Shown here in pieces: positions 1-64,000 of a DNA stretch of 64,000 nt. The DNA is taken from positions 10,140,501 through 10,204,500 of the forward strand of contig NZ_AP018448.1 of NCBI RefSeq assembly GCF_030294945.1, in the 5' to 3' direction. The notes beneath the pieces are model-generated. The model ran no database searches. It had not been told where the DNA came from and was given only the letters and a program-made list of their open reading frames with translations. Both the position numbers and the translations under genes were made by a program. This DNA comes from Streptomyces graminofaciens (GTDB lineage: Bacteria > Actinomycetota > Actinomycetes > Streptomycetales > Streptomycetaceae). Position 1 is the stretch's first letter. Each line of letters begins with the position of its first letter.

Positions 1-678
1 GCCATCGCCCACCTGCTGGACCGCGAGGCCCTCATCGACGAGGTCTACCAGGGCACCGCGACCCCGCTGTACTCGATCATCCCGGCCGGCATCACGGGCC
101 ACAACACGGCCTTCTTCGACACCTACGGCGCCCGCCCCTCCACGTCGAAGGCCGAGGCCGCGCTGCGCGCCGACGGCATCACCGACAAGGTGAAGCTGAC
201 GCTCTGGTCCACGCCGGAGCGCTACGGCCCCTCCACGGACCAGGAGTTCGAGGCGATCGCCAAGCAGCTCAACGCGAGCGGCCTGTTCGCCGCGACCGTG
301 AAGTCCGTGCCTTTCGAGCAGTACGAGAAGGACATCGCCGCCGGCAAGTACGGCGTCTATGTGAAGGGTTGGGTGCCGGACTACCCGGACCCCGACAACT
401 TCACCAGCCCCTTCTTCGGCAAGGGCAACGTCCTGGACAACAACTACGGCAACAGCACCATCACCGGTGAACTCCTGCCCAAGACGGCCGCCGAGAGCGA
501 GCGCTCCTCCACCGAGCAGGAGTACGCCGAGCTGCAGAACATCGTCGCCGACGAGGTCCCCGTCCTCCCGGTCTGGCAGGCCAAGCAGTACGCCGTGGTC
601 CGCAACGACGTCTACGGCCTGGAGTACTGCCTGGACGCCTCGACGGTCTTCCGCTTCTGGGAGATCAGCAAGGACTGA
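1..678 (+). CDS. ABC transporter family 5 substrate-binding protein, C-terminal part
   Basis: The reading frame is already open at base 1 and ends with a TGA at 676-678, so only the last 225 residues are present and the start lies outside the window. The fragment resembles the C-terminal lobe of extracellular solute-binding proteins family 5 (oligopeptide/dipeptide type): a region beginning AIAHLLDREALID, then YVKGWVPDYPDPDNF and a tail with VPVLPVWQAKQYAV. These proteins are normally lipid-anchored outside the membrane and deliver peptides or similar ligands to an ABC permease. The permease and ATPase genes are not in the window, and a strong hairpin follows directly, so this may be the last gene of its unit. 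Ligand unknown. Confidence 0.85.
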   Translation, partial: AIAHLLDREALIDEVYQGTATPLYSIIPAGITGHNTAFFDTYGARPSTSKAEAALRADGITDKVKLTLWSTPERYGPSTDQEFEAIAKQLNASGLFAATVKSVPFEQYEKDIAAGKYGVYVKGWVPDYPDPDNFTSPFFGKGNVLDNNYGNSTITGELLPKTAAESERSSTEQEYAELQNIVADEVPVLPVWQAKQYAVVRNDVYGLEYCLDASTVFRFWEISKD

Positions 679-693
679 CCGACCCGGCACGTA

Positions 694-743
694 CGAAGCC
701 CGAGGGCGCCCTCTTCGACGAAAGAGGGCGCCCTCGGGCTTCG
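694..743. terminator. bidirectional terminator between convergent genes
   Basis: A perfect 22-bp inverted repeat (694-715 and 722-743) has a 6-base loop. It sits between the solute-binding protein gene and the convergent response regulator gene, as expected for a two-way intrinsic terminator of the Streptomyces type without a long U tract. Confidence 0.85.
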
Positions 744-776
744 AGGTACTCTGCCCGGCTGAAGCACTCTGTGCGG

Positions 777-1448
777 CTACTGCGCGCCGGGCCGCACCAG
801 CCCGCTCTCGTACGCGTACACGGCGGCCTGCACCCGGTCGCGCAGCTGGAGCTTGGTGAGCACATGCCCCACATGCGTCTTCACGGTGGTCTCGCTCACG
901 AACAGATCGGCGGCGATCTCCGCGTTGGACAACCCCCGCGCCACCAGCTTCAGGACCTCGACCTCGCGGTCGGTGAGCGTGTTCAGCGCGTCCGGCACGG
1001 GCTCGTCGCCCGAGGGCAGGTGGGACGCGTACTTGTCGAGGAGCCGCCGCGTGATGCTGGGCGCGAGCAACGCCTCGCCCGCGGCGACCACCCGGATCGC
1101 CTGCACCAGCTCGGCCGCCGGCGCGTCCTTGAGGAGGAACCCGCTGGCCCCGGCCCGCAGCGCCTCCACCACGTACTCGTCCAGGTCGAAGGTGGTCAGC
1201 ACCAGCACCTTGGCCGGACCGTCCCGCCCGGGCCCCGTGATCTGCCGGGTCGCCTCCACGCCGTCCATGCGCGGCATACGGATGTCCATCAACACCACAT
1301 CGGGCTGCAGCACCCGCACCTGGTCGATTGCCTGGAGGCCGTCGCCGGCCTCACCGACGACCGCGATGTCCTGCTCCGCCTCCAGAATCATCCGGAAGCC
1401 GGTACGCAGCAGCGGCTGATCGTCGACCAGTAGGACGCGGATGGCCAC
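777..1448 (-). CDS. NarL/LuxR-family two-component response regulator
   Basis: A 223-residue regulator with an N-terminal receiver domain (residues 1-120) and a C-terminal LuxR helix-turn-helix (about 155-205). The acidic pair is in VLLVDDQ, the likely phospho-acceptor is Asp55 in VVLMDIRMPR, the switch Thr is in VLTTFD and the conserved Lys is in GFLLKDAP. The DNA-binding part contains LTDREVEVLKLVARGLSNAE. It would be phosphorylated by a sensor kinase and regulate transcription as a dimer. No histidine kinase gene adjoins it: the gene upstream on the same strand is a nuclease, and the gene beyond the shared terminator is transport-related. It is therefore an orphan as seen here, or its partner lies elsewhere. 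Confidence 0.92.
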   Translation of the reverse strand: MAIRVLLVDDQPLLRTGFRMILEAEQDIAVVGEAGDGLQAIDQVRVLQPDVVLMDIRMPRMDGVEATRQITGPGRDGPAKVLVLTTFDLDEYVVEALRAGASGFLLKDAPAAELVQAIRVVAAGEALLAPSITRRLLDKYASHLPSGDEPVPDALNTLTDREVEVLKLVARGLSNAEIAADLFVSETTVKTHVGHVLTKLQLRDRVQAAVYAYESGLVRPGAQ

Positions 1449-1570
1449 GAAAGTCTCCTTCGCTAGGGCCTGTCCCGAGGATCAGGCCGGCTTCGGGTGG
1501 CGGCGCCTGTCCGGTGCCGGTGAGCGGGGGTTCGGCGCGTGCGGCCGCGAGCGGAGGAGGTCGTCGACGC

Positions 1571-1599
1571 GGGGCGTCGGCAACCGACGCCGACGCCCC
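1571..1599 (-). terminator. hairpin downstream of the RecB-like nuclease
   Basis: A perfect 10-bp stem (1571-1580 with 1590-1599) and a 9-base loop lie in the 229-base gap between the nuclease stop and the response regulator start. A second, weaker hairpin starts near 1466. No gene was recognised in the gap. The main hairpin probably ends transcription of the nuclease gene. Confidence 0.5.
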
Positions 1600-1677
1600 G
1601 GATACGCGTGCCCGCCCCCACGACCCGGGCCCGATCCGGAAAGGCCCTGGGGCCCTTCTGGACCTCCGCGGCGTCGC

Positions 1678-2598
1678 CTAGTCCGGGCCCATTCTGCCCT
1701 GCGCACCGGCCGCGGAGCCGGGCGACCTCACCGGCAGCGGATACGGCGGGGGAGTGCCGCCGAATTCCGGGCACACCGCCTGGTGGTCGCACCAGCCGCA
1801 CAGCTTGGTCGGCCGGGGCCGCCAATCACCCGTCTCCGTGGCCTCCCTGATCGCCTCCCACAGCGCGAGCAGCTTGCGCTCCACCCGCTCCAGGTCCGCG
1901 ACCACCGGGTCGTAGGTCAGGACGTCACCGCTGCCCAGATAGACGAGCTGGAGGCGGCGCGGCACCACCTGCTTGAGCCGCCACACCACCAGCGCGTAGA
2001 ACTTCATCTGGAACAGCGCGCCTTCGGCGTACTCGGGTCTCGGCGCCTTGCCCGTCTTGTAGTCGACGATGCGCACCTCGCCCGTGGGCGCCACGTCCAC
2101 CCGGTCGATGATCCCGCGCAGCTTGAGGCCCGAGTCCAGCTGGGCCTCCACGAACAGCTCGCGCTCGGCGGGCTCCAGACGCGTCGGGTCCTCCAGCGTG
2201 AACCAGCGCTCCACGAGCCGCTCGGCCTCCCCCAGCCAGCGGGTCAGCCGCTCGCCGTCCGGGTCGTCCGAGAACAGCTCCACGACCTCCGGTCTGCTCT
2301 CCCGCAGCCGGTCCCACTGCCCCGGCACGAGGGACTTGGCCCGCGGTGCCGTGCGCTCCGCCGCCGGCGCGTCGAAGAGCCGCTCCAGCACCGCGTGCAC
2401 CAGCGTGCCACGCGTCGCCGCCTCGCTCGGCTTCTCGGGCAGCTTGTCGATCACCCGGAACCGGTAGAGCAACGGGCACTGCATGAAGTCGCCGGCGCGC
2501 GAGGGCGACAGCGACGCCGGGGGCACGGCGGCCACGACGGCCGTCTCCACGGGAGGAGCGGCTCCGGTGCCGTCGCCGCCGTCGGTGCTGGTTTCCAT
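1678..2598 (-). CDS. RecB-family PD-(D/E)XK nuclease with iron-sulfur cysteines
   Basis: A 306-residue single-domain nuclease. The core shows the motif His in GTLVHAVLERLF, an acidic residue in the strand with IIDRVDV, and the catalytic segment VRIVDYKTGKAP (D...K). One cysteine near residue 41 (DFMQCPLLYRFR) pairs with the C-terminal CGWCDHQAVC group. This C...C-x2-C-x5-C layout is that of Cas4/AddB-type nucleases, in which four cysteines hold a 4Fe-4S cluster. The expected role is DNA end processing in repair. It stands next to the M50 protease and trmI, as I remember from other actinobacteria. The ATG at 2598 lies 8 bases after a TATGGT -10 box, so it probably starts a near-leaderless transcript. 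A damage-type promoter motif overlaps this site. Confidence 0.85.
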   Translation of the reverse strand: METSTDGGDGTGAAPPVETAVVAAVPPASLSPSRAGDFMQCPLLYRFRVIDKLPEKPSEAATRGTLVHAVLERLFDAPAAERTAPRAKSLVPGQWDRLRESRPEVVELFSDDPDGERLTRWLGEAERLVERWFTLEDPTRLEPAERELFVEAQLDSGLKLRGIIDRVDVAPTGEVRIVDYKTGKAPRPEYAEGALFQMKFYALVVWRLKQVVPRRLQLVYLGSGDVLTYDPVVADLERVERKLLALWEAIREATETGDWRPRPTKLCGWCDHQAVCPEFGGTPPPYPLPVRSPGSAAGAQGRMGPD

Positions 2599-2606
2599 GA
2601 CGACAG

Positions 2607-2629
2607 ACCATACGGCCCGCCACTGACAG
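2607..2629 (-). promoter_or_regulatory. PafBC-type (RecA-independent damage) promoter of the RecB-like nuclease
   Basis: On the minus strand CTGTCAGTG is followed by exactly 8 bases and TATGGT. The published mycobacterial consensus is tTGTCRgtg-N8-TAnnnT, so 8 of 9 upstream bases match, with exact spacing and a correct -10. The start codon is 8 bases downstream. Binding by PafBC is inferred. Confidence 0.7.
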
Positions 2630-2789
2630 TGACAGCCACGGGTCCGTTCGACGGTGGTACGCCTGTGACGCGAGGGAGATCAGAGGGGGTGCCGGGGCGG
2701 AACGTGACAGGACGACCGCATAGCATCGACCACAGACCCTTCCGCCCGCCCCCACCGGGCGCGGAAGACGCTTCGAACGAGGGGACATC

Positions 2790-4772
2790 GTGGACGAGAG
2801 CGGCGGGAGCGGGCAGCCGCGGTCCGACAGCGACGAGGCGCCCGAGCGCGCGCACCGCGACGTGACCGGGACACCGACGGAGGCTGGCGCCGCCGACCCC
2901 GCCTCCACCCCTGCCGCACCCCACCGCGAGGAGCCCGCTCCCGTATCCGACGGCGACTCTCACGGGGCGACGCGGCGCCCTGGGACCGCGCAGGGCGCCG
3001 AGGAGGCGCAGAGCAACAGCTCCGAGGACGCGCGGGAACCCACGAACTCGAACCCCGACACGGGCTCCGGGAACCCGGGGCACTCCGAGCCGCCGACCAA
3101 CTCCGAGCCGTCGGCAAGCTCGAGGCCGCCGGCCCCCTTCGGTCCGCCGACAAGCTCCGAGTCGCCTGAGAGTGCCGGGCCCTCGACGCCCCCGAAGGCT
3201 CCCGCGACCCCCGAGCCCTCGGCCGGCCCCGAATCCCGGACGCAGCCCGCGCCCACCGCGGTGAGCCCCGAGACCACGATGAAGTTCAGGTTGCCGGCGA
3301 AGCCGAACCCGTCCGCGAGTGCCGAGCCGTCGCCGGACTCCGAGTCCTCGGCGAAGCCCGAGCCCGCGGCGAGCCCCGAAGCCACCATGAACCTGGAGCT
3401 GCCGACGAAGGCCAAGCCGTCGCCGAGCACCGAGCCTCCCGCGGGCCCCGCGTCCTCGACGGGCCCGGCGCCCACGACGAACCCCACCCCCACCAACCCG
3501 AAGTCCGAGATCACGACGAACCTCAGGAAGCCGGAGCCGACGGACAAGTCGGAGCACACGGACACCTCCGCGCGCCCCCACGCCCACTCCGGCGCCCCCA
3601 AGCCGCCGAAGCGCCCGAAGGAGCCCGGCGGTGGCATCCTCATGGGCCGCCCCTTCGGCGTACCCGTGTACGTGGCCCCCAGCTGGTTCCTCGTCGCCGC
3701 CCTGATCACCTGGGTCTTCGGCGGCCAGCTGGACCGCGTCCTGCCGGAGCTCGGCGCCGCCCGCTACCTGGTCTCCCTCTTCTTCGCGGTCGCCTTCTAC
3801 GCCTCGGTCCTCGTCCACGAACTCGCGCACACGGTCGCCGCCCTGCGCTTCAAGCTGCCGGTGCGCCGGATCCAGCTGCAGTTCTTCGGCGGGGTCTCGG
3901 AGATCGAGAAGGAGTCGGAGACCCCGGGCCGAGAGTTCGTGCTGGCCTTCGTCGGCCCCCTGCTCTCACTGATCCTCGCCGGCGTCTTCTACCTCGCCCT
4001 CCAGGGCGTCGAGCCGGCCACCGTCCCCGGCGTCCTGCTGGCCGGCCTGATGATCTCCAACCTGATCGTGGCCGCGTTCAACCTGCTGCCCGGACTGCCC
4101 CTCGACGGCGGCCGGATGCTTCGCGCCGTCGTCTGGAAGATCACCGGCAAGCCGATGAGCGGCACGATCGCCGCCGCCTGGGTCGGCCGCGCCCTCGCCG
4201 TCTCCGTCCTTATCGGGCTGCCGCTGCTCACCCAGTCGGGACTGCTCGGCGCCGCCGCCGAGGACAGCGTCGGCATGGACACCGTCATGGACGCCCTGCT
4301 GGCCGCGATCCTCGCCGCGATCATCTGGACCGGCGCCGGCAACAGCCTCCGCATGGCCCGGCTGCGCGAACACCTGCCCGAACTGCGCGCCCGCACCCTC
4401 ACCCGCCGCGCGGTCCCCGTGGAGACCGACACCCCGCTCTCCGAGGCCCTGCGCCGCGCCAACGACGCCGGCGCCCGCGCCCTGGTCGTCGTCGACCCCG
4501 AGGGCGAGCCCCTGTCGCTGGTCCGCGAGGCCGCCATCGTCGGCGTACCCGAGCACCGCCGCCCCTGGGTCGCCGTCAGCGGCCTCGCCCAGGACCTCAC
4601 CGACGGCATGCGCGTCTCCGTCGAACTGGCCGGCGAAGAGCTCCTCGACGCCCTCCGCGCCACCCCGGCCACCGAGTACCTGGTGGTGGAGGACTCCGGC
4701 GAGATCTACGGCGTCCTCTCGGCGGCAGACGTGGAGCGCGCGTTCGTGAAGGCCATGGCCCGCCCCAGCTGA
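2790..4772 (+). CDS. site-2 protease family membrane metalloprotease (M50) with CBS region
   Basis: A 660-residue protein from GTG 2790. Residues 1-280 are a Pro/Ser/Glu/Thr-rich disordered tail with three degenerate repeats of the form TMxxxLPxKxxPS. The membrane protease follows: zinc motif HELAH at 343-347, PGLPLDGGR with the third zinc ligand near Asp439, and several hydrophobic segments from about 300 to 520. Residues 540-655 look like a CBS pair. Such proteases cut substrates within the membrane, often anti-sigma factors. An in-frame ATG at 3642 would give a 376-residue protein of ordinary family length. I prefer 2790 because the frame keeps strong Streptomyces codon bias throughout, but the start is open. 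It diverges from the nuclease gene. Substrate unknown. Confidence 0.85.
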   Translation: MDESGGSGQPRSDSDEAPERAHRDVTGTPTEAGAADPASTPAAPHREEPAPVSDGDSHGATRRPGTAQGAEEAQSNSSEDAREPTNSNPDTGSGNPGHSEPPTNSEPSASSRPPAPFGPPTSSESPESAGPSTPPKAPATPEPSAGPESRTQPAPTAVSPETTMKFRLPAKPNPSASAEPSPDSESSAKPEPAASPEATMNLELPTKAKPSPSTEPPAGPASSTGPAPTTNPTPTNPKSEITTNLRKPEPTDKSEHTDTSARPHAHSGAPKPPKRPKEPGGGILMGRPFGVPVYVAPSWFLVAALITWVFGGQLDRVLPELGAARYLVSLFFAVAFYASVLVHELAHTVAALRFKLPVRRIQLQFFGGVSEIEKESETPGREFVLAFVGPLLSLILAGVFYLALQGVEPATVPGVLLAGLMISNLIVAAFNLLPGLPLDGGRMLRAVVWKITGKPMSGTIAAAWVGRALAVSVLIGLPLLTQSGLLGAAAEDSVGMDTVMDALLAAILAAIIWTGAGNSLRMARLREHLPELRARTLTRRAVPVETDTPLSEALRRANDAGARALVVVDPEGEPLSLVREAAIVGVPEHRRPWVAVSGLAQDLTDGMRVSVELAGEELLDALRATPATEYLVVEDSGEIYGVLSAADVERAFVKAMARPS

Positions 4773-4838
4773 AACACCCGCGGTGCTCGGCGCTTTCCCG
4801 TGGTCGGCGCTCCCTCCGGGGACCGGTAGGCTGTTCAC

Positions 4839-5741
4839 ATGTCCGAACCGACCGGTGCCGCCCGCCGTCGCGGGCCCTTCAAGGTCGGGGACCAGGTCCA
4901 GCTCACCGACCCCAAGGGACGCCACTACACGTTCACGCTCGAAGAGGGAAAGAACTTCCACACCCACAAGGGTTCCTTTCCTCACGACGAGCTGATCGGT
5001 GCGCCCGAGGGCAGTGTTGTCCGCACCACGGGGAACGTCGCCTACCTGGCGCTGCGCCCCCTGCTCCCCGACTACGTCCTGTCCATGCCCCGCGGCGCCG
5101 CCGTGGTCTACCCCAAGGACGCGGGGCAGATCCTCGCCTTCGCCGACATCTTCCCCGGCGCCCGCGTCGTCGAGGCCGGCGTCGGCTCCGGCTCGCTCAG
5201 CAGCTTCCTGCTGCGCGCCATCGGCGACCAGGGCATGCTGCACAGCTACGAGCGCCGCGCCGACTTCGCCGAGATCGCACAGGCCAACGTGGAGCGCTAC
5301 TTCGGTGGCCCGCACCCCGCCTGGCAGCTCACCGTCGGTGACCTCCAGGACAACCTGAGCGACACCGAGGTCGACCGGGTCATCCTCGACATGCTCGCCC
5401 CCTGGGAGTGCCTGGAGGCCGTCTCCAAGGCCCTCGTCCCCGGCGGCATCGTCTGCTGCTACGTGGCGACCACCACCCAGCTCGCCCGGACCGTCGAGTC
5501 CATCCGCGAGATCGGCTGCTTCAACGAGCCGAGCGCCTGGGAGTCGATGATCCGCAACTGGCACATCGAGGGCCTGGCCGTCCGCCCGGACCACCGGATG
5601 ATCGGCCACACCGGCTTCCTGCTCACCGCCCGCCGCCTCGCGGACGGCGTCGAGCCGCCCATGCGCCGCCGCCGCCCCGCGAAGGGCGCGTACGGCGAGG
5701 ACTACGAGGGCCCCAACGCCGACGGCGGCGCCGGGCGCTGA
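4839..5741 (+). CDS. trmI: tRNA (adenine-58-N1)-methyltransferase, TrmI type
   Basis: A 300-residue SAM-dependent methyltransferase. An N-terminal beta domain (FKVGDQVQLTDPKGRHYTF) precedes the Rossmann fold, with a glycine-rich SAM loop in VVEAGVGSGSLSSFLLRAIG and the acidic catalytic strand VDRVILDMLAPWE. This matches the archaeal/actinobacterial TrmI family that makes m1A58 in the tRNA T-loop. A TAGGCT -10 box (4827-4832) lies only 6 bases before the ATG and no Shine-Dalgarno is visible, so the mRNA is probably leaderless. It lies downstream of the M50 protease gene, on the same strand. The C-terminal 20 residues are Gly/Asp-rich and probably disordered. Confidence 0.92.
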   Translation: MSEPTGAARRRGPFKVGDQVQLTDPKGRHYTFTLEEGKNFHTHKGSFPHDELIGAPEGSVVRTTGNVAYLALRPLLPDYVLSMPRGAAVVYPKDAGQILAFADIFPGARVVEAGVGSGSLSSFLLRAIGDQGMLHSYERRADFAEIAQANVERYFGGPHPAWQLTVGDLQDNLSDTEVDRVILDMLAPWECLEAVSKALVPGGIVCCYVATTTQLARTVESIREIGCFNEPSAWESMIRNWHIEGLAVRPDHRMIGHTGFLLTARRLADGVEPPMRRRRPAKGAYGEDYEGPNADGGAGR

Positions 5742-5815
5742 GCCGCACCCCACCCCGCACCTCCCCGGCACCTCTTCCAGTGGGCGGCCCTGTGCCGCGT
5801 ACAACGTGCCCTTGA

Positions 5816-5855
5816 CGTGGCCGAGTTCCCCGCAGCGCCCGGGAACTCGGCCACG
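5816..5855 (+). terminator. terminator after trmI
   Basis: A perfect 15-bp stem (5816-5830 with 5841-5855) and a 10-base loop lie 75 bases after the trmI stop, before the gene for a secreted protein. Confidence 0.8.
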
Positions 5856-5983
5856 GCGCTTATCCGTTGGCGCGCCACCGGAACGCCGTGCGAACCCCGT
5901 ACCCCGCCGTTCCGCACTCACCGTGACGTGTGGCAGCATGCGGGTCACCTCAACCGGCACAGCCCTCTCAGGAGACGCTCCTA

Positions 5984-6559
5984 GTGCAGCAATCCGCCGT
6001 CCCGGAACTGGCACACGCGCACCCCCACCCGATCCACTGGGTCGCCACGGCCACCGCCCTAGCCGGTGTCGTGGCCCTGTCGTCGGCCCTGCAACCGGAC
6101 GCGGCGAGAGCCGCCCAGCCGGGCCCGGAGGCCAAGCCCGCCCCGGTGACGGTGACGGCCCCCGACCCCGCGGACGTGAAGTTCCCCCTCGACTGCGGAC
6201 CCGTCGGCATCGTCGTCAAGAAGAAGGTCTCGGGAGACCTCGACGGCGACGGCAGCCCGGAGACGGTGGCCGCCGTGCACTGTGACGCCAGCATGGGCAC
6301 CCCGCCCGACGGCGTGTACGTCCTCACCCTGGGCACGGCCGACGCGAAACCGCGCGTGGTCGCCACCCTCGTGAACCCCAAGGACCGCGAGACGGTCTCG
6401 GACCTCGCCGTCCGTGACGCCGAGGTCACCGCGACCGTCCACGGCTACTCCTCGGCCGACGTACCGAATTGCTGCCCGGACGTGACGGATCCCGTCAAGT
6501 GGCAGTGGAAGAGCGGGAAGTTCCTGCGCTCCAAGCAGGCCGGGGAGCAAAACGTCTGA
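5984..6559 (+). CDS. secreted or membrane-anchored protein of unknown function
   Basis: A 191-residue protein from GTG 5984, chosen because GGAG lies 10 bases upstream; a longer in-frame start at 5930 lacks such a site. Residues 18-43 form a hydrophobic segment ending in DAARA-A, which looks like a signal peptide or an N-terminal anchor. The rest is soluble, with a DLDGDGSPETVAAVHC segment resembling calcium-binding DxDxDG loops, and a late cysteine pair in VPNCCPDVT. No enzyme family was recognised. It is flanked by a terminator and a convergent ferredoxin gene, so it is likely transcribed alone. Confidence 0.7.
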   Translation: MQQSAVPELAHAHPHPIHWVATATALAGVVALSSALQPDAARAAQPGPEAKPAPVTVTAPDPADVKFPLDCGPVGIVVKKKVSGDLDGDGSPETVAAVHCDASMGTPPDGVYVLTLGTADAKPRVVATLVNPKDRETVSDLAVRDAEVTATVHGYSSADVPNCCPDVTDPVKWQWKSGKFLRSKQAGEQNV

Positions 6560-6651
6560 CAAGCCGCCGAACAGGACATGATCACACGGTAAACACGGTG
6601 TGAGAAAGCAGACACGGGGTGACGTGGAGTGCTGGGGAGGTCACTCCGAGA

Positions 6652-6957
6652 TCACTCCGCGCCGGGTCCGTAGACCTCGACGCTGTCCGAAACGCGACGT
6701 ACATGGATGCACTCGCCGGGACACTCCTTCACGGAGTCCACGACATCGGTGAGAAGCGTCAGTGGCACGGGCGTTGTGGCCCCGGGGGCCTGCAACAACT
6801 CGTCCTCGGGGCTCTTGACGTAGGCCAGCCCGTCGATGTCCAGCTCGAACACCTCGGGGGCGTACTGGGCGCAGATGCCGTCGCCGGTGCACAGGTCCTG
6901 GTCGATCCAGACCTCGAGCGCCTCGCCCTGGACTCCGGCCTCGTGCTGCACGGTCAT
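6652..6957 (-). CDS. small ferredoxin
   Basis: A 101-residue ferredoxin. The N-terminal CTGDGICAQYAPEVFEL and C-terminal KECPGECIHV are the two cysteine segments of the actinobacterial 3Fe-4S (or 3Fe-4S/4Fe-4S) type that feeds electrons to P450s and other oxygenases. The normal second cysteine of CxxCxxC is replaced (CTGDGIC), which favours a 3Fe-4S cluster. It diverges from arc at the edge of the proteasome locus. The nearest candidate redox partner in the window is the CYP157-type P450 30 kb away, which is only a guess. Confidence 0.88.
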   Translation of the reverse strand: MTVQHEAGVQGEALEVWIDQDLCTGDGICAQYAPEVFELDIDGLAYVKSPEDELLQAPGATTPVPLTLLTDVVDSVKECPGECIHVRRVSDSVEVYGPGAE

Positions 6958-7136
6958 CTCTCCTGCCGTTTCTCTCGTCGAGCCGGTCGGGAACGATGCA
7001 GGCTCTGACGGGTGTTGAACACTTCGACCCTACCTGGGGCGGCTTCCCAATCATGTTCGGTGGGTATTCCCCTGGCGTGAGGGAGAGCGCAAGGGTGAAG
7101 ATCGGACACACCCCGACCGTCTTTGTGATCTAGGGG

Positions 7137-7164
7137 TTTCAATCGACACCCACCCAGGTAGGGT
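7137..7164 (+). promoter_or_regulatory. putative arc promoter
   Basis: TTTCAA, 16 bases, then TAGGGT lie 38 bases upstream of the arc GTG. The -10 with its downstream bases (TAGGGTCTG) is identical to that of the pup promoter, but no TGTC element is present here. Confidence 0.4.
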
Positions 7165-7202
7165 CTGGAAGCGTCCAGCTCCCCTTGGAGGAGGTGAGGA
7201 CC

Positions 7203-8969
7203 GTGGCAGCCCACGACGACGACATGAACCGCGGCATCCGCCCGGGACGAGGGTCCGACGACCCGGCCGGGCAGATTGCCTACCTTGAGCAGGAGATCGC
7301 CGTCCTGCGACGCAAGCTCGCCGACTCTCCGCGACACACGAGGATTCTCGAAGAGCGGATCGTCGAGCTGCAGACCAATCTGGCCGGCGTGTCCGCGCAG
7401 AACGAACGGCTCGCGAACACGCTCCGTGAGGCCCGCGATCAGATCGTGGCCCTCAAGGAAGAGGTCGACCGCCTGGCACAGCCGCCGGCCGGCTTCGGTG
7501 TCTTCCTCGCGGCGAACGAGGACGGCACGGCCGACATCTTCACCGGCGGCCGTAAGCTGCGGGTGAACGTCAGCCCCAGCGTCGAGCTCGAGGAGCTCAG
7601 GCGCGGCCAGGAAGTGATGCTCAACGAAGCGCTCAACGTGGTCGAGGCCATGGAGTACGAGAGCGTCGGTGACATCGTCACCCTCAAGGAGATCCTCGAG
7701 GACGGCGAGCGCGCACTGGTGCAGGGGCACACCGACGAGGAGCGGGTGGTGCGGCTCGCCGAGCCGCTGCTGGACATCACCATCCGTCCCGGTGACGCCC
7801 TCCTGCTCGAACCCCGCTCCGGCTATGTCTACGAGGTCGTTCCGAAGAGCGAGGTCGAGGAACTCGTCCTCGAAGAGGTCCCGGACATCGGCTACGAACA
7901 GATCGGTGGCCTCGGCAACCAGATCGAGATGATCCGAGACGCGGTCGAGCTCCCCTACCTCTACCCCGACCTGTTCAAGGAGCACGAGCTGCGGCCGCCG
8001 AAGGGCGTCCTGCTCTACGGGCCTCCCGGATGCGGCAAGACGCTCATCGCCAAGGCCGTGGCGAACTCGCTGGCCAAGAAGGTCGCCGAGGTGACCGGCC
8101 AGGCCCAGGGCAAGAGCTTCTTCCTCAACATCAAGGGTCCCGAGCTTCTCAACAAGTACGTCGGTGAGACCGAGCGGCAGATCCGCCTCGTCTTCCAGCG
8201 TGCGAGGGAGAAGGCCAGCGAGGGCACGCCCGTCATCGTCTTCTTCGACGAGATGGAGTCCCTCTTCCGTACCCGTGGCTCCGGTGTCAGCTCGGACGTG
8301 GAGAACACCATCGTCCCGCAGCTGCTCGCCGAGATCGACGGTGTGGAGGGCCTGCAGAACGTGGTGGTGATCGGCGCCTCGAACCGCGAGGACATGATCG
8401 ACCCCGCGATCCTGCGCCCCGGCCGGCTCGACGTGAAGATCAAGATCGAGCGCCCGGACGCCGAGGCGGCGAAGGACATCTTCCAGAAGTACCTCACCGA
8501 GCGTCTCCCGCTGCACGCGGACGACGTCGGCGAGCACGGCGGCTCCAAGAGCACCACGGTCCAGAGCATGATCCAGACGGCCGTGGAGCACATGTACGCG
8601 GAGTCCGACGAGAACCGCTTCCTGGAGGTCACCTACGCCAACGGCGACAAGGAAGTCCTCTACTTCAAGGACTTCAACTCCGGCGCCATGATCGAGAACA
8701 TCGTCGGCCGCGCCAAGAAGATGGCGATCAAGGACTTCCTCGAGAAGAACCAGAAGGGCCTTCGCGTCTCCCACCTCCTCCAGGCCTGTGTGGACGAGTT
8801 CAAGGAGAACGAGGACCTGCCCAACACCACCAACCCGGACGACTGGGCCCGAATCTCCGGAAAGAAGGGCGAACGGATCGTTTACATCCGTACGCTGATC
8901 ACCGGAAAGCAGGGTGCCGACACCGGTCGCTCCATCGACACGGTGGCGAACACCGGACAGTACCTGTAA
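7203..8969 (+). CDS. arc: proteasome-associated AAA ATPase ARC (Mpa)
   Basis: A 588-residue AAA ATPase from GTG 7203, chosen for the GGAGGTGAGG ribosome site just upstream. It has an N-terminal coiled coil (about 20-75), which in Mpa binds Pup, then an OB-fold interdomain and one AAA module with Walker A GPPGCGKT at 273-280, Walker [11 protein letters not shown], and GRLDVKIKI near the sensor region. The extreme C-terminus GQYL is the motif that docks the hexamer on the 20S alpha ring. It unfolds pupylated proteins and feeds them to PrcBA. A terminator follows directly, so dop probably has its own promoter. Confidence 0.97.
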
Positions 8970-8978
8970 AAGACAGGG

Positions 8979-9021
8979 CGGCTGCGGGTGCCCTCGGTGG
9001 GTACCCGCAGCCGACTGTTTT
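8979..9021 (+). terminator. terminator after arc
   Basis: An 11-bp stem (8979-8989 with 9003-9013) is followed by TTTTT at 9017-9021. This is the most canonical intrinsic terminator in the window. Confidence 0.88.
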
Positions 9022-9202
9022 TCGGGGCACGGCTGGAGCAGGGAATGACGCAAATGATCTCCCCACCGGCGCGGTGGCGTTCTAGGCTCTTTCGTACCGC
9101 CGAGTCGCGCAGTGCGGGGACGGGCACCGCACACGCACCGGAGCACCAGCGGTACTTGAGCAGCGCCCCCGACCGAGGGCGCCGCCGGGCAAGGAGGGCC
9201 GC

Positions 9203-10714
9203 ATGACCGTACGGCGAGTAATGGGCATCGAGACGGAGTACGGCATCTCCGTCCCCGGCCACCCCAATGCCAATGCCATGCTCACCTCGTCCCAGATCGT
9301 CAACGCCTACGCCGCGGCGATGCACCGGGCCCGCCGGGCCAGGTGGGACTTCGAGGAGGAGAACCCGCTGCGGGACGCGCGAGGCTTCGACCTCGCCCGC
9401 GAGGCCGCCGACTCCAGCCAGCTCACCGACGAGGACATCGGCCTCGCCAATGTCATCCTCACCAACGGCGCGCGTCTCTACGTCGACCACGCACATCCGG
9501 AGTACAGCGCCCCCGAGGTGACCAACCCCCGGGACGCCGTCCTGTGGGACAAGGCGGGCGAGCGCATCATGGCCGAGGCGGCGGAACGGGCCGCCCAGCT
9601 CCCAGGCGCCCAGCCGATCCACCTCTACAAGAACAACACCGACAACAAGGGCGCCTCCTACGGCACGCACGAGAACTACCTGATGAAGCGGGAGACCCCC
9701 TTCTCGGACATCGTGCGCCACCTGACACCGTTCTTCGTCTCCCGCCAGGTCTTCGCCGGAGCCGGCCGCGTCGGCATCGGCCAGGACGGCCACGAGCACG
9801 GCTTCCAGCTCAGCCAGCGGGCGGACTACTTCGAGGTCGAGGTGGGCCTCGAGACGACCCTCAAACGCCCGATCATCAACACCCGCGACGAGCCGCACGC
9901 GGACGCCGAGAAGTACCGCCGCCTGCACGTGATCATCGGCGACGCCAACCTCTCGGAGATCTCCACCTACCTCAAGCTGGGCACCACGGCCCTGGTCCTG
10001 TCCATGATCGAGGACGGCTTCATCGCCGTGGACCTGGCCGTCGACCAGCCCGTACGCACCCTCCACCAGGTCTCGCACGACCCCACGCTGCAGCGGCTCG
10101 TCACGCTCCGCAGCGGGCGCACGCTGACCGCCGTACAGCTTCAGATGGAGTACTACGAGCTGTCGCGCAAGTACGTGGAGGAGCGGTTCGGGGCCGATGC
10201 CGACGAGCAGACCAAGGATGTCCTGACCCGTTGGGAGGACACCCTGAACCGCCTGGAGAACGACCCGATGAGCCTGGCCGGCGAGCTGGACTGGGTCGCC
10301 AAGCGGGAGCTGATGGAGGGCTACCGCCGCCGTGACGGCCTCGACTGGGACGCGGCGCGGCTGCACCTGGTAGACCTCCAGTACGCCGACGTACGCGCCG
10401 AGAAGGGCCTCTACAACCGTCTGGTGGCCCGCGGCAGGATGAAGCGGCTCCTGGACGAGGCGGAGGTCGACCGCGCCCGTACGAAGCCGCCGGAGGACAC
10501 CCGTGCGTACTTCCGCGGTCGCTGTCTGGAGCAGTACGCGGACGACGTGGCCGCCGCCTCCTGGGACTCGGTGATCTTCGATCTGCCGGGCCGGGACTCG
10601 CTCCAGCGCGTCCCAACCCTCGAACCCCTTCGCGGAACGCGAAATCACGTCAAGGAGCTCCTGGACCGCTGCCGCACGGCGGAAGACCTGGTCAGGGTGC
10701 TTTCCGGCGGCTGA
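9203..10714 (+). CDS. dop: Pup deamidase/depupylase Dop
   Basis: A 503-residue member of the carboxylate-amine ligase family shared with PafA. It opens with [17 protein letters not shown], carrying the first-strand Glu residues that bind the Mg-nucleotide. It also has [17 protein letters not shown] and [20 protein letters not shown], both shared with PafA. Dop removes Pup from substrates and, where Pup ends in Gln, deamidates it. The Pup encoded here ends in Glu, so only depupylation would be needed. ATG 9203 is preceded by AAGGAGG. A TAGGCT at 9083 may be part of its promoter. Confidence 0.96.
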
Positions 10715-10810
10715 ACGGGGGTTCACGGCCGATCAGCGGGGCAGGGTGGAAACAGCGGCGTCCGGGAATCATCGAGGTGGTGCCCGGACGTTGTGGAAAC
10801 TGCGGGGCCA

Positions 10811-10833
10811 ATGTCAGACCCGGCTTGTAGGGT
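10811..10833 (+). promoter_or_regulatory. pup-prcBA promoter, partial PafBC-type match with overlapping inverted repeat
   Basis: ATGTCAGAC, exactly 8 bases, then TAGGGT. The TGTCAG core, spacing and -10 fit tTGTCRgtg-N8-TAnnnT, but the three bases around the core do not (6 of 9). An 8-bp inverted repeat, TCAGACCC-N8-GGGTCTGA (10814-10837), overlaps the core and the -10, so another regulator could compete here. The pup ATG is 62 bases past the -10, leaving a real leader. Confidence 0.5.
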
Positions 10834-10895
10834 CTGATCATGACCGATCGGCAGCAATGCCGACCATGTCGGGCGAACTGAGCGGGGTGAGGGTG

Positions 10896-11114
10896 ATGGC
10901 GACCAAGGACACCGGCGGTGGGCAGCAGAAGGCCACGCGTTCCACCGAGGAGGTCGAGGAGCAGGCGCCCGAGGCGCAGGCGAGCGAGGACCTCAAGGAG
11001 CGCCACGAGAAGCTGTCGGACGACGTGGACTCCGTACTGGACGAGATCGACGACGTCCTCGAGGAGAACGCCGAGGACTTCGTGCGTTCCTTCGTCCAAA
11101 AGGGCGGCGAGTAG
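10896..11114 (+). CDS. pup: prokaryotic ubiquitin-like protein Pup
   Basis: A 72-residue, acidic, disordered tag. The helical region around LKERHEKLSDDVDSVLDEID binds the ARC coiled coil, and the C-terminus is FVQKGGE. PafA links the terminal Glu side-chain carboxylate to substrate lysines. Because the gene already encodes Glu rather than Gln, deamidation by Dop is not required. ATG 10896 is preceded by a GTGAGGG ribosome site; longer in-frame starts upstream would overlap the promoter motif and are rejected. It stands ahead of prcB and prcA. Confidence 0.97.
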   Translation: MATKDTGGGQQKATRSTEEVEEQAPEAQASEDLKERHEKLSDDVDSVLDEIDDVLEENAEDFVRSFVQKGGE

Positions 11115-11262
11115 CGCCAGTTGTCCGTCCCGGAGCCGGCCCGGTCCAGCGGGTCGGCGCCGGGACGGATGACCGGCCTCCGCGCGGGTATGGTCCGTGC
11201 ACAGATTTGATGATCGGCCCGGCCCACCTCGGCGGGCCACAGTCATACGTGGAAGGAATCGC

Positions 11263-12108
11263 GTGGAACCCAACCCTCGCAGCACCGGGCGTCTGCCGGC
11301 TGCCTTCCTGACGCCGGGCTCGTCCTCGTTCATGGACTTCCTGTCCGAGCACCAGCCCGAGCTGCTCCCGGGCAAGCGACAGCTGCCGGCCGTCAAGGGC
11401 GTCATCGAGGCCCCGCACGGCACCACCATCGTCGCCGCCTCGTTCCCCGGCGGTGTGGTCCTCGCCGGTGACCGGCGGGCCACGATGGGCAACATGATCG
11501 CCCAGCGCGACATCGAGAAGGTCTTCCCGGCCGACGAGTACTCGGCGGTGGGCATCGCCGGCACGGCCGGACTGGCCGTCGAGATGGTCAAGCTCTTCCA
11601 GCTGGAGCTGGAGCACTTCGAGAAGGTGGAGGGCGCACAGCTCTCCCTGGAGGGCAAGGCCAACCGGCTCTCCACCATGATCCGTTCCAACCTCGGCATG
11701 GCCATGCAGGGCCTGGCCGTGGTCCCGCTCTTCGCCGGTTTCGACGTCGACCGCGACAAGGGCCGCATCTTCTCCTACGACGTGACGGGCGGCCGCTCCG
11801 AGGAGCAGGGTTACGCGGCCACGGGCTCCGGCTCGATCTTCGCGCGCGGCGCCATGAAGAAGCTCTACCGCGCCGACCTCACCGAAGAGGAAGCCACGAC
11901 ACTCGTCGTCCAGGCCCTGTACGACGCGGCCGACGACGACTCGGCGACAGGCGGCCCCGACGTCGCCCGCCGGATCTACCCGATCGTCACCGTGATCACC
12001 GAGGACGGCTTCCGCCGGCTCACCGACGAGGAGTCCTCCGAGATCGCCCGCTCGATCCTGGAGCGCCGACTGGAGCAGCCCGACGGCCCGCGCGCCGCGC
12101 TGCTCTAG
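11263..12108 (+). CDS. prcB: 20S proteasome beta subunit PrcB
   Basis: A 281-residue precursor from GTG 11263 (GGAAGGA upstream). The propeptide is residues 1-53 and ends in APHG. Autocleavage exposes Thr54 of [11 protein letters not shown] as the catalytic nucleophile. Asp and Lys of the active site follow in the usual spacing ([17 protein letters not shown]). Fourteen beta subunits form the inner rings of the core particle. The gene lies between pup and prcA; only 59 bases separate it from prcA. Confidence 0.97.
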
Positions 12109-12167
12109 CCGACCGGCTCTCTTATCCAGGTGATCCAGTGACTTCGACAGAAAGGGACGGATAACCG

Positions 12168-12908
12168 GTGTCGACGCCGTTCTATGTCTCACCCCAGCAG
12201 GCCATGGCCGACCGGGCGGAATACGCCCGCAAGGGCATCGCCCGCGGCCGCAGCCTGGTCGTGCTGCAGTACGCCGACGGCATCGTCTTCGTCGGCGAGA
12301 ACCCGTCCCGCGCGCTGCACAAGTTCAGCGAGATCTACGACCGGATCGGCTTCGCGGCCGCCGGCAAGTACAACGAGTACGAGAACCTCCGCATCGGCGG
12401 CGTGCGCTACGCCGACCTGCGGGGTTACACCTACGACCGCGACGACGTCACGGCCCGGGGCCTGGCCAACGTCTACGCGCAGACGCTGGGCACGATCTTC
12501 TCCTCGGCGGCCGAGAAGCCGTACGAGGTGGAGCTGGTCGTCGCCGAGGTGGGGGAGACCCCCGAGGGCGACCAGATCTACCGTCTGCCGCACGACGGCT
12601 CGATCGTCGACGAGCACGGCTCGGTGGCCGTCGGCGGCAACGCCGAGCTGATCAGCAACTTCCTCGACCAGCGCCACCAGGACGGCATGAGCCTGGCGGA
12701 GGCGCTGAGCCTCGCGGTCCAGGCCCTGTCCCGCGAGACCAACGGCACCCAGCGGGAGATCCCCGCCGAGCGCCTGGAAGTCGCGGTCCTGGACCGCACC
12801 CGCCCCCAGCAGCGCAAGTTCAAGCGCATCGTGGGCCGCCAGCTGGCCAGACTGCTGGAGGCCGATGGTGCCACCACGGAGGCCGAGAGCGCCGAAGAGG
12901 AGGAGTGA
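12168..12908 (+). CDS. prcA: 20S proteasome alpha subunit PrcA
   Basis: A 246-residue alpha subunit from GTG 12168. It begins [22 protein letters not shown], the N-terminal helix and gate residues characteristic of actinobacterial PrcA, and has no processed Thr. The C-terminus is a Glu-rich tail (AESAEEEE). Alpha rings cap the beta rings and receive the ARC tail. It is the last gene of the pup-prcB-prcA group, followed by a strong hairpin. Confidence 0.97.
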
Positions 12909-12930
12909 CCCCCCTCCGACCCCGCCCGTA

Positions 12931-12962
12931 GTGCGCCCCGGCCGAGAGCGGCCGGGGCGCAC
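12931..12962 (+). terminator. terminator after prcA
   Basis: A perfect 13-bp GC-rich stem (12931-12943 with 12950-12962) and a 6-base loop lie 22 bases after the prcA stop. Confidence 0.85.
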
Positions 12963-12975
12963 GGGTGTCCGGGAG

Positions 12976-13080
12976 GGGCACTGCGACGCCCCGAAGGGGC
13001 GCGGGGCTGTGACAATCCGGGGCTCCGCCGCCTGGGCGCGACCCGCCACAGACGGTGGACAGCCGCAAGACCACCGAAGC
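12976..13080. repeat. Streptomyces-type intergenic repeat
   Basis: Contains CCCGAAGGGGCGCGGGGCTG followed by GGGCGCGACCCGCCAC. I remember this block as recurring between genes in many Streptomyces genomes. Related blocks occur here near 25733 (opposite orientation) and 53294. It lies between the convergent prcA and lacI-type genes. Confidence 0.5.
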
Positions 13081-13092
13081 TCAGCGGCGCTC

Positions 13093-14106
13093 TCAAGGCC
13101 CTGGAGGCGCCGTGGAGCCCCGAACCACCAGCTCCACCGGAATATCCCCCTCCTCCGGGGCACGCCCCTCCAGAACGGCCAGCAGGGCCGCCATGCCCCG
13201 CTCGCCGAACAGCTCCGCGTCCAGCCGCACGGTCGTCAGTTCGGGATCGAGGGCGGTGGCGAGGGCGAGGTCGTCGAGGCCGGTGACGGACATGTCGTCG
13301 GGTACGCGCAGGCCGAGGCGGCGGAGGGCCTTGTAGGCGCCGGCCGCCAGCTTGTCGTCGTCGCAGATCACCGCCGTGGGGCGGGGGCCGGAGGAGCCGA
13401 GGGCGGCCGCCGTGGCCGTCAGGGCGCCGTCGATGGAGATGGGTGCCGACACTGTCCGTACGGACGTGCCCTGCACCGCCCCGACCCGCGTCGCCAGCTC
13501 GCGCGCGCGTACCGCGAACGTCCAGGAGGGCACGTCGGCCGCGAGGTGCAGGAAGTGGCGGTGGCCGAGGCCGAGCAGATGGTCGCAGATCTGGCGTACG
13601 CCGTCGGCGATGTCCAGGTTGACGGTGGCCGCGCCCAGGCTTCCCGACGGGTCGCTGTCCAGCATCACCAGCGGCAACTGGTCGCCGCGGATGGCGCTGA
13701 GGGCGTCGGCGGCCATGGAGGAGGCGATGACGCCGTCGAGGGCGGCCTGGGCCGAGGCGAAGGGGTCGCGGGCGGGACCGACGCCCTCCGGTGAGGGGTA
13801 GAGGACGAGGCCGAAACCGTGGTCGGCGGCGACCCTGGCCGCGCCGGTGTAGACGCCGGCGAAGAACTCGGTCGTGAGGGCGGGGACGACCAGCAGCACC
13901 GTCCGCGTCCGGCCGAGGCGCAGGTTCCGCGCGGCCAGGTTCGGCCGGTACCCCAGCTCCCGCGCGGCCTCCCGTACCCGCTCCGCCGTGGCCTGGGAGA
14001 CCCGGCCGCGCCACTTGTCGCCCAGGACCAGGGAGACCGCCGCCTGCGACACCCCGGCGGCCTGGGCGACGTCACGGCTCGTGGGCCGCGTACTACCTCG
14101 TGCCAC
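13093..14106 (-). CDS. LacI-family transcriptional regulator
   Basis: A 337-residue repressor from GTG 14106, chosen because AAGGAG lies 10 bases upstream. The helix-turn-helix TSRDVAQAAGVSQAAVSLVL comes at the N-terminus, then the hinge YRPNLAARNLR and a periplasmic-binding-protein-like effector domain. It probably binds a small ligand, often a sugar, and controls itself and the divergent MFS gene: two TACGTA half sites lie between the genes. Its insertion between prcA and pafA splits the proteasome locus, with no functional link visible. Confidence 0.9.
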   Translation of the reverse strand: MARGSTRPTSRDVAQAAGVSQAAVSLVLGDKWRGRVSQATAERVREAARELGYRPNLAARNLRLGRTRTVLLVVPALTTEFFAGVYTGAARVAADHGFGLVLYPSPEGVGPARDPFASAQAALDGVIASSMAADALSAIRGDQLPLVMLDSDPSGSLGAATVNLDIADGVRQICDHLLGLGHRHFLHLAADVPSWTFAVRARELATRVGAVQGTSVRTVSAPISIDGALTATAAALGSSGPRPTAVICDDDKLAAGAYKALRRLGLRVPDDMSVTGLDDLALATALDPELTTVRLDAELFGERGMAALLAVLEGRAPEEGDIPVELVVRGSTAPPGP

Positions 14107-14150
14107 CGTCGGCCTGCTCCTTCGTCTGGACTCGCGGACAGCGCACATGG

Positions 14151-14179
14151 TACGTATGGCAGAGCACGTTATACGTAAC
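14151..14179. promoter_or_regulatory. candidate LacI-family operator pair
   Basis: TACGTA occurs at 14151-14156 and again at 14172-14177, 21 bases apart (two helical turns). The second copy lies in the near-palindrome GTTATACGTAAC. The pair sits in the 107-base divergent gap between the LacI regulator and MFS genes. Confidence 0.4.
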
Positions 14180-14213
14180 ACTTCGCTCGCCTTGAGCCGT
14201 CGAGAGGCAGGAC

Positions 14214-15473
14214 ATGGCCGCTGGTTACCTGGAGATCCTCAGGGCGCGGCACGCCGCGCGGCTGCTCGCCGGCACGCTGGTGGGCCGGTTGCCGAACGCC
14301 ACCGCCGCGATCGCGATCGTGCTCTTCGTCCGCGCGGAGGGCGGCACCTACAGCCTCGCGGGCGCGCTGGCGGCCGTGTACGGGGCCGCCAACGCGGTCG
14401 GACAGCCGCTGCTGGGGCGGCTCGTGGACGTCCACGGACAGCCGCGCGTCCAGCTCCCCGCAGCCGTCGTCTCCGCCCTCGGCATGACCGTCTTCGCCTT
14501 CTCGGGCCTGGACCCGCTGCCCCTGGCGTATCTCGCCATGGCCGTCGCCGGCCTCTTCACGCCTCCCCTGGAGGGCGGTCTGCGGGCCCTGTGGTCCTCC
14601 GTGCTCCGCAAGGAGGAGCAGGTCCACACGGCGTACGCGATGGACGCCGTGGCCCAGGAGATCATGTTCACCGTCGGGCCGCTGTTGGTGACCCTGTGTG
14701 TCGCGCTGTGGTCCGCGACGGCCGCGCTCGTCGTGCTGAGCGTCATCGGGGTGCTCGGCGCCCTCTGGGTGGTCCTCTCGCCGCCCTCGCGTGCCTGGCG
14801 CTCCGCCCCGCGCGAGGCGCACTGGCTCGGCGCGCTGCGCTCGCCCGGGATGCTCGCGCTCCTCGGCGCCTTCCTGTTCGTCGGCATCGCGCTCGGCTCC
14901 ATCACCGTCGCCGCCGTCTCCTACGCGGACGACAAGGGCGGCGACGCCGTCTACGGCTGGTTGATGGCGGGCGTCGGGCTCGGCGCGCTCCTCGGCGGCA
15001 CGGTGTACGGGGCGCGGCAGTGGCAGGGGGCGCCGGAGCGCCGACTTCAGGTGCTGGTGGCGCTGCTGGCGGTCTCTTACGTGCCGCTGACGCTGATGCC
15101 CGGTCCCGTCGGCATGACGGGGCTCACGACGCTCGCCGGTGTGTTCCTGGCGCCCGCCATAGCCTGCGCCTTCGTCCTCGTCGACCGGCACGCGCCGCGC
15201 GGTACGGTCACCGAGGCGTTCTCCTGGATCGTGACCACGTTCACCGTCGGCCAGTCGGCGGGAACGGCTGTCGCCGGCCCCGTCGTCGAGTGGGGCGGAA
15301 CCCTCTGGGGCTTCGCCGTGCCGGGTGCCGCAGGAGCCGTGTCCCTGCTGGTTCTCCTGGCCACGGGACGGGTTCTCGCAGTTCCTTCCGGGGGTGCGCT
15401 GGTCGCGGCCTCATCGGAAAATGATCCAAACCGTGCTGTCGAACCCCGTTTCAGCTCGGTGGATCGGGCGTAA
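14214..15473 (+). CDS. major facilitator superfamily transporter
   Basis: A 419-residue protein with about 12 hydrophobic segments and a central hydrophilic loop near residue 190. GRLVDVHGQPR in the loop after the second helix resembles the MFS signature. There is no clear substrate hint, and small-molecule or drug efflux is as likely as uptake. Its divergence from a LacI-family gene with shared half sites suggests control by that regulator. The pafA ATG follows the stop by 9 bases, yet pafA has its own -10 box inside the end of this gene. Confidence 0.85.
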   Translation: MAAGYLEILRARHAARLLAGTLVGRLPNATAAIAIVLFVRAEGGTYSLAGALAAVYGAANAVGQPLLGRLVDVHGQPRVQLPAAVVSALGMTVFAFSGLDPLPLAYLAMAVAGLFTPPLEGGLRALWSSVLRKEEQVHTAYAMDAVAQEIMFTVGPLLVTLCVALWSATAALVVLSVIGVLGALWVVLSPPSRAWRSAPREAHWLGALRSPGMLALLGAFLFVGIALGSITVAAVSYADDKGGDAVYGWLMAGVGLGALLGGTVYGARQWQGAPERRLQVLVALLAVSYVPLTLMPGPVGMTGLTTLAGVFLAPAIACAFVLVDRHAPRGTVTEAFSWIVTTFTVGQSAGTAVAGPVVEWGGTLWGFAVPGAAGAVSLLVLLATGRVLAVPSGGALVAASSENDPNRAVEPRFSSVDRA

Positions 15474-15482
15474 TGTTCAGTC

Positions 15483-16844
15483 ATGGACCGCCGCATTTTC
15501 GGGCTGGAGAACGAGTACGGCGTCACGTGCACGTTCAGGGGACAGCGCCGCCTGTCTCCTGACGAGGTGGCGCGGTACCTCTTCCGCCGTGTCGTGTCAT
15601 GGGGCCGCAGCAGCAATGTCTTTCTGCGGAACGGGGCCCGCCTCTATCTCGACGTGGGCTCACATCCGGAATACGCGACACCCGAATGTGACAACGTGAC
15701 CGAACTGGTCACCCACGACAAGGCCGGCGAGCGCATTCTCGAAGGACTGCTGGTCGACGCCGAACGCCGCCTGCACGAGGAGGGAATCGCGGGCGACGTC
15801 TACCTCTTCAAGAACAACACCGACTCCGCGGGAAACTCCTACGGCTGCCACGAGAACTATCTCGTGGCCCGGCACGGGGAGTTCTCCCGGCTCGCGGACA
15901 TCCTCATTCCGTTCCTCGTCACACGGCAGCTGCTGTGCGGCGCGGGCAAGGTGCTCCAGACCCCGCGCGGCGCCGTCTACTGCGTCAGCCAGCGCGCGGA
16001 GCACATCTGGGAGGGCGTCAGCTCCGCGACCACCCGCTCCCGACCCATCATCAACACCCGGGACGAACCGCACGCGGACGCCGAGCGCTATCGCCGCCTC
16101 CACGTCATCGTGGGCGACTCGAACATGTCCGAGACGACCATGCTCCTCAAGGTCGGCGCCACCGACCTGGTGCTGCGCATGATCGAGGCGGGCACGGTCA
16201 TGCGCGACCTCACCCTGGAGAACCCGATCAGGGCGATCCGCGAGGTCAGCCACGACATCACCGGCCGCCGCAAGGTGCGGTTGGCCAGCGGCCGCGAGGC
16301 CTCCGCGCTGGAGGTGCAGCGCGAGTACTACGAGAAGGCCGTGGACTTCGTCGAGCGCCGCGGCATCCGTACGGGAACCGTCGAGCAGGTCCTGGAGCTG
16401 TGGGGCCGCACGCTCGACGCGATCGAGGCCGAGGACCTCGACCGGATCGGCACCGAAATCGACTGGGTCATGAAGTACAAGCTCATCGAGCGGTACCGGG
16501 CCAAGCACAACATGACGATGTCGCACCCGAGGGTCGCGCAGATAGACCTCGCGTATCACGACATTCACCGCCGTCGCGGGTTGTACTACCTCCTGGAGAG
16601 GAAAGGCCAAGCCACCCGAATCTGCAATGATTTGAAGATCTTCGAGGGCAAGTCCGTTCCGCCGCAGACCACTCGGGCCCGGCTGCGCGGCGACTTCATC
16701 CGGCGCGCCCAGGAACAGCGCCGTGATTTCACGGTCGACTGGGTGCATCTCAAGCTCAACGACCAGGCCCAGCGCACCGTCCTGTGCAAGGACCCGTTCC
16801 GTTCCGTCGACGACCGCGTGGAGAAGCTGATCGCCGGGATGTGA
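15483..16844 (+). CDS. pafA: Pup-protein ligase PafA
   Basis: A 453-residue ligase homologous to Dop: [16 protein letters not shown] at the start, [17 protein letters not shown], and [20 protein letters not shown]. It phosphorylates the C-terminal Glu of Pup and transfers it to a substrate lysine. TAATGT at 15471-15476, overlapping the MFS stop, lies 6 bases before the ATG, which suggests a leaderless transcript independent of the MFS gene. A strong terminator separates it from the FKBP genes, so pafA and pafBC are not one simple operon here, unlike in mycobacteria. Confidence 0.96.
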
Positions 16845-16878
16845 CCGACGAAACCTCGGATTGAGGGAAACCAGCCGC

Positions 16879-16906
16879 GGGCCCCGTACGTTCTCGTACG
16901 GGGCCC
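16879..16906 (+). terminator. terminator after pafA
   Basis: A perfect 12-bp stem (16879-16890 with 16895-16906) closes on the tetraloop TTCT. Confidence 0.88.
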
Positions 16907-16970
16907 GTCGCACACCCTAGAGTGGCGGGCGACCGAAGTACTGAAGTGCCGTCTGAGATCTGAGGAACAC

Positions 16971-17915
16971 GTGCGCCGAATTGCCGGCCTGCTCGTCGTG
17001 CCGCTGCTGCTGCTTTCCACCGCGGCCTGCGGCAGTGACGACGACAAGGGCTCCGACTCCGCCACCACGAAGAACGGAGTGCCCGCGATCACCAAGGGCG
17101 CCGAGTTCGGGGAGAAGCCGACCCTTGCCAAGGGGGAGGGCGACCCGCCCAAGAAGCTGAAGATCAAGGTCATCAGCGAGGGCGACGGCGCGAAGCTCAA
17201 GAAGGGCGACGCCGCCCAGGTGGACTACCTCGGCCAGGAGTACGACGAGTCGAAGCCGTTCGACAACAGCTTCGACCGCGGCCAGCCGTTCGATGTGACG
17301 CTGGGCGCGGGCGGTGTCATCCAGGGCTGGGAGCAGGGCCTGCAGGGTCAGAAGATCGGCAGCAGGATCGAACTGGTCATCCCGCCGGACCTGGGCTACG
17401 GCGAACAGGGGCAGGGCGACATCAAGGCCAACGCCACGCTGGTCTTCGTCATGGACATCGTCAAGGGCACGACGATCCCCTCCACGGCGAAGGGCACCGA
17501 GGTCGCGCAGGACAACGTCGCCCTGCCGAAGGTCGGCACGAACACCGACGGCAAGGCGCCCAAGGTGACCGTCCCCAAGGACACCGACCCGCCGAAGAAG
17601 CTGGTCTCCAACTACGTCCTGGAGAGCGACGGCGCCGTCGTGAAGAAGACGGACAGCGTGGCCGTGAACTACGTGGCCTACCTCTGGGACGGCGGCAAGC
17701 AGGTCGACAGCACCTACGACGCCGGCGCCCCGGCGACGCTCGCCCTCGACCAGCTCACGCTCAAGGGCCTCAAGGACGGCCTCGTCGGCAAGAAGGTCGG
17801 CAGCCGGGTGCTGCTCGTCGTGCCGCCCGACCAGGCCTTCGGCGACCAGGAGCAGCAGGGTATTCCGAAGAACTCCACGCTGGTGTTCGCCGTCGACATC
17901 CTGGCCGTGGTGTAA
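16971..17915 (+). CDS. lipoprotein with tandem FKBP-type prolyl isomerase domains
   Basis: A 314-residue protein from GTG 16971. The signal peptide ends in the lipobox LSTAAC, so it should be lipid-anchored outside the membrane. Two FKBP modules follow, about 65-170 and 205-314. The first has GVIQGWEQGLQGQKIGSR and IPPDLGYGEQG; the second has a degenerate core (LTLKGLKDGLVGKKVGSR, VPPDQAFGDQ), so its isomerase activity may be weaker. It probably assists folding of secreted proteins, in keeping with the nearby tatAC genes. The next gene encodes a single-domain cytosolic FKBP. Confidence 0.9.
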   Translation: MRRIAGLLVVPLLLLSTAACGSDDDKGSDSATTKNGVPAITKGAEFGEKPTLAKGEGDPPKKLKIKVISEGDGAKLKKGDAAQVDYLGQEYDESKPFDNSFDRGQPFDVTLGAGGVIQGWEQGLQGQKIGSRIELVIPPDLGYGEQGQGDIKANATLVFVMDIVKGTTIPSTAKGTEVAQDNVALPKVGTNTDGKAPKVTVPKDTDPPKKLVSNYVLESDGAVVKKTDSVAVNYVAYLWDGGKQVDSTYDAGAPATLALDQLTLKGLKDGLVGKKVGSRVLLVVPPDQAFGDQEQQGIPKNSTLVFAVDILAVV

Positions 17916-17978
17916 GACTGGGCAGGTTGCCCATGCGTCACCATGCGCATGACGTACGTACGACATAGGAGCAGTGCA

Positions 17979-18350
17979 GTGAGCATCGACAAGCCCGAGA
18001 TCGACTTCCCGGGCGGCGAGCCCCCCAAGGACCTCGAGATCAAGGACATCTGGGAGGGCGACGGCGCGGTGGCCGAGGCCGGCCAGAACGTCACCGTGCA
18101 CTACGTGGGTGTCGCCTTCAGCACCGGCGAGGAGTTCGACGCCAGCTGGAACCGCGGTACGCCGTTCCGCTTCCCGCTCGGCGGCGGTCGTGTCATCAAG
18201 GGCTGGGACCAGGGCGTGCAGGGCATGAAGGTCGGCGGCCGCCGCCAGCTGACCATCCCGGCCCACCTCGCCTACGGCAACCAGAGCCCGACCCCGGCGA
18301 TCAAGCCCGGCGAGACGCTGATCTTCGTGGTGGACCTGCTCGGGGTCTGA
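17979..18350 (+). CDS. cytosolic FKBP-type peptidyl-prolyl isomerase
   Basis: A 123-residue single FKBP domain from GTG 17979 (AGGAGC upstream), with no signal peptide. Signature segments are NVTVHYVGVAFSTGEEFDAS, GGGRVIKGWDQGVQGMKVGG and IPAHLAYGNQ. It matches FKBP12-like proteins, the natural targets of FK506/rapamycin type macrolides. It lies 63 bases after the lipoprotein FKBP gene on the same strand and before a terminator, so the two are probably cotranscribed. Confidence 0.93.
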   Translation: MSIDKPEIDFPGGEPPKDLEIKDIWEGDGAVAEAGQNVTVHYVGVAFSTGEEFDASWNRGTPFRFPLGGGRVIKGWDQGVQGMKVGGRRQLTIPAHLAYGNQSPTPAIKPGETLIFVVDLLGV

Positions 18351-18426
18351 TCGTCATACAGGACATGTCCGGGCCGATCGTGCCCTGACCGGTCGCGACC
18401 GTCCGGGGCCATGCCTGTGCTGTCTG

Positions 18427-18460
18427 GGGTCCATGCCTGTCAGGGCATGGGCCCTCGGCT
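18427..18460 (+). terminator. terminator between the FKBP genes and pafB
   Basis: An 11-bp stem with one G-T pair (18427-18437 with 18444-18454) is followed by a short T run. It separates the FKBP pair from pafB. Confidence 0.7.
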
Positions 18461-18522
18461 TTTGCCGCGACGCTTCGTAGCGGTACGGTCATCCGGCAGA
18501 AGCACCATAGGGAAGGGCGTCG

Positions 18523-19476
18523 ATGGCCATTGCCAAGGCCGAGCGGTTGATGAACCTGGCGCTGTGTCTGCTGGGAACGCGCCGGCCGCTCAGCAAGCGC
18601 GAGCTGCGAGAGTCCATCGAGGCCTATCTCGAAGCCGGTAGCGACGACTCCTTCAACCGCATGTTCGAGCGCGACAAGGACGATCTGCGCGAACTCGGGC
18701 TCGTGATCGCGACTGTTGAGAACCTCGACGGCGAAGTCGGCTATCTGGCCCGCCGCGACAGCAACAGCCTCCCGCCCATCACGCTCGACGCCGAGGAGGC
18801 GGCGGCCCTCGGCCTGGCCGCCAAGGTCTGGCAGCAGGCCCGCCTCGCCGGAGCCGCGAGCGGCGCCCTGCAGAAGCTGCGCGCGGCCGGCCTCCCCGAG
18901 GACGTCGACCCGTACGAGGCCCATGGCGCCCTGGAGCCGCGCATCCCGGTGCACGAGGCCGCCTTCGAACCGCTGATGCTGGCCTGCCGCGACCGCCGCC
19001 CCGTCGTGTTCGAGTACCGCAAGGCCACCGCCGCCCGCCCCGAGCCCCGCCATGTCGAGCCGTGGGCCCTCGAATGCTGGCGCGGCCACTGGTACCTCGC
19101 GGGCTGGGACCGCGACCGGGGCGCCGAGCGCGTCTTCCGGCTCTCGCGGATCACCGGCAAGGTCCGCAGCCGGGGCGCCGCCTTCACCGCCGAGATCCCG
19201 GACGTCGTCACCGTGCGCGAGACCGTCGCGAGCTGGGCGGGCGAGACCGCCGACCGCTCCGCGCTGATCCGGCTGCGCGCGGACGCCGGCTACCCGCTGC
19301 GGGCCCGCGCCACCGCCGTACGGGAACTGGGCGACGGCTGGGACGAGTTGGAGATTCCGTACGGGCACGGTCTGGACGCCTGGTTGGTCGAGTTCGGGCC
19401 CGACGTGGTGGTCCTCGGGCCCGCCGAGCTGAAGGCCGATGTCGTGGACCGGCTGCGCGCCGTGGCCAAGGGCTGA
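18523..19476 (+). CDS. pafB: PafB, WYL-domain transcriptional activator subunit
   Basis: A 317-residue protein with an N-terminal winged helix (AERLMNLALCLLGTRRPLSK) and a WYL domain from about residue 145, including HWYLAGWDRDRGAERVFRL. In mycobacteria PafB and PafC form a heterodimer that activates the RecA/LexA-independent DNA damage response at promoters with a TGTC element and a TANNNT -10. Several promoters in this window carry that motif. pafC starts 15 bases downstream. Confidence 0.92.
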   Translation: MAIAKAERLMNLALCLLGTRRPLSKRELRESIEAYLEAGSDDSFNRMFERDKDDLRELGLVIATVENLDGEVGYLARRDSNSLPPITLDAEEAAALGLAAKVWQQARLAGAASGALQKLRAAGLPEDVDPYEAHGALEPRIPVHEAAFEPLMLACRDRRPVVFEYRKATAARPEPRHVEPWALECWRGHWYLAGWDRDRGAERVFRLSRITGKVRSRGAAFTAEIPDVVTVRETVASWAGETADRSALIRLRADAGYPLRARATAVRELGDGWDELEIPYGHGLDAWLVEFGPDVVVLGPAELKADVVDRLRAVAKG

Positions 19477-19491
19477 GGGGGACGTAAGAAA

Positions 19492-20499
19492 GTGGTGGGA
19501 AAGCCGGCCAGGCCCGTCAACGCCATCGACCAGACCCGGCGGATGCTCTCCCTGGTGACGTATCTGCGCGAGCGCCCCGGCGCGCGCATCGAGGACGTCG
19601 CCCGGGCCTTCGGGATCACCGAGGACGAACTGGTCTCCGACCTCGATCTGCTGCCCATGTGCGGGACCAGCTTCCGCGGCGGCGATCTGCTCGACATCGA
19701 CACCGACGGCGAGCGGATCTGGTGGCACAACCCGGCCGCCCTCGGCGCGGAGGCCGCCGAGCCGCTGCGGCTGGCCGCCGACGAGGCCACCGCCCTGCTG
19801 GTGGCGGCCCGCGCCGTGGCCACGCTGCCCGGGCTGCGCGAGAGCGACCGCCAGGCACTGCTACGGGCCACCGCCAAGGTCGAGACGGCCGCCGGCGAGG
19901 CGGCGGGCGCCAGCGCGCGCCTGTCGGTGACCTTCGAGTCCGAGGGCGGGGTCTTCGCCGACGTCGACCGGGCCATCTCGGAGCGCCGGCGTCTGTGGAT
20001 CCGCTACTACTCGCCCGCCCGCGACGAGGTCACCGAACGCGAGATCGACCCGATCCGCCTGGTCAGCGTCGGTCACACCTATGTCGAGGCCTGGTGCCGC
20101 CGCTCCGAGGCGCGCCGCACGTTCCGGCTCGACCGGGTCGCCGAGATCAAGATCCTCGACGAGCCGTCCGCGCCGCCCGAGATCGAGCTGCGGGACCTGT
20201 CGGAGGCGCTGGTGCAGCCCGCCGCCGAGGACCCGGAGGTCGTCGTCGAGGTCGGCCCCGGCGGCCGCTGGGTCGCCGAGTACTACCCGCACGACAGCGC
20301 CGAGGAACTGCCGGACGGCGGGCTGAGCATCACCCTGCGCACCCCCGACCCCGCCTCGCTGCGGCGGCTCGCGCTGCGGCTCGGGCGCGACGGCCGGATC
20401 GTCTCGCCGCAGGACCTCGCGGACAGTGCCCGGCGGGCGGCCCGGGAGGCGCTGGCGGCCTACGACGAGGCCGCGACCACGGCGTACGACGGGCCGTAG
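19492..20499 (+). CDS. pafC: PafC, WYL-domain transcriptional activator subunit
   Basis: A 335-residue partner of PafB from GTG 19492. The N-terminal helix-turn-helix includes RRMLSLVTYLRERPGARIED; the middle WYL domain includes RRLWIRYYSPARDEVTEREI and TYVEAWCRRSEARRTFRLDR. The Tyr-Val-Glu in place of the Trp-Tyr-Leu core is normal for PafC. A C-terminal extension with alternating beta segments follows. It is translated right after pafB. A zinc-ribbon protein gene follows 85 bases later. Confidence 0.92.
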   Translation: MVGKPARPVNAIDQTRRMLSLVTYLRERPGARIEDVARAFGITEDELVSDLDLLPMCGTSFRGGDLLDIDTDGERIWWHNPAALGAEAAEPLRLAADEATALLVAARAVATLPGLRESDRQALLRATAKVETAAGEAAGASARLSVTFESEGGVFADVDRAISERRRLWIRYYSPARDEVTEREIDPIRLVSVGHTYVEAWCRRSEARRTFRLDRVAEIKILDEPSAPPEIELRDLSEALVQPAAEDPEVVVEVGPGGRWVAEYYPHDSAEELPDGGLSITLRTPDPASLRRLALRLGRDGRIVSPQDLADSARRAAREALAAYDEAATTAYDGP

Positions 20500-20584
20500 G
20501 GCCTGCTCGGCGCGACCCATGGAGTTCAGGACCGGCGGCTGTGGGGCCCCGGGGGCGAACGACCGGAAACGAGGAGCGAGGGCT

Positions 20585-20887
20585 GTGAGCGGGTCGGCGA
20601 TGTCCGGTGTGCAGGAGATGCAGGAGATGTCCGTGGCGGTCGCCTTCGCGGGCATGAAGAGAGCCGTCGAGGTGATGTTCCGGGCCGGCTGCCCCGACTG
20701 CCGGGCCCATTTCGAGCTGCGCGCGAGCGCCCTCCTGCTGGCCATCGGCGGCTCCAGCAAGACCACGTTCTACTCCTTCACCTGCCCCGAGTGCGGCTCC
20801 TCCGTCCGTAAGCCGGCCGGTGAGCGCATCGTCGAACTGCTCACCGGCGGCGGGGTGCGGACCCTGCGGCTGCACTCGGCCGGTTAG
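20585..20887 (+). CDS. small zinc-ribbon-like protein
   Basis: A 100-residue protein from GTG 20585 (GAGGAG upstream). Two CxxC pairs, CPDC and CPEC, about 40 residues apart, surround a hydrophobic segment (FELRASALLLAIG). They probably hold one zinc ion. The function is not recognised. It may be cotranscribed with pafBC and the next small membrane protein. A longer in-frame start at 20426 would overlap pafC and has no ribosome site. Confidence 0.7.
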   Translation: MSGSAMSGVQEMQEMSVAVAFAGMKRAVEVMFRAGCPDCRAHFELRASALLLAIGGSSKTTFYSFTCPECGSSVRKPAGERIVELLTGGGVRTLRLHSAG

Positions 20888-20897
20888 TCTCGCCGTC

Positions 20898-21092
20898 ATG
20901 TTCTGGCCGATGTTCGCTGTCGCTGTGGGTTTTCTGGGTCTCGCCGTGCTCGGTGTGCTCGCCGTACGGGTCTTCCTGGAGGCGCAGCGGCTGGGCCGGC
21001 AGGTCGCGGACTCGGCGCGGCGGATCAACCGGGCGGCGGAGGATCTGGAGCGGGCGGCCATGAGCGCCGCCCGCTCTGTGGACTCCGTTTGA
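20898..21092 (+). CDS. small single-span membrane protein
   Basis: A 64-residue protein, MFWPMFAVAVGFLGLAVLGV at its N-terminus, forming one membrane segment. A charged amphipathic helix rich in Arg, Ala and Glu follows (LEAQRLGRQVADSARRINRA), suggesting a coiled-coil or membrane-surface helix. It starts 10 bases after the zinc-ribbon gene stop. Function unknown. Confidence 0.6.
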   Translation: MFWPMFAVAVGFLGLAVLGVLAVRVFLEAQRLGRQVADSARRINRAAEDLERAAMSAARSVDSV

Positions 21093-21292
21093 GTACCGGC
21101 CGAGTCGACTGTGAGTTCGGCGAGTGGTGTGTATTGCACCATTTCAGCCTGTCGGCCTCTGGTCATCGGCAGGTACGCTGCAGGTCGCGGCCCGGAGAAT
21201 GAGGCCCGAGCCGCAGATCGGGAGTGCGCACAGGCATTGCCCCGCGTTTACCCCTGAGCGTTACGATCGCTGCCAACACGATTGATCGGACA

Positions 21293-21314
21293 CCTGTCCG
21301 ACTGGTCGGACAGG
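21293..21314. promoter_or_regulatory. 22-bp palindrome upstream of tatA
   Basis: CCTGTCCGAC-TG-GTCGGACAGG is a perfect 10-bp inverted repeat with a 2-base centre, 36 bases before the tatA ATG. The tight spacing favours an operator over a terminator. The rest of the 258-base gap shows no gene. Confidence 0.5.
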
Positions 21315-21350
21315 ATCCCACCCGCCGCCTCGGTGAGAAGGTAAAGACTT

Positions 21351-21641
21351 ATGTTCGGAAAGCTCGGCACCCCCGAGATCATTCTCATCCTCGTCGTCAT
21401 CATCCTGCTGTTCGGCGCGAAGAAGCTTCCCGACATGGCGCGCTCGCTCGGCAAGTCCGCGCGCATCCTGAAGAGCGAGGCCAAGGCGATGAAGTCGGAG
21501 GGCCAGGACAACGCCGGCGCCGCGGCCGCGCCTCCGCACGACGAGACTCCCGCCCCCGCCCAGCGCACCATCCAGGCCGCTCCCGGCGACGTGACCAGCT
21601 CGCGCCCGGTGGCCGAGCCGACGGACACGACCAAGCGCTGA
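21351..21641 (+). CDS. tatA: twin-arginine translocase subunit TatA
   Basis: A 96-residue protein: short N-tail, membrane span [14 protein letters not shown], the hinge [16 protein letters not shown] and an amphipathic helix, then an acidic, Pro/Ala-rich tail. TatA oligomers form the translocation path for folded proteins. tatC follows 51 bases later. No tatB gene is in the window. Confidence 0.96.
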
Positions 21642-21692
21642 ACGCAAGGTCGGACGGACAGTCCGGCCTGCCGCATGAGATGAGGACGTGGG

Positions 21693-22655
21693 TTGCTCAA
21701 GTCTGCCCGCAAGACGGAGAAGGATCCCGAGGGGCGGATGCCCCTCGCGGAGCACCTGCGCGAGCTGCGAAACCGCCTCGTGAAGAGCATGCTGGCGATC
21801 GTCGTCACGACGGTCATCGCCGCCCTCTTCTACAAGGACATCATCCAGTTCTTCACCGATCCCATCCTGCAGGCGGTGGGATGCGAGTACAGCTTCGCCG
21901 AACTCGCCAAGAACAGCACGACGACACAGTGCGCGCGCATCGTGCAGAACGGTCTGCTCAGCCCGTTCACTCTCGCCCTCACGGTGTCCCTGTCGTCGGG
22001 CGTCGTGCTGGCCAGCCCCATCTGGCTCTACCAGCTCTGGGGGTTCGTCGCACCGGGCCTGCACCGGCACGAGAAGAAGTACAGCCTCGGCTTCGTGGCG
22101 GCGGGTTTCCCGCTGTTCCTCATGGGCTCGTACTTCGCCTACTGGTCGCTGCCCAAGATGGCTTCGGTGATGCTGGAGTTCTCCATCATCGGAAGCGACA
22201 ACCAGCTCCCCCTCGACGATCTCCTCAACCTGATCATGCGGATGATCGTCGTCTTCGGACTTTCCTTCGAGTTGCCGTTGTTGCTGGTGATGCTGAACTT
22301 CGGCGGAATCCTCTCCGGTAAGAAGATGGCCGGCTGGTGGCGGGGCATGATCATGGGCATCACGGTCTTCGCCGCGATCGCCACCCCCAGCACCGACCCG
22401 ATCTCGATGCTGGCGCTCGCGGGCCCCATCTGGATCCTCTACTTCGTCGCCACGGGCATCGCCCTGATGAACGACAGGCGCCGGGCCCTGCGCGCGGCCA
22501 TGGGGCCGGGCGACGACGAGGCCTCCGAGCTGGATCTCACCCCCGAGGACATCGGCGAGGTCGAGACCGTCGCGGCGAGCCGGGCACTGCCCTCCCAGGC
22601 GACGCAGCCGGAGAGCGAGCGGGACCGGGTCAACGGCTACGACGACGTCACCTGA
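21693..22655 (+). CDS. tatC: twin-arginine translocase subunit TatC
   Basis: A 320-residue protein with six membrane segments. The N-terminal MPLAEHLRELRNRLVKS carries the conserved HLxELRxR signal-recognition motif, and the loop has FVAPGLHRHEKK with the conserved Pro and Glu. TatC binds the twin-arginine signal. The start is a TTG at 21693 with GAGG upstream. The C-terminal 50 residues are an acidic cytoplasmic tail. The 220 bases before the helY start carry the damage-type promoter. Confidence 0.95.
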   Translation: MLKSARKTEKDPEGRMPLAEHLRELRNRLVKSMLAIVVTTVIAALFYKDIIQFFTDPILQAVGCEYSFAELAKNSTTTQCARIVQNGLLSPFTLALTVSLSSGVVLASPIWLYQLWGFVAPGLHRHEKKYSLGFVAAGFPLFLMGSYFAYWSLPKMASVMLEFSIIGSDNQLPLDDLLNLIMRMIVVFGLSFELPLLLVMLNFGGILSGKKMAGWWRGMIMGITVFAAIATPSTDPISMLALAGPIWILYFVATGIALMNDRRRALRAAMGPGDDEASELDLTPEDIGEVETVAASRALPSQATQPESERDRVNGYDDVT

Positions 22656-22842
22656 CGCACACCACCGCCGGGTCGGTACGCGGCCGGGGCGCCCACAAGG
22701 CGTGCCCGGCCGTTCGTGCGTCACGGGGCGACGACTGTGGCGTGAAATGTGTGCCACCGGCCACGGCCGGGTAGAGATCCAGGTCCCTGAGCTGCGGTGA
22801 TCCTCAGGTGCGCGAGTACCGATCCGGATAATGATCGTCCTG

Positions 22843-22865
22843 TTGTCAGTGGGGGCCGGTAGTCT
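22843..22865 (+). promoter_or_regulatory. PafBC-type promoter of helY (full consensus match)
   Basis: TTGTCAGTG, exactly 8 bases (GGGGCCGG), then TAGTCT. All 9 upstream bases, the spacing and the -10 agree with tTGTCRgtg-N8-TAnnnT. The helY ATG lies 10 bases further and has no Shine-Dalgarno. This is the best match in the window. Confidence 0.8.
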
Positions 22866-22875
22866 CGAAAGCACG

Positions 22876-25680
22876 ATGACAGAGGACCTCTCACCGGCCG
22901 AGCGGTATGCGGCTGCCCGCAGGCGCGCCGCCGAGCAGGCCACCGCGCTCGCCTCCTTCCGCGAGATGTACGACTTCGGTCTGGACCCCTTCCAGATCGA
23001 GGCCTGCAAGGCGCTGGAGGCGGGCAAGGGCGTGCTGGTCGCCGCTCCCACCGGCTCCGGCAAGACGATCGTCGGCGAGTTCGCCGTCCACCTCGCCCTC
23101 CAGCAGGGCAAGAAGTGCTTCTACACGACACCCATCAAGGCGCTGTCCAACCAGAAGTACGCCGACCTGTGCCGCCGTTACGGCGCGGACAAGGTCGGCC
23201 TGCTCACCGGCGACAACAGCGTCAACTCCGACGCCCCGGTGGTCATCATGACCACCGAGGTCCTGCGGAACATGCTGTACGCGGGCTCGCAGACCCTGCT
23301 GGGTCTCGGCCATGTGGTCATGGACGAGGTGCACTACCTCTCCGACCGCTTCCGGGGCGCGGTGTGGGAAGAGGTGATCATCCATCTCCCCGAGTCGGTC
23401 ACGCTCGTCTCGCTGTCCGCGACCGTGTCCAACGCCGAGGAGTTCGGTGACTGGCTCGACACCGTCCGCGGCGACACCCAGGTGATCGTCTCCGAGCACC
23501 GGCCCGTGCCGCTGTTCCAGCACGTGCTCGCCGGGCGCCGGATGTACGACCTCTTCGAGGAGGGCGAGGGCAACAAGAAGGCCGTCAATCCCGACCTCAC
23601 GCGTATGGCGCGCATGGAGGCCAGCCGCCCCTCGTTCCAGGACCGCAGACGCGGCCGCTCCATGCGCGAGGCCGACCGGGAGCGCGAGCGCAGACAGCGC
23701 TCCCGCATCTGGATCCCGAGCCGCCCCGAGGTCATCGAACGGCTCGACTCCGAGGGCCTGTTGCCCGCCATCACCTTCATCTTCAGCCGCGCCGCCTGCG
23801 AGGCCGCCGTCCAGCAGTGCCTGTACGCGGGGCTTCGGCTGAACGACGACGACGCCCGGCTCAGAGTGCGCGCCCTGGTCGAGGAGCGCACGGCCTCGAT
23901 CCCGAACGAGGACCTCCATGTCCTCGGCTACTACGAGTGGCTGGAAGGCCTGGAGCGCGGTATCGCGGCCCACCACGCGGGCATGCTGCCGACGTTCAAG
24001 GAGGTCGTCGAGGAGCTGTTCGTGCGCGGGCTGGTGAAGGCCGTGTTCGCGACGGAGACGCTTGCCCTGGGCATCAACATGCCCGCCCGCTCGGTGGTGT
24101 TGGAGAAGCTCGTCAAGTGGAACGGCGAGCAGCACGCCGACATCACACCGGGCGAGTACACCCAGCTGACGGGGCGTGCGGGACGGCGCGGCATCGATGT
24201 CGAGGGCCATGCGGTGGTGCTGTGGCAGCGCGGTATGAACCCCGACCACCTCGCCGGACTCGCGGGCACGCGGACGTATCCACTGCGCTCCAGCTTCAAG
24301 CCCTCGTACAACATGGCGGTGAACCTGGTCGAGCAGTTCGGCCGGCACCGTTCGCGTGAGCTGCTGGAGACGTCGTTCGCGCAGTTCCAGGCGGACAAGT
24401 CGGTCGTAGGGATCTCCCGGCAGGTGCAGCGCAACGAGGAGGGGCTCGACGGCTACAAGGAGTCAATGACCTGCCACCTCGGCGACTTCGAGGAGTACGC
24501 GCGCCTGCGGCGTGAGCTGAAGGACCGCGAGACCGATCTGGCCAAGCAGGGCGCGGCCCAGCGCCGGGCCGAGGCGGCCGTGGCGCTGGAGAAGCTGAAG
24601 CCGGGGGATGTCATCCATGTGCCGACCGGCAAGTACGCCGGTCTGGCTCTGGTGTTGGACCCCGGGCTGCCCGCCGGGCGGTCCAACGGCCACCGGGGAT
24701 TCGAGCAGCACGACGGGCCGCGGCCGCTGGTGCTGACCGCCGAGCGGCAGGTCAAGCGGCTGGCGTCCATGGACTTTCCGGTGCCGGTCGAGGCGCTGGA
24801 CCGGATGCGGATCCCGAAGTCCTTCAATCCGCGGTCGCCGCAGTCGCGGCGGGATCTGGCGTCCGCTCTGCGTACCAAGGCCGGGCATCTCGTGCCCGAC
24901 CGGCACCGCAAGCGGCGGGCCGCGGCGGCCGACGACCGTGAGATCGCCCGGCTGCGGGCCGAGCTGCGGGCTCATCCGTGCCATGGGTGCGACGAGCGTG
25001 AGGACCACGCGCGTTGGGCCGAGCGCTACTACCGGCTCAAGCGGGACACCGCGCAGTTGGAGCGGCGGATCGAGGGGCGCACGAACACGATCGCGCGGAC
25101 CTTCGATCGGATCGTCGCGCTGTTGACCGAGCTGGACTACCTGCGGGGTGACGAGGTCACCGAGCACGGGAAGCGGCTCGCGCGGCTGTACGGCGAGTTG
25201 GATCTGCTGGCGAGTGAGTGCCTGCGGGCCGGGGTCTGGGAAGGGCTGGGACCCGCGGAGCTTGCCGCGTGTGTTTCCGCACTGGTGTACGAGGCGCGGG
25301 TCAGTGACGACGCGATGGCGCCGAAGCTGCCGTCGGGGCAGGCCAAGGCCGCGCTGGGCGAGATGGTGCGGATCTGGGGGCGGCTCGACGCGCTGGAGGA
25401 GGAGTTCCGGATCACCCAGAGCGAGGGGGTCGGGCAGCGCGAGCCGGACCTCGGCTTCGCCTGGGCCGCGTACATGTGGGCCTCCGGGAAGGGCCTCGAC
25501 GAGGTGCTGCGGGAGGTGGAGATGCCGGCCGGGGACTTTGTGCGGTGGTGCAAGCAGGTGATCGATGTGCTGGGGCAGATCTCGGCGGCGGCGCCTGTGG
25601 GGTCCAGTGTGGGGAAGAACGCGCGTAAGGCTGTGGAGGGGTTGTTGCGGGGGGTTGTGGCCTACTCCTCGGTGGGGTGA
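22876..25680 (+). CDS. helY: Ski2-like DEAD/DEAH-box helicase HelY
   Basis: A 934-residue superfamily 2 helicase. Motif I APTGSGKT is at 57-64, motif II DEVH near 153, motif III LSATVSN, and motif VI QLTGRAGRRG near 435. A C-terminal half with coiled-coil and helical domains is typical of the Ski2/Mtr4-like actinobacterial HelY group. Mycobacterial helY also neighbours tatC. The role is probably RNA or DNA unwinding. ATG 22876 is preferred over an in-frame ATG at 22831, because the latter lies upstream of the promoter motif. Confidence 0.93.
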   Translation: MTEDLSPAERYAAARRRAAEQATALASFREMYDFGLDPFQIEACKALEAGKGVLVAAPTGSGKTIVGEFAVHLALQQGKKCFYTTPIKALSNQKYADLCRRYGADKVGLLTGDNSVNSDAPVVIMTTEVLRNMLYAGSQTLLGLGHVVMDEVHYLSDRFRGAVWEEVIIHLPESVTLVSLSATVSNAEEFGDWLDTVRGDTQVIVSEHRPVPLFQHVLAGRRMYDLFEEGEGNKKAVNPDLTRMARMEASRPSFQDRRRGRSMREADRERERRQRSRIWIPSRPEVIERLDSEGLLPAITFIFSRAACEAAVQQCLYAGLRLNDDDARLRVRALVEERTASIPNEDLHVLGYYEWLEGLERGIAAHHAGMLPTFKEVVEELFVRGLVKAVFATETLALGINMPARSVVLEKLVKWNGEQHADITPGEYTQLTGRAGRRGIDVEGHAVVLWQRGMNPDHLAGLAGTRTYPLRSSFKPSYNMAVNLVEQFGRHRSRELLETSFAQFQADKSVVGISRQVQRNEEGLDGYKESMTCHLGDFEEYARLRRELKDRETDLAKQGAAQRRAEAAVALEKLKPGDVIHVPTGKYAGLALVLDPGLPAGRSNGHRGFEQHDGPRPLVLTAERQVKRLASMDFPVPVEALDRMRIPKSFNPRSPQSRRDLASALRTKAGHLVPDRHRKRRAAAADDREIARLRAELRAHPCHGCDEREDHARWAERYYRLKRDTAQLERRIEGRTNTIARTFDRIVALLTELDYLRGDEVTEHGKRLARLYGELDLLASECLRAGVWEGLGPAELAACVSALVYEARVSDDAMAPKLPSGQAKAALGEMVRIWGRLDALEEEFRITQSEGVGQREPDLGFAWAAYMWASGKGLDEVLREVEMPAGDFVRWCKQVIDVLGQISAAAPVGSSVGKNARKAVEGLLRGVVAYSSVG

Positions 25681-25732
25681 GGGTTCGCCCGACGTGGAAA
25701 TGGGGCGGTTCGTTGGCGGGTGCGGGTTGTGT

Positions 25733-25766
25733 GTGGCTTGTCGCGCAGCTTCCGCGCCCCTGAGAG
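25733..25766. repeat. Streptomyces-type intergenic repeat, second copy
   Basis: GTCGCGCAGCTTCCGCGCCC and its flanks resemble, in reverse orientation, the GGGGCGCGGGG...GCGCGA block near 53294. The downstream hairpin follows at once. Confidence 0.4.
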
Positions 25767-25775
25767 CAAAGGCCT

Positions 25776-25802
25776 GCCCGCGTCCTCGAGGGGAGCGCGG
25801 GC
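25776..25802. terminator. terminator between helY and atzF
   Basis: GCCCGCG (25776-25782) pairs with CGCGGGC (25796-25802), with further pairing inside the loop. It lies between two convergent stop codons. Confidence 0.65.
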
Positions 25803-25807
25803 TTTGC

Positions 25808-27457
25808 TCAGCGGGCCAGATAGCCTCTCCAGCCGCCGTACTCCGTGATGTCCGGGGTGTCGGTGACGGCCGTCGGCTCGCAGAGGAAGCCCGGGGCCCG
25901 GGTGCCGTCGGCGAGTTCGACGGTGCCCAGGGTCATCGGGCGGGGAAGAGCGGTCAGGAGGCGACCGAGGCCCTCTGGGGGGAGTTGCCAGATCTCGGTC
26001 TCGATCGCTGCGCCTCCCTCGCCGACGTGGACCAGGCCCGGCTTCGGTGGGGTCGTGTCGAGGGCGTGGAGGCGGTAGACGGGGGCCGTGGTGGTGGTGC
26101 GGTCGAGGCGGGCTCCCAGCGAGCGCAGTTGCGGGTTGAGGGGCTGGTCCGAGAGGTGGGCGCCGACTACTGCCAGTCGGGTCTCCGGCTGGAGGAGGCG
26201 CGTGATGGTCGCCAGGCGGTCGTCAGTGAAGGCCGGGCCGATCAGCATGACGCCGAAGGGGAGGCCGTTCACCTCGCCCGCCGGGGCTGCCACCGCCGCC
26301 AGGTCGAACAGATTGGTCGAGTTGGTGAAGCGGCCCAGACGGGCGTTGGCGCCCAGAGGGTCGGCGGCCACTTCCGCGAGGGTGGGGTGGCCCGGGGTGG
26401 TCGGCAGCAACAGGGCGTCCGCGTCGGCCAGTTCGGTGCGGGCGTGGGTGGCTAGGGCTGCCAGGCGGTCCTGGTCGGCGAAGAGTCGGTGGGCCGGGAT
26501 GTCGCGGGCGCGGGTGATGATGTCGACGACGGTGGGGTCGAGGGACGTGACGCCGTCGGCGATCGCCTTGTCGATAAAGCTCCCCACGGCTGTGTAGCGC
26601 TCGGCCACGAACGCGCCCTGGTACAGCATCGCGGCGGCTTCGGTGAACGGGGTGAGGTCGAGGGTGCGGATCTCGGCTCCGGCTGCGGCCATCTGCGTGA
26701 CTGCCCTCTCGTACGCCTCCGCCCAGCCTTCGTCCAGTTCGCCGAGTTGGGCGCGTTCCGGGACCGCGATGCGCCAGGGGCCCGGGGTGCGCTGGGGGAG
26801 TGGTGGGAGAGCGCGGTCGGGTGGGGCCGCCATGTGAGCGAGGGCCTGTTCGGCCTCCGGGAGCGTGCGGGCGAACACCGTCACGCAGTCGAGGGAGGCG
26901 CACGCCGGGACCACGCCGGTCGTGGGGACGAGGCCTCGGGTGGGTTTCAGGCCGACGATGCCGTTGAAGGCGGCGGGCACGCGGCCCGAGCCGGCCGTGT
27001 CGGTGCCGAGGGCGAGGTCGACGATGCCGAGCGCCACCGCCACGGCCGAGCCGGAGCTGGAGCCGCCGCTGATGCGGGTCGGGTCGTGGGCGTTGCGGAC
27101 GGCGCCGTGGGGGGAGCGGGTGCCGACCAGGCCGGTGGCGAACTGGTCGAGGTTGGTGGTACCGAGGACGATCGCGCCGGCGGCTCTGAGGCGGGCGACT
27201 GCCGGGGCGTCGGTCTCCGGGTGGTACGCGTACGCCGGGCAGCCGGCGGTGGTGGGGAGGCCGTGGACGTCGATGTTGCCCTTGACGGCGAGAAGGCGGC
27301 CGGCGAGGGGGAGGTGGGTGCCTGCGGCGAGGCGGGCGTCGATGGCTCTGGCCTCGGCCTCGACCTCTGGTCGATTGCGCAGGTCGATCCAGATCTCGGG
27401 GCGGTCCACGGCTCGGATGCGGGCGTAGGCGAGCTGGACTCGGGTCAGGGTCGACAT
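25808..27457 (-). CDS. atzF: allophanate hydrolase
   Basis: A 549-residue amidase-signature enzyme from ATG 27457 (AAGGAG upstream). The catalytic Lys is in LLAVKGNIDVHG, the cis-Ser in GGSSSGSAVA and the nucleophilic Ser in TDTAGSGRVPA. The C-terminal 120 residues (HALDTTPPKPGLVHVGEGGA onward) form the extra domain found in AtzF-type allophanate hydrolases. The enzyme splits allophanate to ammonia and CO2. It is the last gene of the operon led by the DUF1989 genes; the 157-base gap to the carboxylase holds a tandem GGCATCGGTGA repeat at 27546-27567. Confidence 0.94.
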   Translation of the reverse strand: MSTLTRVQLAYARIRAVDRPEIWIDLRNRPEVEAEARAIDARLAAGTHLPLAGRLLAVKGNIDVHGLPTTAGCPAYAYHPETDAPAVARLRAAGAIVLGTTNLDQFATGLVGTRSPHGAVRNAHDPTRISGGSSSGSAVAVALGIVDLALGTDTAGSGRVPAAFNGIVGLKPTRGLVPTTGVVPACASLDCVTVFARTLPEAEQALAHMAAPPDRALPPLPQRTPGPWRIAVPERAQLGELDEGWAEAYERAVTQMAAAGAEIRTLDLTPFTEAAAMLYQGAFVAERYTAVGSFIDKAIADGVTSLDPTVVDIITRARDIPAHRLFADQDRLAALATHARTELADADALLLPTTPGHPTLAEVAADPLGANARLGRFTNSTNLFDLAAVAAPAGEVNGLPFGVMLIGPAFTDDRLATITRLLQPETRLAVVGAHLSDQPLNPQLRSLGARLDRTTTTAPVYRLHALDTTPPKPGLVHVGEGGAAIETEIWQLPPEGLGRLLTALPRPMTLGTVELADGTRAPGFLCEPTAVTDTPDITEYGGWRGYLAR

Positions 27458-27614
27458 CTGTGCTCCTTGGCTGGGGTGGTGCTGTGTCGGCTGCCGGCCG
27501 GGGGTGCTGTGCCCACCCGTGCCCGGTGGGACGGTCGGCCCGCAAGGCATCGGTGAGGCATCGGTGAGGTGTCGGGGCGCCGGAGGGACGGCTGGCTGGG
27601 GACCGTCGCCAGGT

Positions 27615-30600
27615 TTACAGGGCGCCCGGCGGACGCGTCGGCTGCCGGCCACCGGCGGGTTGCGAGGGTGCCTCTGATCCGGTGGGACCGATGATGATCA
27701 GTGCCGTTCCCGCTTCCACCTGGGCGCCCGGCCTGGTGAGGATCTTGTGGATCACTCCGTTCGTGGGGGAATGGACCCGTGACTCCATCTTCATGGCCTC
27801 CAGGGTGAGGAGGGGCTGGCCCGTGGTGACCTCCTCGCCGGGGGTGACGTTCAGTTGCCATACCGAGGCGGCGAACTCGGCCTCGATCAGATGACCGCCG
27901 GGCGGGACGTCCAGCTCCGCCGGCGGAGCCGGGGGCGTGGTCGTCTCCTGCGCGCGGGTGAACTCGCCCGAGGTCTCCCAGGCGGCCCGTTCCGCCGCGA
28001 AGGCGGTCTGTTGGCGGGTCCTGAACCGGGCTATGGAGTCGGCGTGTTCGGCGAGGAACGTCTCGTACTCGGCCAGGGAGAAGACCCCCTCCTCCACGCG
28101 CGGTACGAAGCGGCCCGAGATGATGTCCGCCCGCAGGGCCGGCAACTCGTCCGCTTCCACCGGATACCACTTGATCCGGTCGAAGAATCGGAGCAGCCAC
28201 GGCGAGCCCGGCTCGAACGCGCCGCGCTGCTGCCAGCCGGACCAGACCTGGGTCGTACGGCCGACGAACTGGTAGCCGCCGGGGCCTTCCATGCCGTAGA
28301 CGCAGAGGTACGCGCCGCCGATGCCGACCGAGTTCTCGGCCGTCCAGGTCCGCGCCGGGTTGTACTTCGTCGTCACCAGGCGGTGCCGGGGGTCCAGCGG
28401 GGTGGCCACCGGGGCGCCCAGGTATACGTCGCCGAGGCCCAGGACCAGGTACTCCGCGGCGAAGACCGTGTCGTAGACGTCGGCCACCGAGTCGAGGCCG
28501 TTGACGCGGCGGATGAACTCGATGTTCCACGGACACCAGGGCGCGTCGTCGCGTACGCCCGCCATGTAGCGGGCGATGGCCTCGCGGGTCGCCGGGTCGT
28601 CCCAGGAGAGGGGGAGGTGGATCGTGCGGGAGGGGACGGTCAGTTCGCCCGTCGGGGGGAGGGTCGTCGCGATCTGCCGTACCACCGTGAGGAGTTCGGG
28701 CTGGGGCAGTGCCGTCGGGTTCGTCTGGATCTGTAGTGAGCGGATGCCGGGGGTCAGGTCGGTGATGCCGTCCAGGCCCGCTTCCGCCACCGCCTCCATC
28801 AGGGCGTGGACCCGCATGCGCAGCGCCAGGTCCAGCTGCATCGGGCCGAATTCGATCAGTAGGTTGTCGTCGCCGCTGCGGCGGTAGGTGATGTCGCCGT
28901 CGCGGGCCAGTATGCCGCCGTCGACGATCGGGGGGCGGGGTGAGCCGTCGTCCGCCACCGGGGCGAAGCGGACCGTGTCGCCGGGGCGGAGCTGGCCCAG
29001 CTTCCAGCGTTCGCCCGTCGGGACCGTCGCCGGGCAGACGAAGCCGCCCAGGGAGGGGCCGTCGGGGCCGAGCAGTACCGGCATGTCGCCCGTGTAGTCG
29101 ACGGCACCCACCGAGTACGGGGTGTCGTGGATGTTGGACGGGTGCAGGCCCGCCTCGCCGCCGTCGGAGCGGGCCCAGCGGGGCTTCGGCCCGACCAGGC
29201 GTACCCCCGTACGGGCCGAGTTGAAGTGGACCTTCCAGTCGGCCGCGTAGAACTCGTGGATGTCCTCCTCGGTGAAGAACTCCGGTGCCGCGTGCGGGCC
29301 TTCGAGGGCGGCCACCTGCCAGGAGGAGGTGAAGGAAGGGCGGTCGGACGGTGGTACCGGGGCGCCTTGCACCGCTGATCCGCCGTGCAGGACGTCTCCG
29401 GTGCGCAGGGCCCGGCCGCCGTGTCCGCCGAAGCGGCCCAGGGTGAAGGTGGCCGCGCTGCCGAGGAAGGGCGGGACGTCCAGGCCGCCGCCCGCGAAGA
29501 GGACGTACGTGCGCAGGCCGTGTTCCGTGGGGGCGCCGACGGCGAGTACGGCTCCGGCGGGGACTGTCGTCGGCTCCCACTGCGGGATCGGGGAGCCGTC
29601 GACCGTCACGGGGGCCGGGGCGCCCGTGACGCAGACCGTCGTGGCGTGGGTGAAGCGCAGGGAGGGGCCCTGCAGGGTGCATTCGAGGCCCGGGGCGCCT
29701 TCGGCGTTGCCCAGGGCTCGGTTGCCGAGGCGGAAGGAGAGGTCGTCCATCGGGCCGCAGGGCGGGACGCCCACCTGCCAGTGGCCGGTGCGGCCGGGCC
29801 AGTCCTGCACGGTGGTGAGGATGCCGCCGGAGACGACCTCGATACGGGGCGTGGGGTCGGTGAGGGTCGCGAGGGTCGCGGTGGAGTGCCCGGCCCGGTG
29901 GAAGCCGGGGTCGTCGAGGGCCGCCCGGACCAGGCCCAGGTTGGTCTCGATCCCGTCGATCCGGGTCCTGGCCAGCGCCTCGTCGAGCCGGCGCAGCGCG
30001 TGCGCACGGTCGGAGCCGTACGCGATCACCTTCGCCAACAGTGGGTCGTACGAGGTCGTCACCTCGGTGCCCGCCTCCACCCAGCCGTCCACGCGGACGC
30101 CCCGTGGGAACTCGACCCGGGTCAACAGGCCCGCGCTCGGGCGGTGTTCGCGTGAGGGGTCCTCGGCGTAGACCCGGGCCTCCACCGCGTGGCCGCGGGG
30201 CGGGCCGGGGTCGCGTACGACATCGGCGTCGCCGCGGGCGAGGCGCAGCATCCAGGCGACGAGGTCGACGCCGTAGATCTCCTCGGTGACCGGATGCTCC
30301 ACCTGGAGGCGGGTGTTGACCTCCAGGAAGTACGCCTCCTCGCGGGCGGCGTCGTACACGAACTCGACGGTTCCGGCGGAGCGGTAGGCGACGCTCGCGC
30401 ACAGGTCACGGGCAGCGGCGGTGATCTGCTCGCGTACGTGGGTGGGGAGGCCGGGGGCGGGGGCCTCCTCCACCACCTTCTGGTTGCGGCGTTGGAGGGA
30501 GCAGTCACGGTCGCCGAAGGTGATCACGTTGCCCTTGCCGTCGCCGAAGACCTGTACCTCGACGTGGCGGGCGCGTTCGACCAGGCGTTCCAGGAAGACC

Positions 30601-31187
30601 CCGGCGGAGGCGAAGGACGCGGTGGCGACGCGCTGTACGCGCTCCCAGGCGTCCGTCAGTTCATCGGCGGAGCGACATGCCGACATCCCGATACCGCCTC
30701 CGCCGCCGGTGGCCTTGAGCATCATCGGATAGCCGAGGGCGGAGGCCCGGTCGAGCGCCTCGTCGAGGGAGGACAGGAGGCCCGTGCCGGGGAGGAGGGG
30801 GACGCCCGCTGCTTCCGCCGCCGCGCGTGCGGTGTGCTTGGCGCCGAACAGCTCCAGCTGGTCGGGGGTCGGGCCGACGAACACGATGTCGGCGTCGGCG
30901 CAGCGACGGGCGAAGCCCGCGTCCTCGGAGAGGAAGCCGTAACCGGGGTGGATGGCGCCCGCGCCGGTGTCCTTCGCCGCCTTCAGGACCAGGTCCGCGT
31001 CGAGGTACGACTCCTTCGCGGGCGCCGGACCGAGCCGTACGGCCGTGTCGGCGAGCCGGACGTGGGGCGCCGAGCGGTCGGGGTCGGAGTACACCGCGAC
31101 CGTCCGCAGGCCCAGTTCGCGGGCGGTGCGGATGATGCGGGCCGCTATCTCGCCCCTGTTGGCCACCAGCACGGTGTCGAAGGTCAT
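27615..31187 (-). CDS. biotin-dependent urea/guanidine carboxylase
   Basis: A 1190-residue enzyme: biotin carboxylase ATP-grasp domains 1-450 (VLVANRGEIAARIIR; KATGGGGGIGMS; FLEVNTRLQVEHPVTEE), a KipI/KipA-type carboxyltransferase about 470-1080, and a biotinyl domain at the end with Lys in LEAMKMES. This is the urea carboxylase (urea amidolyase) architecture. Many such enzymes encoded beside two DUF1989 proteins are now known to prefer guanidine, giving carboxyguanidine. The context here favours guanidine, but residues that set specificity were not aligned. Its ATG overlaps the stop of the preceding gene by 4 bases, indicating translational coupling. Confidence 0.93.
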   Translation of the reverse strand: MTFDTVLVANRGEIAARIIRTARELGLRTVAVYSDPDRSAPHVRLADTAVRLGPAPAKESYLDADLVLKAAKDTGAGAIHPGYGFLSEDAGFARRCADADIVFVGPTPDQLELFGAKHTARAAAEAAGVPLLPGTGLLSSLDEALDRASALGYPMMLKATGGGGGIGMSACRSADELTDAWERVQRVATASFASAGVFLERLVERARHVEVQVFGDGKGNVITFGDRDCSLQRRNQKVVEEAPAPGLPTHVREQITAAARDLCASVAYRSAGTVEFVYDAAREEAYFLEVNTRLQVEHPVTEEIYGVDLVAWMLRLARGDADVVRDPGPPRGHAVEARVYAEDPSREHRPSAGLLTRVEFPRGVRVDGWVEAGTEVTTSYDPLLAKVIAYGSDRAHALRRLDEALARTRIDGIETNLGLVRAALDDPGFHRAGHSTATLATLTDPTPRIEVVSGGILTTVQDWPGRTGHWQVGVPPCGPMDDLSFRLGNRALGNAEGAPGLECTLQGPSLRFTHATTVCVTGAPAPVTVDGSPIPQWEPTTVPAGAVLAVGAPTEHGLRTYVLFAGGGLDVPPFLGSAATFTLGRFGGHGGRALRTGDVLHGGSAVQGAPVPPSDRPSFTSSWQVAALEGPHAAPEFFTEEDIHEFYAADWKVHFNSARTGVRLVGPKPRWARSDGGEAGLHPSNIHDTPYSVGAVDYTGDMPVLLGPDGPSLGGFVCPATVPTGERWKLGQLRPGDTVRFAPVADDGSPRPPIVDGGILARDGDITYRRSGDDNLLIEFGPMQLDLALRMRVHALMEAVAEAGLDGITDLTPGIRSLQIQTNPTALPQPELLTVVRQIATTLPPTGELTVPSRTIHLPLSWDDPATREAIARYMAGVRDDAPWCPWNIEFIRRVNGLDSVADVYDTVFAAEYLVLGLGDVYLGAPVATPLDPRHRLVTTKYNPARTWTAENSVGIGGAYLCVYGMEGPGGYQFVGRTTQVWSGWQQRGAFEPGSPWLLRFFDRIKWYPVEADELPALRADIISGRFVPRVEEGVFSLAEYETFLAEHADSIARFRTRQQTAFAAERAAWETSGEFTRAQETTTPPAPPAELDVPPGGHLIEAEFAASVWQLNVTPGEEVTTGQPLLTLEAMKMESRVHSPTNGVIHKILTRPGAQVEAGTALIIIGPTGSEAPSQPAGGRQPTRPPGAL

Positions 31188-31879
31188 GTGCCGGCCGCCT
31201 CGGTGATCGTCATTCGCACCGCCGTCGGGTCGAAGCCGTTGCAGGGGTTGTTGATCTGGGGGCAGTTGGAGACCAGGACGAGTACGTCGCGTTCGGCGCG
31301 CAGGGTCAGGGAGAGGCCCGGGGCGGAGATGCCGTCGACGATGCCGAGGGTGCCGTCCTTCTCGACCGGCACGTTCATGTACCAGTTGATGTTCGAGACG
31401 AGGTCACGCTTGCCGAGGCCGTGTTTGGCGCCCTCCGCGAGGAAGTTGTCGACGCAGGCGTGCTGCGACCAGGTGTGGTGGCCGTAGCGGAGTGAGTTCG
31501 ACTCCTTGGAGCAGGCGCCGCCGACCGTGTCGTGGCGGCCGACGTCGTCGGCGGTCACCGTCATCAGCGGTGTGTGTTCGTTGGACATCAGCACGCTGCC
31601 CGTGGTGAGGAAGATGCCGCCCTGGGCGTGGATCGTGTCGGGCGCGCTGTAGCGGACGGAGGTGTCGTGGGCGTCGTAGAGGAGGAAGTCCACGGCCTGG
31701 TTGCCGTGCAGGTCGGTGATGGTGAGTGTCTCGCCGGTGTGCACGACGGCGGACCAGGGGGCTCGGGCGGGGACGACGGTTGTGCGTTCGGGTGTGCCGG
31801 ACGCGGTGTCGGTGTCCGTGTTGCCGGTGTCCGTGTTGCCGGTGTCCGTGCCGGTGTTCGTGCCTGTGTTCGTGCTCAT
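31184..31879 (-). CDS. urea carboxylase-associated protein, DUF1989 (probable carboxyguanidine deiminase subunit)
   Basis: A 231-residue DUF1989 protein. Core segments include HGNQAVDFLLYDAHDTSVRY, GSVLMSNEHTPLMTVTADD and NINWYMNVPVEKDG. A cysteine in VGGACSKESN is a candidate metal or catalytic residue. In characterised systems two such paralogues form a heteromeric deiminase turning carboxyguanidine into allophanate. The N-terminal 30 residues are a low-complexity Thr/Asn/Gly/Asp run encoded by a GTGTCC-rich tandem repeat (about 31803-31875), so length may vary between strains. Start and stop overlap both neighbours by 4 bases. Confidence 0.88.
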   Translation of the reverse strand: MSTNTGTNTGTDTGNTDTGNTDTDTASGTPERTTVVPARAPWSAVVHTGETLTITDLHGNQAVDFLLYDAHDTSVRYSAPDTIHAQGGIFLTTGSVLMSNEHTPLMTVTADDVGRHDTVGGACSKESNSLRYGHHTWSQHACVDNFLAEGAKHGLGKRDLVSNINWYMNVPVEKDGTLGIVDGISAPGLSLTLRAERDVLVLVSNCPQINNPCNGFDPTAVRMTITEAAGT

Positions 31880-32700
31880 GCGGACCCCCTCGCGGTGAGG
31901 AACTCGGCGGTGTTGAGGAAGGCCCTGCGGCCCTCGGGTGTCGCGTCCCACAGCGGGTCCCCGGGGGCTGTCGGGGCCGAGCGCCAGGCGAGCACCTCCA
32001 GGGCGGTGCTGATGTACTCCGGGCGCGGGTCGGCCGGGTGGGGCACGTTGGCGATCAGTACGGTCACCGCCTGCTCGGTGCGCAGGGTCACGCTCGCGCC
32101 GGGGCCGGCGGAGCCGGTGAAGTCGAGGGTGCCGTCGTCGCCCACTCGTACGCCCTGGAAGAACGAGAGCGAGGGCGGGAGGTCGCGGGGTTCGAGGCCG
32201 TTCTTGGCCGCCGCGAGCTTGAACAGCTCCCGGCCGGCCGGTGACTTCGACTGCGGGGCGCCGTCTCCGTAGCGGTCGGTGTTGCGTACGAGAGTCGAGG
32301 TGCCGCACAGCGCGTCGTGGTGGCCCGAGGTGTCGGCGACCACCGAGGCGAGGACGCGGCCTTGGTCGGACAGGAGCAGGACGCCCTCGCCGAGGTAGGC
32401 GTTCCACTGGACCTTGACCGTGTCCGCGACGTTCAGACGTTCCCAGGGGCGGTCGGTGACGTGGAGGAGGACATGGGCGCAGGCGTCGCCGTACGGGTCG
32501 GTGAGGCGCAGGTCTGTGCCGCGGGCCAGCGTCCGGTGCGTGTAGTTGCCGCCCGCGACGGTTTCCGCCCAGGTCAGGTGGGTCGCCTCGGGGGGTGGGT
32601 CCGGCCAGTCGGCCGCCGGGACCACGGGCATGGTCTCGGCGTGGGTGCCCTCCTGGGCGCGGGCGTGGTTGCGTGCTCCGTATGTGGTCTCTGTCGCCAT
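31876..32700 (-). CDS. urea carboxylase-associated protein, DUF1989 (first gene of operon)
   Basis: A 274-residue DUF1989 paralogue, the probable second subunit of the deiminase. Conserved segments are DPYGDACAHVLLHVTDRPWE, LYxGEGVLLLSDQGR-like text and HHDALCGTSTLVRNTDRYGD, with a Cys placed as in its partner. ATG 32700 has GGAGG 8 bases upstream. It heads the operon DUF1989-DUF1989-carboxylase-allophanate hydrolase. Its start lies 25 bases from a perfect palindrome, leaving no room for a guanidine riboswitch. Confidence 0.88.
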   Translation of the reverse strand: MATETTYGARNHARAQEGTHAETMPVVPAADWPDPPPEATHLTWAETVAGGNYTHRTLARGTDLRLTDPYGDACAHVLLHVTDRPWERLNVADTVKVQWNAYLGEGVLLLSDQGRVLASVVADTSGHHDALCGTSTLVRNTDRYGDGAPQSKSPAGRELFKLAAAKNGLEPRDLPPSLSFFQGVRVGDDGTLDFTGSAGPGASVTLRTEQAVTVLIANVPHPADPRPEYISTALEVLAWRSAPTAPGDPLWDATPEGRRAFLNTAEFLTARGSA

Positions 32701-32725
32701 CGCGGGACCTCCGGGTGCGGCGCTT

Positions 32726-32747
32726 ATTTCTGTCGTGCGACAGAAAT
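32726..32747. promoter_or_regulatory. TetR-type operator of the guanidine/urea operon
   Basis: ATTTCTGTCG-TG-CGACAGAAAT is a perfect 22-bp palindrome. On the minus strand a TAATTT, possibly the -10, overlaps its upstream edge. The same site with one changed base and an identical TTAGGG flank precedes the permease gene at 44352. Confidence 0.75.
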
Positions 32748-32816
32748 TAGGGGTGGGGCGAGTCCGGAGTGTGTCTCGGGGGTTGCTGAGGGGTTACCGG
32801 GGGCTCACTGGGGGCT

Positions 32817-32869
32817 CCCTGGGGTCTGTCGTCGCGCGGCGGACGGGAATTCGACGACAGGCCCCAGGG
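32817..32869. repeat. long imperfect inverted repeat upstream of tetR
   Basis: 18-base arms (32817-32834 and 32852-32869) pair with one G-T position around a 17-base loop. Both arms contain the CTGTCG core also seen in the nearby operator. It could be a second regulator site, an attenuator or a repeat element. Apart from this and the operator, the 308-base gap before tetR shows no gene. Confidence 0.45.
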
Positions 32870-33008
32870 GTGCCGCCAGGGGTGTTCGCCCCCACCGCCC
32901 TTACCCATTCCCGTCCCTGGGAACTGCACCTCCAGACCCCGCGGGGCGCGAGGCCTAGCCCGGCCCACTGCCCGAGCCGCGCACCCCCTGTGTGCGAGGA
33001 TCGAACGC

Positions 33009-33635
33009 ATGGGAAGTACTGGTGGGCGGCGCGTCGGGCGGCCCCGGGCCGCGCACCGGGCCGAGAGCGGGCTGACTCCGCGTGAGGAACTGCTGGCCGT
33101 CGCGGCGGAGTTGTTCACCACACGGGGGTACGCGGCCACCACCACCCGGACCGTCGCCGAGCGGGCCGGTATGCGGCAGGCGTCCATGTACCACTACGTG
33201 TCCGGCAAGGAGGAGCTGCTCGCCGAGCTGCTGGAGTCGACGGTCACGCCGTCGCTCGCGTACGCCCGGGAGCTGCTCGCCCAGGACACCGTCCCTGCCG
33301 AGCGGCGGCTGTGGGAGCTGTGCCGAGCCGATGTGGAGCTGCTCTGCGGCGGGCCGCACAACCTCGGCGGGCTCTACCTCCTGCCCGAGGTGCGCACCGA
33401 ACGCTTCGCGGGTTTCCACGCCGTACGGACCGAACTGAAGGACGCGTACCGGCAGTTGCTCGCCGGAACGGCCGCGGGCGGGGCGCTCGCCAAGAGTGAG
33501 CTGGATCTGCGGACCGATCTTGTCTTCGGGCTGATCGAAGGTGTCATCCTCGTGCGTCGCTCCGACCCCGAGCGGCCCGTCTCCGTGTTCGCCGAGGCCA
33601 CGGCCGACGCCGCATTGCGTATCGCCGGAGTCTGA
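33009..33635 (+). CDS. TetR-family regulator, likely of guanidine/urea genes
   Basis: A 208-residue protein with an N-terminal TetR helix-turn-helix (REELLAVAAELFTTRGYAAT; MRQASMYHYVSGKEELLAEL) and an all-helical C-terminal ligand domain. It diverges from the DUF1989 operon. The operator at 32726 and its copy near the permease are the obvious targets, so it probably represses degradation and uptake genes until an inducer appears. The inducer is unknown; guanidine, urea or allophanate are natural guesses. Confidence 0.85.
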   Translation: MGSTGGRRVGRPRAAHRAESGLTPREELLAVAAELFTTRGYAATTTRTVAERAGMRQASMYHYVSGKEELLAELLESTVTPSLAYARELLAQDTVPAERRLWELCRADVELLCGGPHNLGGLYLLPEVRTERFAGFHAVRTELKDAYRQLLAGTAAGGALAKSELDLRTDLVFGLIEGVILVRRSDPERPVSVFAEATADAALRIAGV

Positions 33636-33636
33636 C

Positions 33637-33660
33637 CCCGGGCGGTCGGGGTCGCCCGGG
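33637..33660 (+). terminator. terminator after tetR
   Basis: CCCGGGCG pairs with CGCCCGGG around an 8-base loop, overlapping the region just after the stop codon. Confidence 0.6.
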
Positions 33661-34087
33661 CTGTCTGGGCCGTACGGGCCGTACGGGCTGTCTGCGCCGT
33701 ACGGGCCTCTCCAGGGGCTCGAAGTCGGCCCTCCTGGCGGCGTTTCACCACCTCTTCACGGCGCTTCACCGTGTCAGGACGCGCCTTTTCGTACGCCCGT
33801 ACGCAATGACGCACCGTGTGCGAATGGCGACCGAGCGTGTAAATGACCAGAGCGTACTCCTGTCGCGAGGGCGATTTCAGGTGCTTGCTGAATATGACAC
33901 AGCGATGATCCGGTCGGACTAAGCTCGCCCGCAGCGCACCGAGTTGAGGTGTATTCGTGCGCTTGTTCAAAAAAATACCGAAGATCCAGTTTGAATCCCG
34001 AATAAACCCCCGGCAAGTCGCCACAACACCCCGCAACACCCTTCAACTCCCCTGACCTACCGTCGAATCCGTCTTTAGAGGGCATAC
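33661..34087. other. intergenic region before the conservon
   Basis: The region begins with about four copies of GCCGTACGGG-like text (33667-33706). The second half is clearly more A/T-rich than its surroundings, with a run of seven A at 33969-33975, and probably holds the conservon promoter. No confident gene was seen apart from a possible 32-codon leader. Confidence 0.6.
33957..34055 (+). CDS. possible 32-residue leader peptide
   Basis: A GTG start with GAGGTG 6 bases upstream opens a 32-codon frame beginning VRLFKKIPKIQFES and ending 32 bases before the conservon gene. The peptide is basic. Its codon third positions are much more A/T-rich than in neighbouring genes, which argues against a long-established gene. 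It may be a leader or chance. Confidence 0.25.
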   Translation: MRLFKKIPKIQFESRINPRQVATTPRNTLQLP

Positions 34088-35731
34088 ATGGTGAGTGTTC
34101 AATCGCCTCCCGGTGGCCGTGAACTTCCCTACGCGCGCGTACTGCTACTGCCGGCGATACTGATGGCCGCGGTGACCGGGACCGCCGTCGCCCTGGTGAC
34201 GGGGTCGGCCCGGCTCGCCGTCGGCTTGTGCGGAGCCGTCGCGACACTCCTGGTGATCGCTGTCGCGGCCGTCGCGGTGCGCCGTGGGCGCGTGATCCGT
34301 GACCTGCGTGACGAGCAGACCCGGCGGAACGCCCACCTCGAACAGCGCATCGCCGCCCACGAGCAGGAGTTCACCCGGCTCAACAAGGAGATCTTGCCCA
34401 CCGCCCTGCACCGGCTGCGCGCCGGTGGAGAATCCCCCTCAGAGGTGATTCGCGTCGTCATCGACGGTGACGCGGAGTGGCACGAACTTCCTGAGCCCCA
34501 GCGCGACTTGGTGCGCAGCGTGCTCGACATCGTCGACCGCGAGGAGGCGCTGCGCGACTCCGCCCAGCGGTCCTTCGTCAACATCGCCCGCCGGGTCCAG
34601 GCGATCGTCCACCAGCAGAACAAGGAACTCCGGGAGATGGAGGAGGACCACGGGCGCAACCCCGAGGTCTTCGACGACCTGCTGCGCATCGACCACGGCA
34701 CCGCGCTGATCGGCCGGCTCGCCGACTCCATCGCCGTCCTCGGCGGCAGCCGCCCGGGCCGTGTGTGGCCCCGCCCCGTCCCGCTGTACAGCTGCCTGCG
34801 CGGCGCGATGTCCCGCATCCTGGAGTACCGCCGCATCGAGCTCCACTCGATCGCCAAGGTCAACGTCAACGGCGTCTCCGTCGAACCGGTCATCCACGCC
34901 TGCGCCGAACTCCTCGACAACGCCACGCGCTACTCGCCGCCCCACACCAAGGTGCACATCACCGCCGTGGAGGTGCAGACCGGCATCGCCATCGAGATCG
35001 AGGACGGCGGCATCAGCCTCAGCGAGGAGTCCCGCGCCAAGGTCGAGGACATGCTCGCCAAGGCGCAGGCGGGCGAGGACATGCAGGACATGGGCGACAG
35101 CCCGCGCCTCGGCCTCGCCGTCGTGGGCCGGCTGTCGACGATGTACAAGATGCAGATCTCGCTCCGGCCGTCCGCCTACGGCGGCGTCCGCGCGGTGGTC
35201 GTCGTACCGCGCGACATGCTCACCGAGGAGGCCGCCCCCGGCCTCGCCCACGGCATCGGCGCCACCGCCGTGCCGACCATGGACACCGGTGGCGTAGAGG
35301 GCCCCAACCGCAAGCCCAAGCGCCGCCGCCCGACCACCGGTCCGCGGATCCCGAGCTCCGCGGAGGACACGGGCCAGGGCAGCATGGACGACGACGTTCC
35401 CGTCGTCACCGAGTGGACCGCCAACGGCCTGCCGCAGCGCCGCAGCCGGATGACGATCCCGCTCAGCCAGCGGTACGCCGAGGCCGCTGCCGCGGAGGCC
35501 GCCGCCGAAGCCGCGATGGCCGCCGCCCCCGTCTGGCAGCCCGAGCCCGAGCCGAAGAAGGAACTGCCGCCGCCCGGTATGTGGGTCGAGGCGTTCATGG
35601 AGGGGCTCAAGCGTGATCCGGACCCCAATGCCTTCACCACCGACCCGGACGACCCCACGGCGTCCACCGCCTTCACCGTGAACAACGAGTCGGCCCGCAC
35701 CGAGGCCGACGACGAGGGGGACCTCAAGTGA
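34088..35731 (+). CDS. rarA: conservon sensor-like ATPase CvnA (RarA-like)
   Basis: A 547-residue protein with two N-terminal membrane segments (about 15-65), a helical linker and a histidine-kinase-type ATP-binding domain (about 215-370). HACAELLDNATRYSPPHTKV is the N box, and the G box is degenerate. No phospho-acceptor His box is obvious, as in other CvnA proteins, so it may act as an ATP-dependent switch. A long acidic, Pro-rich tail follows. In S. coelicolor the cvn9 set (rarA-rarE, with a CYP157 P450) affects aerial mycelium and antibiotic production. The stop overlaps the next start by 4 bases. Confidence 0.88.
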   Translation: MVSVQSPPGGRELPYARVLLLPAILMAAVTGTAVALVTGSARLAVGLCGAVATLLVIAVAAVAVRRGRVIRDLRDEQTRRNAHLEQRIAAHEQEFTRLNKEILPTALHRLRAGGESPSEVIRVVIDGDAEWHELPEPQRDLVRSVLDIVDREEALRDSAQRSFVNIARRVQAIVHQQNKELREMEEDHGRNPEVFDDLLRIDHGTALIGRLADSIAVLGGSRPGRVWPRPVPLYSCLRGAMSRILEYRRIELHSIAKVNVNGVSVEPVIHACAELLDNATRYSPPHTKVHITAVEVQTGIAIEIEDGGISLSEESRAKVEDMLAKAQAGEDMQDMGDSPRLGLAVVGRLSTMYKMQISLRPSAYGGVRAVVVVPRDMLTEEAAPGLAHGIGATAVPTMDTGGVEGPNRKPKRRRPTTGPRIPSSAEDTGQGSMDDDVPVVTEWTANGLPQRRSRMTIPLSQRYAEAAAAEAAAEAAMAAAPVWQPEPEPKKELPPPGMWVEAFMEGLKRDPDPNAFTTDPDDPTASTAFTVNNESARTEADDEGDLK

Positions 35732-36135
35732 TCCAGCAGCGAGCCAACTTCGACTGGATGCTCAAGGATCTGGCAGACGGCGTACCAGGCATCCAGCAGA
35801 TCGTCGTGCTCTCCGCCGACGGCCTGCGCATCGCCCGCTACGGCGGTGATGTGGACGCCGCCGACCGGGTCGCCGCGGCCTGCGCGGGCCTGCAGAGCCT
35901 GGCCGGGGCCGTCGCCAGCGAGATCCCGAACAGCGACGGCGAGATGCGGATGGTCATCATCCAGATCAACGGCGGCTACTTCTACCTGATGGCCGCCGGC
36001 TCCAACGCCTACCTCGCGGTCCTCGCCAACGAGATCGCAGAGCCCGGCCTGATGAGCAACCGCATGCGCGACCTCGTCGACAGAATCGGCTCCCACCTGA
36101 CAAGTCCGCCGCGGCGGAACGGGCAGACCGTATGA
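35728..36135 (+). CDS. rarB: conservon roadblock/LC7 protein CvnB
   Basis: A 135-residue Roadblock/LC7-domain protein (LADGVPGIQQIVVLSADGLR; QINGGYFYLMAAGSNAYLAV). Related proteins such as MglB regulate small GTPases, so it probably acts on the CvnD GTPase. It overlaps both neighbours by 4 bases, indicating translational coupling. Confidence 0.92.
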   Translation: MIQQRANFDWMLKDLADGVPGIQQIVVLSADGLRIARYGGDVDAADRVAAACAGLQSLAGAVASEIPNSDGEMRMVIIQINGGYFYLMAAGSNAYLAVLANEIAEPGLMSNRMRDLVDRIGSHLTSPPRRNGQTV

Positions 36136-36557
36136 CGCCTCCGCAACGCCAGCGGCGCTTCCCCAAACAGGCAGCGCCTCGGCCCGAGCCGCCCATGGAG
36201 CCCCAGGAGGGGGACGGGCAGCACGGCACCGAGGACAAACCCCCCGAGCGGCTGTACATCCTCACCGGAGAGGACGGCGAACGGGCCGCGATCGACCTCG
36301 TGACGTTGATCGTGGCGCGTGCCGATCCGCCGCCCTCCGCCGCTCCGGAGCAGTCGGCACTGCTCCGGATCTGCCAGGCCCCCCTGTCCGTGGCCGAGAT
36401 CTCGGCCTATCTCAACCTGCCGATCAGCGTGGTGACCGTCCTGCTCACCGAGCTGCTGACGGCCGAATTGGTACAGGCACGCGCACCGGTCGTACGGCAG
36501 GCGCGGGCCGACCGTTCCCTCCTCGAAGCGGTGATGCATGGACTTCAAAAGCTCTGA
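36132..36557 (+). CDS. rarC: conservon DUF742 protein CvnC
   Basis: A 141-residue DUF742 protein. After a charged N-terminus it contains RLYILTGEDGERAAIDLVTL and a winged-helix-like part (LSVAEISAYLNLPISVVTVL). Its role in the conservon complex is not settled; it may link CvnA with CvnD. Its end overlaps cvnD by 20 bases. Confidence 0.9.
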   Translation: MTPPQRQRRFPKQAAPRPEPPMEPQEGDGQHGTEDKPPERLYILTGEDGERAAIDLVTLIVARADPPPSAAPEQSALLRICQAPLSVAEISAYLNLPISVVTVLLTELLTAELVQARAPVVRQARADRSLLEAVMHGLQKL

Positions 36558-37158
36558 CACCATCACAGGTCCACGGACCGAGGACCACCTGCCGCACACC
36601 GCGCAGGCCGCCGCGAAGATCGTGATCGTCGGCGGTTTCGGGGTCGGCAAGACCACCATGGTGGGTTCCGTCAGCGAGATCAGACCGCTGACCACCGAAG
36701 AGACCATGACGCAGGCCGGCATCGGAGTCGACGACAACTTCGGCTCCAAGTCCAAGACCGCCACCACCGTGGCCATGGACTTCGGCCGCATCAGCATCAC
36801 GGATCAGCTGGTGCTCTATCTCTTCGGCACCCCCGGCCAGGAGCGCTTCTGGTTCCTGTGGAACGGCCTGTTCGAGGGGGCCCTCGGCGCGGTCGTCCTG
36901 GTCGACACCCGCCGACTGGAGGTCAGCTTCGACGTCATGGGCCGCCTGGAGGAGCGCGGTGTGCCCTTCGTCGTAGCGATCAACGACTTCCCGGACGCGC
37001 CCCGCTACCCCCTGGACGAGCTCCGCCAGGCGCTCGACCTGCCCAAGGAGATCCCGATCGTGCGCTGCGACGCACGCCGCCGGGCCTCCAGCCGGGACGT
37101 CCTGATGACGCTGGTCCACTTCCTGCACTCGCTGGCGATGACGGGGGCGTCGGCATGA
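36538..37158 (+). CDS. rarD: conservon small GTPase-like protein CvnD
   Basis: A 206-residue ATP/GTP-binding protein. The P-loop is GGFGVGKTT, the switch region YLFGTPGQERFWFLWNGL parallels the DxxGQE of Ras-type GTPases, and the guanine-specificity loop is AINDFPD rather than NKxD. It is expected to cycle between nucleotide states under CvnB control, next to the membrane-bound CvnA. Confidence 0.92.
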   Translation: MDFKSSDTITGPRTEDHLPHTAQAAAKIVIVGGFGVGKTTMVGSVSEIRPLTTEETMTQAGIGVDDNFGSKSKTATTVAMDFGRISITDQLVLYLFGTPGQERFWFLWNGLFEGALGAVVLVDTRRLEVSFDVMGRLEERGVPFVVAINDFPDAPRYPLDELRQALDLPKEIPIVRCDARRRASSRDVLMTLVHFLHSLAMTGASA

Positions 37159-37204
37159 GCCGCGCGCCCGCCGCCTGATCGGTCCCGCACGCCGTACGAG
37201 GCCA

Positions 37205-37244
37205 TGCATCACCCACGCATCACCTGCATCACCCACGCATCACC
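37205..37244. repeat. two perfect tandem 20-bp repeats
   Basis: TGCATCACCCACGCATCACC is repeated twice head to tail in the 192-base gap between cvnD and the P450 gene. No role is evident. Confidence 0.8.
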
Positions 37245-37350
37245 CACTCAGTCCCACGACCGGGAGCCGTGTCGTCCCGCACGGAAGTCCCCTCCCGGTC
37301 CTTCATCAACACCCAGACACCGGAACCACTCCCACTCGGAGCGATCAACC

Positions 37351-38823
37351 GTGACGCCTGAATCCCACTCCCTGACCGGTACGGACGACCCCTCGCTCGG
37401 CCCGCCGCCCGGTTGCCCCGCCCATGGCCTGGGGCCCGGCGGAGTCCGCCGCCTCTATGGCCCGGAGGCGGAGGATCTGGGGGCTGTGTACGAGAAACTC
37501 CGTGCCGAACACGGCCCCGTGGCTCCCGTACTGCTTCACGACGATGTGCCGATCTGGGTGGTGCTCGGCCACGCCGAGAACATGCACATGGCGCGCACCC
37601 CCTCGCAGTTCTGCCGTGACTCCAGGTTGTGGACCGCCGTACAGGACGGCACGGTCAAGCCCGACCACCCGCTCATGCCGATCATCGCCTGGCAGCCCAT
37701 GTGCAGCCACGCCGAGGGCGACGAGCACCTGCGGCTGCGCGGCGCGGTCACCGCTGCCATGTCGACCATCGACTACCGCGGCATCCGTCGCCACATCAAC
37801 CGCGCGACCCAGTACCTCGTCAACAAGTTCTGCGAGGAGGGCAGGGCCGACCTGGTCAGCCAGTTCTGCGAGCACCTGCCGATGGCGGTGATGTGCGAAA
37901 TCCTCGGCATGCCCAACGAGTACAACGACCGGATCGTGCAGGCCGCCCGCGACCTCCTCAAGGGCACCGAGACCTCCATCGCAAGCAACGCGTACATCAT
38001 GGACGCCCTGATGCGGCTCACTGCCCTCCGCCGGGCCGCACCCAAGGAGGACTTCACCAGCCACCTGATCAACCACCCGGCGCGGCTCAACGATGAGGAG
38101 ATCGGCCAGCACCTACGCCTTGTCCTGATCGCCGCGTACGAGAACACCGCCAACCTCCTCGCCAACGTACTGCGGGTGGTGCTCACCGACCCGCGGTTCC
38201 GAGCCCAGCTCAACGGCGGCCAGATGACGGTGCCCGAGGCGGTCGAGCAGTCCCTGTGGGACGAGCCGCCGTTCAGCACCATCCTGGGCTACTTCGCCAA
38301 GCAGGACACCGAGCTGGGCGGCCAGCGCATCCGCAAGGGCGACGGACTCCTCCTGGGCATCGCGCCGGGCAACGTCGACCCGCGCGTCCGCCCCGACCTC
38401 AAGGCAAACATGCAGGGCAACCGTTCCCACCTCGCCTTCAGCGGTGGTCCTCACGAGTGCCCGGGCCAGGACATCGGTCGCGCCATCGCCGACGTCGGCG
38501 TCGACGCGCTGCTGACCCGTCTTCCCGACATCCAACTCGACTGCGAAGAGCACGAGCTGCGCTGGCAAGCGTCCATCTCGAACCGGCATCTGGTGGAACT
38601 GCCGGTGAAGTTCGCCCCGAGGCCCCAGCAGGACGTCACTCAGCAGCCCAGCATCAACCCTGCACCGCGGCAGAGTCCAAACAACTGGCGCGTCGGCACA
38701 CAGGAGCCGTCAGCCACTGCTTCGGAACCCGCCACTGCGGTCGCAGAGCCCACGCCGATGCCCGAACCGGCCCGTCGGCCAGGTCTGTTCCGGCGCCTCC
38801 TGCGTTGGTGGGGCGGCAAGTGA
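37351..38823 (+). CDS. rarE: cytochrome P450 of CYP157 type (CvnE/RarE-like)
   Basis: A 490-residue P450 from GTG 37351 (GGAG upstream). The heme-binding loop FSGGPHECPG carries the Cys ligand. The I helix AAYENTANL lacks the usual AGxDT, and the K helix has EQSLW where almost all P450s have ExxR. I remember exactly this EQSLW from CYP157C1 of S. coelicolor, encoded in cvn9. The last 70 residues are a Pro/Thr-rich linker ending in a basic-aromatic tail (LFRRLLRWWGGK), which could touch the membrane. Its substrate is unknown, and catalytic competence is uncertain. Confidence 0.93.
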   Translation: MTPESHSLTGTDDPSLGPPPGCPAHGLGPGGVRRLYGPEAEDLGAVYEKLRAEHGPVAPVLLHDDVPIWVVLGHAENMHMARTPSQFCRDSRLWTAVQDGTVKPDHPLMPIIAWQPMCSHAEGDEHLRLRGAVTAAMSTIDYRGIRRHINRATQYLVNKFCEEGRADLVSQFCEHLPMAVMCEILGMPNEYNDRIVQAARDLLKGTETSIASNAYIMDALMRLTALRRAAPKEDFTSHLINHPARLNDEEIGQHLRLVLIAAYENTANLLANVLRVVLTDPRFRAQLNGGQMTVPEAVEQSLWDEPPFSTILGYFAKQDTELGGQRIRKGDGLLLGIAPGNVDPRVRPDLKANMQGNRSHLAFSGGPHECPGQDIGRAIADVGVDALLTRLPDIQLDCEEHELRWQASISNRHLVELPVKFAPRPQQDVTQQPSINPAPRQSPNNWRVGTQEPSATASEPATAVAEPTPMPEPARRPGLFRRLLRWWGGK

Positions 38824-38841
38824 GCCGACCGAGCACCGGGG

Positions 38842-39786
38842 CTACGCGGCCCACTCGTCGTACGACGACCAGGCCCGTAGCACCCGCGGGCTGACGAACC
38901 GGTGCTCGCGCCCCGTGATCGGATCGGTGAACTCCAGCATCCGCGCCAGCAGTTGGAGCGGACGTCGGAAGTCACCGGCCGCCACGGGGCCGGTCACCAC
39001 CGGGTAGAGGGGATCGCCGAGGATCGGCACACCCAAGGAGCTCATGTGCACCCTCAGCTGGTGCGTCTGCCCGGTCATTGGCATCAGCCGGTACTGGCCA
39101 AGCCCATTCCGGTGCTCCAGCAGCTCGACCCGGCTAACGGCGTTGGGCGGCTCGCCCTCGACCTCGCGGGCCGCCATGACTCCGCGCTCCTTGACGATCC
39201 GGCTGCGTACGGTGCAGGGCAGGGCCAGTGCGGGGTCGTACGGGGCCACAGCCTCGTACTCCTTCGCCACCTGCCTGTCGCGGAACAGCGACTGGTACGC
39301 GCCGCGCTCTTCGGGGCGCACGGTGAGCAGCACCAGCCCAGCCGTCAGCCGGTCCAGCCGGTGCGCCGCGCTCAGCGTCGGGATGCCCAGTTCCCGCCGC
39401 AGCCGCGCCAGGGTCGTCTCGGCGACATGGCTGCCACGCGGGGTGGTGGCCAGGAAGTGCGGCTTGTCGGCCACCACCAGGTGCTCGTCCCGGTAGAGGA
39501 CGTCGACCGAGAACGGCACCTGCTCCTCATCGGGCAGTTCCCGGTGGAACCACAAGAACATCCCCGGCGCGTACGCCATGTCCCTGGACACCGGGCACCC
39601 GGCGGCGTCCACGATCAGTCCCGTGTCGAGCATCCTGTCGATCACTCCGGCCCCAGCCGCGAGCCGCGCCACGAGATGGTCCCGCACGGTCGCCCACGTG
39701 TCGTCGGCCGGCAACCGCAGCCGCACCGGATCCACCCCGTCGTGTTGCGGCAGGGGAGAGGGCGGGGGCGGCGTACGGCGTCTCAT
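38842..39786 (-). CDS. RluA-family RNA pseudouridine synthase
   Basis: A 314-residue enzyme. The catalytic Asp is in AAHRLDRLTAGL; further family segments are VADKPHFLATTPRGSHVAET and MTGQTHQLRVHMSSLGVPIL. It isomerises uridine in rRNA or tRNA; the exact site is unknown. It is convergent with the P450 gene, 18 bases apart. The ATG at 39786 sits 7 bases after TAGGCT, so the transcript should be leaderless, and the promoter carries the damage-type motif. An upstream in-frame GTG (39810) lies inside that promoter and is rejected. Confidence 0.9.
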   Translation of the reverse strand: MRRRTPPPPSPLPQHDGVDPVRLRLPADDTWATVRDHLVARLAAGAGVIDRMLDTGLIVDAAGCPVSRDMAYAPGMFLWFHRELPDEEQVPFSVDVLYRDEHLVVADKPHFLATTPRGSHVAETTLARLRRELGIPTLSAAHRLDRLTAGLVLLTVRPEERGAYQSLFRDRQVAKEYEAVAPYDPALALPCTVRSRIVKERGVMAAREVEGEPPNAVSRVELLEHRNGLGQYRLMPMTGQTHQLRVHMSSLGVPILGDPLYPVVTGPVAAGDFRRPLQLLARMLEFTDPITGREHRFVSPRVLRAWSSYDEWAA

Positions 39787-39793
39787 CACGTCA

Positions 39794-39816
39794 AGCCTAC
39801 GAGAGGGCACTGACAG
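39794..39816 (-). promoter_or_regulatory. PafBC-type promoter of the RluA-like gene
   Basis: On the minus strand CTGTCAGTG, 8 bases, TAGGCT. The upstream element is identical to that of the RecB-like nuclease gene (8 of 9 consensus), with exact spacing and -10. The start codon follows after 7 bases. Confidence 0.7.
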
Positions 39817-40352
39817 CGAGGAGACGAGGCGGTACTCCCGGAAAAGCCGGCGTTTCGTCTCGCGACCCAGACGCTCCGCGTTGCCTCAAAGCAAGTGTTG
39901 AGAAGCGCGCGTACGGCTTGAGTACGCGCAGGGGGATCTTCTTCAGGGGCGCGTTTTGTAGGTCGTGCACCCGGCAGCGGTATTGAGTGCGCCTAGCCCC
40001 ATGGGCTTGTGGCTGGCACAGTTGTAGAGCTCGTCCCAGTCGCACAGGCGGCCTTGGAGCGGCGTGCTCTTCCTGTGGGCCGGGTGCGTGGGGGGATGTC
40101 TGTGGGCCAGAGACCGACTCACGATCTACGTAAGAGCAAGCACACGGCCCGGCTCGCTCTCGCCCTTCGGGGCGCGCCACCGCCCCGCGTGGACCCGCTG
40201 CATCATCCAATCAACCGCCCGGACCCGACCGAGGCCGACGCCGGCCGCATCCGCGACGCCATCCTCACGGTCACCCGCGTCCACGTCGAGGACATGATTG
40301 CCAGGCGTCGCGACAGCGTTCTGTGGTCTGTCGGATCTGGTTAGCGCGCCCC
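39817..40352. other. gene-poor, relatively A/T-rich stretch
   Basis: The composition is visibly less GC-rich than the flanks. A hairpin (GCGCGTAC at 39907 with GTACGCGC at 39922) and a 111-codon open frame at 40009-40344 are present. The frame's second half reads like real protein (DPTEADAGRIRDAILTVTRV) but matches nothing I know. I read the region as gene debris. Confidence 0.5.
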
Positions 40353-40583
40353 ATGCCTTCTCTAGCCGACCTCGCTGACGAGATCGACAAGATTCGGCTG
40401 GACGGCGTCACCACGGGTGGCCTGACTTCTGGCGCCTGTGTCCCGGAGGCCGTCGCCGAAAGGTTCCTGGAGCGGCTGGCACTGTGCGGCTTCGTGGCCG
40501 TCGAACTGCTCAAGGCTGCCGAAGAACATCAGCCCTTGTCCCTGCCACGCGAGGTGGAACCGCCGAGGCCACGACCCTTGTGA
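40353..40583 (+). CDS. short hypothetical protein or remnant
   Basis: A 76-residue frame from ATG 40353, starting MPSLADLADEIDKIRLDG and holding an amphipathic helix (VAERFLERLALCGFVAVELL). There is no recognisable family and no good ribosome site. It may be a remnant in the same degraded patch as the truncated dehydrogenase downstream. Confidence 0.3.
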   Translation: MPSLADLADEIDKIRLDGVTTGGLTSGACVPEAVAERFLERLALCGFVAVELLKAAEEHQPLSLPREVEPPRPRPL

Positions 40584-40605
40584 GGGACGAAAGGGGAGGC
40601 CTGTC

Positions 40606-40944
40606 TTGCTCGATCTGTTGTTTGAGGACAAGGTAGTGCTCGTCACGGGCGGAGCCAGCGGGATCGGTGAGGCATGTGCCATTGCCTTCGGGGACCTCGG
40701 TACGGCGGTCATTGGCGCTCACTTGGACAGCGGCCCTCGCCCATGCCGCGAACGACATCCGGAATTCGGCGCCAGTTTGCTCAAGGAAATTGGGCAAGGC
40801 TGCGGTGCCGGACGGCGCCACCTGTCACTTCACCAGGTCACGTATGCGCCCCGTCCACACCTCCTCAACCACTGCGGTCTTGTCTTCGCACTATTCGCTG
40901 ACACGCATTGTGCCGGTGCAACGGAGTCCCGATTGAAGGAGTGA
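40606..40944 (+). pseudogene. degraded short-chain dehydrogenase remnant
   Basis: From TTG 40606 (GGGGAGG upstream) the frame reads LFEDKVVLVTGGASGIGEAC and on to GDLGTAV, a textbook Rossmann nucleotide loop (TGGxxGIG) of an SDR enzyme. Similarity stops within about 40 residues. A plausible continuation (HAANDIRNSAPVCS) is in the +1-shifted frame, and neither the catalytic YxxxK nor NNAG follows. It is thus a frameshifted, truncated gene end, disrupted before or during whatever placed the next gene here. Confidence 0.6.
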
Positions 40945-40949
40945 TCCAC

Positions 40950-42632
40950 GTGATTGAGCCACCCGGCGACACGCTGGCCCCTGAGAAATGGGTTCCAAAC
41001 CAGCCAGGTTCGGCCCCTCGTGAGCCTGACGGCATCATCATGCAGGGAGTGCGCAAGGCGTACTGGTCCAAGCTCTCGGCAGTGGAACGGAACCGCGCGC
41101 CTGCGTCCGACTGGGATCTTCCCGCAGACCTTGCCCCCGATCTGGCGTTTGTCACACCGGACCACCCCGACGTGCGGCGGACACTTCGGTTGTGGCAGCG
41201 GGCGATGCAGGTCTACGCACCCCGTCATGGCATCCACGACCAGCCCTCCCGGGGCGGGTCCCAGTTAGGGTGGCTCCAGCTGGCCGACCAGTGCGGGGAG
41301 CGGTGGAAGAAGAAGGGCTGCCCGCTCGACCTGGAGGAATCCGTCCCACGGGCGATGATCGAACGACTGGCGGCCCAAGTTCGAATACCAGCGCAACTGT
41401 TCGTGCCTCAGACCTTGTTCGGCTGGTTGCTGGCCTGGCGGGTGTTCGAACCGGATCGTGAAGCGGCTCGGCAGGGCATGTACTGCGATCTCGCCTCGAC
41501 GACCGATTGGGGCAGGTACGTCCGCGGCGAGCTCGAAGACTGGCATGCCATTGCCATCGCCGAAATACGCGCGGCCCAGCGACAACTGTCCCTCACCGCT
41601 GCGGTACGGCACATTCTGATGGCCCAGAAATCCAGCGTCATGGCCAGGCACCGTGGTAGGTGCATCACCGGCTATCCCGAACTCGGCGTCCCCGTCCTGC
41701 GGGCAGAAACCCCGTTTTACGCGTCCGTGAACGCCGTGATCTGCGAGTGGTACGCCCTGGATATGGGGCTGCCCACGCTGGCCGACCGGGCCTGCGTATC
41801 GCAAGCCGGCCGGGCCTACTTCAGCATTTCCAAGATGGTCAACGACATTCATGACCTGGCCATCGACACGTACACCGGCGACGTGGGCAACGGTGCCCGA
41901 CTCTACGGCGACGGCCGACACGGCGCCGACACCCTTGTCACCTGGCTAGTGGGTCTGCAGCACCTCCTGCCGACCGTGGCCACGAAAGTCGCCGACCACA
42001 CGTTGACCAGGGACGACCGCACCCTCCTGGCCGGATGCGCCGGCGTCTCCTACACCTTCTGGGGCCACCGCAGCGACCTGTGGGCCACTGTGAGCCGCAT
42101 GGCCCAGCACGGCCACGGGTGGGGCTCCCTGCGAGAGCGTGAATGCCGGGCGTGCCAGGCAGCACCCCGCTGCGGCCCCTGCTTCTACCGCGACGCCGAG
42201 GACTGCCCGCACGTGCCCCGCACCACCCTGACCGGCACAGAAGCCGACGCCAAGGAGATCGTGAACACTGCACTGACACTCACCGGGGCCGTCGATGTGA
42301 TCGCTCCGGATGTGGCGGCGCGGGCGGTGACCCGCCTGGCAAAGTACTCGCCCACTGCCCTCGGCTGGCACGCCGACCGGAAACAGATCGACCCCGGTAC
42401 CACCGCGGTTGCGGCACTGACCCAAGGCATCTACGCGCTGGCCGCCGAATGCCCCGAAGACGACCTCGACACCCTCACCAACCTGGCCCGTACGGCATGG
42501 TGGCACGTCCTGCCCGCCTTCGACCGGCCAGAAGAACTCACCCTCGACATCTACATGTACTCAACCGCTGCTCACCCCCACATCACCCTGACATTCGGCT
42601 CACACATCGCAAACATCGTCTCCCGGCAGTAG
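40950..42632 (+). CDS. unrecognised 560-residue protein with an NDxxDxxxD motif
   Basis: GTG 40950 is chosen because AAGGAG lies 7 bases upstream; an in-frame GTG at 40941 overlaps that site. The protein appears mostly alpha-helical and soluble. Residues 298-306, NDIHDLAID within FSISKMVNDIHDLAIDTYTG, form an exact NDxxDxxxD, the Mg-diphosphate motif of UbiA prenyltransferases, and are also close to the NSE motif of class I terpene synthases. No companion DDxxD was found. Residues 399-419 form a C-x2-C-x5-C-x2-C-x7-C cluster that could bind zinc or iron-sulfur. Codon use is less GC-biased than in neighbours, so recent transfer is likely. A terpene-synthase-like role is only a hypothesis. Confidence 0.75.
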   Translation: MIEPPGDTLAPEKWVPNQPGSAPREPDGIIMQGVRKAYWSKLSAVERNRAPASDWDLPADLAPDLAFVTPDHPDVRRTLRLWQRAMQVYAPRHGIHDQPSRGGSQLGWLQLADQCGERWKKKGCPLDLEESVPRAMIERLAAQVRIPAQLFVPQTLFGWLLAWRVFEPDREAARQGMYCDLASTTDWGRYVRGELEDWHAIAIAEIRAAQRQLSLTAAVRHILMAQKSSVMARHRGRCITGYPELGVPVLRAETPFYASVNAVICEWYALDMGLPTLADRACVSQAGRAYFSISKMVNDIHDLAIDTYTGDVGNGARLYGDGRHGADTLVTWLVGLQHLLPTVATKVADHTLTRDDRTLLAGCAGVSYTFWGHRSDLWATVSRMAQHGHGWGSLRERECRACQAAPRCGPCFYRDAEDCPHVPRTTLTGTEADAKEIVNTALTLTGAVDVIAPDVAARAVTRLAKYSPTALGWHADRKQIDPGTTAVAALTQGIYALAAECPEDDLDTLTNLARTAWWHVLPAFDRPEELTLDIYMYSTAAHPHITLTFGSHIANIVSRQ

Positions 42633-42758
42633 GGCCGGGACGATGCTCAGGGCGGTTTTTGCGCTGAGACGGTTCAGGCCCGTTTGGTTGTTTGAAGCCC
42701 AGCATCACCTTGGACAAATACATCGGCCACTGGCCGACGCACCAGGACACGGCCGCGG

Positions 42759-44318
42759 CTATGGAGTCGATTCCGGAAGAGCCGGAGCATGCTCCGCAGC
42801 AGAGCGCACGCGCTGTCCACGCATCAGTCGATACGACGCCCCGCCCCCCACCGTGACCAACAAGAACAACACCGTGAACCACTGGAAGTACCAATGCCCG
42901 CCCGCCGGGTCGTACACCTCCGCGCGCGGCCAGGCCAGGTTGACCGTCATGAAGAGGCCGTAGAGCAGGGCGAGGATGTTGACGGGGATGCCCCAGCGGC
43001 CGAGGGAGAACAGGGGCTTGCCCGTCTCGTCGGTGGTGGTGGAGGTGAGGGTGCCCTTCAGGCGTCGTACGAGCAGGGGGCCGGTCACCATCGCGTAGGC
43101 CAGGTACAGCATGACGATGCAGGTGGTGCCGATGGCCAGGAAGGCCTCCGGGGAGGCGAAGTTGAGGAGCAGGAGGGCGGCGGAGAGGAGGCCGACGACC
43201 ACAGCCGGGGCGTTCGGCATGCCCGTGCGTGGGCTGACCTTGGCGAGGCGTGCGGCGAAGGGGAGTTGGCCGTCGCGGGCCATGGAGAAGAGCATGCGGC
43301 AGGCCGCCGTCTGGATGGCGAGCGTCGCCACCGTGATCGCCACCACCACGTCGGCCAGCAGGACCCGGCCCACGCCTTCGCCGAGGCTGCTTGTCAGGAC
43401 GTAGCTCAGGCCGTCCACGCCGAGTTTCCCGTCGGTGAGGCTGGGCGCGGCGAGCAGGCCGCCGAGGACGATGAGACCGCCGAGGAGACCGGCCGAGCCG
43501 AGCGCCGTGAGGATCGTGCGGGGCGCGGTACGGCGTGGATGGTGGGTCTCCTCGCTCATCTCACCCGCGCTGTCGAAGCCGATCATCACGTACGCCGCCG
43601 TGAAGGAGCCCACGAGCAGGGCGGCGAAGAGGCCGTTGCCGCCTCCCTCGGCGGTGTGGAAGGTGATGCCGGGGGAGCGTTCGGAGTGGGTCAGCAGAAG
43701 CACGATGATCAGGACGGCGCCGATGATCTCTGCGGTCACCCCGACACGGTTGACGAGGGACAGCACCCGGTTGTCGAGGACGTTGACGAGCGTGGTGAGC
43801 GCCAGGAGGATCACGCCGAGGACGGCCGCGTTCGCCGCCCCGCTGGCGGAGGTGGGCGTCGGATCACCCCCGACGAGCTGGAAGCCCGACCAGATCGCCG
43901 GCAACACCATCTGCAGCGCCAGTGCCGCCGCCGCGACCACCACGATCTGTCCGATCACCATGATCCAGCCGGCGAACCAGCCGAAGGTCGGGTTCGACAG
44001 CCGGGAGGACCACTGGTAGATCGCGCCCGAGATCGGATAGCGCGCGGCCAGCTCCGCGAAGCACGCGGCCACCAGCAACTGGCCGACCAGCACCGCCGGC
44101 CAGGCCCAGAAGAAGACCGGGCCGCCGAACGCGTACCCGAAGGCGAAGAACTGGAAGACGGTCGTGAGTACCGAGATGAAGGAGAACCCGGCGGCGAACG
44201 ACGCGTACCGGCCCAGGCTGCGGTGCAGCTCCTGGCGGTAGCCGAACTCATCGAGGGAGTGGTCGTCGGGGGAGTGAGGTGGGTCGGGGCGGACATCGGC
44301 GCGGGCGGTGCTCGTCAT
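42759..44318 (-). CDS. APC-superfamily permease (urea-carboxylase-associated type)
   Basis: A 519-residue protein with about 12 membrane segments. The N-terminal SLGRYASFAAGFSFISVLTT and SSRLSNPTFGWFAGWIMVIG are typical of the amino acid/polyamine/organocation permeases often encoded beside urea carboxylase genes. The gene is 9 kb from the catabolic operon, but its promoter carries a near-identical copy of the operon's operator, so it is a good candidate for guanidine or related amine uptake. ATG 44318 is used (AGG 11 bases upstream); a GTG at 44339 would add 7 residues. Confidence 0.88.
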   Translation of the reverse strand: MTSTARADVRPDPPHSPDDHSLDEFGYRQELHRSLGRYASFAAGFSFISVLTTVFQFFAFGYAFGGPVFFWAWPAVLVGQLLVAACFAELAARYPISGAIYQWSSRLSNPTFGWFAGWIMVIGQIVVVAAAALALQMVLPAIWSGFQLVGGDPTPTSASGAANAAVLGVILLALTTLVNVLDNRVLSLVNRVGVTAEIIGAVLIIVLLLTHSERSPGITFHTAEGGGNGLFAALLVGSFTAAYVMIGFDSAGEMSEETHHPRRTAPRTILTALGSAGLLGGLIVLGGLLAAPSLTDGKLGVDGLSYVLTSSLGEGVGRVLLADVVVAITVATLAIQTAACRMLFSMARDGQLPFAARLAKVSPRTGMPNAPAVVVGLLSAALLLLNFASPEAFLAIGTTCIVMLYLAYAMVTGPLLVRRLKGTLTSTTTDETGKPLFSLGRWGIPVNILALLYGLFMTVNLAWPRAEVYDPAGGHWYFQWFTVLFLLVTVGGGASYRLMRGQRVRSAAEHAPALPESTP

Positions 44319-44351
44319 GGCGGCAACCTGCTTTCGCACTGCGGCACGAGA

Positions 44352-44373
44352 ATTCCTGTCGAGCGACAGAAAT
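44352..44373. promoter_or_regulatory. TetR-type operator of the permease gene
   Basis: ATTCCTGTCG-AG-CGACAGAAAT. One arm is identical to the 32726 palindrome, the other has one change, and the flank TTAGGG is also shared. It lies 33 bases before the permease start, the same arrangement as in the catabolic operon. Confidence 0.75.
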
Positions 44374-44546
44374 TAGGGACGCCCTGTTTCGTCGGCGTCA
44401 CACAGCCGTGTCCGGGGCGGGCCGAAGTCCTCACGCACCCGCTGCCGGGGTGTACTACGGCTGTGGACCAGTACAGGGGTGCTCGGCCGCGAACAACACC
44501 GCACGGAACGAGGAACTTTTGATGGATGAGGGACGGGGAACCTTTG

Positions 44547-45347
44547 ATGAATGACGCATCGGCGTCCTACCGTTTGGTCCCGGGAGCGCCGGACTCCCCT
44601 GTGATCCTGCACGTCCCGCACGGTTCGCGGGTGATCCCGGCGGACGTACGCGCCGGGATTCTCCTCGATGACCCCGCGCTGGAACGGGAGTTGGACCACA
44701 TCACCGACGCGTACACGGACCGGATCGCCGAGGAGGCCGCCGAGCGGTCGGCCACGCGGCCCTGGAGATTCGTCAACCAGCTGTCACGTCTGGTCGTCGA
44801 CCCGGAGAGGTTCCCTGACGAACGCGAGGAGATGCTGGCCGTCGGCATGGGGGCGGTCTACACCCGGACCACGCACCGGGAGGACCTCCGTCCCGCCGAC
44901 CACGACGGCCGACCGCTTGTCCGGCGCTACTTCCACCCGTACGCGGCGGCCATGACCGACGCGGTGGCGGAGCGGCTGGCGGCCGTGGGGCGGGCCGTGG
45001 TCGTCGATGTGCACTCGTACCCCACCGAGCGACTGCCCTACGAACTCCACGGCAAGGGCCCCCGCCCGCCCGTCTGCCTCGGCCACGACCCCTTCCACAC
45101 CCCGGCCGAGCTGCTGGCCCGCGCCGAGAAGGCGTTCGCCGGCTTCGGCGGCACCGGCGTCAACAGCCCTTTCGCGGGCGCGTACGTCCCGATGAGGTAC
45201 TACGGGAATGACGCTCGCGTGAGCGCCCTGATGATCGAGATCCGCCGGGACGTCTATATGACCGAGCCGGGCGGCCCGGCGGGCCCCGGTGTCGGCACAC
45301 TCGCCAAGGCGCTGGCCGAGCTGGTCGATGAGGTCACCGCCGTCTGA
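44547..45347 (+). CDS. N-formylglutamate amidohydrolase family protein
   Basis: A 266-residue hydrolase. VILHVPHGSRVIPADVR carries the His of the zinc site, VNQLSRLVVDPERFPDE the acid/Arg region, and VVVDVHSYPTERLPYE the second His. The family removes formyl groups from N-formylglutamate (histidine breakdown) or related N-acyl amino acids; no hut genes are nearby. It diverges from the permease. Its initiation region is a tandem duplication: an 11-codon frame starting at ATG 44522 has its own GAGGAAC site and ends overlapping this ATG, so coupling is possible. An in-frame ATG at 44526 is less likely. Confidence 0.85.
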   Translation: MNDASASYRLVPGAPDSPVILHVPHGSRVIPADVRAGILLDDPALERELDHITDAYTDRIAEEAAERSATRPWRFVNQLSRLVVDPERFPDEREEMLAVGMGAVYTRTTHREDLRPADHDGRPLVRRYFHPYAAAMTDAVAERLAAVGRAVVVDVHSYPTERLPYELHGKGPRPPVCLGHDPFHTPAELLARAEKAFAGFGGTGVNSPFAGAYVPMRYYGNDARVSALMIEIRRDVYMTEPGGPAGPGVGTLAKALAELVDEVTAV

Positions 45348-45437
45348 CGCCACGAAGAACCGTGCGTGCGCTCAGCCCCGTCTGGACTGCCGTCTGACAC
45401 CACGAAGAACCTTGCGCTCAGCCCCGCCTGAACGTCC
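45341..45437. repeat. imperfect 50-bp tandem duplication at convergent gene ends
   Basis: CGTCTGACGCCACGAAGAAC (45341) recurs as CGTCTGACACCACGAAGAAC (45391), and both copies continue with GCGCTCAGCCCCG-like text. The unit contains the stop of the upstream gene in copy 1 and the stop of the opposite-strand gene in copy 2. Confidence 0.7.
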
Positions 45438-47028
45438 CAAGCCCGTTCTTGTCGAATGCCTCGATCGTCACCTGGGTGGCCTTGCCGTTTCCGTCGCCGC
45501 GGAAGGTGACGCCCGACGGGCCGGTGGCGTTCTCGCCGACCGTCTCGAAGAAGAAGGTGTCGCCGTCGTAGTGGGTCAGGCGGAACCGCGTGGGCTTCGG
45601 GCCCAGGGCCATGGTCAGTTCGCCGTCGGACTCGGTGACGGTGAGGGGGCCGTAGTAGGAGTTGCGGTACGTGCCCGTGTAGGCGGAGTCGGCGCGCGGG
45701 TCGGCGGCGTCGCCCGGGGGCTCGGTGTAGTCGGTGGGGGAGCGCTCCGCCGCGTCGGTCTGCGCGTAGACCTTGCCGATCAGGGCCAGCCAGTCCGTGG
45801 TCGGCATGCCGTGCTGGGCCGTGTCGATGAAGTCGGCCGCGATGGCGTCCGCGAGTCCGATCGGCTCGCCGTTGGTGAGGACGACGATGCCGAGCTGTTC
45901 GCCGGGCAGCATCGTGACGTTGGTGTGCGCGCCGAGCGCGAAGGCGCCGGAGTGGCTGAGGCGCAGGCGGCCGAGGTCGTCGTAGCTCACGTTCCAGCCC
46001 AGGCCGTAGAAGCCCGCGCGGCCAGCCGGGGCGGGCGGCGGCTGGGAGACGACCTCGGGGAGGTGGGTGCGCTCCAGCGGGTCGGCGGCGATGATCCGGT
46101 CACCGCCGAGCTTGCCGTCGGCGAGCTGCAGGCGCAGCCAGAGCGACATGTCGCGGACCGTGGAGCTGGCGCCGCCCGCCGGGGACTGGGCGTCGGGGTC
46201 GCGGACGTACTTGGCCTCCCAGGTGCCGTCGGCGGCGCGGACGTGGGTGACGGCCTTGTTCTCGGCGTTCTCGTAGTCGCTGAAGCGGGAGCTGGTGGCG
46301 TCCATGCCGGCCGGCTTGTAGAGGAGGTCCTCGGACAGCTTCTCCCAGCTCGTCCCGGCCGCGTCGGCGACGGCCTCGCCCGCCGCCGTGACACCGAAGT
46401 TGGTGTACGCGTAGCTCGCCCGGAACGGCGACAGGGGCTCCAGGCGCAGGTGCCGGAAGATGTACTCCTGGTCGTAGCCCAGGTCCTCCAGGAGGTCACC
46501 GGCGTGGTCCGGCAGCCCGCTGCGGTGCGCGAACAGGTCGGCCACGGTGGCGTGTTCGGTGACCCAGCGGTCCTTGAGGGCGAAGTCCGGGAGGAGCTCG
46601 GCGACTTCGTCGTTCCAGGCGACGACCTTGTCGCCGACGGCCCCGGCGACGACCGTCGAGGCCAACGGCTTGGACAGGGAGGCGAGTTGGAAGACCGTGT
46701 CCGGTCCGACCTGGGCGTCCTTGCCGACCTGCCGCTTGCCGAAGCCGTCGATGCGCACGACCTTGTCCTTGTGGACCACGGCGACCGCGACCCCCGGGAC
46801 TCCGGTGCGCTCCATCCCGCGCTCCACGATGGAGTCGAGCGACTCGGCGGCCTTGTCGACGTCGTCCCGCGTGAGCTGGGGAGGCGGCTGGGGTGGGGGA
46901 TCGGCGGCGGGCGCCGCGCCCGCGCCGACGGAGGCACTGCCAAGGAAGAGGAGCGAGGCCAGGCCCGTGGCGACCCGTGTCCTGCTTCCGCGGTGTGTCC
47001 TTGTGCGCCGAACACCCATGTACACCAT
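45418..47028 (-). CDS. secreted class C beta-lactamase-like serine hydrolase
   Basis: A 536-residue protein with a signal peptide (ATGLASLLFLGSASVGAGAA). The beta-lactamase/transpeptidase fold has the SxxK motif in FQLASLSKPLAS, the Tyr in YAYTNFG (YxN) and HSG in LRLSHSGAFALG. A C-terminal lipocalin-like domain (from about 430) with YTGTYRNSYYGPLTV follows. Such proteins are often D-aminopeptidases or esterases rather than true beta-lactamases. The start is uncertain between 47028 and 47019; neither has a clear ribosome site. Confidence 0.9.
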   Translation of the reverse strand: MVYMGVRRTRTHRGSRTRVATGLASLLFLGSASVGAGAAPAADPPPQPPPQLTRDDVDKAAESLDSIVERGMERTGVPGVAVAVVHKDKVVRIDGFGKRQVGKDAQVGPDTVFQLASLSKPLASTVVAGAVGDKVVAWNDEVAELLPDFALKDRWVTEHATVADLFAHRSGLPDHAGDLLEDLGYDQEYIFRHLRLEPLSPFRASYAYTNFGVTAAGEAVADAAGTSWEKLSEDLLYKPAGMDATSSRFSDYENAENKAVTHVRAADGTWEAKYVRDPDAQSPAGGASSTVRDMSLWLRLQLADGKLGGDRIIAADPLERTHLPEVVSQPPPAPAGRAGFYGLGWNVSYDDLGRLRLSHSGAFALGAHTNVTMLPGEQLGIVVLTNGEPIGLADAIAADFIDTAQHGMPTTDWLALIGKVYAQTDAAERSPTDYTEPPGDAADPRADSAYTGTYRNSYYGPLTVTESDGELTMALGPKPTRFRLTHYDGDTFFFETVGENATGPSGVTFRGDGNGKATQVTIEAFDKNGLGTFRRG

Positions 47029-47156
47029 TGAAGCCGGTGGGGTGGGCTTTGTCCTGCGGGGCGGTCGTGGGGCCCGGTGCGGACCGCCGGGTGTCCCCGC
47101 GCGTCCGCCGGGATCACCCGCGCGTCCGCCGGATGCCCCCGCCAGGCCCTGGGGGT

Positions 47157-48002
47157 CTATGCCGTCGTCGGCGTGCCCTCCTGCTCGGCCTCCACGCGTG
47201 CGTTCCACGCCTGCTTGGTCGCCTGCCAGCCGTCCTCGTTGTGCCCGAGGCGCCAGTAGCCGGAGATCGAGATGTCCTCGCGCGGAACGGCACGCTCGAC
47301 GCGCAGCAGCTGGCGCAGTTCCTTCACGAAGCCTGCTTCGCCGTGCACGAACGCGTGCAGCCGGCCCGCCGGGAACTCCATCGCGCGTACGGCCTCGACC
47401 AGTGCCGCGCCGATCGGCCGGTCGCCGCGGTGCAGCCAGATCACCTCCGCATCGGAGTTGATCTTCTGCTCCTCCTCGGGGCCGGAGACCTCGACGATCG
47501 CGACGGCCCGGGCGCCGTCGGGCAACGCCTCCAGGGACGCGCCGATCGCGGGCAGGGCGCTCTCGTCGCCGACGAGCAGATGCCAGTCGGCGGTCGGATC
47601 GGGGGCGTAGGCGCCGCCGGGGCCCACGAAGCGGACGAGGTCGCCCGGCTGGACCCGTGTTGCCCACGGGCCGGCGAGGCCCTCGTCGCCGTGCAGGACG
47701 AAGTCGATGGTCAGCTCGCGCAGTTCGGTGTCCCAGGCACGCACGGTGTACGTCCGGGTCACCGGCCATTGGTCCCGGGGGAACTCGGCGCGGATCCGCT
47801 CCATGTCGAAGGGCTCCGGGTACGTGACACCCTCGGCGCCGAAGAGCAGCTTCACATAGTGGTCGGTGCTGCCCCGCGTGGCGAACTCGGCGAGACCGTC
47901 GCCACCGATCACGACGCGCTGCATGTGCGGCGTCAGCCGTTCGGTGCGGACGACTCGAGCGGAGTGGGGCTTCGGTGTCCTGCGTCCCGGGCGCTCTGCC
48001 AT
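47157..48002 (-). CDS. siderophore-interacting protein (FAD-dependent ferric reductase)
   Basis: A 281-residue SIP-family flavoprotein. The FAD site RTYTVRAWDTELRELTIDF is preceded by DHYVKLLF, and the C-terminal half has LLVGDESALPAIGASLEALP and the tail ISGYWRLGHNEDGWQATKQA. It reduces ferric siderophores in the cytosol to release iron. An iron box lies just upstream, so it should be derepressed when iron is scarce. Confidence 0.94.
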   Translation of the reverse strand: MAERPGRRTPKPHSARVVRTERLTPHMQRVVIGGDGLAEFATRGSTDHYVKLLFGAEGVTYPEPFDMERIRAEFPRDQWPVTRTYTVRAWDTELRELTIDFVLHGDEGLAGPWATRVQPGDLVRFVGPGGAYAPDPTADWHLLVGDESALPAIGASLEALPDGARAVAIVEVSGPEEEQKINSDAEVIWLHRGDRPIGAALVEAVRAMEFPAGRLHAFVHGEAGFVKELRQLLRVERAVPREDISISGYWRLGHNEDGWQATKQAWNARVEAEQEGTPTTA

Positions 48003-48019
48003 GACGGCCTCCCAAATAT

Positions 48020-48038
48020 CTTGCTAAGGCTTACCTAA
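48020..48038 (-). promoter_or_regulatory. iron box (DmdR1/IdeR/DtxR type)
   Basis: On the minus strand TTAGGTAAGCCTTAGCAAG matches 13 of 19 positions of TTAGGTTAGGCTAACCTAA and lies 17 bases before the siderophore-interacting protein start. Confidence 0.7.
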
Positions 48039-48228
48039 GTTAGCATCTCCCCCTGGTTCACACCTCATGCTTGAGGACTCAACGAGAACTTCGTGGTGTG
48101 AGACGCGCCTCATTGGACTCACAACCGAAGTGTCGCCCACCCCCGGCGTACGCCCCGCCCATGGGGCGCACGCCCCCATATCTACAGCCCTCTACAGCCC
48201 TCTATAGCCATCTACATCTAACGGCTGT

Positions 48229-49158
48229 CTACGGCGTCGTCACCTGAAGCGTCGTGAGTAGCCGCTGCAGTGATCCCCCGAGGCCCCAACGGGCCGCGAG
48301 TGCCTCCAGCACGGCTGGATCCCGCGGGTCGCGCGGAAGCGCCGTGTCGACGTCCGGCAAGGGTACGTCTCCCGCGACCCGTACGACCCCCCTCGCGACC
48401 GAGACATAGGGCCGCGCCTCGTCGAGCCGCTTGCGCTGGGCCGGGGTGAGCTTCGCCGACGGGTCGTCGACCGCGGCCATGATCCCCGCCAGGTCGCCGA
48501 ACTGGTCCAGCAGCTTCGCGGCCGTCTTCTCGCCGATGCCGGGCACCCCGGGCAGGCCGTCGCTCGGATCGCCGCGCAGCAGCGCGAGATCCGCGTAACC
48601 CGCGCCGTCCACACCGTACTTCTCGCGCAGCCACGCCTCGTCGGTGAGCTGCAGTGTGCCCACGCCCTTGAGTGGATACAGCACGCGCACCCCGCGCCCG
48701 TCGTCGACCAGCTGGTACAGATCGCGGTCGCCGGTGACGATGTCGACCGGGTCCTTCGCACGGGCCGTGAACGTGCCGATCACGTCGTCCGCCTCGTACC
48801 CCTCGACGCCCACGCGCGCGATGCCCAGCGCGTCCAGCACGGCCTCGATGATCGGCACCTGCGGTGACAGCGTGTCCGGCACCTCCTCCTCGTCCGGGCC
48901 CACCTCGTGCTCCTCGGCCACACGGTGCGCCTTGTAGGACGGGATCAGGTCGACCCGCCACTGCGGCCGCCAGTCCGCGTCCATGCAGGCCACCAGGTCG
49001 GTCGGCCGGTGGTCCTTGACCAGGCGGTCGATGAAGTCGAGCAGCCCGCGCACGGCGTTCACCGGGGTGCCGTCCGGGGCCTTCACGGAGTCCGGCACTC
49101 CGAAATAGGCGCGGAAGTACAGCGAGGCGGTGTCGAGAAGCATCAGGCGTCGGGTCAC
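48229..49158 (-). CDS. 5'-3' exonuclease (Pol I-like FEN family)
   Basis: A 309-residue nuclease like the N-terminal domain of DNA polymerase I: MLLDTASLYFRAYFG, the acidic cluster in VEGYEADDVIGTF and TGDRDLYQL, then the helix-hairpin-helix GLPGVPGIGEKTAAKLLDQF. It probably trims 5' flaps or ends in repair, in addition to PolA. The start GTG 49158 (VTRRLMLL) is preferred over upstream in-frame codons because a damage-type promoter ends 7 bases before it, fitting a leaderless transcript; starts at 49170 or 49188 would lie inside that promoter. Confidence 0.9.
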   Translation of the reverse strand: MTRRLMLLDTASLYFRAYFGVPDSVKAPDGTPVNAVRGLLDFIDRLVKDHRPTDLVACMDADWRPQWRVDLIPSYKAHRVAEEHEVGPDEEEVPDTLSPQVPIIEAVLDALGIARVGVEGYEADDVIGTFTARAKDPVDIVTGDRDLYQLVDDGRGVRVLYPLKGVGTLQLTDEAWLREKYGVDGAGYADLALLRGDPSDGLPGVPGIGEKTAAKLLDQFGDLAGIMAAVDDPSAKLTPAQRKRLDEARPYVSVARGVVRVAGDVPLPDVDTALPRDPRDPAVLEALAARWGLGGSLQRLLTTLQVTTP

Positions 49159-49165
49159 GCCCCGC

Positions 49166-49188
49166 ATCATGCCGTACACCACTGACAC
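49166..49188 (-). promoter_or_regulatory. near-match PafBC-type promoter of the exonuclease gene
   Basis: On the minus strand GTGTCAGTG, 8 bases, CATGAT. The upstream element matches 8 of 9 with correct spacing; the -10 has C in place of T at its first base. Distance to the GTG start is 7 bases. Confidence 0.5.
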
Positions 49189-49887
49189 ACGGCCCCGGCG
49201 ACCGTACGTGGCGGGTCTGAACGCTCTCGCGAACGCTCTGTGGACCGGGCCGCTGTCGCGTTTGCCTGCTCGGGTCCCGGGCGGGAGTGGCCCCGGAGCG
49301 GCGCCGGTCGCGTTTCAACCGTGCGCAGACCGGGAGCACCTGCAGACGCCCCGACGAGGCGGTCAAGCGGCTCCGAGCCGGTGCCCTCCGTACGCAACCG
49401 CGCGCGGACGGCACCACGGCCGCCGTGACCGACCGCGTCCATCACTGTGGAACCGGGCCGGATCTGCGTCGTCCGGGCCGGATCTGTGTCGTCGTGGGCC
49501 TGCCTTGCGGGTGCGGGATCTTTGTGGCTGCCTCGCACAGGTCCTCGCGCCCCTTGCAGGGGGCTGTCGTACATGTGCAGTGGTTTCGTACTGGTGTACG
49601 GGAGAGATCCGGACAACCGCGGCGTGGGGCGTGGGTGCCGTGGGAGGTGGCGGCGGCGGACCCACCGGGGGCTACGGGGTGGTGGAGAGGGTGGTGGGCC
49701 CCTGGGGTGCTGGCGTGAACTGTGAGCCTCGGACCTCTTCGGGTTTACGGGGATGTGACGGGCGCATGAAACGGTTTGCCGAACATGCGTAGGGTGCAGA
49801 GAACTCATCAGGGATCGTGCGTGCGATGGGTGGCGGGACAGTGGTGTATCTGTAACGGACCGACGAGCGAAGGAGGGAGCCGGAGCG
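49189..49887. other. 700-base gene-free region with a tandem repeat
   Basis: Only shadow-like open frames are present. CCGGGCCGGATCTGCGTCGT is repeated head to tail at 49453 and 49473 with one change. TGAAAC-N17-TAGGGT (49767-49795) could be the promoter of the following regulator gene. Confidence 0.6.
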
Positions 49888-50466
49888 ATGGGCGACCATA
49901 AAGAACAGCCCCTCCGGGTGGGTGCGGCCGTCCGGCGGCGGCGCCGGGCACAGGAGCTCACGCTCGCCGTCGTGGCCCAGCGCTGTGGCCTGTCGGTTCC
50001 CTTCCTCAGCCAGGTCGAGAACGAGCGGGCCCGCCCCAGCAGGCCCTCCCTGGAGCGCATCGCCGACGCCCTCGGCACCACCGCCGTCGAACTGCTCGCC
50101 GCGGCCGACCCGGCGTGCAGCGTCGATGTCGTGCGCGCCGAGGACGACGGTCACGCGCCCCCCGAGTCCCACTCGCGCTCCCTGGTGCGTGGTCACCACC
50201 AGTTGCACGCCATGGAGTTCACCGGCGACCACGACGAGGGCCGCGAGGTCCAGCACCGCAACGACGAGCTGATGTATGTCGCCGACGGTGCGGTGGAGGT
50301 CGAGGCCGAGGGCCGTGCCCACCGCCTGGGCCGCGGTGACACGCTGTACATGAGTGGCGGCGTACGACACCGGTGGCGGGCCACCGAGCCCGACACCCGA
50401 GTGATCGTCGTGGCTGTCGCCGACCACATCGAGGCCCTGGAGGACCGTCACCGGCAGGGGGCGTGA
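49888..50466 (+). CDS. XRE-family regulator with cupin domain
   Basis: A 192-residue protein with an N-terminal helix-turn-helix (LTLAVVAQRCGLSVPFLSQV) and a C-terminal cupin beta-barrel (LMYVADGAVEVEAEGRAHRL; GDTLYMSGGVRHRW). Regulators of this build sense small ligands and often control amine or amino acid catabolism. GGAGGGAGC precedes ATG 49888. The next gene starts 4 bases after its stop, so the two are an operon. Confidence 0.9.
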   Translation: MGDHKEQPLRVGAAVRRRRRAQELTLAVVAQRCGLSVPFLSQVENERARPSRPSLERIADALGTTAVELLAAADPACSVDVVRAEDDGHAPPESHSRSLVRGHHQLHAMEFTGDHDEGREVQHRNDELMYVADGAVEVEAEGRAHRLGRGDTLYMSGGVRHRWRATEPDTRVIVVAVADHIEALEDRHRQGA

Positions 50467-50470
50467 GGTC

Positions 50471-51193
50471 GTGCCACGGGTGGTGTCGCTGGTTCCCTCG
50501 CTGACCGAGGCCGTCGCCGTCTCGTTGCCCGGTGCGCTTGTCGGTGCCACCGAGTGGTGCAGCCACCCGGGTGTTCTTGACGTCGTCCGTATCGGCGGGA
50601 CCAAGAACCCCCAGGTCGACGCGATCGTACGGCTGGCTCCCGACCTCGTGATCGCCAATGAGGAGGAGAACCGCGAGCCCGACCTGACCGCGCTGCGCGA
50701 GGCGGGCGTCGAGGTCCTCGTGACCGAGGTGCGGGACGTGCCGCAGGCCTTCACCGAGCTGGACCGGGTGCTGCGGGCGTGCGGGGCGCGGACCCGGCCC
50801 GAGTGGCTGGAGGAAGCGGAGGAGACCTGGTCCCGGCTGCCGGTCCCCGAGCGTCGTACGACCGCCGTGGTGCCCGTCTGGCGGCGGCCCTGGATGGTGC
50901 TCGGGCGGGACACCTTCGCCGGGGACGTGCTGGCGCGGCTCGGCGTCGACAACCTGTACGCCGGGCACGCGGAGCGCTATCCGCGGGTGCCCGTGGGGGA
51001 GTTGAGGGCAGCCGGGCCCGAGGTCGTGGTGCTGCCGGACGAGCCGTACCGGTTCACCGCCGACGACGGCCCCGAGGAGTTTCCGGACGTGCCGTGCGCG
51101 ATGGTCGGCGGACGTCATCTCACCTGGTACGGGCCGTCGTTGGCCGAGGCGCCGCGGGTGCTCGGCGCGGCCCTGCGAGCAGCTCTCCGCTGA
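50471..51193 (+). CDS. BtuF-like helical-backbone metal-receptor protein without signal peptide
   Basis: A 240-residue protein of the cobalamin/iron-siderophore substrate-binding fold: PRVVSLVPSLTEAVAVSLPG at the N-terminus, APDLVIANEEENREPDLTAL and the C-lobe from about 120. It starts directly with the mature fold: no signal peptide or lipobox is present, so it should stay in the cytosol, and no ABC permease or ATPase gene is nearby. Its function is unclear, perhaps ligand sensing together with the cupin regulator. Its 3' end overlaps the opposite-strand transporter gene by 74 bases. Confidence 0.82.
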   Translation: MPRVVSLVPSLTEAVAVSLPGALVGATEWCSHPGVLDVVRIGGTKNPQVDAIVRLAPDLVIANEEENREPDLTALREAGVEVLVTEVRDVPQAFTELDRVLRACGARTRPEWLEEAEETWSRLPVPERRTTAVVPVWRRPWMVLGRDTFAGDVLARLGVDNLYAGHAERYPRVPVGELRAAGPEVVVLPDEPYRFTADDGPEEFPDVPCAMVGGRHLTWYGPSLAEAPRVLGAALRAALR

Positions 51194-52259
51194 CGAGGCC
51201 GCGGACGGTGTGGGCGGCGGCGGTCGCCCAGGCCACGACGAGCAGGGCGTAGAGCGCGACGGCGAGGGCGTCGAAGGCGACGAGTCCCGTGTGCCGGGCC
51301 AGCCCCTCGGCGCCGGTGACGCAGGTGCCCACCGGGAACGTGAGCGCCCACCACGTCATCGAGAACCCCATGCCCCGGCGCCGGGCCCGCACCGCCATCG
51401 CCGTGGCGAGGGCCAGCCAGAGCAGGGCGAAACCGATGACGGGTACGCCGTAGAGGACGGCGAGTCGTGTGTTGAGGGCGCTGGGCGCCGCGTCGGCGAA
51501 GTTGCCGACCGCGGTCGTCGACTGGCCGAGCGGGCCGAGAACCAGGAACAGGGCCGGGGTCAGGGCGAGCGGCAGTGGCCCCACGGTGACCAGTCGCCCG
51601 AAGACCAGCGGCAGCACCAGCAGCGTCCCCAGCAGGCTGAGCCCGAACAGCGCGAGGCACCCGAAGAGGAGGGTCGGCCGGGCCTGGCCGGGCGGCAGGT
51701 GGGGGAGGAGCAGCGGGCCGAGGGCCGCGGAGACCATCGGGGCGACGAGCGGCAGGAGCAGCACCGGGGTGATCCCGCTCGGCTCGATGCGGTGCCGGAC
51801 GACCATCAGGTACGGGACGGCTACGGCGGCGGTGATCCCGACGGCCGTACCGGCGGTGAACAGCACGGCGTCGAGAGCGACCGCGGCCCCGATGCCGATC
51901 CAGTCCGCGCCGAGGGTCAGTGCGCCACCGCCCACGGCGAGCAGGGCCATGGCGAGGCAGCCGTGGAAGGGCGCCACGGCCGGGTCGAGCAGGTGGGCGC
52001 GGGCCTGGTCGCGGTGGTGGAGCCAGTGGAGGGCGCGGGCGAGGAGGACAGCGAGGAGGGCGAGCAGGGCGAGTGCCCAGAGGGCGGTGAGGGCCGGCCG
52101 AAGGGCAGCGGTGGGCCCTGGCAGTCCGGCTCCGGCGGTGGCCACGATCGCGGTGCCCATCACCGGGGCGTACCAGTTGGGGCCGAGGTGGCGGAGGGCG
52201 GCCGTACGGGGAGCCGGTCGCACTCGGTGGACGGGGAGCGGGCGGACTGCGGTGACCAT
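51120..52259 (-). CDS. TDT/TehA-family membrane transporter
   Basis: A 379-residue protein with about ten hydrophobic segments, starting with LGPNWYAPVMGTAIVATAGA, the signature of the tellurite-resistance/dicarboxylate transporter (TDT, SLAC1-like) family. SMTWWALTFPVGTCVTGAEG near the end is also family-typical. Substrates in the family include malate, sulfite and other small anions. It diverges from a LysR gene that probably regulates it. The ribosome site of ATG 52259 is weak. Confidence 0.88.
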   Translation of the reverse strand: MVTAVRPLPVHRVRPAPRTAALRHLGPNWYAPVMGTAIVATAGAGLPGPTAALRPALTALWALALLALLAVLLARALHWLHHRDQARAHLLDPAVAPFHGCLAMALLAVGGGALTLGADWIGIGAAVALDAVLFTAGTAVGITAAVAVPYLMVVRHRIEPSGITPVLLLPLVAPMVSAALGPLLLPHLPPGQARPTLLFGCLALFGLSLLGTLLVLPLVFGRLVTVGPLPLALTPALFLVLGPLGQSTTAVGNFADAAPSALNTRLAVLYGVPVIGFALLWLALATAMAVRARRRGMGFSMTWWALTFPVGTCVTGAEGLARHTGLVAFDALAVALYALLVVAWATAAAHTVRGLVSGELLAGPRRAPAAPRPTTARTR

Positions 52260-52329
52260 GCGTCGAGCGTCCCGCCGCTGGGCCCGGCCCACCAGGGACC
52301 TTGTTCGTATGGGGGCATAAGCTGGGGTT

Positions 52330-53253
52330 ATGAGTGAGCATGAGGAGCGGGGCGGGCTGGCCCATCGGGTGCCGGAGCTGGGGGCCCTCGAACTGCTGCT
52401 GGCCGTCGCCCGGCTGGGTTCGCTCGGGCGGGCCGCGCGGGAGCTGGGCATCACCCAGCCGGCGGCGAGCAGCCGGATCCGCTCGATGGAGCGGCAGCTG
52501 GGCGTGGCCCTGGTCGACCGGTCGCCGCGCGGGTCGCGGCTCACGGACGCGGGGGCGCTCGTCACGGACTGGGCGCGGCGGATCGTGGAGGCGGCGGAGG
52601 CGTTCGACGCCGGGGCGCAGGCGCTGCGGGACCGGCGGGACTCGCGCCTGCGGGTCGCCGCGAGCATGACCATCGCCGAGTATCTGCTGCCCGGCTGGCT
52701 GATCGCGCTGCGCGCCGCGCGGCCCGACACGGCGGTGTCGCTGCTCGCCGGGAACTCGGCGGCGGTGGCGGAGCGGTTGCTCGCGGACGAGGCGGATCTG
52801 GGGTTCGTGGAGGGGCTGAACGTCCCGGCCGGGCTGGACGCTGCCGTCATCGCCCACGACCACCTGATCGTGGTGACGGCACCCGGACACCCCTGGGCAC
52901 GTCGCCGCAAGCCGCTGGACGCGCGGGAGTTGGCGTCCACGCCGCTGATCCTCCGGGAGAAGGGGTCCGGGACGCGGCAGGTGCTGGAGACGGCGCTGGG
53001 AGGTCTGGCCCGGCCGCTGATCGAGCTGTCCTCCACGACGGCGGTGAAGTCCTCGGCGCTGAGTGGTGCGGGGCCGGCGGTGCTGAGCGAACTGGCGCTG
53101 GGGGAGGAGCTGTCCGCTCGGCGGCTCGTGTCGATTCCGGTGGAGGGTGTGCGGTTTCGGCGGGCGTTGCGGGCGGTGTGGCCTACGGGGCATCGACCGG
53201 CGGGGCCCGCGCGGGATTTGTTGGGGTTGACGAAGGGGGCGTCCGGCGGTTGA
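52330..53253 (+). CDS. LysR-family transcriptional regulator
   Basis: A 307-residue regulator with the N-terminal winged helix (LELLLAVARLGSLGRAAREL; ITQPAASSRIRSMERQLGVA) and a two-lobe effector domain. It diverges from the TDT transporter gene with a 70-base gap, the usual arrangement for a LysR regulator and its target. TAAGCT lies 6 bases before the ATG, so it may be leaderless. Confidence 0.92.
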   Translation: MSEHEERGGLAHRVPELGALELLLAVARLGSLGRAARELGITQPAASSRIRSMERQLGVALVDRSPRGSRLTDAGALVTDWARRIVEAAEAFDAGAQALRDRRDSRLRVAASMTIAEYLLPGWLIALRAARPDTAVSLLAGNSAAVAERLLADEADLGFVEGLNVPAGLDAAVIAHDHLIVVTAPGHPWARRRKPLDARELASTPLILREKGSGTRQVLETALGGLARPLIELSSTTAVKSSALSGAGPAVLSELALGEELSARRLVSIPVEGVRFRRALRAVWPTGHRPAGPARDLLGLTKGASGG

Positions 53254-53293
53254 GGGGGAGTCGGGGCGGGTGGCGGGGGTTCGGAGGGCCGTG

Positions 53294-53345
53294 ATCTTTA
53301 GGGGCGCGGGGGGACCGCGCGAGCAACCACGACGCACCCGCACCC
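53294..53345. repeat. Streptomyces-type intergenic repeat, third copy
   Basis: TTTAGGGGCGCGGGGGGACC followed by GCGCGAGCAACCACGACGCA. I remember close relatives between genes in many Streptomyces. Compare 12976 and 25733. Confidence 0.5.
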
Positions 53346-53392
53346 GCCAAACCACCCACGCCCCCCCCGAGCTCTCAGACGCAGCGGCGGGG

Positions 53393-53464
53393 ACGACGAA
53401 GAAGACTCGGCCGGTAACGACGAAGAAGACTCGGCCGGTAACGACGAAGAAGACTCGGCCGGTA
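53393..53464. repeat. three perfect 24-bp tandem repeats
   Basis: The unit begins ACGACGAAGAAGACTCGG and ends CCGGTA, with copies at 53393, 53417 and 53441. Being a multiple of three, it is open in several frames (it would encode an 8-residue repeat), but no gene was accepted here. Confidence 0.9.
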
Positions 53465-53508
53465 AAAAGCGCTCGCGTCTCCCCACCCCCACACCCCACC
53501 ATTCCGAC

Positions 53509-54564
53509 ATGTCGCCCCCTCCCCCCGCCCCGCCCGCCGCAGGCGTCCGCGCCCCTTGGGAAGCCCTCCCCGCCACGGTCCGCGAGGCCGTCGCGGAGGT
53601 CCTCCGCGCGCCCGTCGTCACGGCGGTGACACAGCCCGGCGGATTCTCACCCGGCGTCGCCGCCAGGGTCACCGCGGCCGGAGGCCACCGCGCCTTCGTG
53701 AAAGCCGTGAGCGCCGACGTCAACCCGGACAGCCCGAACATCCACCGCGCCGAGGCACGCAACACCGCCGCACTGCCGCCGGGGGTCCCGGCACCCCGCC
53801 TCCTCGGCACGCACGACGACGGCACCTGGGTCGCCCTGGTCCTGGAGGACGTACCGGGACGACAACCCCAAGTCCCATGGAAAGACGACGAGTTGACGCT
53901 CGTGCTCGACGCCGTGGCCGCACTCGGCCGCGCACTCGCCGCCGCCCCGGCCGCCTTCGACGCCCCACCCCTCACCGAGTCCCTCACGGACACCTTCAGC
54001 GGCTGGCACCGGCTGCTCCACGGCACCGACAAAACCGACAGCAGCGAGCACGACGACCACAACGCCCACCGCCACCGCCTGGACCGGCTCGCCGAACTCG
54101 ACCCCTGGGCCGCGCGCAACCTCCGCCTGCTCGTCGAACTCTCCGCCACCTGGCGCGACGCGGCCGGCGGCGACAGCCTCGCCCACTGCGACCTGCGCGC
54201 CGACAACATCCTGCTGACACCGGCCGGCGGGGCCGTCTTCGTCGACTGGCCGCACGTCCGCAGCGCGGCGGCGCCCTGGTTCGACCTGCTGCTGATGTTG
54301 CCCAGCGTGAGGGCCCAGGGCGGGCCCGACCCGGAGGAGGTGTTCACGGCCCACCCGCTGGGGCGGTCCGCCGACCCGGCCGGGGTGACCGCCACCCTCG
54401 CGGCCCTCGCCGGTTACTTCGTCGCGAGCGCCCTGGAGCCCCCACCCCCGGGCCTGCCGACCCTGCGCCCCTTCCAGCGGGCCCAGGGCGAGGCGGCCCT
54501 GGAGTGGCTCAGGAGACGCCTCGGGACGCCACCTGGCGCGCACCCCGGGACGCGGCTTCGGTGA
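53509..54564 (+). CDS. aminoglycoside phosphotransferase (APH)-like kinase
   Basis: A 351-residue protein of the APH/choline kinase fold. Brenner motif LAHCDLRADNILL holds the catalytic Asp, VFVDWPHV the metal-binding Asp in place of the usual DxD, and FVKAVSAD the ATP-binding Lys. The substrate is unknown; many family members are metabolic kinases rather than resistance genes. No Shine-Dalgarno precedes ATG 53509. Its 3' end overlaps the opposite-strand gamma-glutamyl hydrolase gene by 56 bases. Confidence 0.85.
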   Translation: MSPPPPAPPAAGVRAPWEALPATVREAVAEVLRAPVVTAVTQPGGFSPGVAARVTAAGGHRAFVKAVSADVNPDSPNIHRAEARNTAALPPGVPAPRLLGTHDDGTWVALVLEDVPGRQPQVPWKDDELTLVLDAVAALGRALAAAPAAFDAPPLTESLTDTFSGWHRLLHGTDKTDSSEHDDHNAHRHRLDRLAELDPWAARNLRLLVELSATWRDAAGGDSLAHCDLRADNILLTPAGGAVFVDWPHVRSAAAPWFDLLLMLPSVRAQGGPDPEEVFTAHPLGRSADPAGVTATLAALAGYFVASALEPPPPGLPTLRPFQRAQGEAALEWLRRRLGTPPGAHPGTRLR

Positions 54565-55225
54565 GGGCCCGCATCACCCGCCGGTCCTCGCCCATCTCCG
54601 GGTGCCACTGCACCCCCAGCACCCAACGCCGTCCATTGAGCTCGATCGCCTCCACCGTGCCGTCCTCCGCGTACGCCGACGCCAGCAGCCCCTCCCCGAG
54701 CCGGTCCACCGCCTGGTGGTGATAGGTCGGCACGGCGGTCTCCTCGGCGGCGATCTCCGCGTACCGGGTGCCGGGCACCGGCTTCACCGGGTGCCGGCCG
54801 AAGACGCCGACCTGCGTGACGTGGTCGTCGATGTGCTGGATCAGCGTGCCGCCGAGAGCGACGTTCAGCAGCTGCATGCCCCGGCAGATGCCCAGCAGGG
54901 GCAGATCCGCGTCCAGCGCCGCCCGGATCAGCGCCAGCTCCCAGGCGTCCCGCTCCGGCGCCGGCGGACCGGTGCGCGGGGAGCGCTCGGCACCGTACCG
55001 GGACGGGTCGACGTCCGGGCCGCCCGCGATGACCAGGCCGTCGAGCCGGGCGACGGCCTCGGCGGCGTACGACGGATCGTCCGGCGGCAGCATCGCGGCG
55101 AGCCCGCCCGCCGCCTGGACGAGACGGGGATAACCGGCGGGCAGCAGAGCGGCCTCCAGCTCCCAGACCCCCCAGCGCGCACCGGACTCCAGATACGTAC
55201 TCACACCGATCAGCGGCCTGGCCAC
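54509..55225 (-). CDS. gamma-glutamyl amide hydrolase (PuuD-like class I amidotransferase)
   Basis: A 238-residue class I glutamine amidotransferase fold with the nucleophile in LLGICRGMQLLNVALGGTL and His-Glu in VLGVQWHPEM. PuuD removes glutamate from gamma-glutamyl-GABA. Next to a glnA4-type synthetase the likely substrate is the oxidised gamma-glutamyl product of ethanolamine or another amine, releasing glutamate and the amine-derived acid (glycine for ethanolamine). A GGTCATACCTT site lies 38 bases upstream. Confidence 0.88.
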   Translation of the reverse strand: MARPLIGVSTYLESGARWGVWELEAALLPAGYPRLVQAAGGLAAMLPPDDPSYAAEAVARLDGLVIAGGPDVDPSRYGAERSPRTGPPAPERDAWELALIRAALDADLPLLGICRGMQLLNVALGGTLIQHIDDHVTQVGVFGRHPVKPVPGTRYAEIAAEETAVPTYHHQAVDRLGEGLLASAYAEDGTVEAIELNGRRWVLGVQWHPEMGEDRRVMRALTEAASRGARQVASRGVS

Positions 55226-55262
55226 GAGGTTCTCCCTGCTCTTCCCCTACTCAATGGAGCAC

Positions 55263-55273
55263 GGTCATACCTT
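55263..55273. promoter_or_regulatory. candidate GntR-family operator upstream of the hydrolase gene
   Basis: GGTCATACCTT (GGT-N3-ACC core) resembles GGCAATACCTT at 56083 in 9 of 11 positions; both stand upstream of genes of this pathway. Confidence 0.35.
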
Positions 55274-55314
55274 TGTGGGGCGGCTGCCCGCAAGCCCCAC
55301 CCCATCGTCTCTCC

Positions 55315-56049
55315 TCACGTCAGGAAGCCGCGAAGCAGCGCCGCCGTCCCCGAGCAGTGCTCCCGCATGATCTCGCGGGCCCCGTCGGCGTCCCCGTCCA
55401 GCACCGCCTCGACCAGCGCCACATGCTGGCGCTGCGAGTGCTCCAGGTTCCGTACCAGCAGGGGGATGCAGTCGAGCAGGTCGTTCACGGACGCCCGTAC
55501 CGCCGCGTACTGGGCGGTCAGCGACGGTGAGCCGCACAGTTCCGCGAGGGTGAGGTGGAGCAGGGTGTCCAGGCGGCGGTACTCCGCGAGGGGCGCGTCC
55601 CGGGTGCGGGTCAGCGCGTCGCGGAGCCGGTCCGCCTGCTCGTCGGTCAGCCCGTGCGCCGCGCACAGCCCCGCCGCGCCCACCTCCAGCACCTCGCGGA
55701 AGCGCAGGACATCCTCGATGTCGACCTCGGCGATGCGGCGCCGCAGCTCGTCCTCGCCGCCCGCGTCGGTGCGCGGCAGGACGAACGTGCCGCCGTAGCG
55801 ACCCCGCCGGGACTCCACCAGCCCCTGGTCCTGGAGCACCTTCAGCACCTCGCGCAGCGTCACCCGGCTGATGCCGAGCCGCTCCGCCAGCTCCCGCTCG
55901 GCGGGCAACCGCTCCCCGCCGGGCACCAGGCCCAGCCGTACCACCTGGAGGATCTGCTCCAGGGCCTCCTCGAAGCCGTTGCCGGCCCGTACCGGCCGCA
56001 GGACCGGAGTGAGCCGGTCCTCCGGGCCGCCGTCAGCGTCCACCGACAT
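55315..56049 (-). CDS. FadR-subfamily GntR regulator
   Basis: A 244-residue regulator with an N-terminal winged helix (AERELAERLGISRVTLREVL) and a C-terminal all-helical FadR ligand domain (FCD), including VEVGAAGLCAAHGLTDEQ-like text and EHSQRQHVALVEAVLDGDAD. ATG 56049 is chosen over a TTG at 56070. It diverges from the glnA4-type gene and is upstream of the hydrolase gene on the same strand, so it is the natural regulator of this amine pathway. Confidence 0.9.
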   Translation of the reverse strand: MSVDADGGPEDRLTPVLRPVRAGNGFEEALEQILQVVRLGLVPGGERLPAERELAERLGISRVTLREVLKVLQDQGLVESRRGRYGGTFVLPRTDAGGEDELRRRIAEVDIEDVLRFREVLEVGAAGLCAAHGLTDEQADRLRDALTRTRDAPLAEYRRLDTLLHLTLAELCGSPSLTAQYAAVRASVNDLLDCIPLLVRNLEHSQRQHVALVEAVLDGDADGAREIMREHCSGTAALLRGFLT

Positions 56050-56082
56050 CTGGCCGTGCCCCCTTCCCAAGCAATGGTTCTC

Positions 56083-56093
56083 GGCAATACCTT
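56083..56093. promoter_or_regulatory. candidate GntR-family operator between the regulator and glnA4 genes
   Basis: GGCAATACCTT, related to the site at 55263, lies 34 bases from the regulator start and 108 bases before the synthetase start. Confidence 0.35.
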
Positions 56094-56201
56094 ATGACTC
56101 CCGGTCCGGTGTTTGAAGCGCGAGGAGCGCGTAGAGCGCACAGCACGGGAAAGAACGTGCAGAACGCGCCACAGCCGTAGCAAGCCCAAGGAGGCCTCCC
56201 C

Positions 56202-57560
56202 GTGGCAGACCGCACAGCACCGCTCACCGTCGAGGAACTGCACGCCCTCGTCGCGGGCGGCGAGATCGACACTGTCGTCCTGGCCTTCCCCGATATGCAA
56301 GGGCGCCTCCAGGGCAAGCGGTTCGCCGCCCGCTTCTTCCTCGACGACGTCCTCGCCCACGGCACCGAGGGCTGCAACTACCTGCTCGCCGTCGACACCG
56401 AGATGAACACCGTCGACGGCTACGCCATGTCCTCCTGGGACCGCGGCTACGGCGACTTCGCCATGCACCCCGACCTGAGCACACTGCGCCGGGTGCCCTG
56501 GAACGAGGGTACGGCGATGCTGATCGCCGACCTCGCCTGGAACGACGGCTCGCCCGTCGTCGCCGCCCCCCGGCAGATCCTCCGCCGCCAGCTGGAGCGC
56601 CTCGCCGAACTGGGCTACACGGCCAAGGTCGGCACCGAGCTGGAATTCATCGTCTTCAAGGACACCTACGAGCAGGCCTGGGACGCCGGCTACAAAAACC
56701 TCACCCCGGCGAACCAGTACAACATCGACTACTCGGTCCTCGGGACCGGCCGAATCGAGCCCCTGCTGCGCCGGATCCGCAACGAGATGGCGGCCGCCGG
56801 GCTGACCGTCGAGTCCGCCAAGGGCGAGTGCAACCCCGGCCAGCACGAGATCGCCTTCAAGTACGACGACGCCCTGGTCACCTGCGACCAGCACGCGATC
56901 TACAAGACCGGCGCCAAGGAGATCGCCTCCCAGGAGGGCGTGTCGCTCACCTTCATGGCGAAGTTCAACGAGCGCGAGGGCAACTCCTGTCACATCCACC
57001 TCTCGCTCGCGGACGCCGACGGCACCAACGTCATGGCCGACGGTCCGGGGATGTCCCAGGTCATGCGGCACTTCCTCGCCGGGCAGCTCGCCGCGCTCCG
57101 CGACTTCTCGCTGCTCTACGCGCCCAACATCAACTCGTACAAGCGGTTCCAGCCCGGCTCCTTCGCACCGACCGCCGTCGCCTGGGGCTACGACAACCGG
57201 ACCTGCGCCCTGCGGGTCGTCGGCCACGGCCGCTCCATGCGGTTCGAGAACCGGCTCCCCGGCGGTGACGTCAACCCGCACCTCGCCGTCGCCGGCCTCG
57301 TCGCGGCGGGGCTCTACGGCGTCGAGCAGAAGCTTGAGCTGCCGGACGTGTGCGAGGGCAACGCGTACGCCGCCGACTACGCGCATGTGCCGACCACCCT
57401 GCGCGAGGCCGCCGAGCTGTGGGAGAACAGCCCGATCGCCAAGGCCGCCTTCGGCGACGAGGTCGTCGCGCACTACCTCAACATGGCGCGTGTCGAACTG
57501 GCCGCCTTCGACGCCGCCGTGACCGACTGGGAGCTGCGCCGCTCCTTCGAACGTCTGTGA
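56202..57560 (+). CDS. glnA4: glutamine synthetase-like gamma-glutamyl-amine synthetase, GlnA4 type
   Basis: A 452-residue GS fold from GTG 56202 (AGGAGG upstream): LDVDxD-type catalytic loop region with NYLLAVDTEMNTVDGYAMSS, GECNPGQHEIAFKYDDALVT and NSCHIHLSLADADG for metal/ATP binding, and RFENRLPGGDVNPHLAVAG near the end. It lacks the adenylylation Tyr loop of true GlnA. In S. coelicolor the enzyme encoded in this gene setting (GlnA4) makes gamma-glutamyl-ethanolamide. The downstream aldehyde dehydrogenase and SDR and the upstream hydrolase complete such a pathway. Confidence 0.9.
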   Translation: MADRTAPLTVEELHALVAGGEIDTVVLAFPDMQGRLQGKRFAARFFLDDVLAHGTEGCNYLLAVDTEMNTVDGYAMSSWDRGYGDFAMHPDLSTLRRVPWNEGTAMLIADLAWNDGSPVVAAPRQILRRQLERLAELGYTAKVGTELEFIVFKDTYEQAWDAGYKNLTPANQYNIDYSVLGTGRIEPLLRRIRNEMAAAGLTVESAKGECNPGQHEIAFKYDDALVTCDQHAIYKTGAKEIASQEGVSLTFMAKFNEREGNSCHIHLSLADADGTNVMADGPGMSQVMRHFLAGQLAALRDFSLLYAPNINSYKRFQPGSFAPTAVAWGYDNRTCALRVVGHGRSMRFENRLPGGDVNPHLAVAGLVAAGLYGVEQKLELPDVCEGNAYAADYAHVPTTLREAAELWENSPIAKAAFGDEVVAHYLNMARVELAAFDAAVTDWELRRSFERL

Positions 57561-57585
57561 CCACCCCCCTGTGAGAGGCCCTCTC

Positions 57586-58989
57586 TTGTCCCGACAGTCC
57601 GAGCAGTCCCGGCAGCACGAGCAGCAGCTCCAGGTGCTCAACCCCGCGACCGAGGAGGTCGTCGCCACCGTCCCGGCCGCCACCCCGGCCGACGTGGACG
57701 CTGCCGTCGCGCTGGCGACGAAGGTCCAGCGGGTGTGGGCCGCCCTGGCCCCCGCCGACCGCGCCCGGCTGCTGCGCCGCTTCGCCGCGACCGTGGACGA
57801 GCACCTCGAAGAGCTCGCCCGCCTTGAGGTCCGCGAGGCCGGTCACACCATCGGCAACGCCCGCTGGGAGGCGGGCAACGTCCGCGACCTGCTCGACTAC
57901 GCGGCGGGCGGCGTCGAGCGACTCACCGGCCGCCAGATCCCGGTCGCCGGCGGCCTCGACGTCACGTTCCTCGAACCCCTCGGCGTCGTCGGCGTCATCG
58001 CCCCCTGGAACTTCCCGATGCCCATCGCGGCCTGGGGAGTCGCCCCCGCGCTCGCGGCCGGCAACGCGGTGCTCCTCAAGCCTGCCGAGACGACCCCGCT
58101 CACCGCCCTCCGCCTCGCGGAGCTGGCGGCGGAGGCCGGGCTGCCCCAGGGCCTGTTCCAGGTGCTGCCCGGCCACGGGCCCGTCGCGGGCAACGCCCTC
58201 GTCGAGCACCCCGGCGTGGCGAAGATCGTGTTCACCGGCTCGACCGCCGTGGGCAAGCAGGTCCTCGCCAAGGGCTCGGCGCTCCTCAAGCGCGTCACCC
58301 TCGAACTCGGCGGCAAGAGCCCCAACATCGTCTTCGCCGACTCCGACCTGGAGGCAGCCGCCGCGGCCGCCCCCATGTCGTTCCTCGACAACTCCGGCCA
58401 GGACTGCTGCGCCCGTACCCGCATCCTCGTACAGCGTTCCGCCTACGACCGCTTCCTCGACCTCCTCGCCCCCGGCATCGAGTCCGTCCGCGTCGGTGAC
58501 CCGGCCGACGAGGCCACCCAGATGGGCCCGCTGATCTCCAGGCTCCAACTGGACCGCGTCCGCTCGTACGTCGACCCGGACGCTCCCGGCATCCGCGGCA
58601 AGGCCCCGGAGGGCCCCGGCTTCTGGTTCCCGCCGACCGTCCTCACCGGAGTCGAGCCCCACGCGCGCGTGGCCGCCGAGGAGGTCTTCGGCCCGGTCGC
58701 CGTGGTCCTCCCCTTCGAGGACGAGGCCGACGCGATCCGGCTCGCCAACGACACGCCGTACGGCCTCTCCGGCTCCATCTGGACCAGGGACGTCGGCCGC
58801 GCGCTGCGGGTCTCCCAGGCCGTGCGCGCGGGCAACCTGTCCGTCAACTCCCACTCCAGCGTCCGCTACTGGACCCCCTTCGGCGGCTTCAAGCAGTCGG
58901 GGATCGGCCGTGAACTCGGCCCGGACGCGCTCACCGCCTTCACCGAAACCAAGAACGTCTTCATCAGCACGGAGGGCCCCGCACAGTGA
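57586..58989 (+). CDS. aldehyde dehydrogenase of the gamma-glutamyl pathway
   Basis: A 467-residue NAD(P)-dependent aldehyde dehydrogenase. Pocket and catalytic segments are APWNFPMPIAAWGVAPALAA, FTGSTAVGKQV, the general-base Glu in TLELGGKSPNIVF and the nucleophile in GQDCCARTRILVQ. It probably oxidises gamma-glutamyl acetaldehyde or a similar aldehyde. TTG 57586 has GAGAGG 8 bases upstream; GTG 57571 is an alternative without a site. Its stop overlaps the SDR start by 4 bases. Confidence 0.93.
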   Translation: MSRQSEQSRQHEQQLQVLNPATEEVVATVPAATPADVDAAVALATKVQRVWAALAPADRARLLRRFAATVDEHLEELARLEVREAGHTIGNARWEAGNVRDLLDYAAGGVERLTGRQIPVAGGLDVTFLEPLGVVGVIAPWNFPMPIAAWGVAPALAAGNAVLLKPAETTPLTALRLAELAAEAGLPQGLFQVLPGHGPVAGNALVEHPGVAKIVFTGSTAVGKQVLAKGSALLKRVTLELGGKSPNIVFADSDLEAAAAAAPMSFLDNSGQDCCARTRILVQRSAYDRFLDLLAPGIESVRVGDPADEATQMGPLISRLQLDRVRSYVDPDAPGIRGKAPEGPGFWFPPTVLTGVEPHARVAAEEVFGPVAVVLPFEDEADAIRLANDTPYGLSGSIWTRDVGRALRVSQAVRAGNLSVNSHSSVRYWTPFGGFKQSGIGRELGPDALTAFTETKNVFISTEGPAQ

Positions 58990-59768
58990 CCTCAGAAAAC
59001 ATCTGCCGCAGACTGGTCGGCCGTACCGCCGTCATCACCGGCGCCGGCAGCGGCATCGGCCTCGCCACCGCCCGCCGGCTCGCCTCCGAGGGCGCGCACA
59101 TCGTCTGCGGCGACGTCGACGAGCAGCGCGGCAAGGCGGTCGCCGAGGAGGTCGACGGGATCTTCGTGAAGGTCGACGTCACCGACCCCGAGCAGGTCGA
59201 GGCGCTCTTCAAGACCGCGTACGACACCTACGGCAGCGTCGACATCGCCTTCAACAACGCGGGCATCTCGCCGCCCGACGACGACTCCATCCTGGAGACC
59301 GGCCTGGAGGCCTGGAAGCGCGTCCAGGAGGTCAACCTCACCTCCGTGTACCTGTGCTGCAAGGCGGCCATTCCCTACATGCGGCGCCAGGGCAAGGGCT
59401 CCATCATCAACACGGCGTCCTTCGTGGCGAGGATGGGCGCCGCCACGTCCCAGATCTCGTACACGGCATCCAAGGGCGGTGTGCTGGCCATGTCCCGCGA
59501 GCTGGGCGTGCAGTTCGCGCGGGAGGGCATCCGCGTCAACGCCCTGTGCCCCGGACCGGTCAACACCCCCCTCCTCCAGGAGCTGTTCGCCAAGGACCCG
59601 GAGCGGGCCGCGCGCCGGCTCGTGCACATCCCGGTCGGCCGGTTCGCCGAGGCCACGGAGATCGCGGCCGCGGTCGCCTTCCTCGCCAGCGACGACTCGT
59701 CCTTCGTCAACGCCACCGACTTCCTGGTCGACGGTGGCATCTCGGGCGCGTACGTCACACCGCTGTAG
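58986..59768 (+). CDS. short-chain dehydrogenase/reductase
   Basis: A 260-residue classical SDR: TAVITGAGSGIGLATARRLA, the NNAG motif in DIAFNNAGISPPDD, catalytic Ser in INTASFVARM and YTASK for Tyr-Lys. The end VDGGISGAYVTPL is typical. It probably oxidises the alcohol of the gamma-glutamylated amine to the aldehyde used by the preceding enzyme. It is translationally coupled to the aldehyde dehydrogenase gene. Confidence 0.93.
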   Translation: MTSENICRRLVGRTAVITGAGSGIGLATARRLASEGAHIVCGDVDEQRGKAVAEEVDGIFVKVDVTDPEQVEALFKTAYDTYGSVDIAFNNAGISPPDDDSILETGLEAWKRVQEVNLTSVYLCCKAAIPYMRRQGKGSIINTASFVARMGAATSQISYTASKGGVLAMSRELGVQFAREGIRVNALCPGPVNTPLLQELFAKDPERAARRLVHIPVGRFAEATEIAAAVAFLASDDSSFVNATDFLVDGGISGAYVTPL

Positions 59769-59833
59769 GCCTCGCCGTCGTGGGGTCCCCGACCGCGGGG
59801 ATCCCACACAGTCGATGTGATTAGAGTGCCGGG

Positions 59834-60751
59834 ATGAGCAGTTCGCCTCCGCCCGGCTGGTACCGCGATCCGTCCTACCCGCTCACCGAACGCTGGTGGG
59901 ACGGAAACGCGTGGACCGACCACCGCCGCCAGCCCGACGTGTCCGAGCAGCCCTCGGCCCAGCCGCAGGCGGTGGCCGCCAAAGGCCCCGGGCGCACCAA
60001 GGTCGTCGCGCTGGCCGCGGCCGGGGCGGTGCTCGTCGCCTCGGCGGTCACCGGCGCCGTCGTACTCCTCGGCAAGGACGACGAAGCACAGCGACGGACG
60101 AGCACCGCGCCGACGGCCAAGTCCTCCGAGCCCGACGACGAGAGCACCTCGGAGCCCGCCTCCCCGTCCCCCTCGGGCACCCCGACCACCGCCGTGGACG
60201 ACCTCAACGGCATCAGCTTCCCGATCCTCGACGGCTGGACCACCGCCGAGGACGCCCTCGAGGACGACGCGGTCCTGATCACCCCGGACACCTACCACTG
60301 CCCCGGCGAAGGCAGTGTGTGCCGGGACGGCCGCGTCGTCTCGCGCACGATCACGGGCAGCGACGAGACCTCCCCGAAGGTCCTCGCCGAGGCCGACATC
60401 GAGGACGCCGCGAACGCCGCGTACGGCCCCGGCAAGTGGGACGACCAGCGCCCGTACGGCGACATCACCGGGCACAAGGTGGTCGGCTCCGGCGCGGTCG
60501 CGGTCGCGGGCCGCGCCGGGTACTTCGTCCGCTGGCGGGTCACGACCGACGAGGGCCCCGGCGGCTACGTCCAGTCCCTCGTCTTCCCGTCCAGCAGCGG
60601 CTCCGGTGCGCCGGTCCTGGTCCGGTTCGCCCTCGACGCGCGCGACGAGGCCCCGCCCGTCGACGACATCGACGAGATCGTCAAGGGCATCCGGCCGGTG
60701 GACGACGGTGGCACGGACGGCGGAGTGGGCAGCAGCATCGGCCCCTCGTGA
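59834..60751 (+). CDS. DUF2510 membrane-anchored protein
   Basis: A 305-residue protein. The N-terminal DUF2510 module PPGWYRDPSYPLTERWWDGN is followed by a membrane segment (about 55-82), a Ser/Pro/Thr linker, and an extracellular beta domain with cysteines in YHCPGEGSVCRDG that may form a disulfide. Function unknown; such proteins are common in actinobacteria. TAGAGT lies 6 bases before the ATG, so the transcript is probably leaderless. Confidence 0.85.
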   Translation: MSSSPPPGWYRDPSYPLTERWWDGNAWTDHRRQPDVSEQPSAQPQAVAAKGPGRTKVVALAAAGAVLVASAVTGAVVLLGKDDEAQRRTSTAPTAKSSEPDDESTSEPASPSPSGTPTTAVDDLNGISFPILDGWTTAEDALEDDAVLITPDTYHCPGEGSVCRDGRVVSRTITGSDETSPKVLAEADIEDAANAAYGPGKWDDQRPYGDITGHKVVGSGAVAVAGRAGYFVRWRVTTDEGPGGYVQSLVFPSSSGSGAPVLVRFALDARDEAPPVDDIDEIVKGIRPVDDGGTDGGVGSSIGPS

Positions 60752-60824
60752 ACGGCCGCGCGGAAGCCGGGGCGAGCCCGAAATCGTTGGACGGACCCTT
60801 GAAGCCCCTGCTGACATAGGTGGA

Positions 60825-61388
60825 ATGAGCACCTACTGGACGGGCAAGCGCGTACGGCTGCGGGGTATCGAGCCGGAGGACTGGCAGGCGTCCATGCGGT
60901 TCGACGGCCATGCACAACACCAGCGGTCGGGCGACGTGCTCCATCCGCCACGTTCCGCGGAGAGCTACCGCGTCCGGGCGGCCGAGCAGGCCGTCGCCAA
61001 TCCTGTCGGGGACTGCTTCCGCCTGGCGATCGAGGCCCTGGACGGCGGCGAGCCGGTCGGCGGCATCTCGACGCACGAAGCCGACCCGCGCGCCGGACGA
61101 TTCGCCTACGGCATCGGCGTCGGCGCGGATCACCAGCGACGCGGGTACGCCTCCGAGGCGGTCGTGCTCCTGTTGCGTTTCATGTTCGGCGAACGGCGCT
61201 ATCACAAGTGCGAGGCGAGCGTGTACGCCTTCAACGACGCGTCGCTCGCGCTGCACCGCTCCCTCGGCTTCGTCGAGGAAGGCAGGCTGCGTGACCACGA
61301 GTTCTTCGCCGGACGCCATCACGACGTGGTGCGCTTCGGCATGACGGCCCCGGAGTTCGCCGAACGCCACTCGCTCGGCGAACTCTGA
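60825..61388 (+). CDS. GNAT-family N-acetyltransferase
   Basis: A 187-residue acetyltransferase of the RimJ/RimL-like type. The acetyl-CoA loop is in GADHQRRGYASEAVVLLLRF (QxxGxA variant), followed by ASVYAFNDASLALHRSLGFV and EGRLRDHEFFAGRHHD. It acetylates an amine on a small molecule or protein; the substrate is unknown. ATG 60825 is chosen; longer in-frame starts run into the DUF2510 gene. A miniature element follows 20 bases after the stop. Confidence 0.88.
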   Translation: MSTYWTGKRVRLRGIEPEDWQASMRFDGHAQHQRSGDVLHPPRSAESYRVRAAEQAVANPVGDCFRLAIEALDGGEPVGGISTHEADPRAGRFAYGIGVGADHQRRGYASEAVVLLLRFMFGERRYHKCEASVYAFNDASLALHRSLGFVEEGRLRDHEFFAGRHHDVVRFGMTAPEFAERHSLGEL

Positions 61389-61408
61389 CAGGCTCGGTGC
61401 CCGGAGCC

Positions 61409-61589
61409 CTAGGGCGTGTTTCGAAAGTCCCGTCTGCCCCGCGACGCCTGGCACGGCGCCTCGCCGCGTTGTCGGGATCGTCCGCGTACGCCCAGTACGC
61501 GGACGACCCTCCGCCTTGCGATGCACCGCACCGGACGCCGCGGGCCCCGCCCTCCGGGCGGACGACGCCACTTTCGAAACACGCCCTAG
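61409..61589. mobile_element. 181-bp miniature inverted-repeat element (MITE)
   Basis: Perfect 20-bp terminal inverted repeats, CTAGGGCGTGTTTCGAAAGT at 61409-61428 and its complement at 61570-61589. The outer bases include TA, as expected for TA-target insertion of the Tc1/IS630 type. An internal perfect 11-bp hairpin lies at 61479-61505. There is no coding capacity, so it depends on a transposase elsewhere. I remember very similar elements scattered through Streptomyces genomes. The right end supplies the stop codon of the next gene. Confidence 0.88.
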
Positions 61590-62788
61590 AGGAACGTGTG
61601 GCCCTCGCCGCGATACGTCGGCACGGTCGCCGTCACCTCGTCGCCCTCCACCAGGTGCAGCACGTCGAACCGCTCGCACAGCTCCCCGGCCTTGGCGTGC
61701 CGGAACCACACCTTGTCGCCGAGCAGCAGATCGTCCGCGGGCGCGCCCAGCAGCGGCGTCTGCACCTCGCCCGGGCCCTCCTGCGGGTCGTACTTCAGCC
61801 CCTCGGGCAGATACGGCACCGGCAGCCGGTCCCGGCCGGGCGCCCCGGAGGCGGGGTAACCACCGCCCAGGACCGTGACGACCCCGACCCCCGGACGCCG
61901 TACGACGGGCATGGCGAACAGCGCGGCCGGGCGCCCGCTGAACGAGGTGTAGTTGTCGAAGAGCCGAGGCACATAGAGCCCCGACCCGGCGCCGATCTCG
62001 GTGACCGAGTCCTCCGCCGCCGTGTGCTGCACACTGCCCGTGCCGCCGCCGTTGACGAACTCCAGGTCCGGCGCCACCGCCCGTACGGCACGCACCACTT
62101 CGGCCCGCCGCGCGGCCAGCTCTTTCTTCGCGGTGGCCTGCATCAGCCGCACCGCACGCGACCGGAACGGCCGCCCGGCCACCGAGTCGCCCACACCGGC
62201 GATGTGCCCCTCGTACGCCATGATCCCGACCAGCTTGAACCCCGGGCGCCCGGCGACGGCGCGGGCCATCCGGGCCACCTCGGCGGGCGAGTGCAGCGGC
62301 GACCGCAGGGCACCGACCCGCACCCGCCCCCCGAACAGCTTCAGCGAGGTGTCCAACTCCAGGCACACGCGCACCACTTCGGCACCACCGCGCCGGGAGT
62401 CGTCGATCAGCTGGAGCTGCGAGGGGTCGTCGACCATGACGGTGACGGCGGCGGCCAGCTTCGGATCACCGGCCAGCTCGGCGAAGGCCTCGCGGTCGGC
62501 CGACGGATAGGCGAGCAGGATGTCGTCGAACCCGGAACGCGCCAGCCACAACGACTCGTCGAGGGTGAACGACATGATCCCCTGGAAGCCCTCACGGGCC
62601 AGGACCCTCTCCAGCAGCGTCCGGCAGCGAACGGACTTGCTCGCGACGCGGATCGGCTTGCCGCCGGCCCTGCGCACGAGATCGTCGGCGTTCGCGTCGA
62701 AGGCGTCGAGGTCGACGATCGCGAGAGGCGCGTCGAGATGAGCGGTGGCCCGGTCGTAGCGGGCGCGGTCGGCGGCGCGGGCAGTCAT
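61586..62788 (-). CDS. PLP-dependent amino acid deaminase/aldolase (alanine racemase-like fold)
   Basis: A 400-residue fold-type III PLP enzyme of the D-threonine aldolase/D-serine dehydratase-like group. LAIVDLDAFDANADDLVRR starts the barrel, the Schiff-base Lys is in IRVASKSVRC, and the C-terminal beta domain includes a metal-type cluster (LLLGDKVWFRHAKAGELC). It probably acts on D-amino acids. The stop TAG (61588-61586) lies inside the terminal repeat of the miniature element, so the original C-terminus may have differed slightly. Confidence 0.87.
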   Translation of the reverse strand: MTARAADRARYDRATAHLDAPLAIVDLDAFDANADDLVRRAGGKPIRVASKSVRCRTLLERVLAREGFQGIMSFTLDESLWLARSGFDDILLAYPSADREAFAELAGDPKLAAAVTVMVDDPSQLQLIDDSRRGGAEVVRVCLELDTSLKLFGGRVRVGALRSPLHSPAEVARMARAVAGRPGFKLVGIMAYEGHIAGVGDSVAGRPFRSRAVRLMQATAKKELAARRAEVVRAVRAVAPDLEFVNGGGTGSVQHTAAEDSVTEIGAGSGLYVPRLFDNYTSFSGRPAALFAMPVVRRPGVGVVTVLGGGYPASGAPGRDRLPVPYLPEGLKYDPQEGPGEVQTPLLGAPADDLLLGDKVWFRHAKAGELCERFDVLHLVEGDEVTATVPTYRGEGHTFL

Positions 62789-63107
62789 GAACGAAGCCTG
62801 CCAGACATGATTACCGCAGGGTAGGGGGACGTTCCGGGCAGATGCCGCGGCAGGTGCGGACTGGTTCCCGCTGCACCGGCGTCAACCCGTAGAGTGACGC
62901 GCACGCAGGGACGACCTCGACGGGGATGCCGATCCGCTGCCACGGGTAGGGCTTGCCTGGGCTGTCGCCACAGGCGCGGCCTCGCCTGTGGTCCGGCCAC
63001 GGCCCGCCCGCGCCGGGGCCCCACCACACGCAACGACCGCTCTCCACAGGCGGTCGAACGCCCGGTCGACCCGCCGGGCGTCCCGGGTACGAGGAAACGG
63101 GGGGTGC
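62789..63107. other. 319-base divergent intergenic region
   Basis: No gene was seen. A perfect 9-bp hairpin CCACAGGCG/CGCCTGTGG (62968-62991) and a TAGAGT (62895) suggest a promoter with a structured leader for the rightward gene. Confidence 0.5.
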
Positions 63108-64000
63108 ATGAGCACGGAAGCGCGCCGCGCCTCCATCCCCCCGCGCCCACCGATACCGCCGGCCCAGGACGACATCGCCCCGCGCCACTCGCTCGACAGC
63201 GCGGAGGCATGGGACGCCACCTCGGCCCGAGGAGCCGCGGGCACGCCTTTGCAACGCCGGACACCCCGCCCGAGCGAGCCCGCACCGGAGCGGGGCGGAG
63301 AGCCCTCGCAGCCGAGGGATGCCACCTCAACCGTGCCTCTGCGGTACGACGCCGAGCCGCTGGGGGATTTTGCTTCCGCTCCGCCCTCGCGGTACGACGA
63401 CGTGCCGCCGACGGATTCCGCTTCCGCTCGGTCCCTGGCATACGACTCCAGACCGGCTGGGGGTTCATCGAACCAGGTCCCGCCCGGGAGGAGCTCGACG
63501 TCGGCGTCGATGCCCCGGCCGGTTGGCGCGCCCTCGCCAGGGGGGTCCGCTGCTGGGTCGCCGCCCGGGTCGGTTCGTGTGCCGTCGTCGGGCGGTGCGT
63601 CTGTCACGCCGCCGCCGCGGCCCGTTCGCGCGCCTGCGCCGGGGGGCACGTCCGCTGTGCCACCGGCCCGCCCGCTCGGTGATCCGTCGCCGGGCGGCAC
63701 GTCCGCTGCACCGCCGCCCCGGCCGGTCCGCGCACCGTCACCCGACAGCACCCCCACCGTGCCACGGCGCCCGGAGCGCCCGCCGGTGGTGGGTGGTACG
63801 CCCACATCGGGCGGATCCTCGGACCGCCGGCCCACCTCGGGTCCTGCGGCAGCCAAGGGCGATGCGCGGAACCCGCGGCGTCCCGGAGCGGCCACCGGCC
63901 CTGAGCCCTCGTACGACTTCACTGCGTCCAGTGGGCCAGAAGGCCGTGGTGGCTCCGACGGCCCCAAGGGACCGGCGGCTTTTCGCGACTCGGGGGAGCC
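63108..64000 (+). CDS. proline-rich low-complexity protein, N-terminal part
   Basis: An open frame from ATG 63108 runs off the window (297 codons). A purine-rich AGGAAACGGGGGG lies upstream. The sequence is disordered and Pro/Ser/Arg-rich, with degenerate repeats of about 20 residues (RPVRAPAPGGTSAVPPARP, RPVRAPSPDSTPTVPRRP) between about 140 and 230, and YD-containing segments spaced earlier (LRYDAEP, SRYDDVP, LAYDSRP). No signal peptide is visible. The rest of the protein, probably a folded domain, lies beyond the end. A long opposite-strand frame (62882-63967) has poorer composition and no sensible start, so I prefer the plus strand. Confidence 0.6.
   Translation, partial: MSTEARRASIPPRPPIPPAQDDIAPRHSLDSAEAWDATSARGAAGTPLQRRTPRPSEPAPERGGEPSQPRDATSTVPLRYDAEPLGDFASAPPSRYDDVPPTDSASARSLAYDSRPAGGSSNQVPPGRSSTSASMPRPVGAPSPGGSAAGSPPGSVRVPSSGGASVTPPPRPVRAPAPGGTSAVPPARPLGDPSPGGTSAAPPPRPVRAPSPDSTPTVPRRPERPPVVGGTPTSGGSSDRRPTSGPAAAKGDARNPRRPGAATGPEPSYDFTASSGPEGRGGSDGPKGPAAFRDSGE

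Follow-up and report, generated by a model that had tools for sequence, protein, structure and literature searches.

The pafB and pafC genes of Streptomyces graminofaciens share their surroundings with several copies of one promoter-like pattern, tTGTCRgtg followed at a fixed distance by TANNNT, and the question is whether these sites form a local regulon or belong to a larger set. The first-pass annotation of the 64,000-nucleotide stretch analysed here (the window) chose the local reading and described a DNA-damage mini-regulon around the Pup-proteasome locus. Its inventory of sites and genes was borne out. Both pafB and pafC are present, and Pfam matches back the RecB-like nuclease, HelY, the RluA-type enzyme, the 5'-3' exonuclease and Pup (Table 1; the scans used slightly longer mechanical open reading frames for helY, 22831-25680, RluA, to 39810, and the exonuclease, to 49188). 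The window holds three exact TGTCRGTG-N8-TANNNT sites, before the nuclease, helY and RluA genes, plus the exonuclease site with a single mismatch in its -10 and the pup-prcBA site with two mismatches. All five are oriented toward a gene, at distances of 7-10 nt, or 62 nt at pup. When up to two mismatches were allowed, 19 matches were counted in the window against 9.09 expected, a number attained by 1 of 100 shuffles.

Table 1. Sites and genes of the window; promoter assignments are predictions.
Feature	Coordinates	Strand	Details
PD-(D/E)XK (RecB-like) nuclease	1678..2598	-	PF12705, E 5.4e-41
Candidate nuclease promoter, RecA-NDp/PafBC class	2607..2628	-	TGTCAGTG-N8-TATGGT; ATG 8 nt past -10
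pup-prcBA variant site	10812..10833	+	TGTCAGAC-N8-TAGGGT, two mismatches; start codon 62 nt downstream (leadered)
pup	10896..11114	+	PF05639, E 4.6e-31
pafB, proposed upstream-element reader and ssDNA sensor	18523..19476	+	PF13280 WYL, PF25583 WCX; 7p5x_AY, E 9.3e-56
pafC	19492..20499	+	PF19187 HTH_PafC, E 1.9e-27; 7p5x_AX, E 1.1e-51
Candidate helY promoter, RecA-NDp/PafBC class	22844..22865	+	TGTCAGTG-N8-TAGTCT; ATG 10 nt past -10
HelY-type DEAD/DSHCT helicase	22876..25680	+	PF08148, E 6.2e-42; PF00270, E 9.1e-26
RluA-family pseudouridine synthase	38842..39786	-	PF00849, E 9.4e-19; TIGR00005, E 2.9e-33, below its cut-off
RluA-gene motif, exact	39794..39815	-	ATG 7 nt past -10; not conserved
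5'-3' exonuclease	48229..49158	-	PF02739, E 5.4e-46; PF01367, E 5.7e-20
Exonuclease variant site	49166..49187	-	TGTCAGTG-N8-CATGAT; GTG 7 nt past -10

A genome scan at fixed N8 spacing returned 54 exact matches to TGTCAGTG-N8-TANNNT (the pattern with A) in the 11.6-Mb genome, and none to the reversed pattern. The spacing is equally strict, with no exact match in the whole genome at N7 or N9 (reversed N9: 1), and with up to one mismatch allowed there are 167 matches against 19 for the reversed pattern. A T directly precedes TGTCAGTG at 33 of the 54 exact sites, and the sites show two features of the RecA-NDp promoter class, the tTGTCRgtg upstream element and the fixed N8 to TANNNT. The last two bases of TGTCAGTG vary, in that promoters of orthologous repair genes exchange TGTCAGTG, TGTCAGAC and TGTCAGAG (one set of loci in this comparison comprised 20, chosen by eye).

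Conservation supports most of the window sites. At the nuclease, 8 of 11 Streptomyces relatives have the site exactly, one has it with one mismatch, and two are without it. At helY, 58 of 80 named Streptomyces loci are exact and 75 have at most one mismatch, and the best site lies 9-10 nt from the ATG in all 80; these loci lean to close relatives, because they were the top matches among a pool of at least 591. The exonuclease variant keeps its CANNAT -10 and its GTG at 7 nt in 4/4 relatives, and TGTCRGTG in 3/4. The TGTCRGAC form at pup, described below, is conserved as well, but the RluA site is not: of 29 relatives, taken as the loci that scored best among 40 further genomes, a single one has it, with one mismatch.

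The targets extend well beyond the window and include recA (two sites), uvrA, uvrB, uvrD, mfd, ruvC, radA, dnaX, rpsF-ssb and ung. Replication, repair or damage-response genes, 16 in number, stand behind 17 of the 54 exact sites, as a raw count. For many of the scanned targets (MFS, ABC, AraC, CoaE, RimO and others), a connection with repair is not evident; the scan covered the target proteins of 40 of the 51 sites outside the window, that is, all but L004, L010, the second recA site, L015, L016, L019, L022, L026, L028, L030 and L037. The 54 sites include those of recA (L012) and of a macrodomain gene (L009), whose product matches chain 5e3b (E 5e-86), which we take to be SCO6735. L009 is probably the ortholog of SCO6735, a UV-induced gene with a RecA-NDp promoter (PMC5087735). 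The same paper gives earlier RecA-NDp promoters of the genus, S. rimosus recA (2002) and S. coelicolor SCO6735 (2016), which belong to the same class as the sites described here; those reports concern single genes, whereas the present analysis describes a set covering the genome, its leaderless geometry and its variant forms.

The LexA/SOS regulon of S. venezuelae has targets in common with this set, namely recA and ruvC and perhaps uvrA, as excerpts of PMC9380542 indicate, but its box, tCGAAC-N4-GNNCGa, is not enriched near the 54 sites. LexA-type boxes were found near 20 of the 54 sites and in 76 of 216 control segments, and exact GAAC-N4-GTTC near one of the 54. Overlap with LexA was thus rejected as an explanation of the sites.

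The position of the start codon is the second regularity of the sites. At 27 of the 54, the -10 is followed by an ATG at a distance of 6-10 nt, compared to a mean of 2.2 and a maximum of 7 in 38 shifted windows, and 21 of these 27 ATGs open frames of at least 90 codons, the other six only 10-82 codons. Across 101 Streptomyces genomes, 1480 of 3403 sites (43%) have an ATG at 6-10 nt and 142 of 3403 at the control offset of 16-20 nt, so that many targets of the promoter class look leaderless, with transcription starts predicted at the start codon. For comparison, the published leaderless share is 17-21%, with a mean distance of 6.3 nt from -10 to start (PMC8079986). Among papers judged by listing or title, we found none tying the PafBC/RecA-NDp class to leaderless starts. 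In viral contigs, at least 120 stretches matched the leaderless promoter pattern and at least 120 matched its reversal, which speaks neither for nor against use of the promoter by phages.

We conclude, with a probability of about 0.8, that the sites are part of a genome-wide DNA-damage promoter class in Streptomyces, the RecA-NDp class, many of whose targets are predicted to be leaderless and which is presumably read by PafBC. They agree with that class in sequence, spacing, position and target genes, as the annotation had proposed. The PafB of M. smegmatis recognizes a -26 motif, PafBC is activated there by ssDNA, and the PafB residues R181, Y196, R204 and R208 have been tested (PMC11804915). 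All four are kept here, as R176, Y191, R199 and R203; on the opposing side, the N-terminal part of PafB is identical to that of M. smegmatis at 30 of 62 positions. If transcription starts at the ATG 6-10 nt past the -10, as predicted, TGTCAGTG would span about -29 to -21, the region of the -26 element contacted by PafB in mycobacteria, and a large share of the target mRNAs would be leaderless. PafBC would then sense single-stranded DNA through the WYL domain of PafB, join RNA polymerase and the housekeeping sigma factor at promoters of the class (sigma adaptation), and switch the target genes on, mostly without LexA. Control by PafBC is in our reading a prediction from sequence; a search of literature listings and passages found no Streptomyces PafBC binding, expression or mutant study.

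A set selected to surround pafBC was the narrower alternative, and some observations favor it: three exact sites in 64 kb have a Poisson P of 0.0035 for a single window chosen in advance, and in 6/6 genomes of family f3, which are inferred to be mycobacteria, the nuclease gene likewise has a related promoter and is located within 16-33 kb of pafC. The genome-wide count largely refutes it, since 51 of the 54 exact sites lie elsewhere. Of all 64-kb windows across the genome, 1.2% contain at least three sites, the densest, with five, being around uvrA/uvrB, and clustering at pafBC is accordingly weak. The RluA site, moreover, is not conserved, and the helY and exonuclease loci of the six f3 genomes offer no good match (3-4 mismatches at best). 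With 54 sites across the genome and recA, uvrA and uvrB among the targets, we regard the set as genome-wide and a local mini-regulon as very improbable; the annotation had drawn it too narrowly.

The promoter class could also be real and damage-responsive while its reader is not PafBC but another PafC/WYL-type regulator or a dedicated sigma factor. Such a reader would have candidates, as 28 sampled Streptomyces genomes have 3-11 HTH_PafC matches each, and it would suit a strict motif that is far commoner in Streptomyces than across most of the remaining genomes of the taxonomic class. We nevertheless consider it unlikely: in motif, spacing and distance from the predicted start, the sites correspond to the -26 element of M. 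smegmatis PafB (PMC11804915), the ssDNA-sensing residues are kept, and the targets (recA, 5'-3' exonuclease, RecB-like nuclease) are akin to the mycobacterial ones. That the sites are simply constitutive housekeeping promoters with a common upstream element, the leaderless genes being merely constrained in their -10, draws on TAnnnT as the general Streptomyces -10, best kept by leaderless genes in the account excerpted from PMC8079986. The strict N8 spacing, the many repair genes among the targets and the UV induction of SCO6735 leave that explanation almost no credit.

An initial search reported in PMC9380542 (2022) suggested that conservation of the M. smegmatis motif does not extend to S. 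venezuelae. Here, the strict motif was present in 101/101 sampled Streptomyces genomes, with 8-72 exact sites each, and in 24/24 Streptomyces genomes reached through named loci (chosen from the 80 best-matching helY loci); among the sampled genomes of the taxonomic class, it is abundant mainly in Streptomyces. HTH_PafC is nearly universal in that taxonomic class (287 of 296 genomes), so the number of motifs cannot be predicted from PafC, and a test of PafC presence or absence against motif number has no leverage. Because all 101 genomes carry the motif, with a target list and predicted starts at hand, the relation of PafBC to the motif is directly testable.

The pup-prcBA site departs from strict TGTCRGTG-N8-TANNNT by two mismatches, yet TGTCRGAC-N8-TAGGGT is exact at pup in 9 of 11 Streptomyces relatives, present with one mismatch in another and absent from one. 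Since the last two bases of TGTCAGTG vary at orthologous repair genes, and the TGTCRGAC form is also found at genes whose orthologs carry TGTCAGTG, this conserved site is a plausible member of the promoter class, and damage signalling and pupylation would then be linked at the promoter in Streptomyces. Another possible conserved feature before pup, a leaderless upstream ORF of 13 codons, was rejected as a general one, since its ATG is kept in 0/11 relatives, though one further genome has it. We put forward only tentatively, and at less than even odds, that the PafBC-type damage response of Streptomyces is larger than assumed, largely leaderless, and includes pup-prcBA through the TGTCRGAC form. 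Cells under genotoxic stress could in that event produce repair proteins from mRNAs that lack a ribosome-binding leader, and the signal inducing these proteins would also raise the machinery by which they may be removed afterwards.

The closest known system is the mycobacterial PafBC regulon (M. smegmatis, M. tuberculosis), which has in common with the Streptomyces set a TGTCRGTG-like element, N8 and TANNNT, recA and other repair genes as targets, a pafB-pafC pair next to pafA and the proteasome genes, and the ssDNA-sensing residues of PafB. Loss of pafBC lowers the exonuclease MSMEG_3883 (PMC5656591), and mitomycin C led to overexpression of rv2119 in a recA mutant (PMC8151990); by family and position, the nuclease of the window is probably the Rv2119 counterpart. 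The two sets differ in that strict TGTCAGTG is rare in f3, with 0-5 exact sites per sampled genome against 8-72 in Streptomyces, and in that the six f3 pup loci, like those of helY and the exonuclease, have no good site (best at pup, 3-6 mismatches). Leaderless geometry was compared with f3 at the nuclease only, where TTGTCGG-N10-TAGGCT/TAGGGT is followed at 6 nt by a start codon that opens the nuclease frame in 6/6 genomes.

The motif TGTCRGTG-N8-TANNNT, an element of RecA-NDp/PafBC-class promoters, marks a promoter set that is genome-wide and genus-wide and strongly linked to predicted leaderless starts, in which 6-10 nt separate the last T of the -10 from the start codon. A scan of the whole 11.6-Mb Streptomyces graminofaciens genome with the spacer fixed at N8 and TGTCAGTG, the strict upstream half with A, gave 54 exact matches and none to the reversed pattern. 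With one mismatch allowed the counts were 167 and 19, and spacers of N7 or N9 gave 0 exact sites each across the genome. Among the 46 one-mismatch sites listed from the 113 that exist, 12 have CANNNT for TANNNT, as does the site before the 5'-3' exonuclease gene in the window.

The first-pass annotation had described such sites in the window and read them as PafBC-class promoters that form a mini-regulon around the Pup-proteasome locus. Its motif positions were correct, since the pattern scan recovered exact and variant sites alike, and its class assignment holds, but the local mini-regulon does not. With at most two mismatches allowed, the window has 19 matches, compared with 9.09 in shuffles. 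Clustering draws some support from the Poisson probability of three exact sites in the window (P = 0.0035, valid for one pre-chosen window). Nevertheless, the window carries just three of the 54 exact sites, at least three occur in 1.2% of this genome's 64-kb windows, and the densest, with five, lies at uvrA/uvrB.

Promoter-class sites and related features in the window and at other loci of the genome
Feature	Position	Strand	Basis
Exact TGTCRGTG-N8-TANNNT site	2607-2628	-	pattern scan
Exact TGTCRGTG-N8-TANNNT site	22844-22865	+	pattern scan
Exact TGTCRGTG-N8-TANNNT site	39794-39815	-	pattern scan
One-mismatch site, -10 CATGAT	49166-49187	-	pattern scan
Site before pup, TGTCAGAC-N8-TAGGGT	10812-10833	+	pattern scan
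13-codon ORF before pup, opened by a leaderless ATG after the -10	10840-10881		
PafB	18523-19476		
PafC	19492-20499		
Two exact sites at recA (L012/L013), 168 bp apart	G000:C1:4332546 and 4332714	same strand	
pPIWI_RE-associated REase gene	L006:239-1492		

The set extends through the genus, which we take to be Streptomyces because the 80 best HelY loci all bear that name. Exact sites occurred in all 12 of its genomes in a phylum sample of 396 (13-57 each) and in all 28 in a class sample of 296 (12-67 each, with four reversed matches in total); the remaining 268 genomes of the class mostly held 0-5, and some up to 33. A repeated element in family f91 accounts for part of the high counts outside the genus. 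A genus sample had sites in 101 of 101 genomes, 3403 in total (minimum 8, median 32, maximum 72), and the 24 genomes reached via named Streptomyces HelY loci had 5-63 each. The motif also sits inside repeated elements, TGTCAGTGCCCGCCCGTAGGGT occurring many times in f91 genomes and TGTCAGTGGCCTCGGCTAGGTT several times in a single genome (G766).

Independent support that these sites are promoters in use comes from the excess of ATG at 6-10 nt. In this genome, 27 of the 54 sites have such an ATG, whereas the 38 shifted control windows averaged 2.2 and never exceeded 7; with GTG included, the count is 37 of 54 (control mean 7.5, maximum 15). The frames opened by the 27 ATGs run to at least 90 codons in 21 cases and to only 10-82 codons in six. 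Across the 101 genomes, an ATG stands at 6-10 nt in 1480 of 3403 sites (43%) and at 16-20 nt in 142 (4%), and the excess is present in every genome. For about half of the class, transcription is predicted to begin at the A of the AUG. A start at that position would put TGTCAGTG between roughly -29 and -21, close to the -26 motif that, according to PMC11804915, the PafB HTH contacts. The published share of leaderless transcripts is 17% for S. lividans and 21% for S. coelicolor, with an average distance of 6.3 nt from -10 to start (PMC8079986). At one locus (L003), the ORF that begins with the leaderless ATG is only 10 codons long and precedes a DUF4132 gene.

Conservation of the window sites in relatives was clear for helY and the nuclease but not for the RluA-type gene, whose site is kept in just one of 29. 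The helY site is exact in 58 of 80 loci and within one mismatch in 75, and the best sites lie 9-10 nt from the ATG in all 80. Several of these have R in place of A as the fifth motif base; variation is greatest in the first part of the spacer, and conservation of its second half and of the -10 flank is close to that of the motif. Among 11 relatives, the nuclease site was exact in eight, present at one mismatch in one and missing in two. All four exonuclease relatives have GTG at 7 nt and CANNAT, and three have TGTCRGTG. Six genomes that we infer to be mycobacterial (family f3) all carry the nuclease gene 16-33 kb from pafC behind TTGTCGG-N10-TAGGCT or TAGGGT, and in each the start codon 6 nt on (ATG in four, GTG in two) begins a nuclease frame 226-302 codons long. 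No good site precedes helY or the exonuclease gene near pafC in these six. In three f3 genomes (G074, G616 and G648), the GTG of pafB follows TAAGCT by 7 nt, in the absence of a good upstream element, and pafBC may itself be leaderless there.

The pup site, in the form TGTCRGAC-N8-TAGGGT, was exact in nine of 11 relatives, at one mismatch in one and absent from one, with the start codon 36-69 nt downstream. None of the six f3 loci of pup matched with fewer than three mismatches (3-6 at best), and one of these best matches was a two-mismatch match to the general pattern. The 13-codon ORF before pup was found in one other listed genome and was absent from 11 relatives. A search for TGTCAG plus a non-T base with a leaderless ATG had matches in 30 of 31 genomes; the first 51 matches listed include 22 TGTCAGAC, 15 TGTCAGCG and six TGTCAGAG. 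Twenty variant loci (L440-L459), chosen by eye, stand before repair-type genes (11), other genes (eight) and a 28-codon ORF (one). TGTCAGAC with a leaderless ATG interchanges with TGTCAGTG between species: exodeoxyribonuclease III has each in two genomes, and for a DEDDh exonuclease the forms in three genomes are TGTCAGAC, TGTCAGTG and TGTCAGAG. The AC form also precedes sbcD (two) and recD2 (one), one representative of each of these four proteins having been scanned for identity, and one AlkZ-like gene with AC corresponds, by eye, to a locus with TG (L024). Because it is seen at orthologs of TGTCAGTG-bearing genes, the AC form appears to be part of the class, which may also take in the pup site.

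PafB and PafC match chains AY and AX of 7p5x (E = 9.3e-56 and 1.1e-51). In the N-terminal part of PafB, 30 of 62 residues are identical to those of the M. smegmatis protein, and within residues 40-62 the figure is 14 of 23; R181, Y196, R204 and R208 of the latter, tested for ssDNA binding in that species (PMC11804915), align with R176, Y191, R199 and R203. We infer that PafBC would control these promoters; HTH_PafC is present in 287 of the 296 class genomes, so its distribution gives no test of this.

RecA-NDp promoters are known in Streptomyces from S. rimosus recA and SCO6735 (PMC5087735), and a review extends the class beyond mycobacteria (PMC8223512). For S. venezuelae, an initial search is described as suggesting a lack of conservation of the M. 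smegmatis PafBC motif, with the pathway left open (PMC9380542); for the genus, sampled without reference to that species name, our counts point the opposite way. PMC5656591 lists the mycobacterial 5'-3' exonuclease MSMEG_3883 as reduced in a pafBC mutant, and PMC8151990 lists rv2119 as overexpressed in a mitomycin C-treated recA mutant; by family and position they are probably the counterparts of the exonuclease and nuclease genes in the window. The class is known in kind; the literature searched did not show how far it extends in Streptomyces, its leaderless link or that pup may be a member.

Seventeen of the 54 sites lead to 16 replication, repair or damage-response genes, a raw count rather than an enrichment over background genes; target proteins were scanned for 40 of the 51 sites outside the window. 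Besides recA, helY and the PD-(D/E)XK nuclease, these 16 are uvrA, uvrB, uvrD, mfd, ruvC, radA, dnaX, ung, an O6-methylguanine methyltransferase gene, an AlkZ-like glycosylase, a YoaA/DinG-like helicase, a macrodomain protein matching chain 5e3b, and rpsF, followed, as judged by eye, by an ssb-like gene. The Mfd and YoaA identities score under the NCBIfam cut-offs; both proteins are truncated by the locus end. Targets with no plain repair link include rimO, coaE, ABC and MFS transporters, an AraC regulator, an ECF sigma factor, TerD, SUKH-4, DUF4132, DUF4253 and more. The REase gene, of phage-defence type, lies behind an exact site with its GTG 8 nt on.
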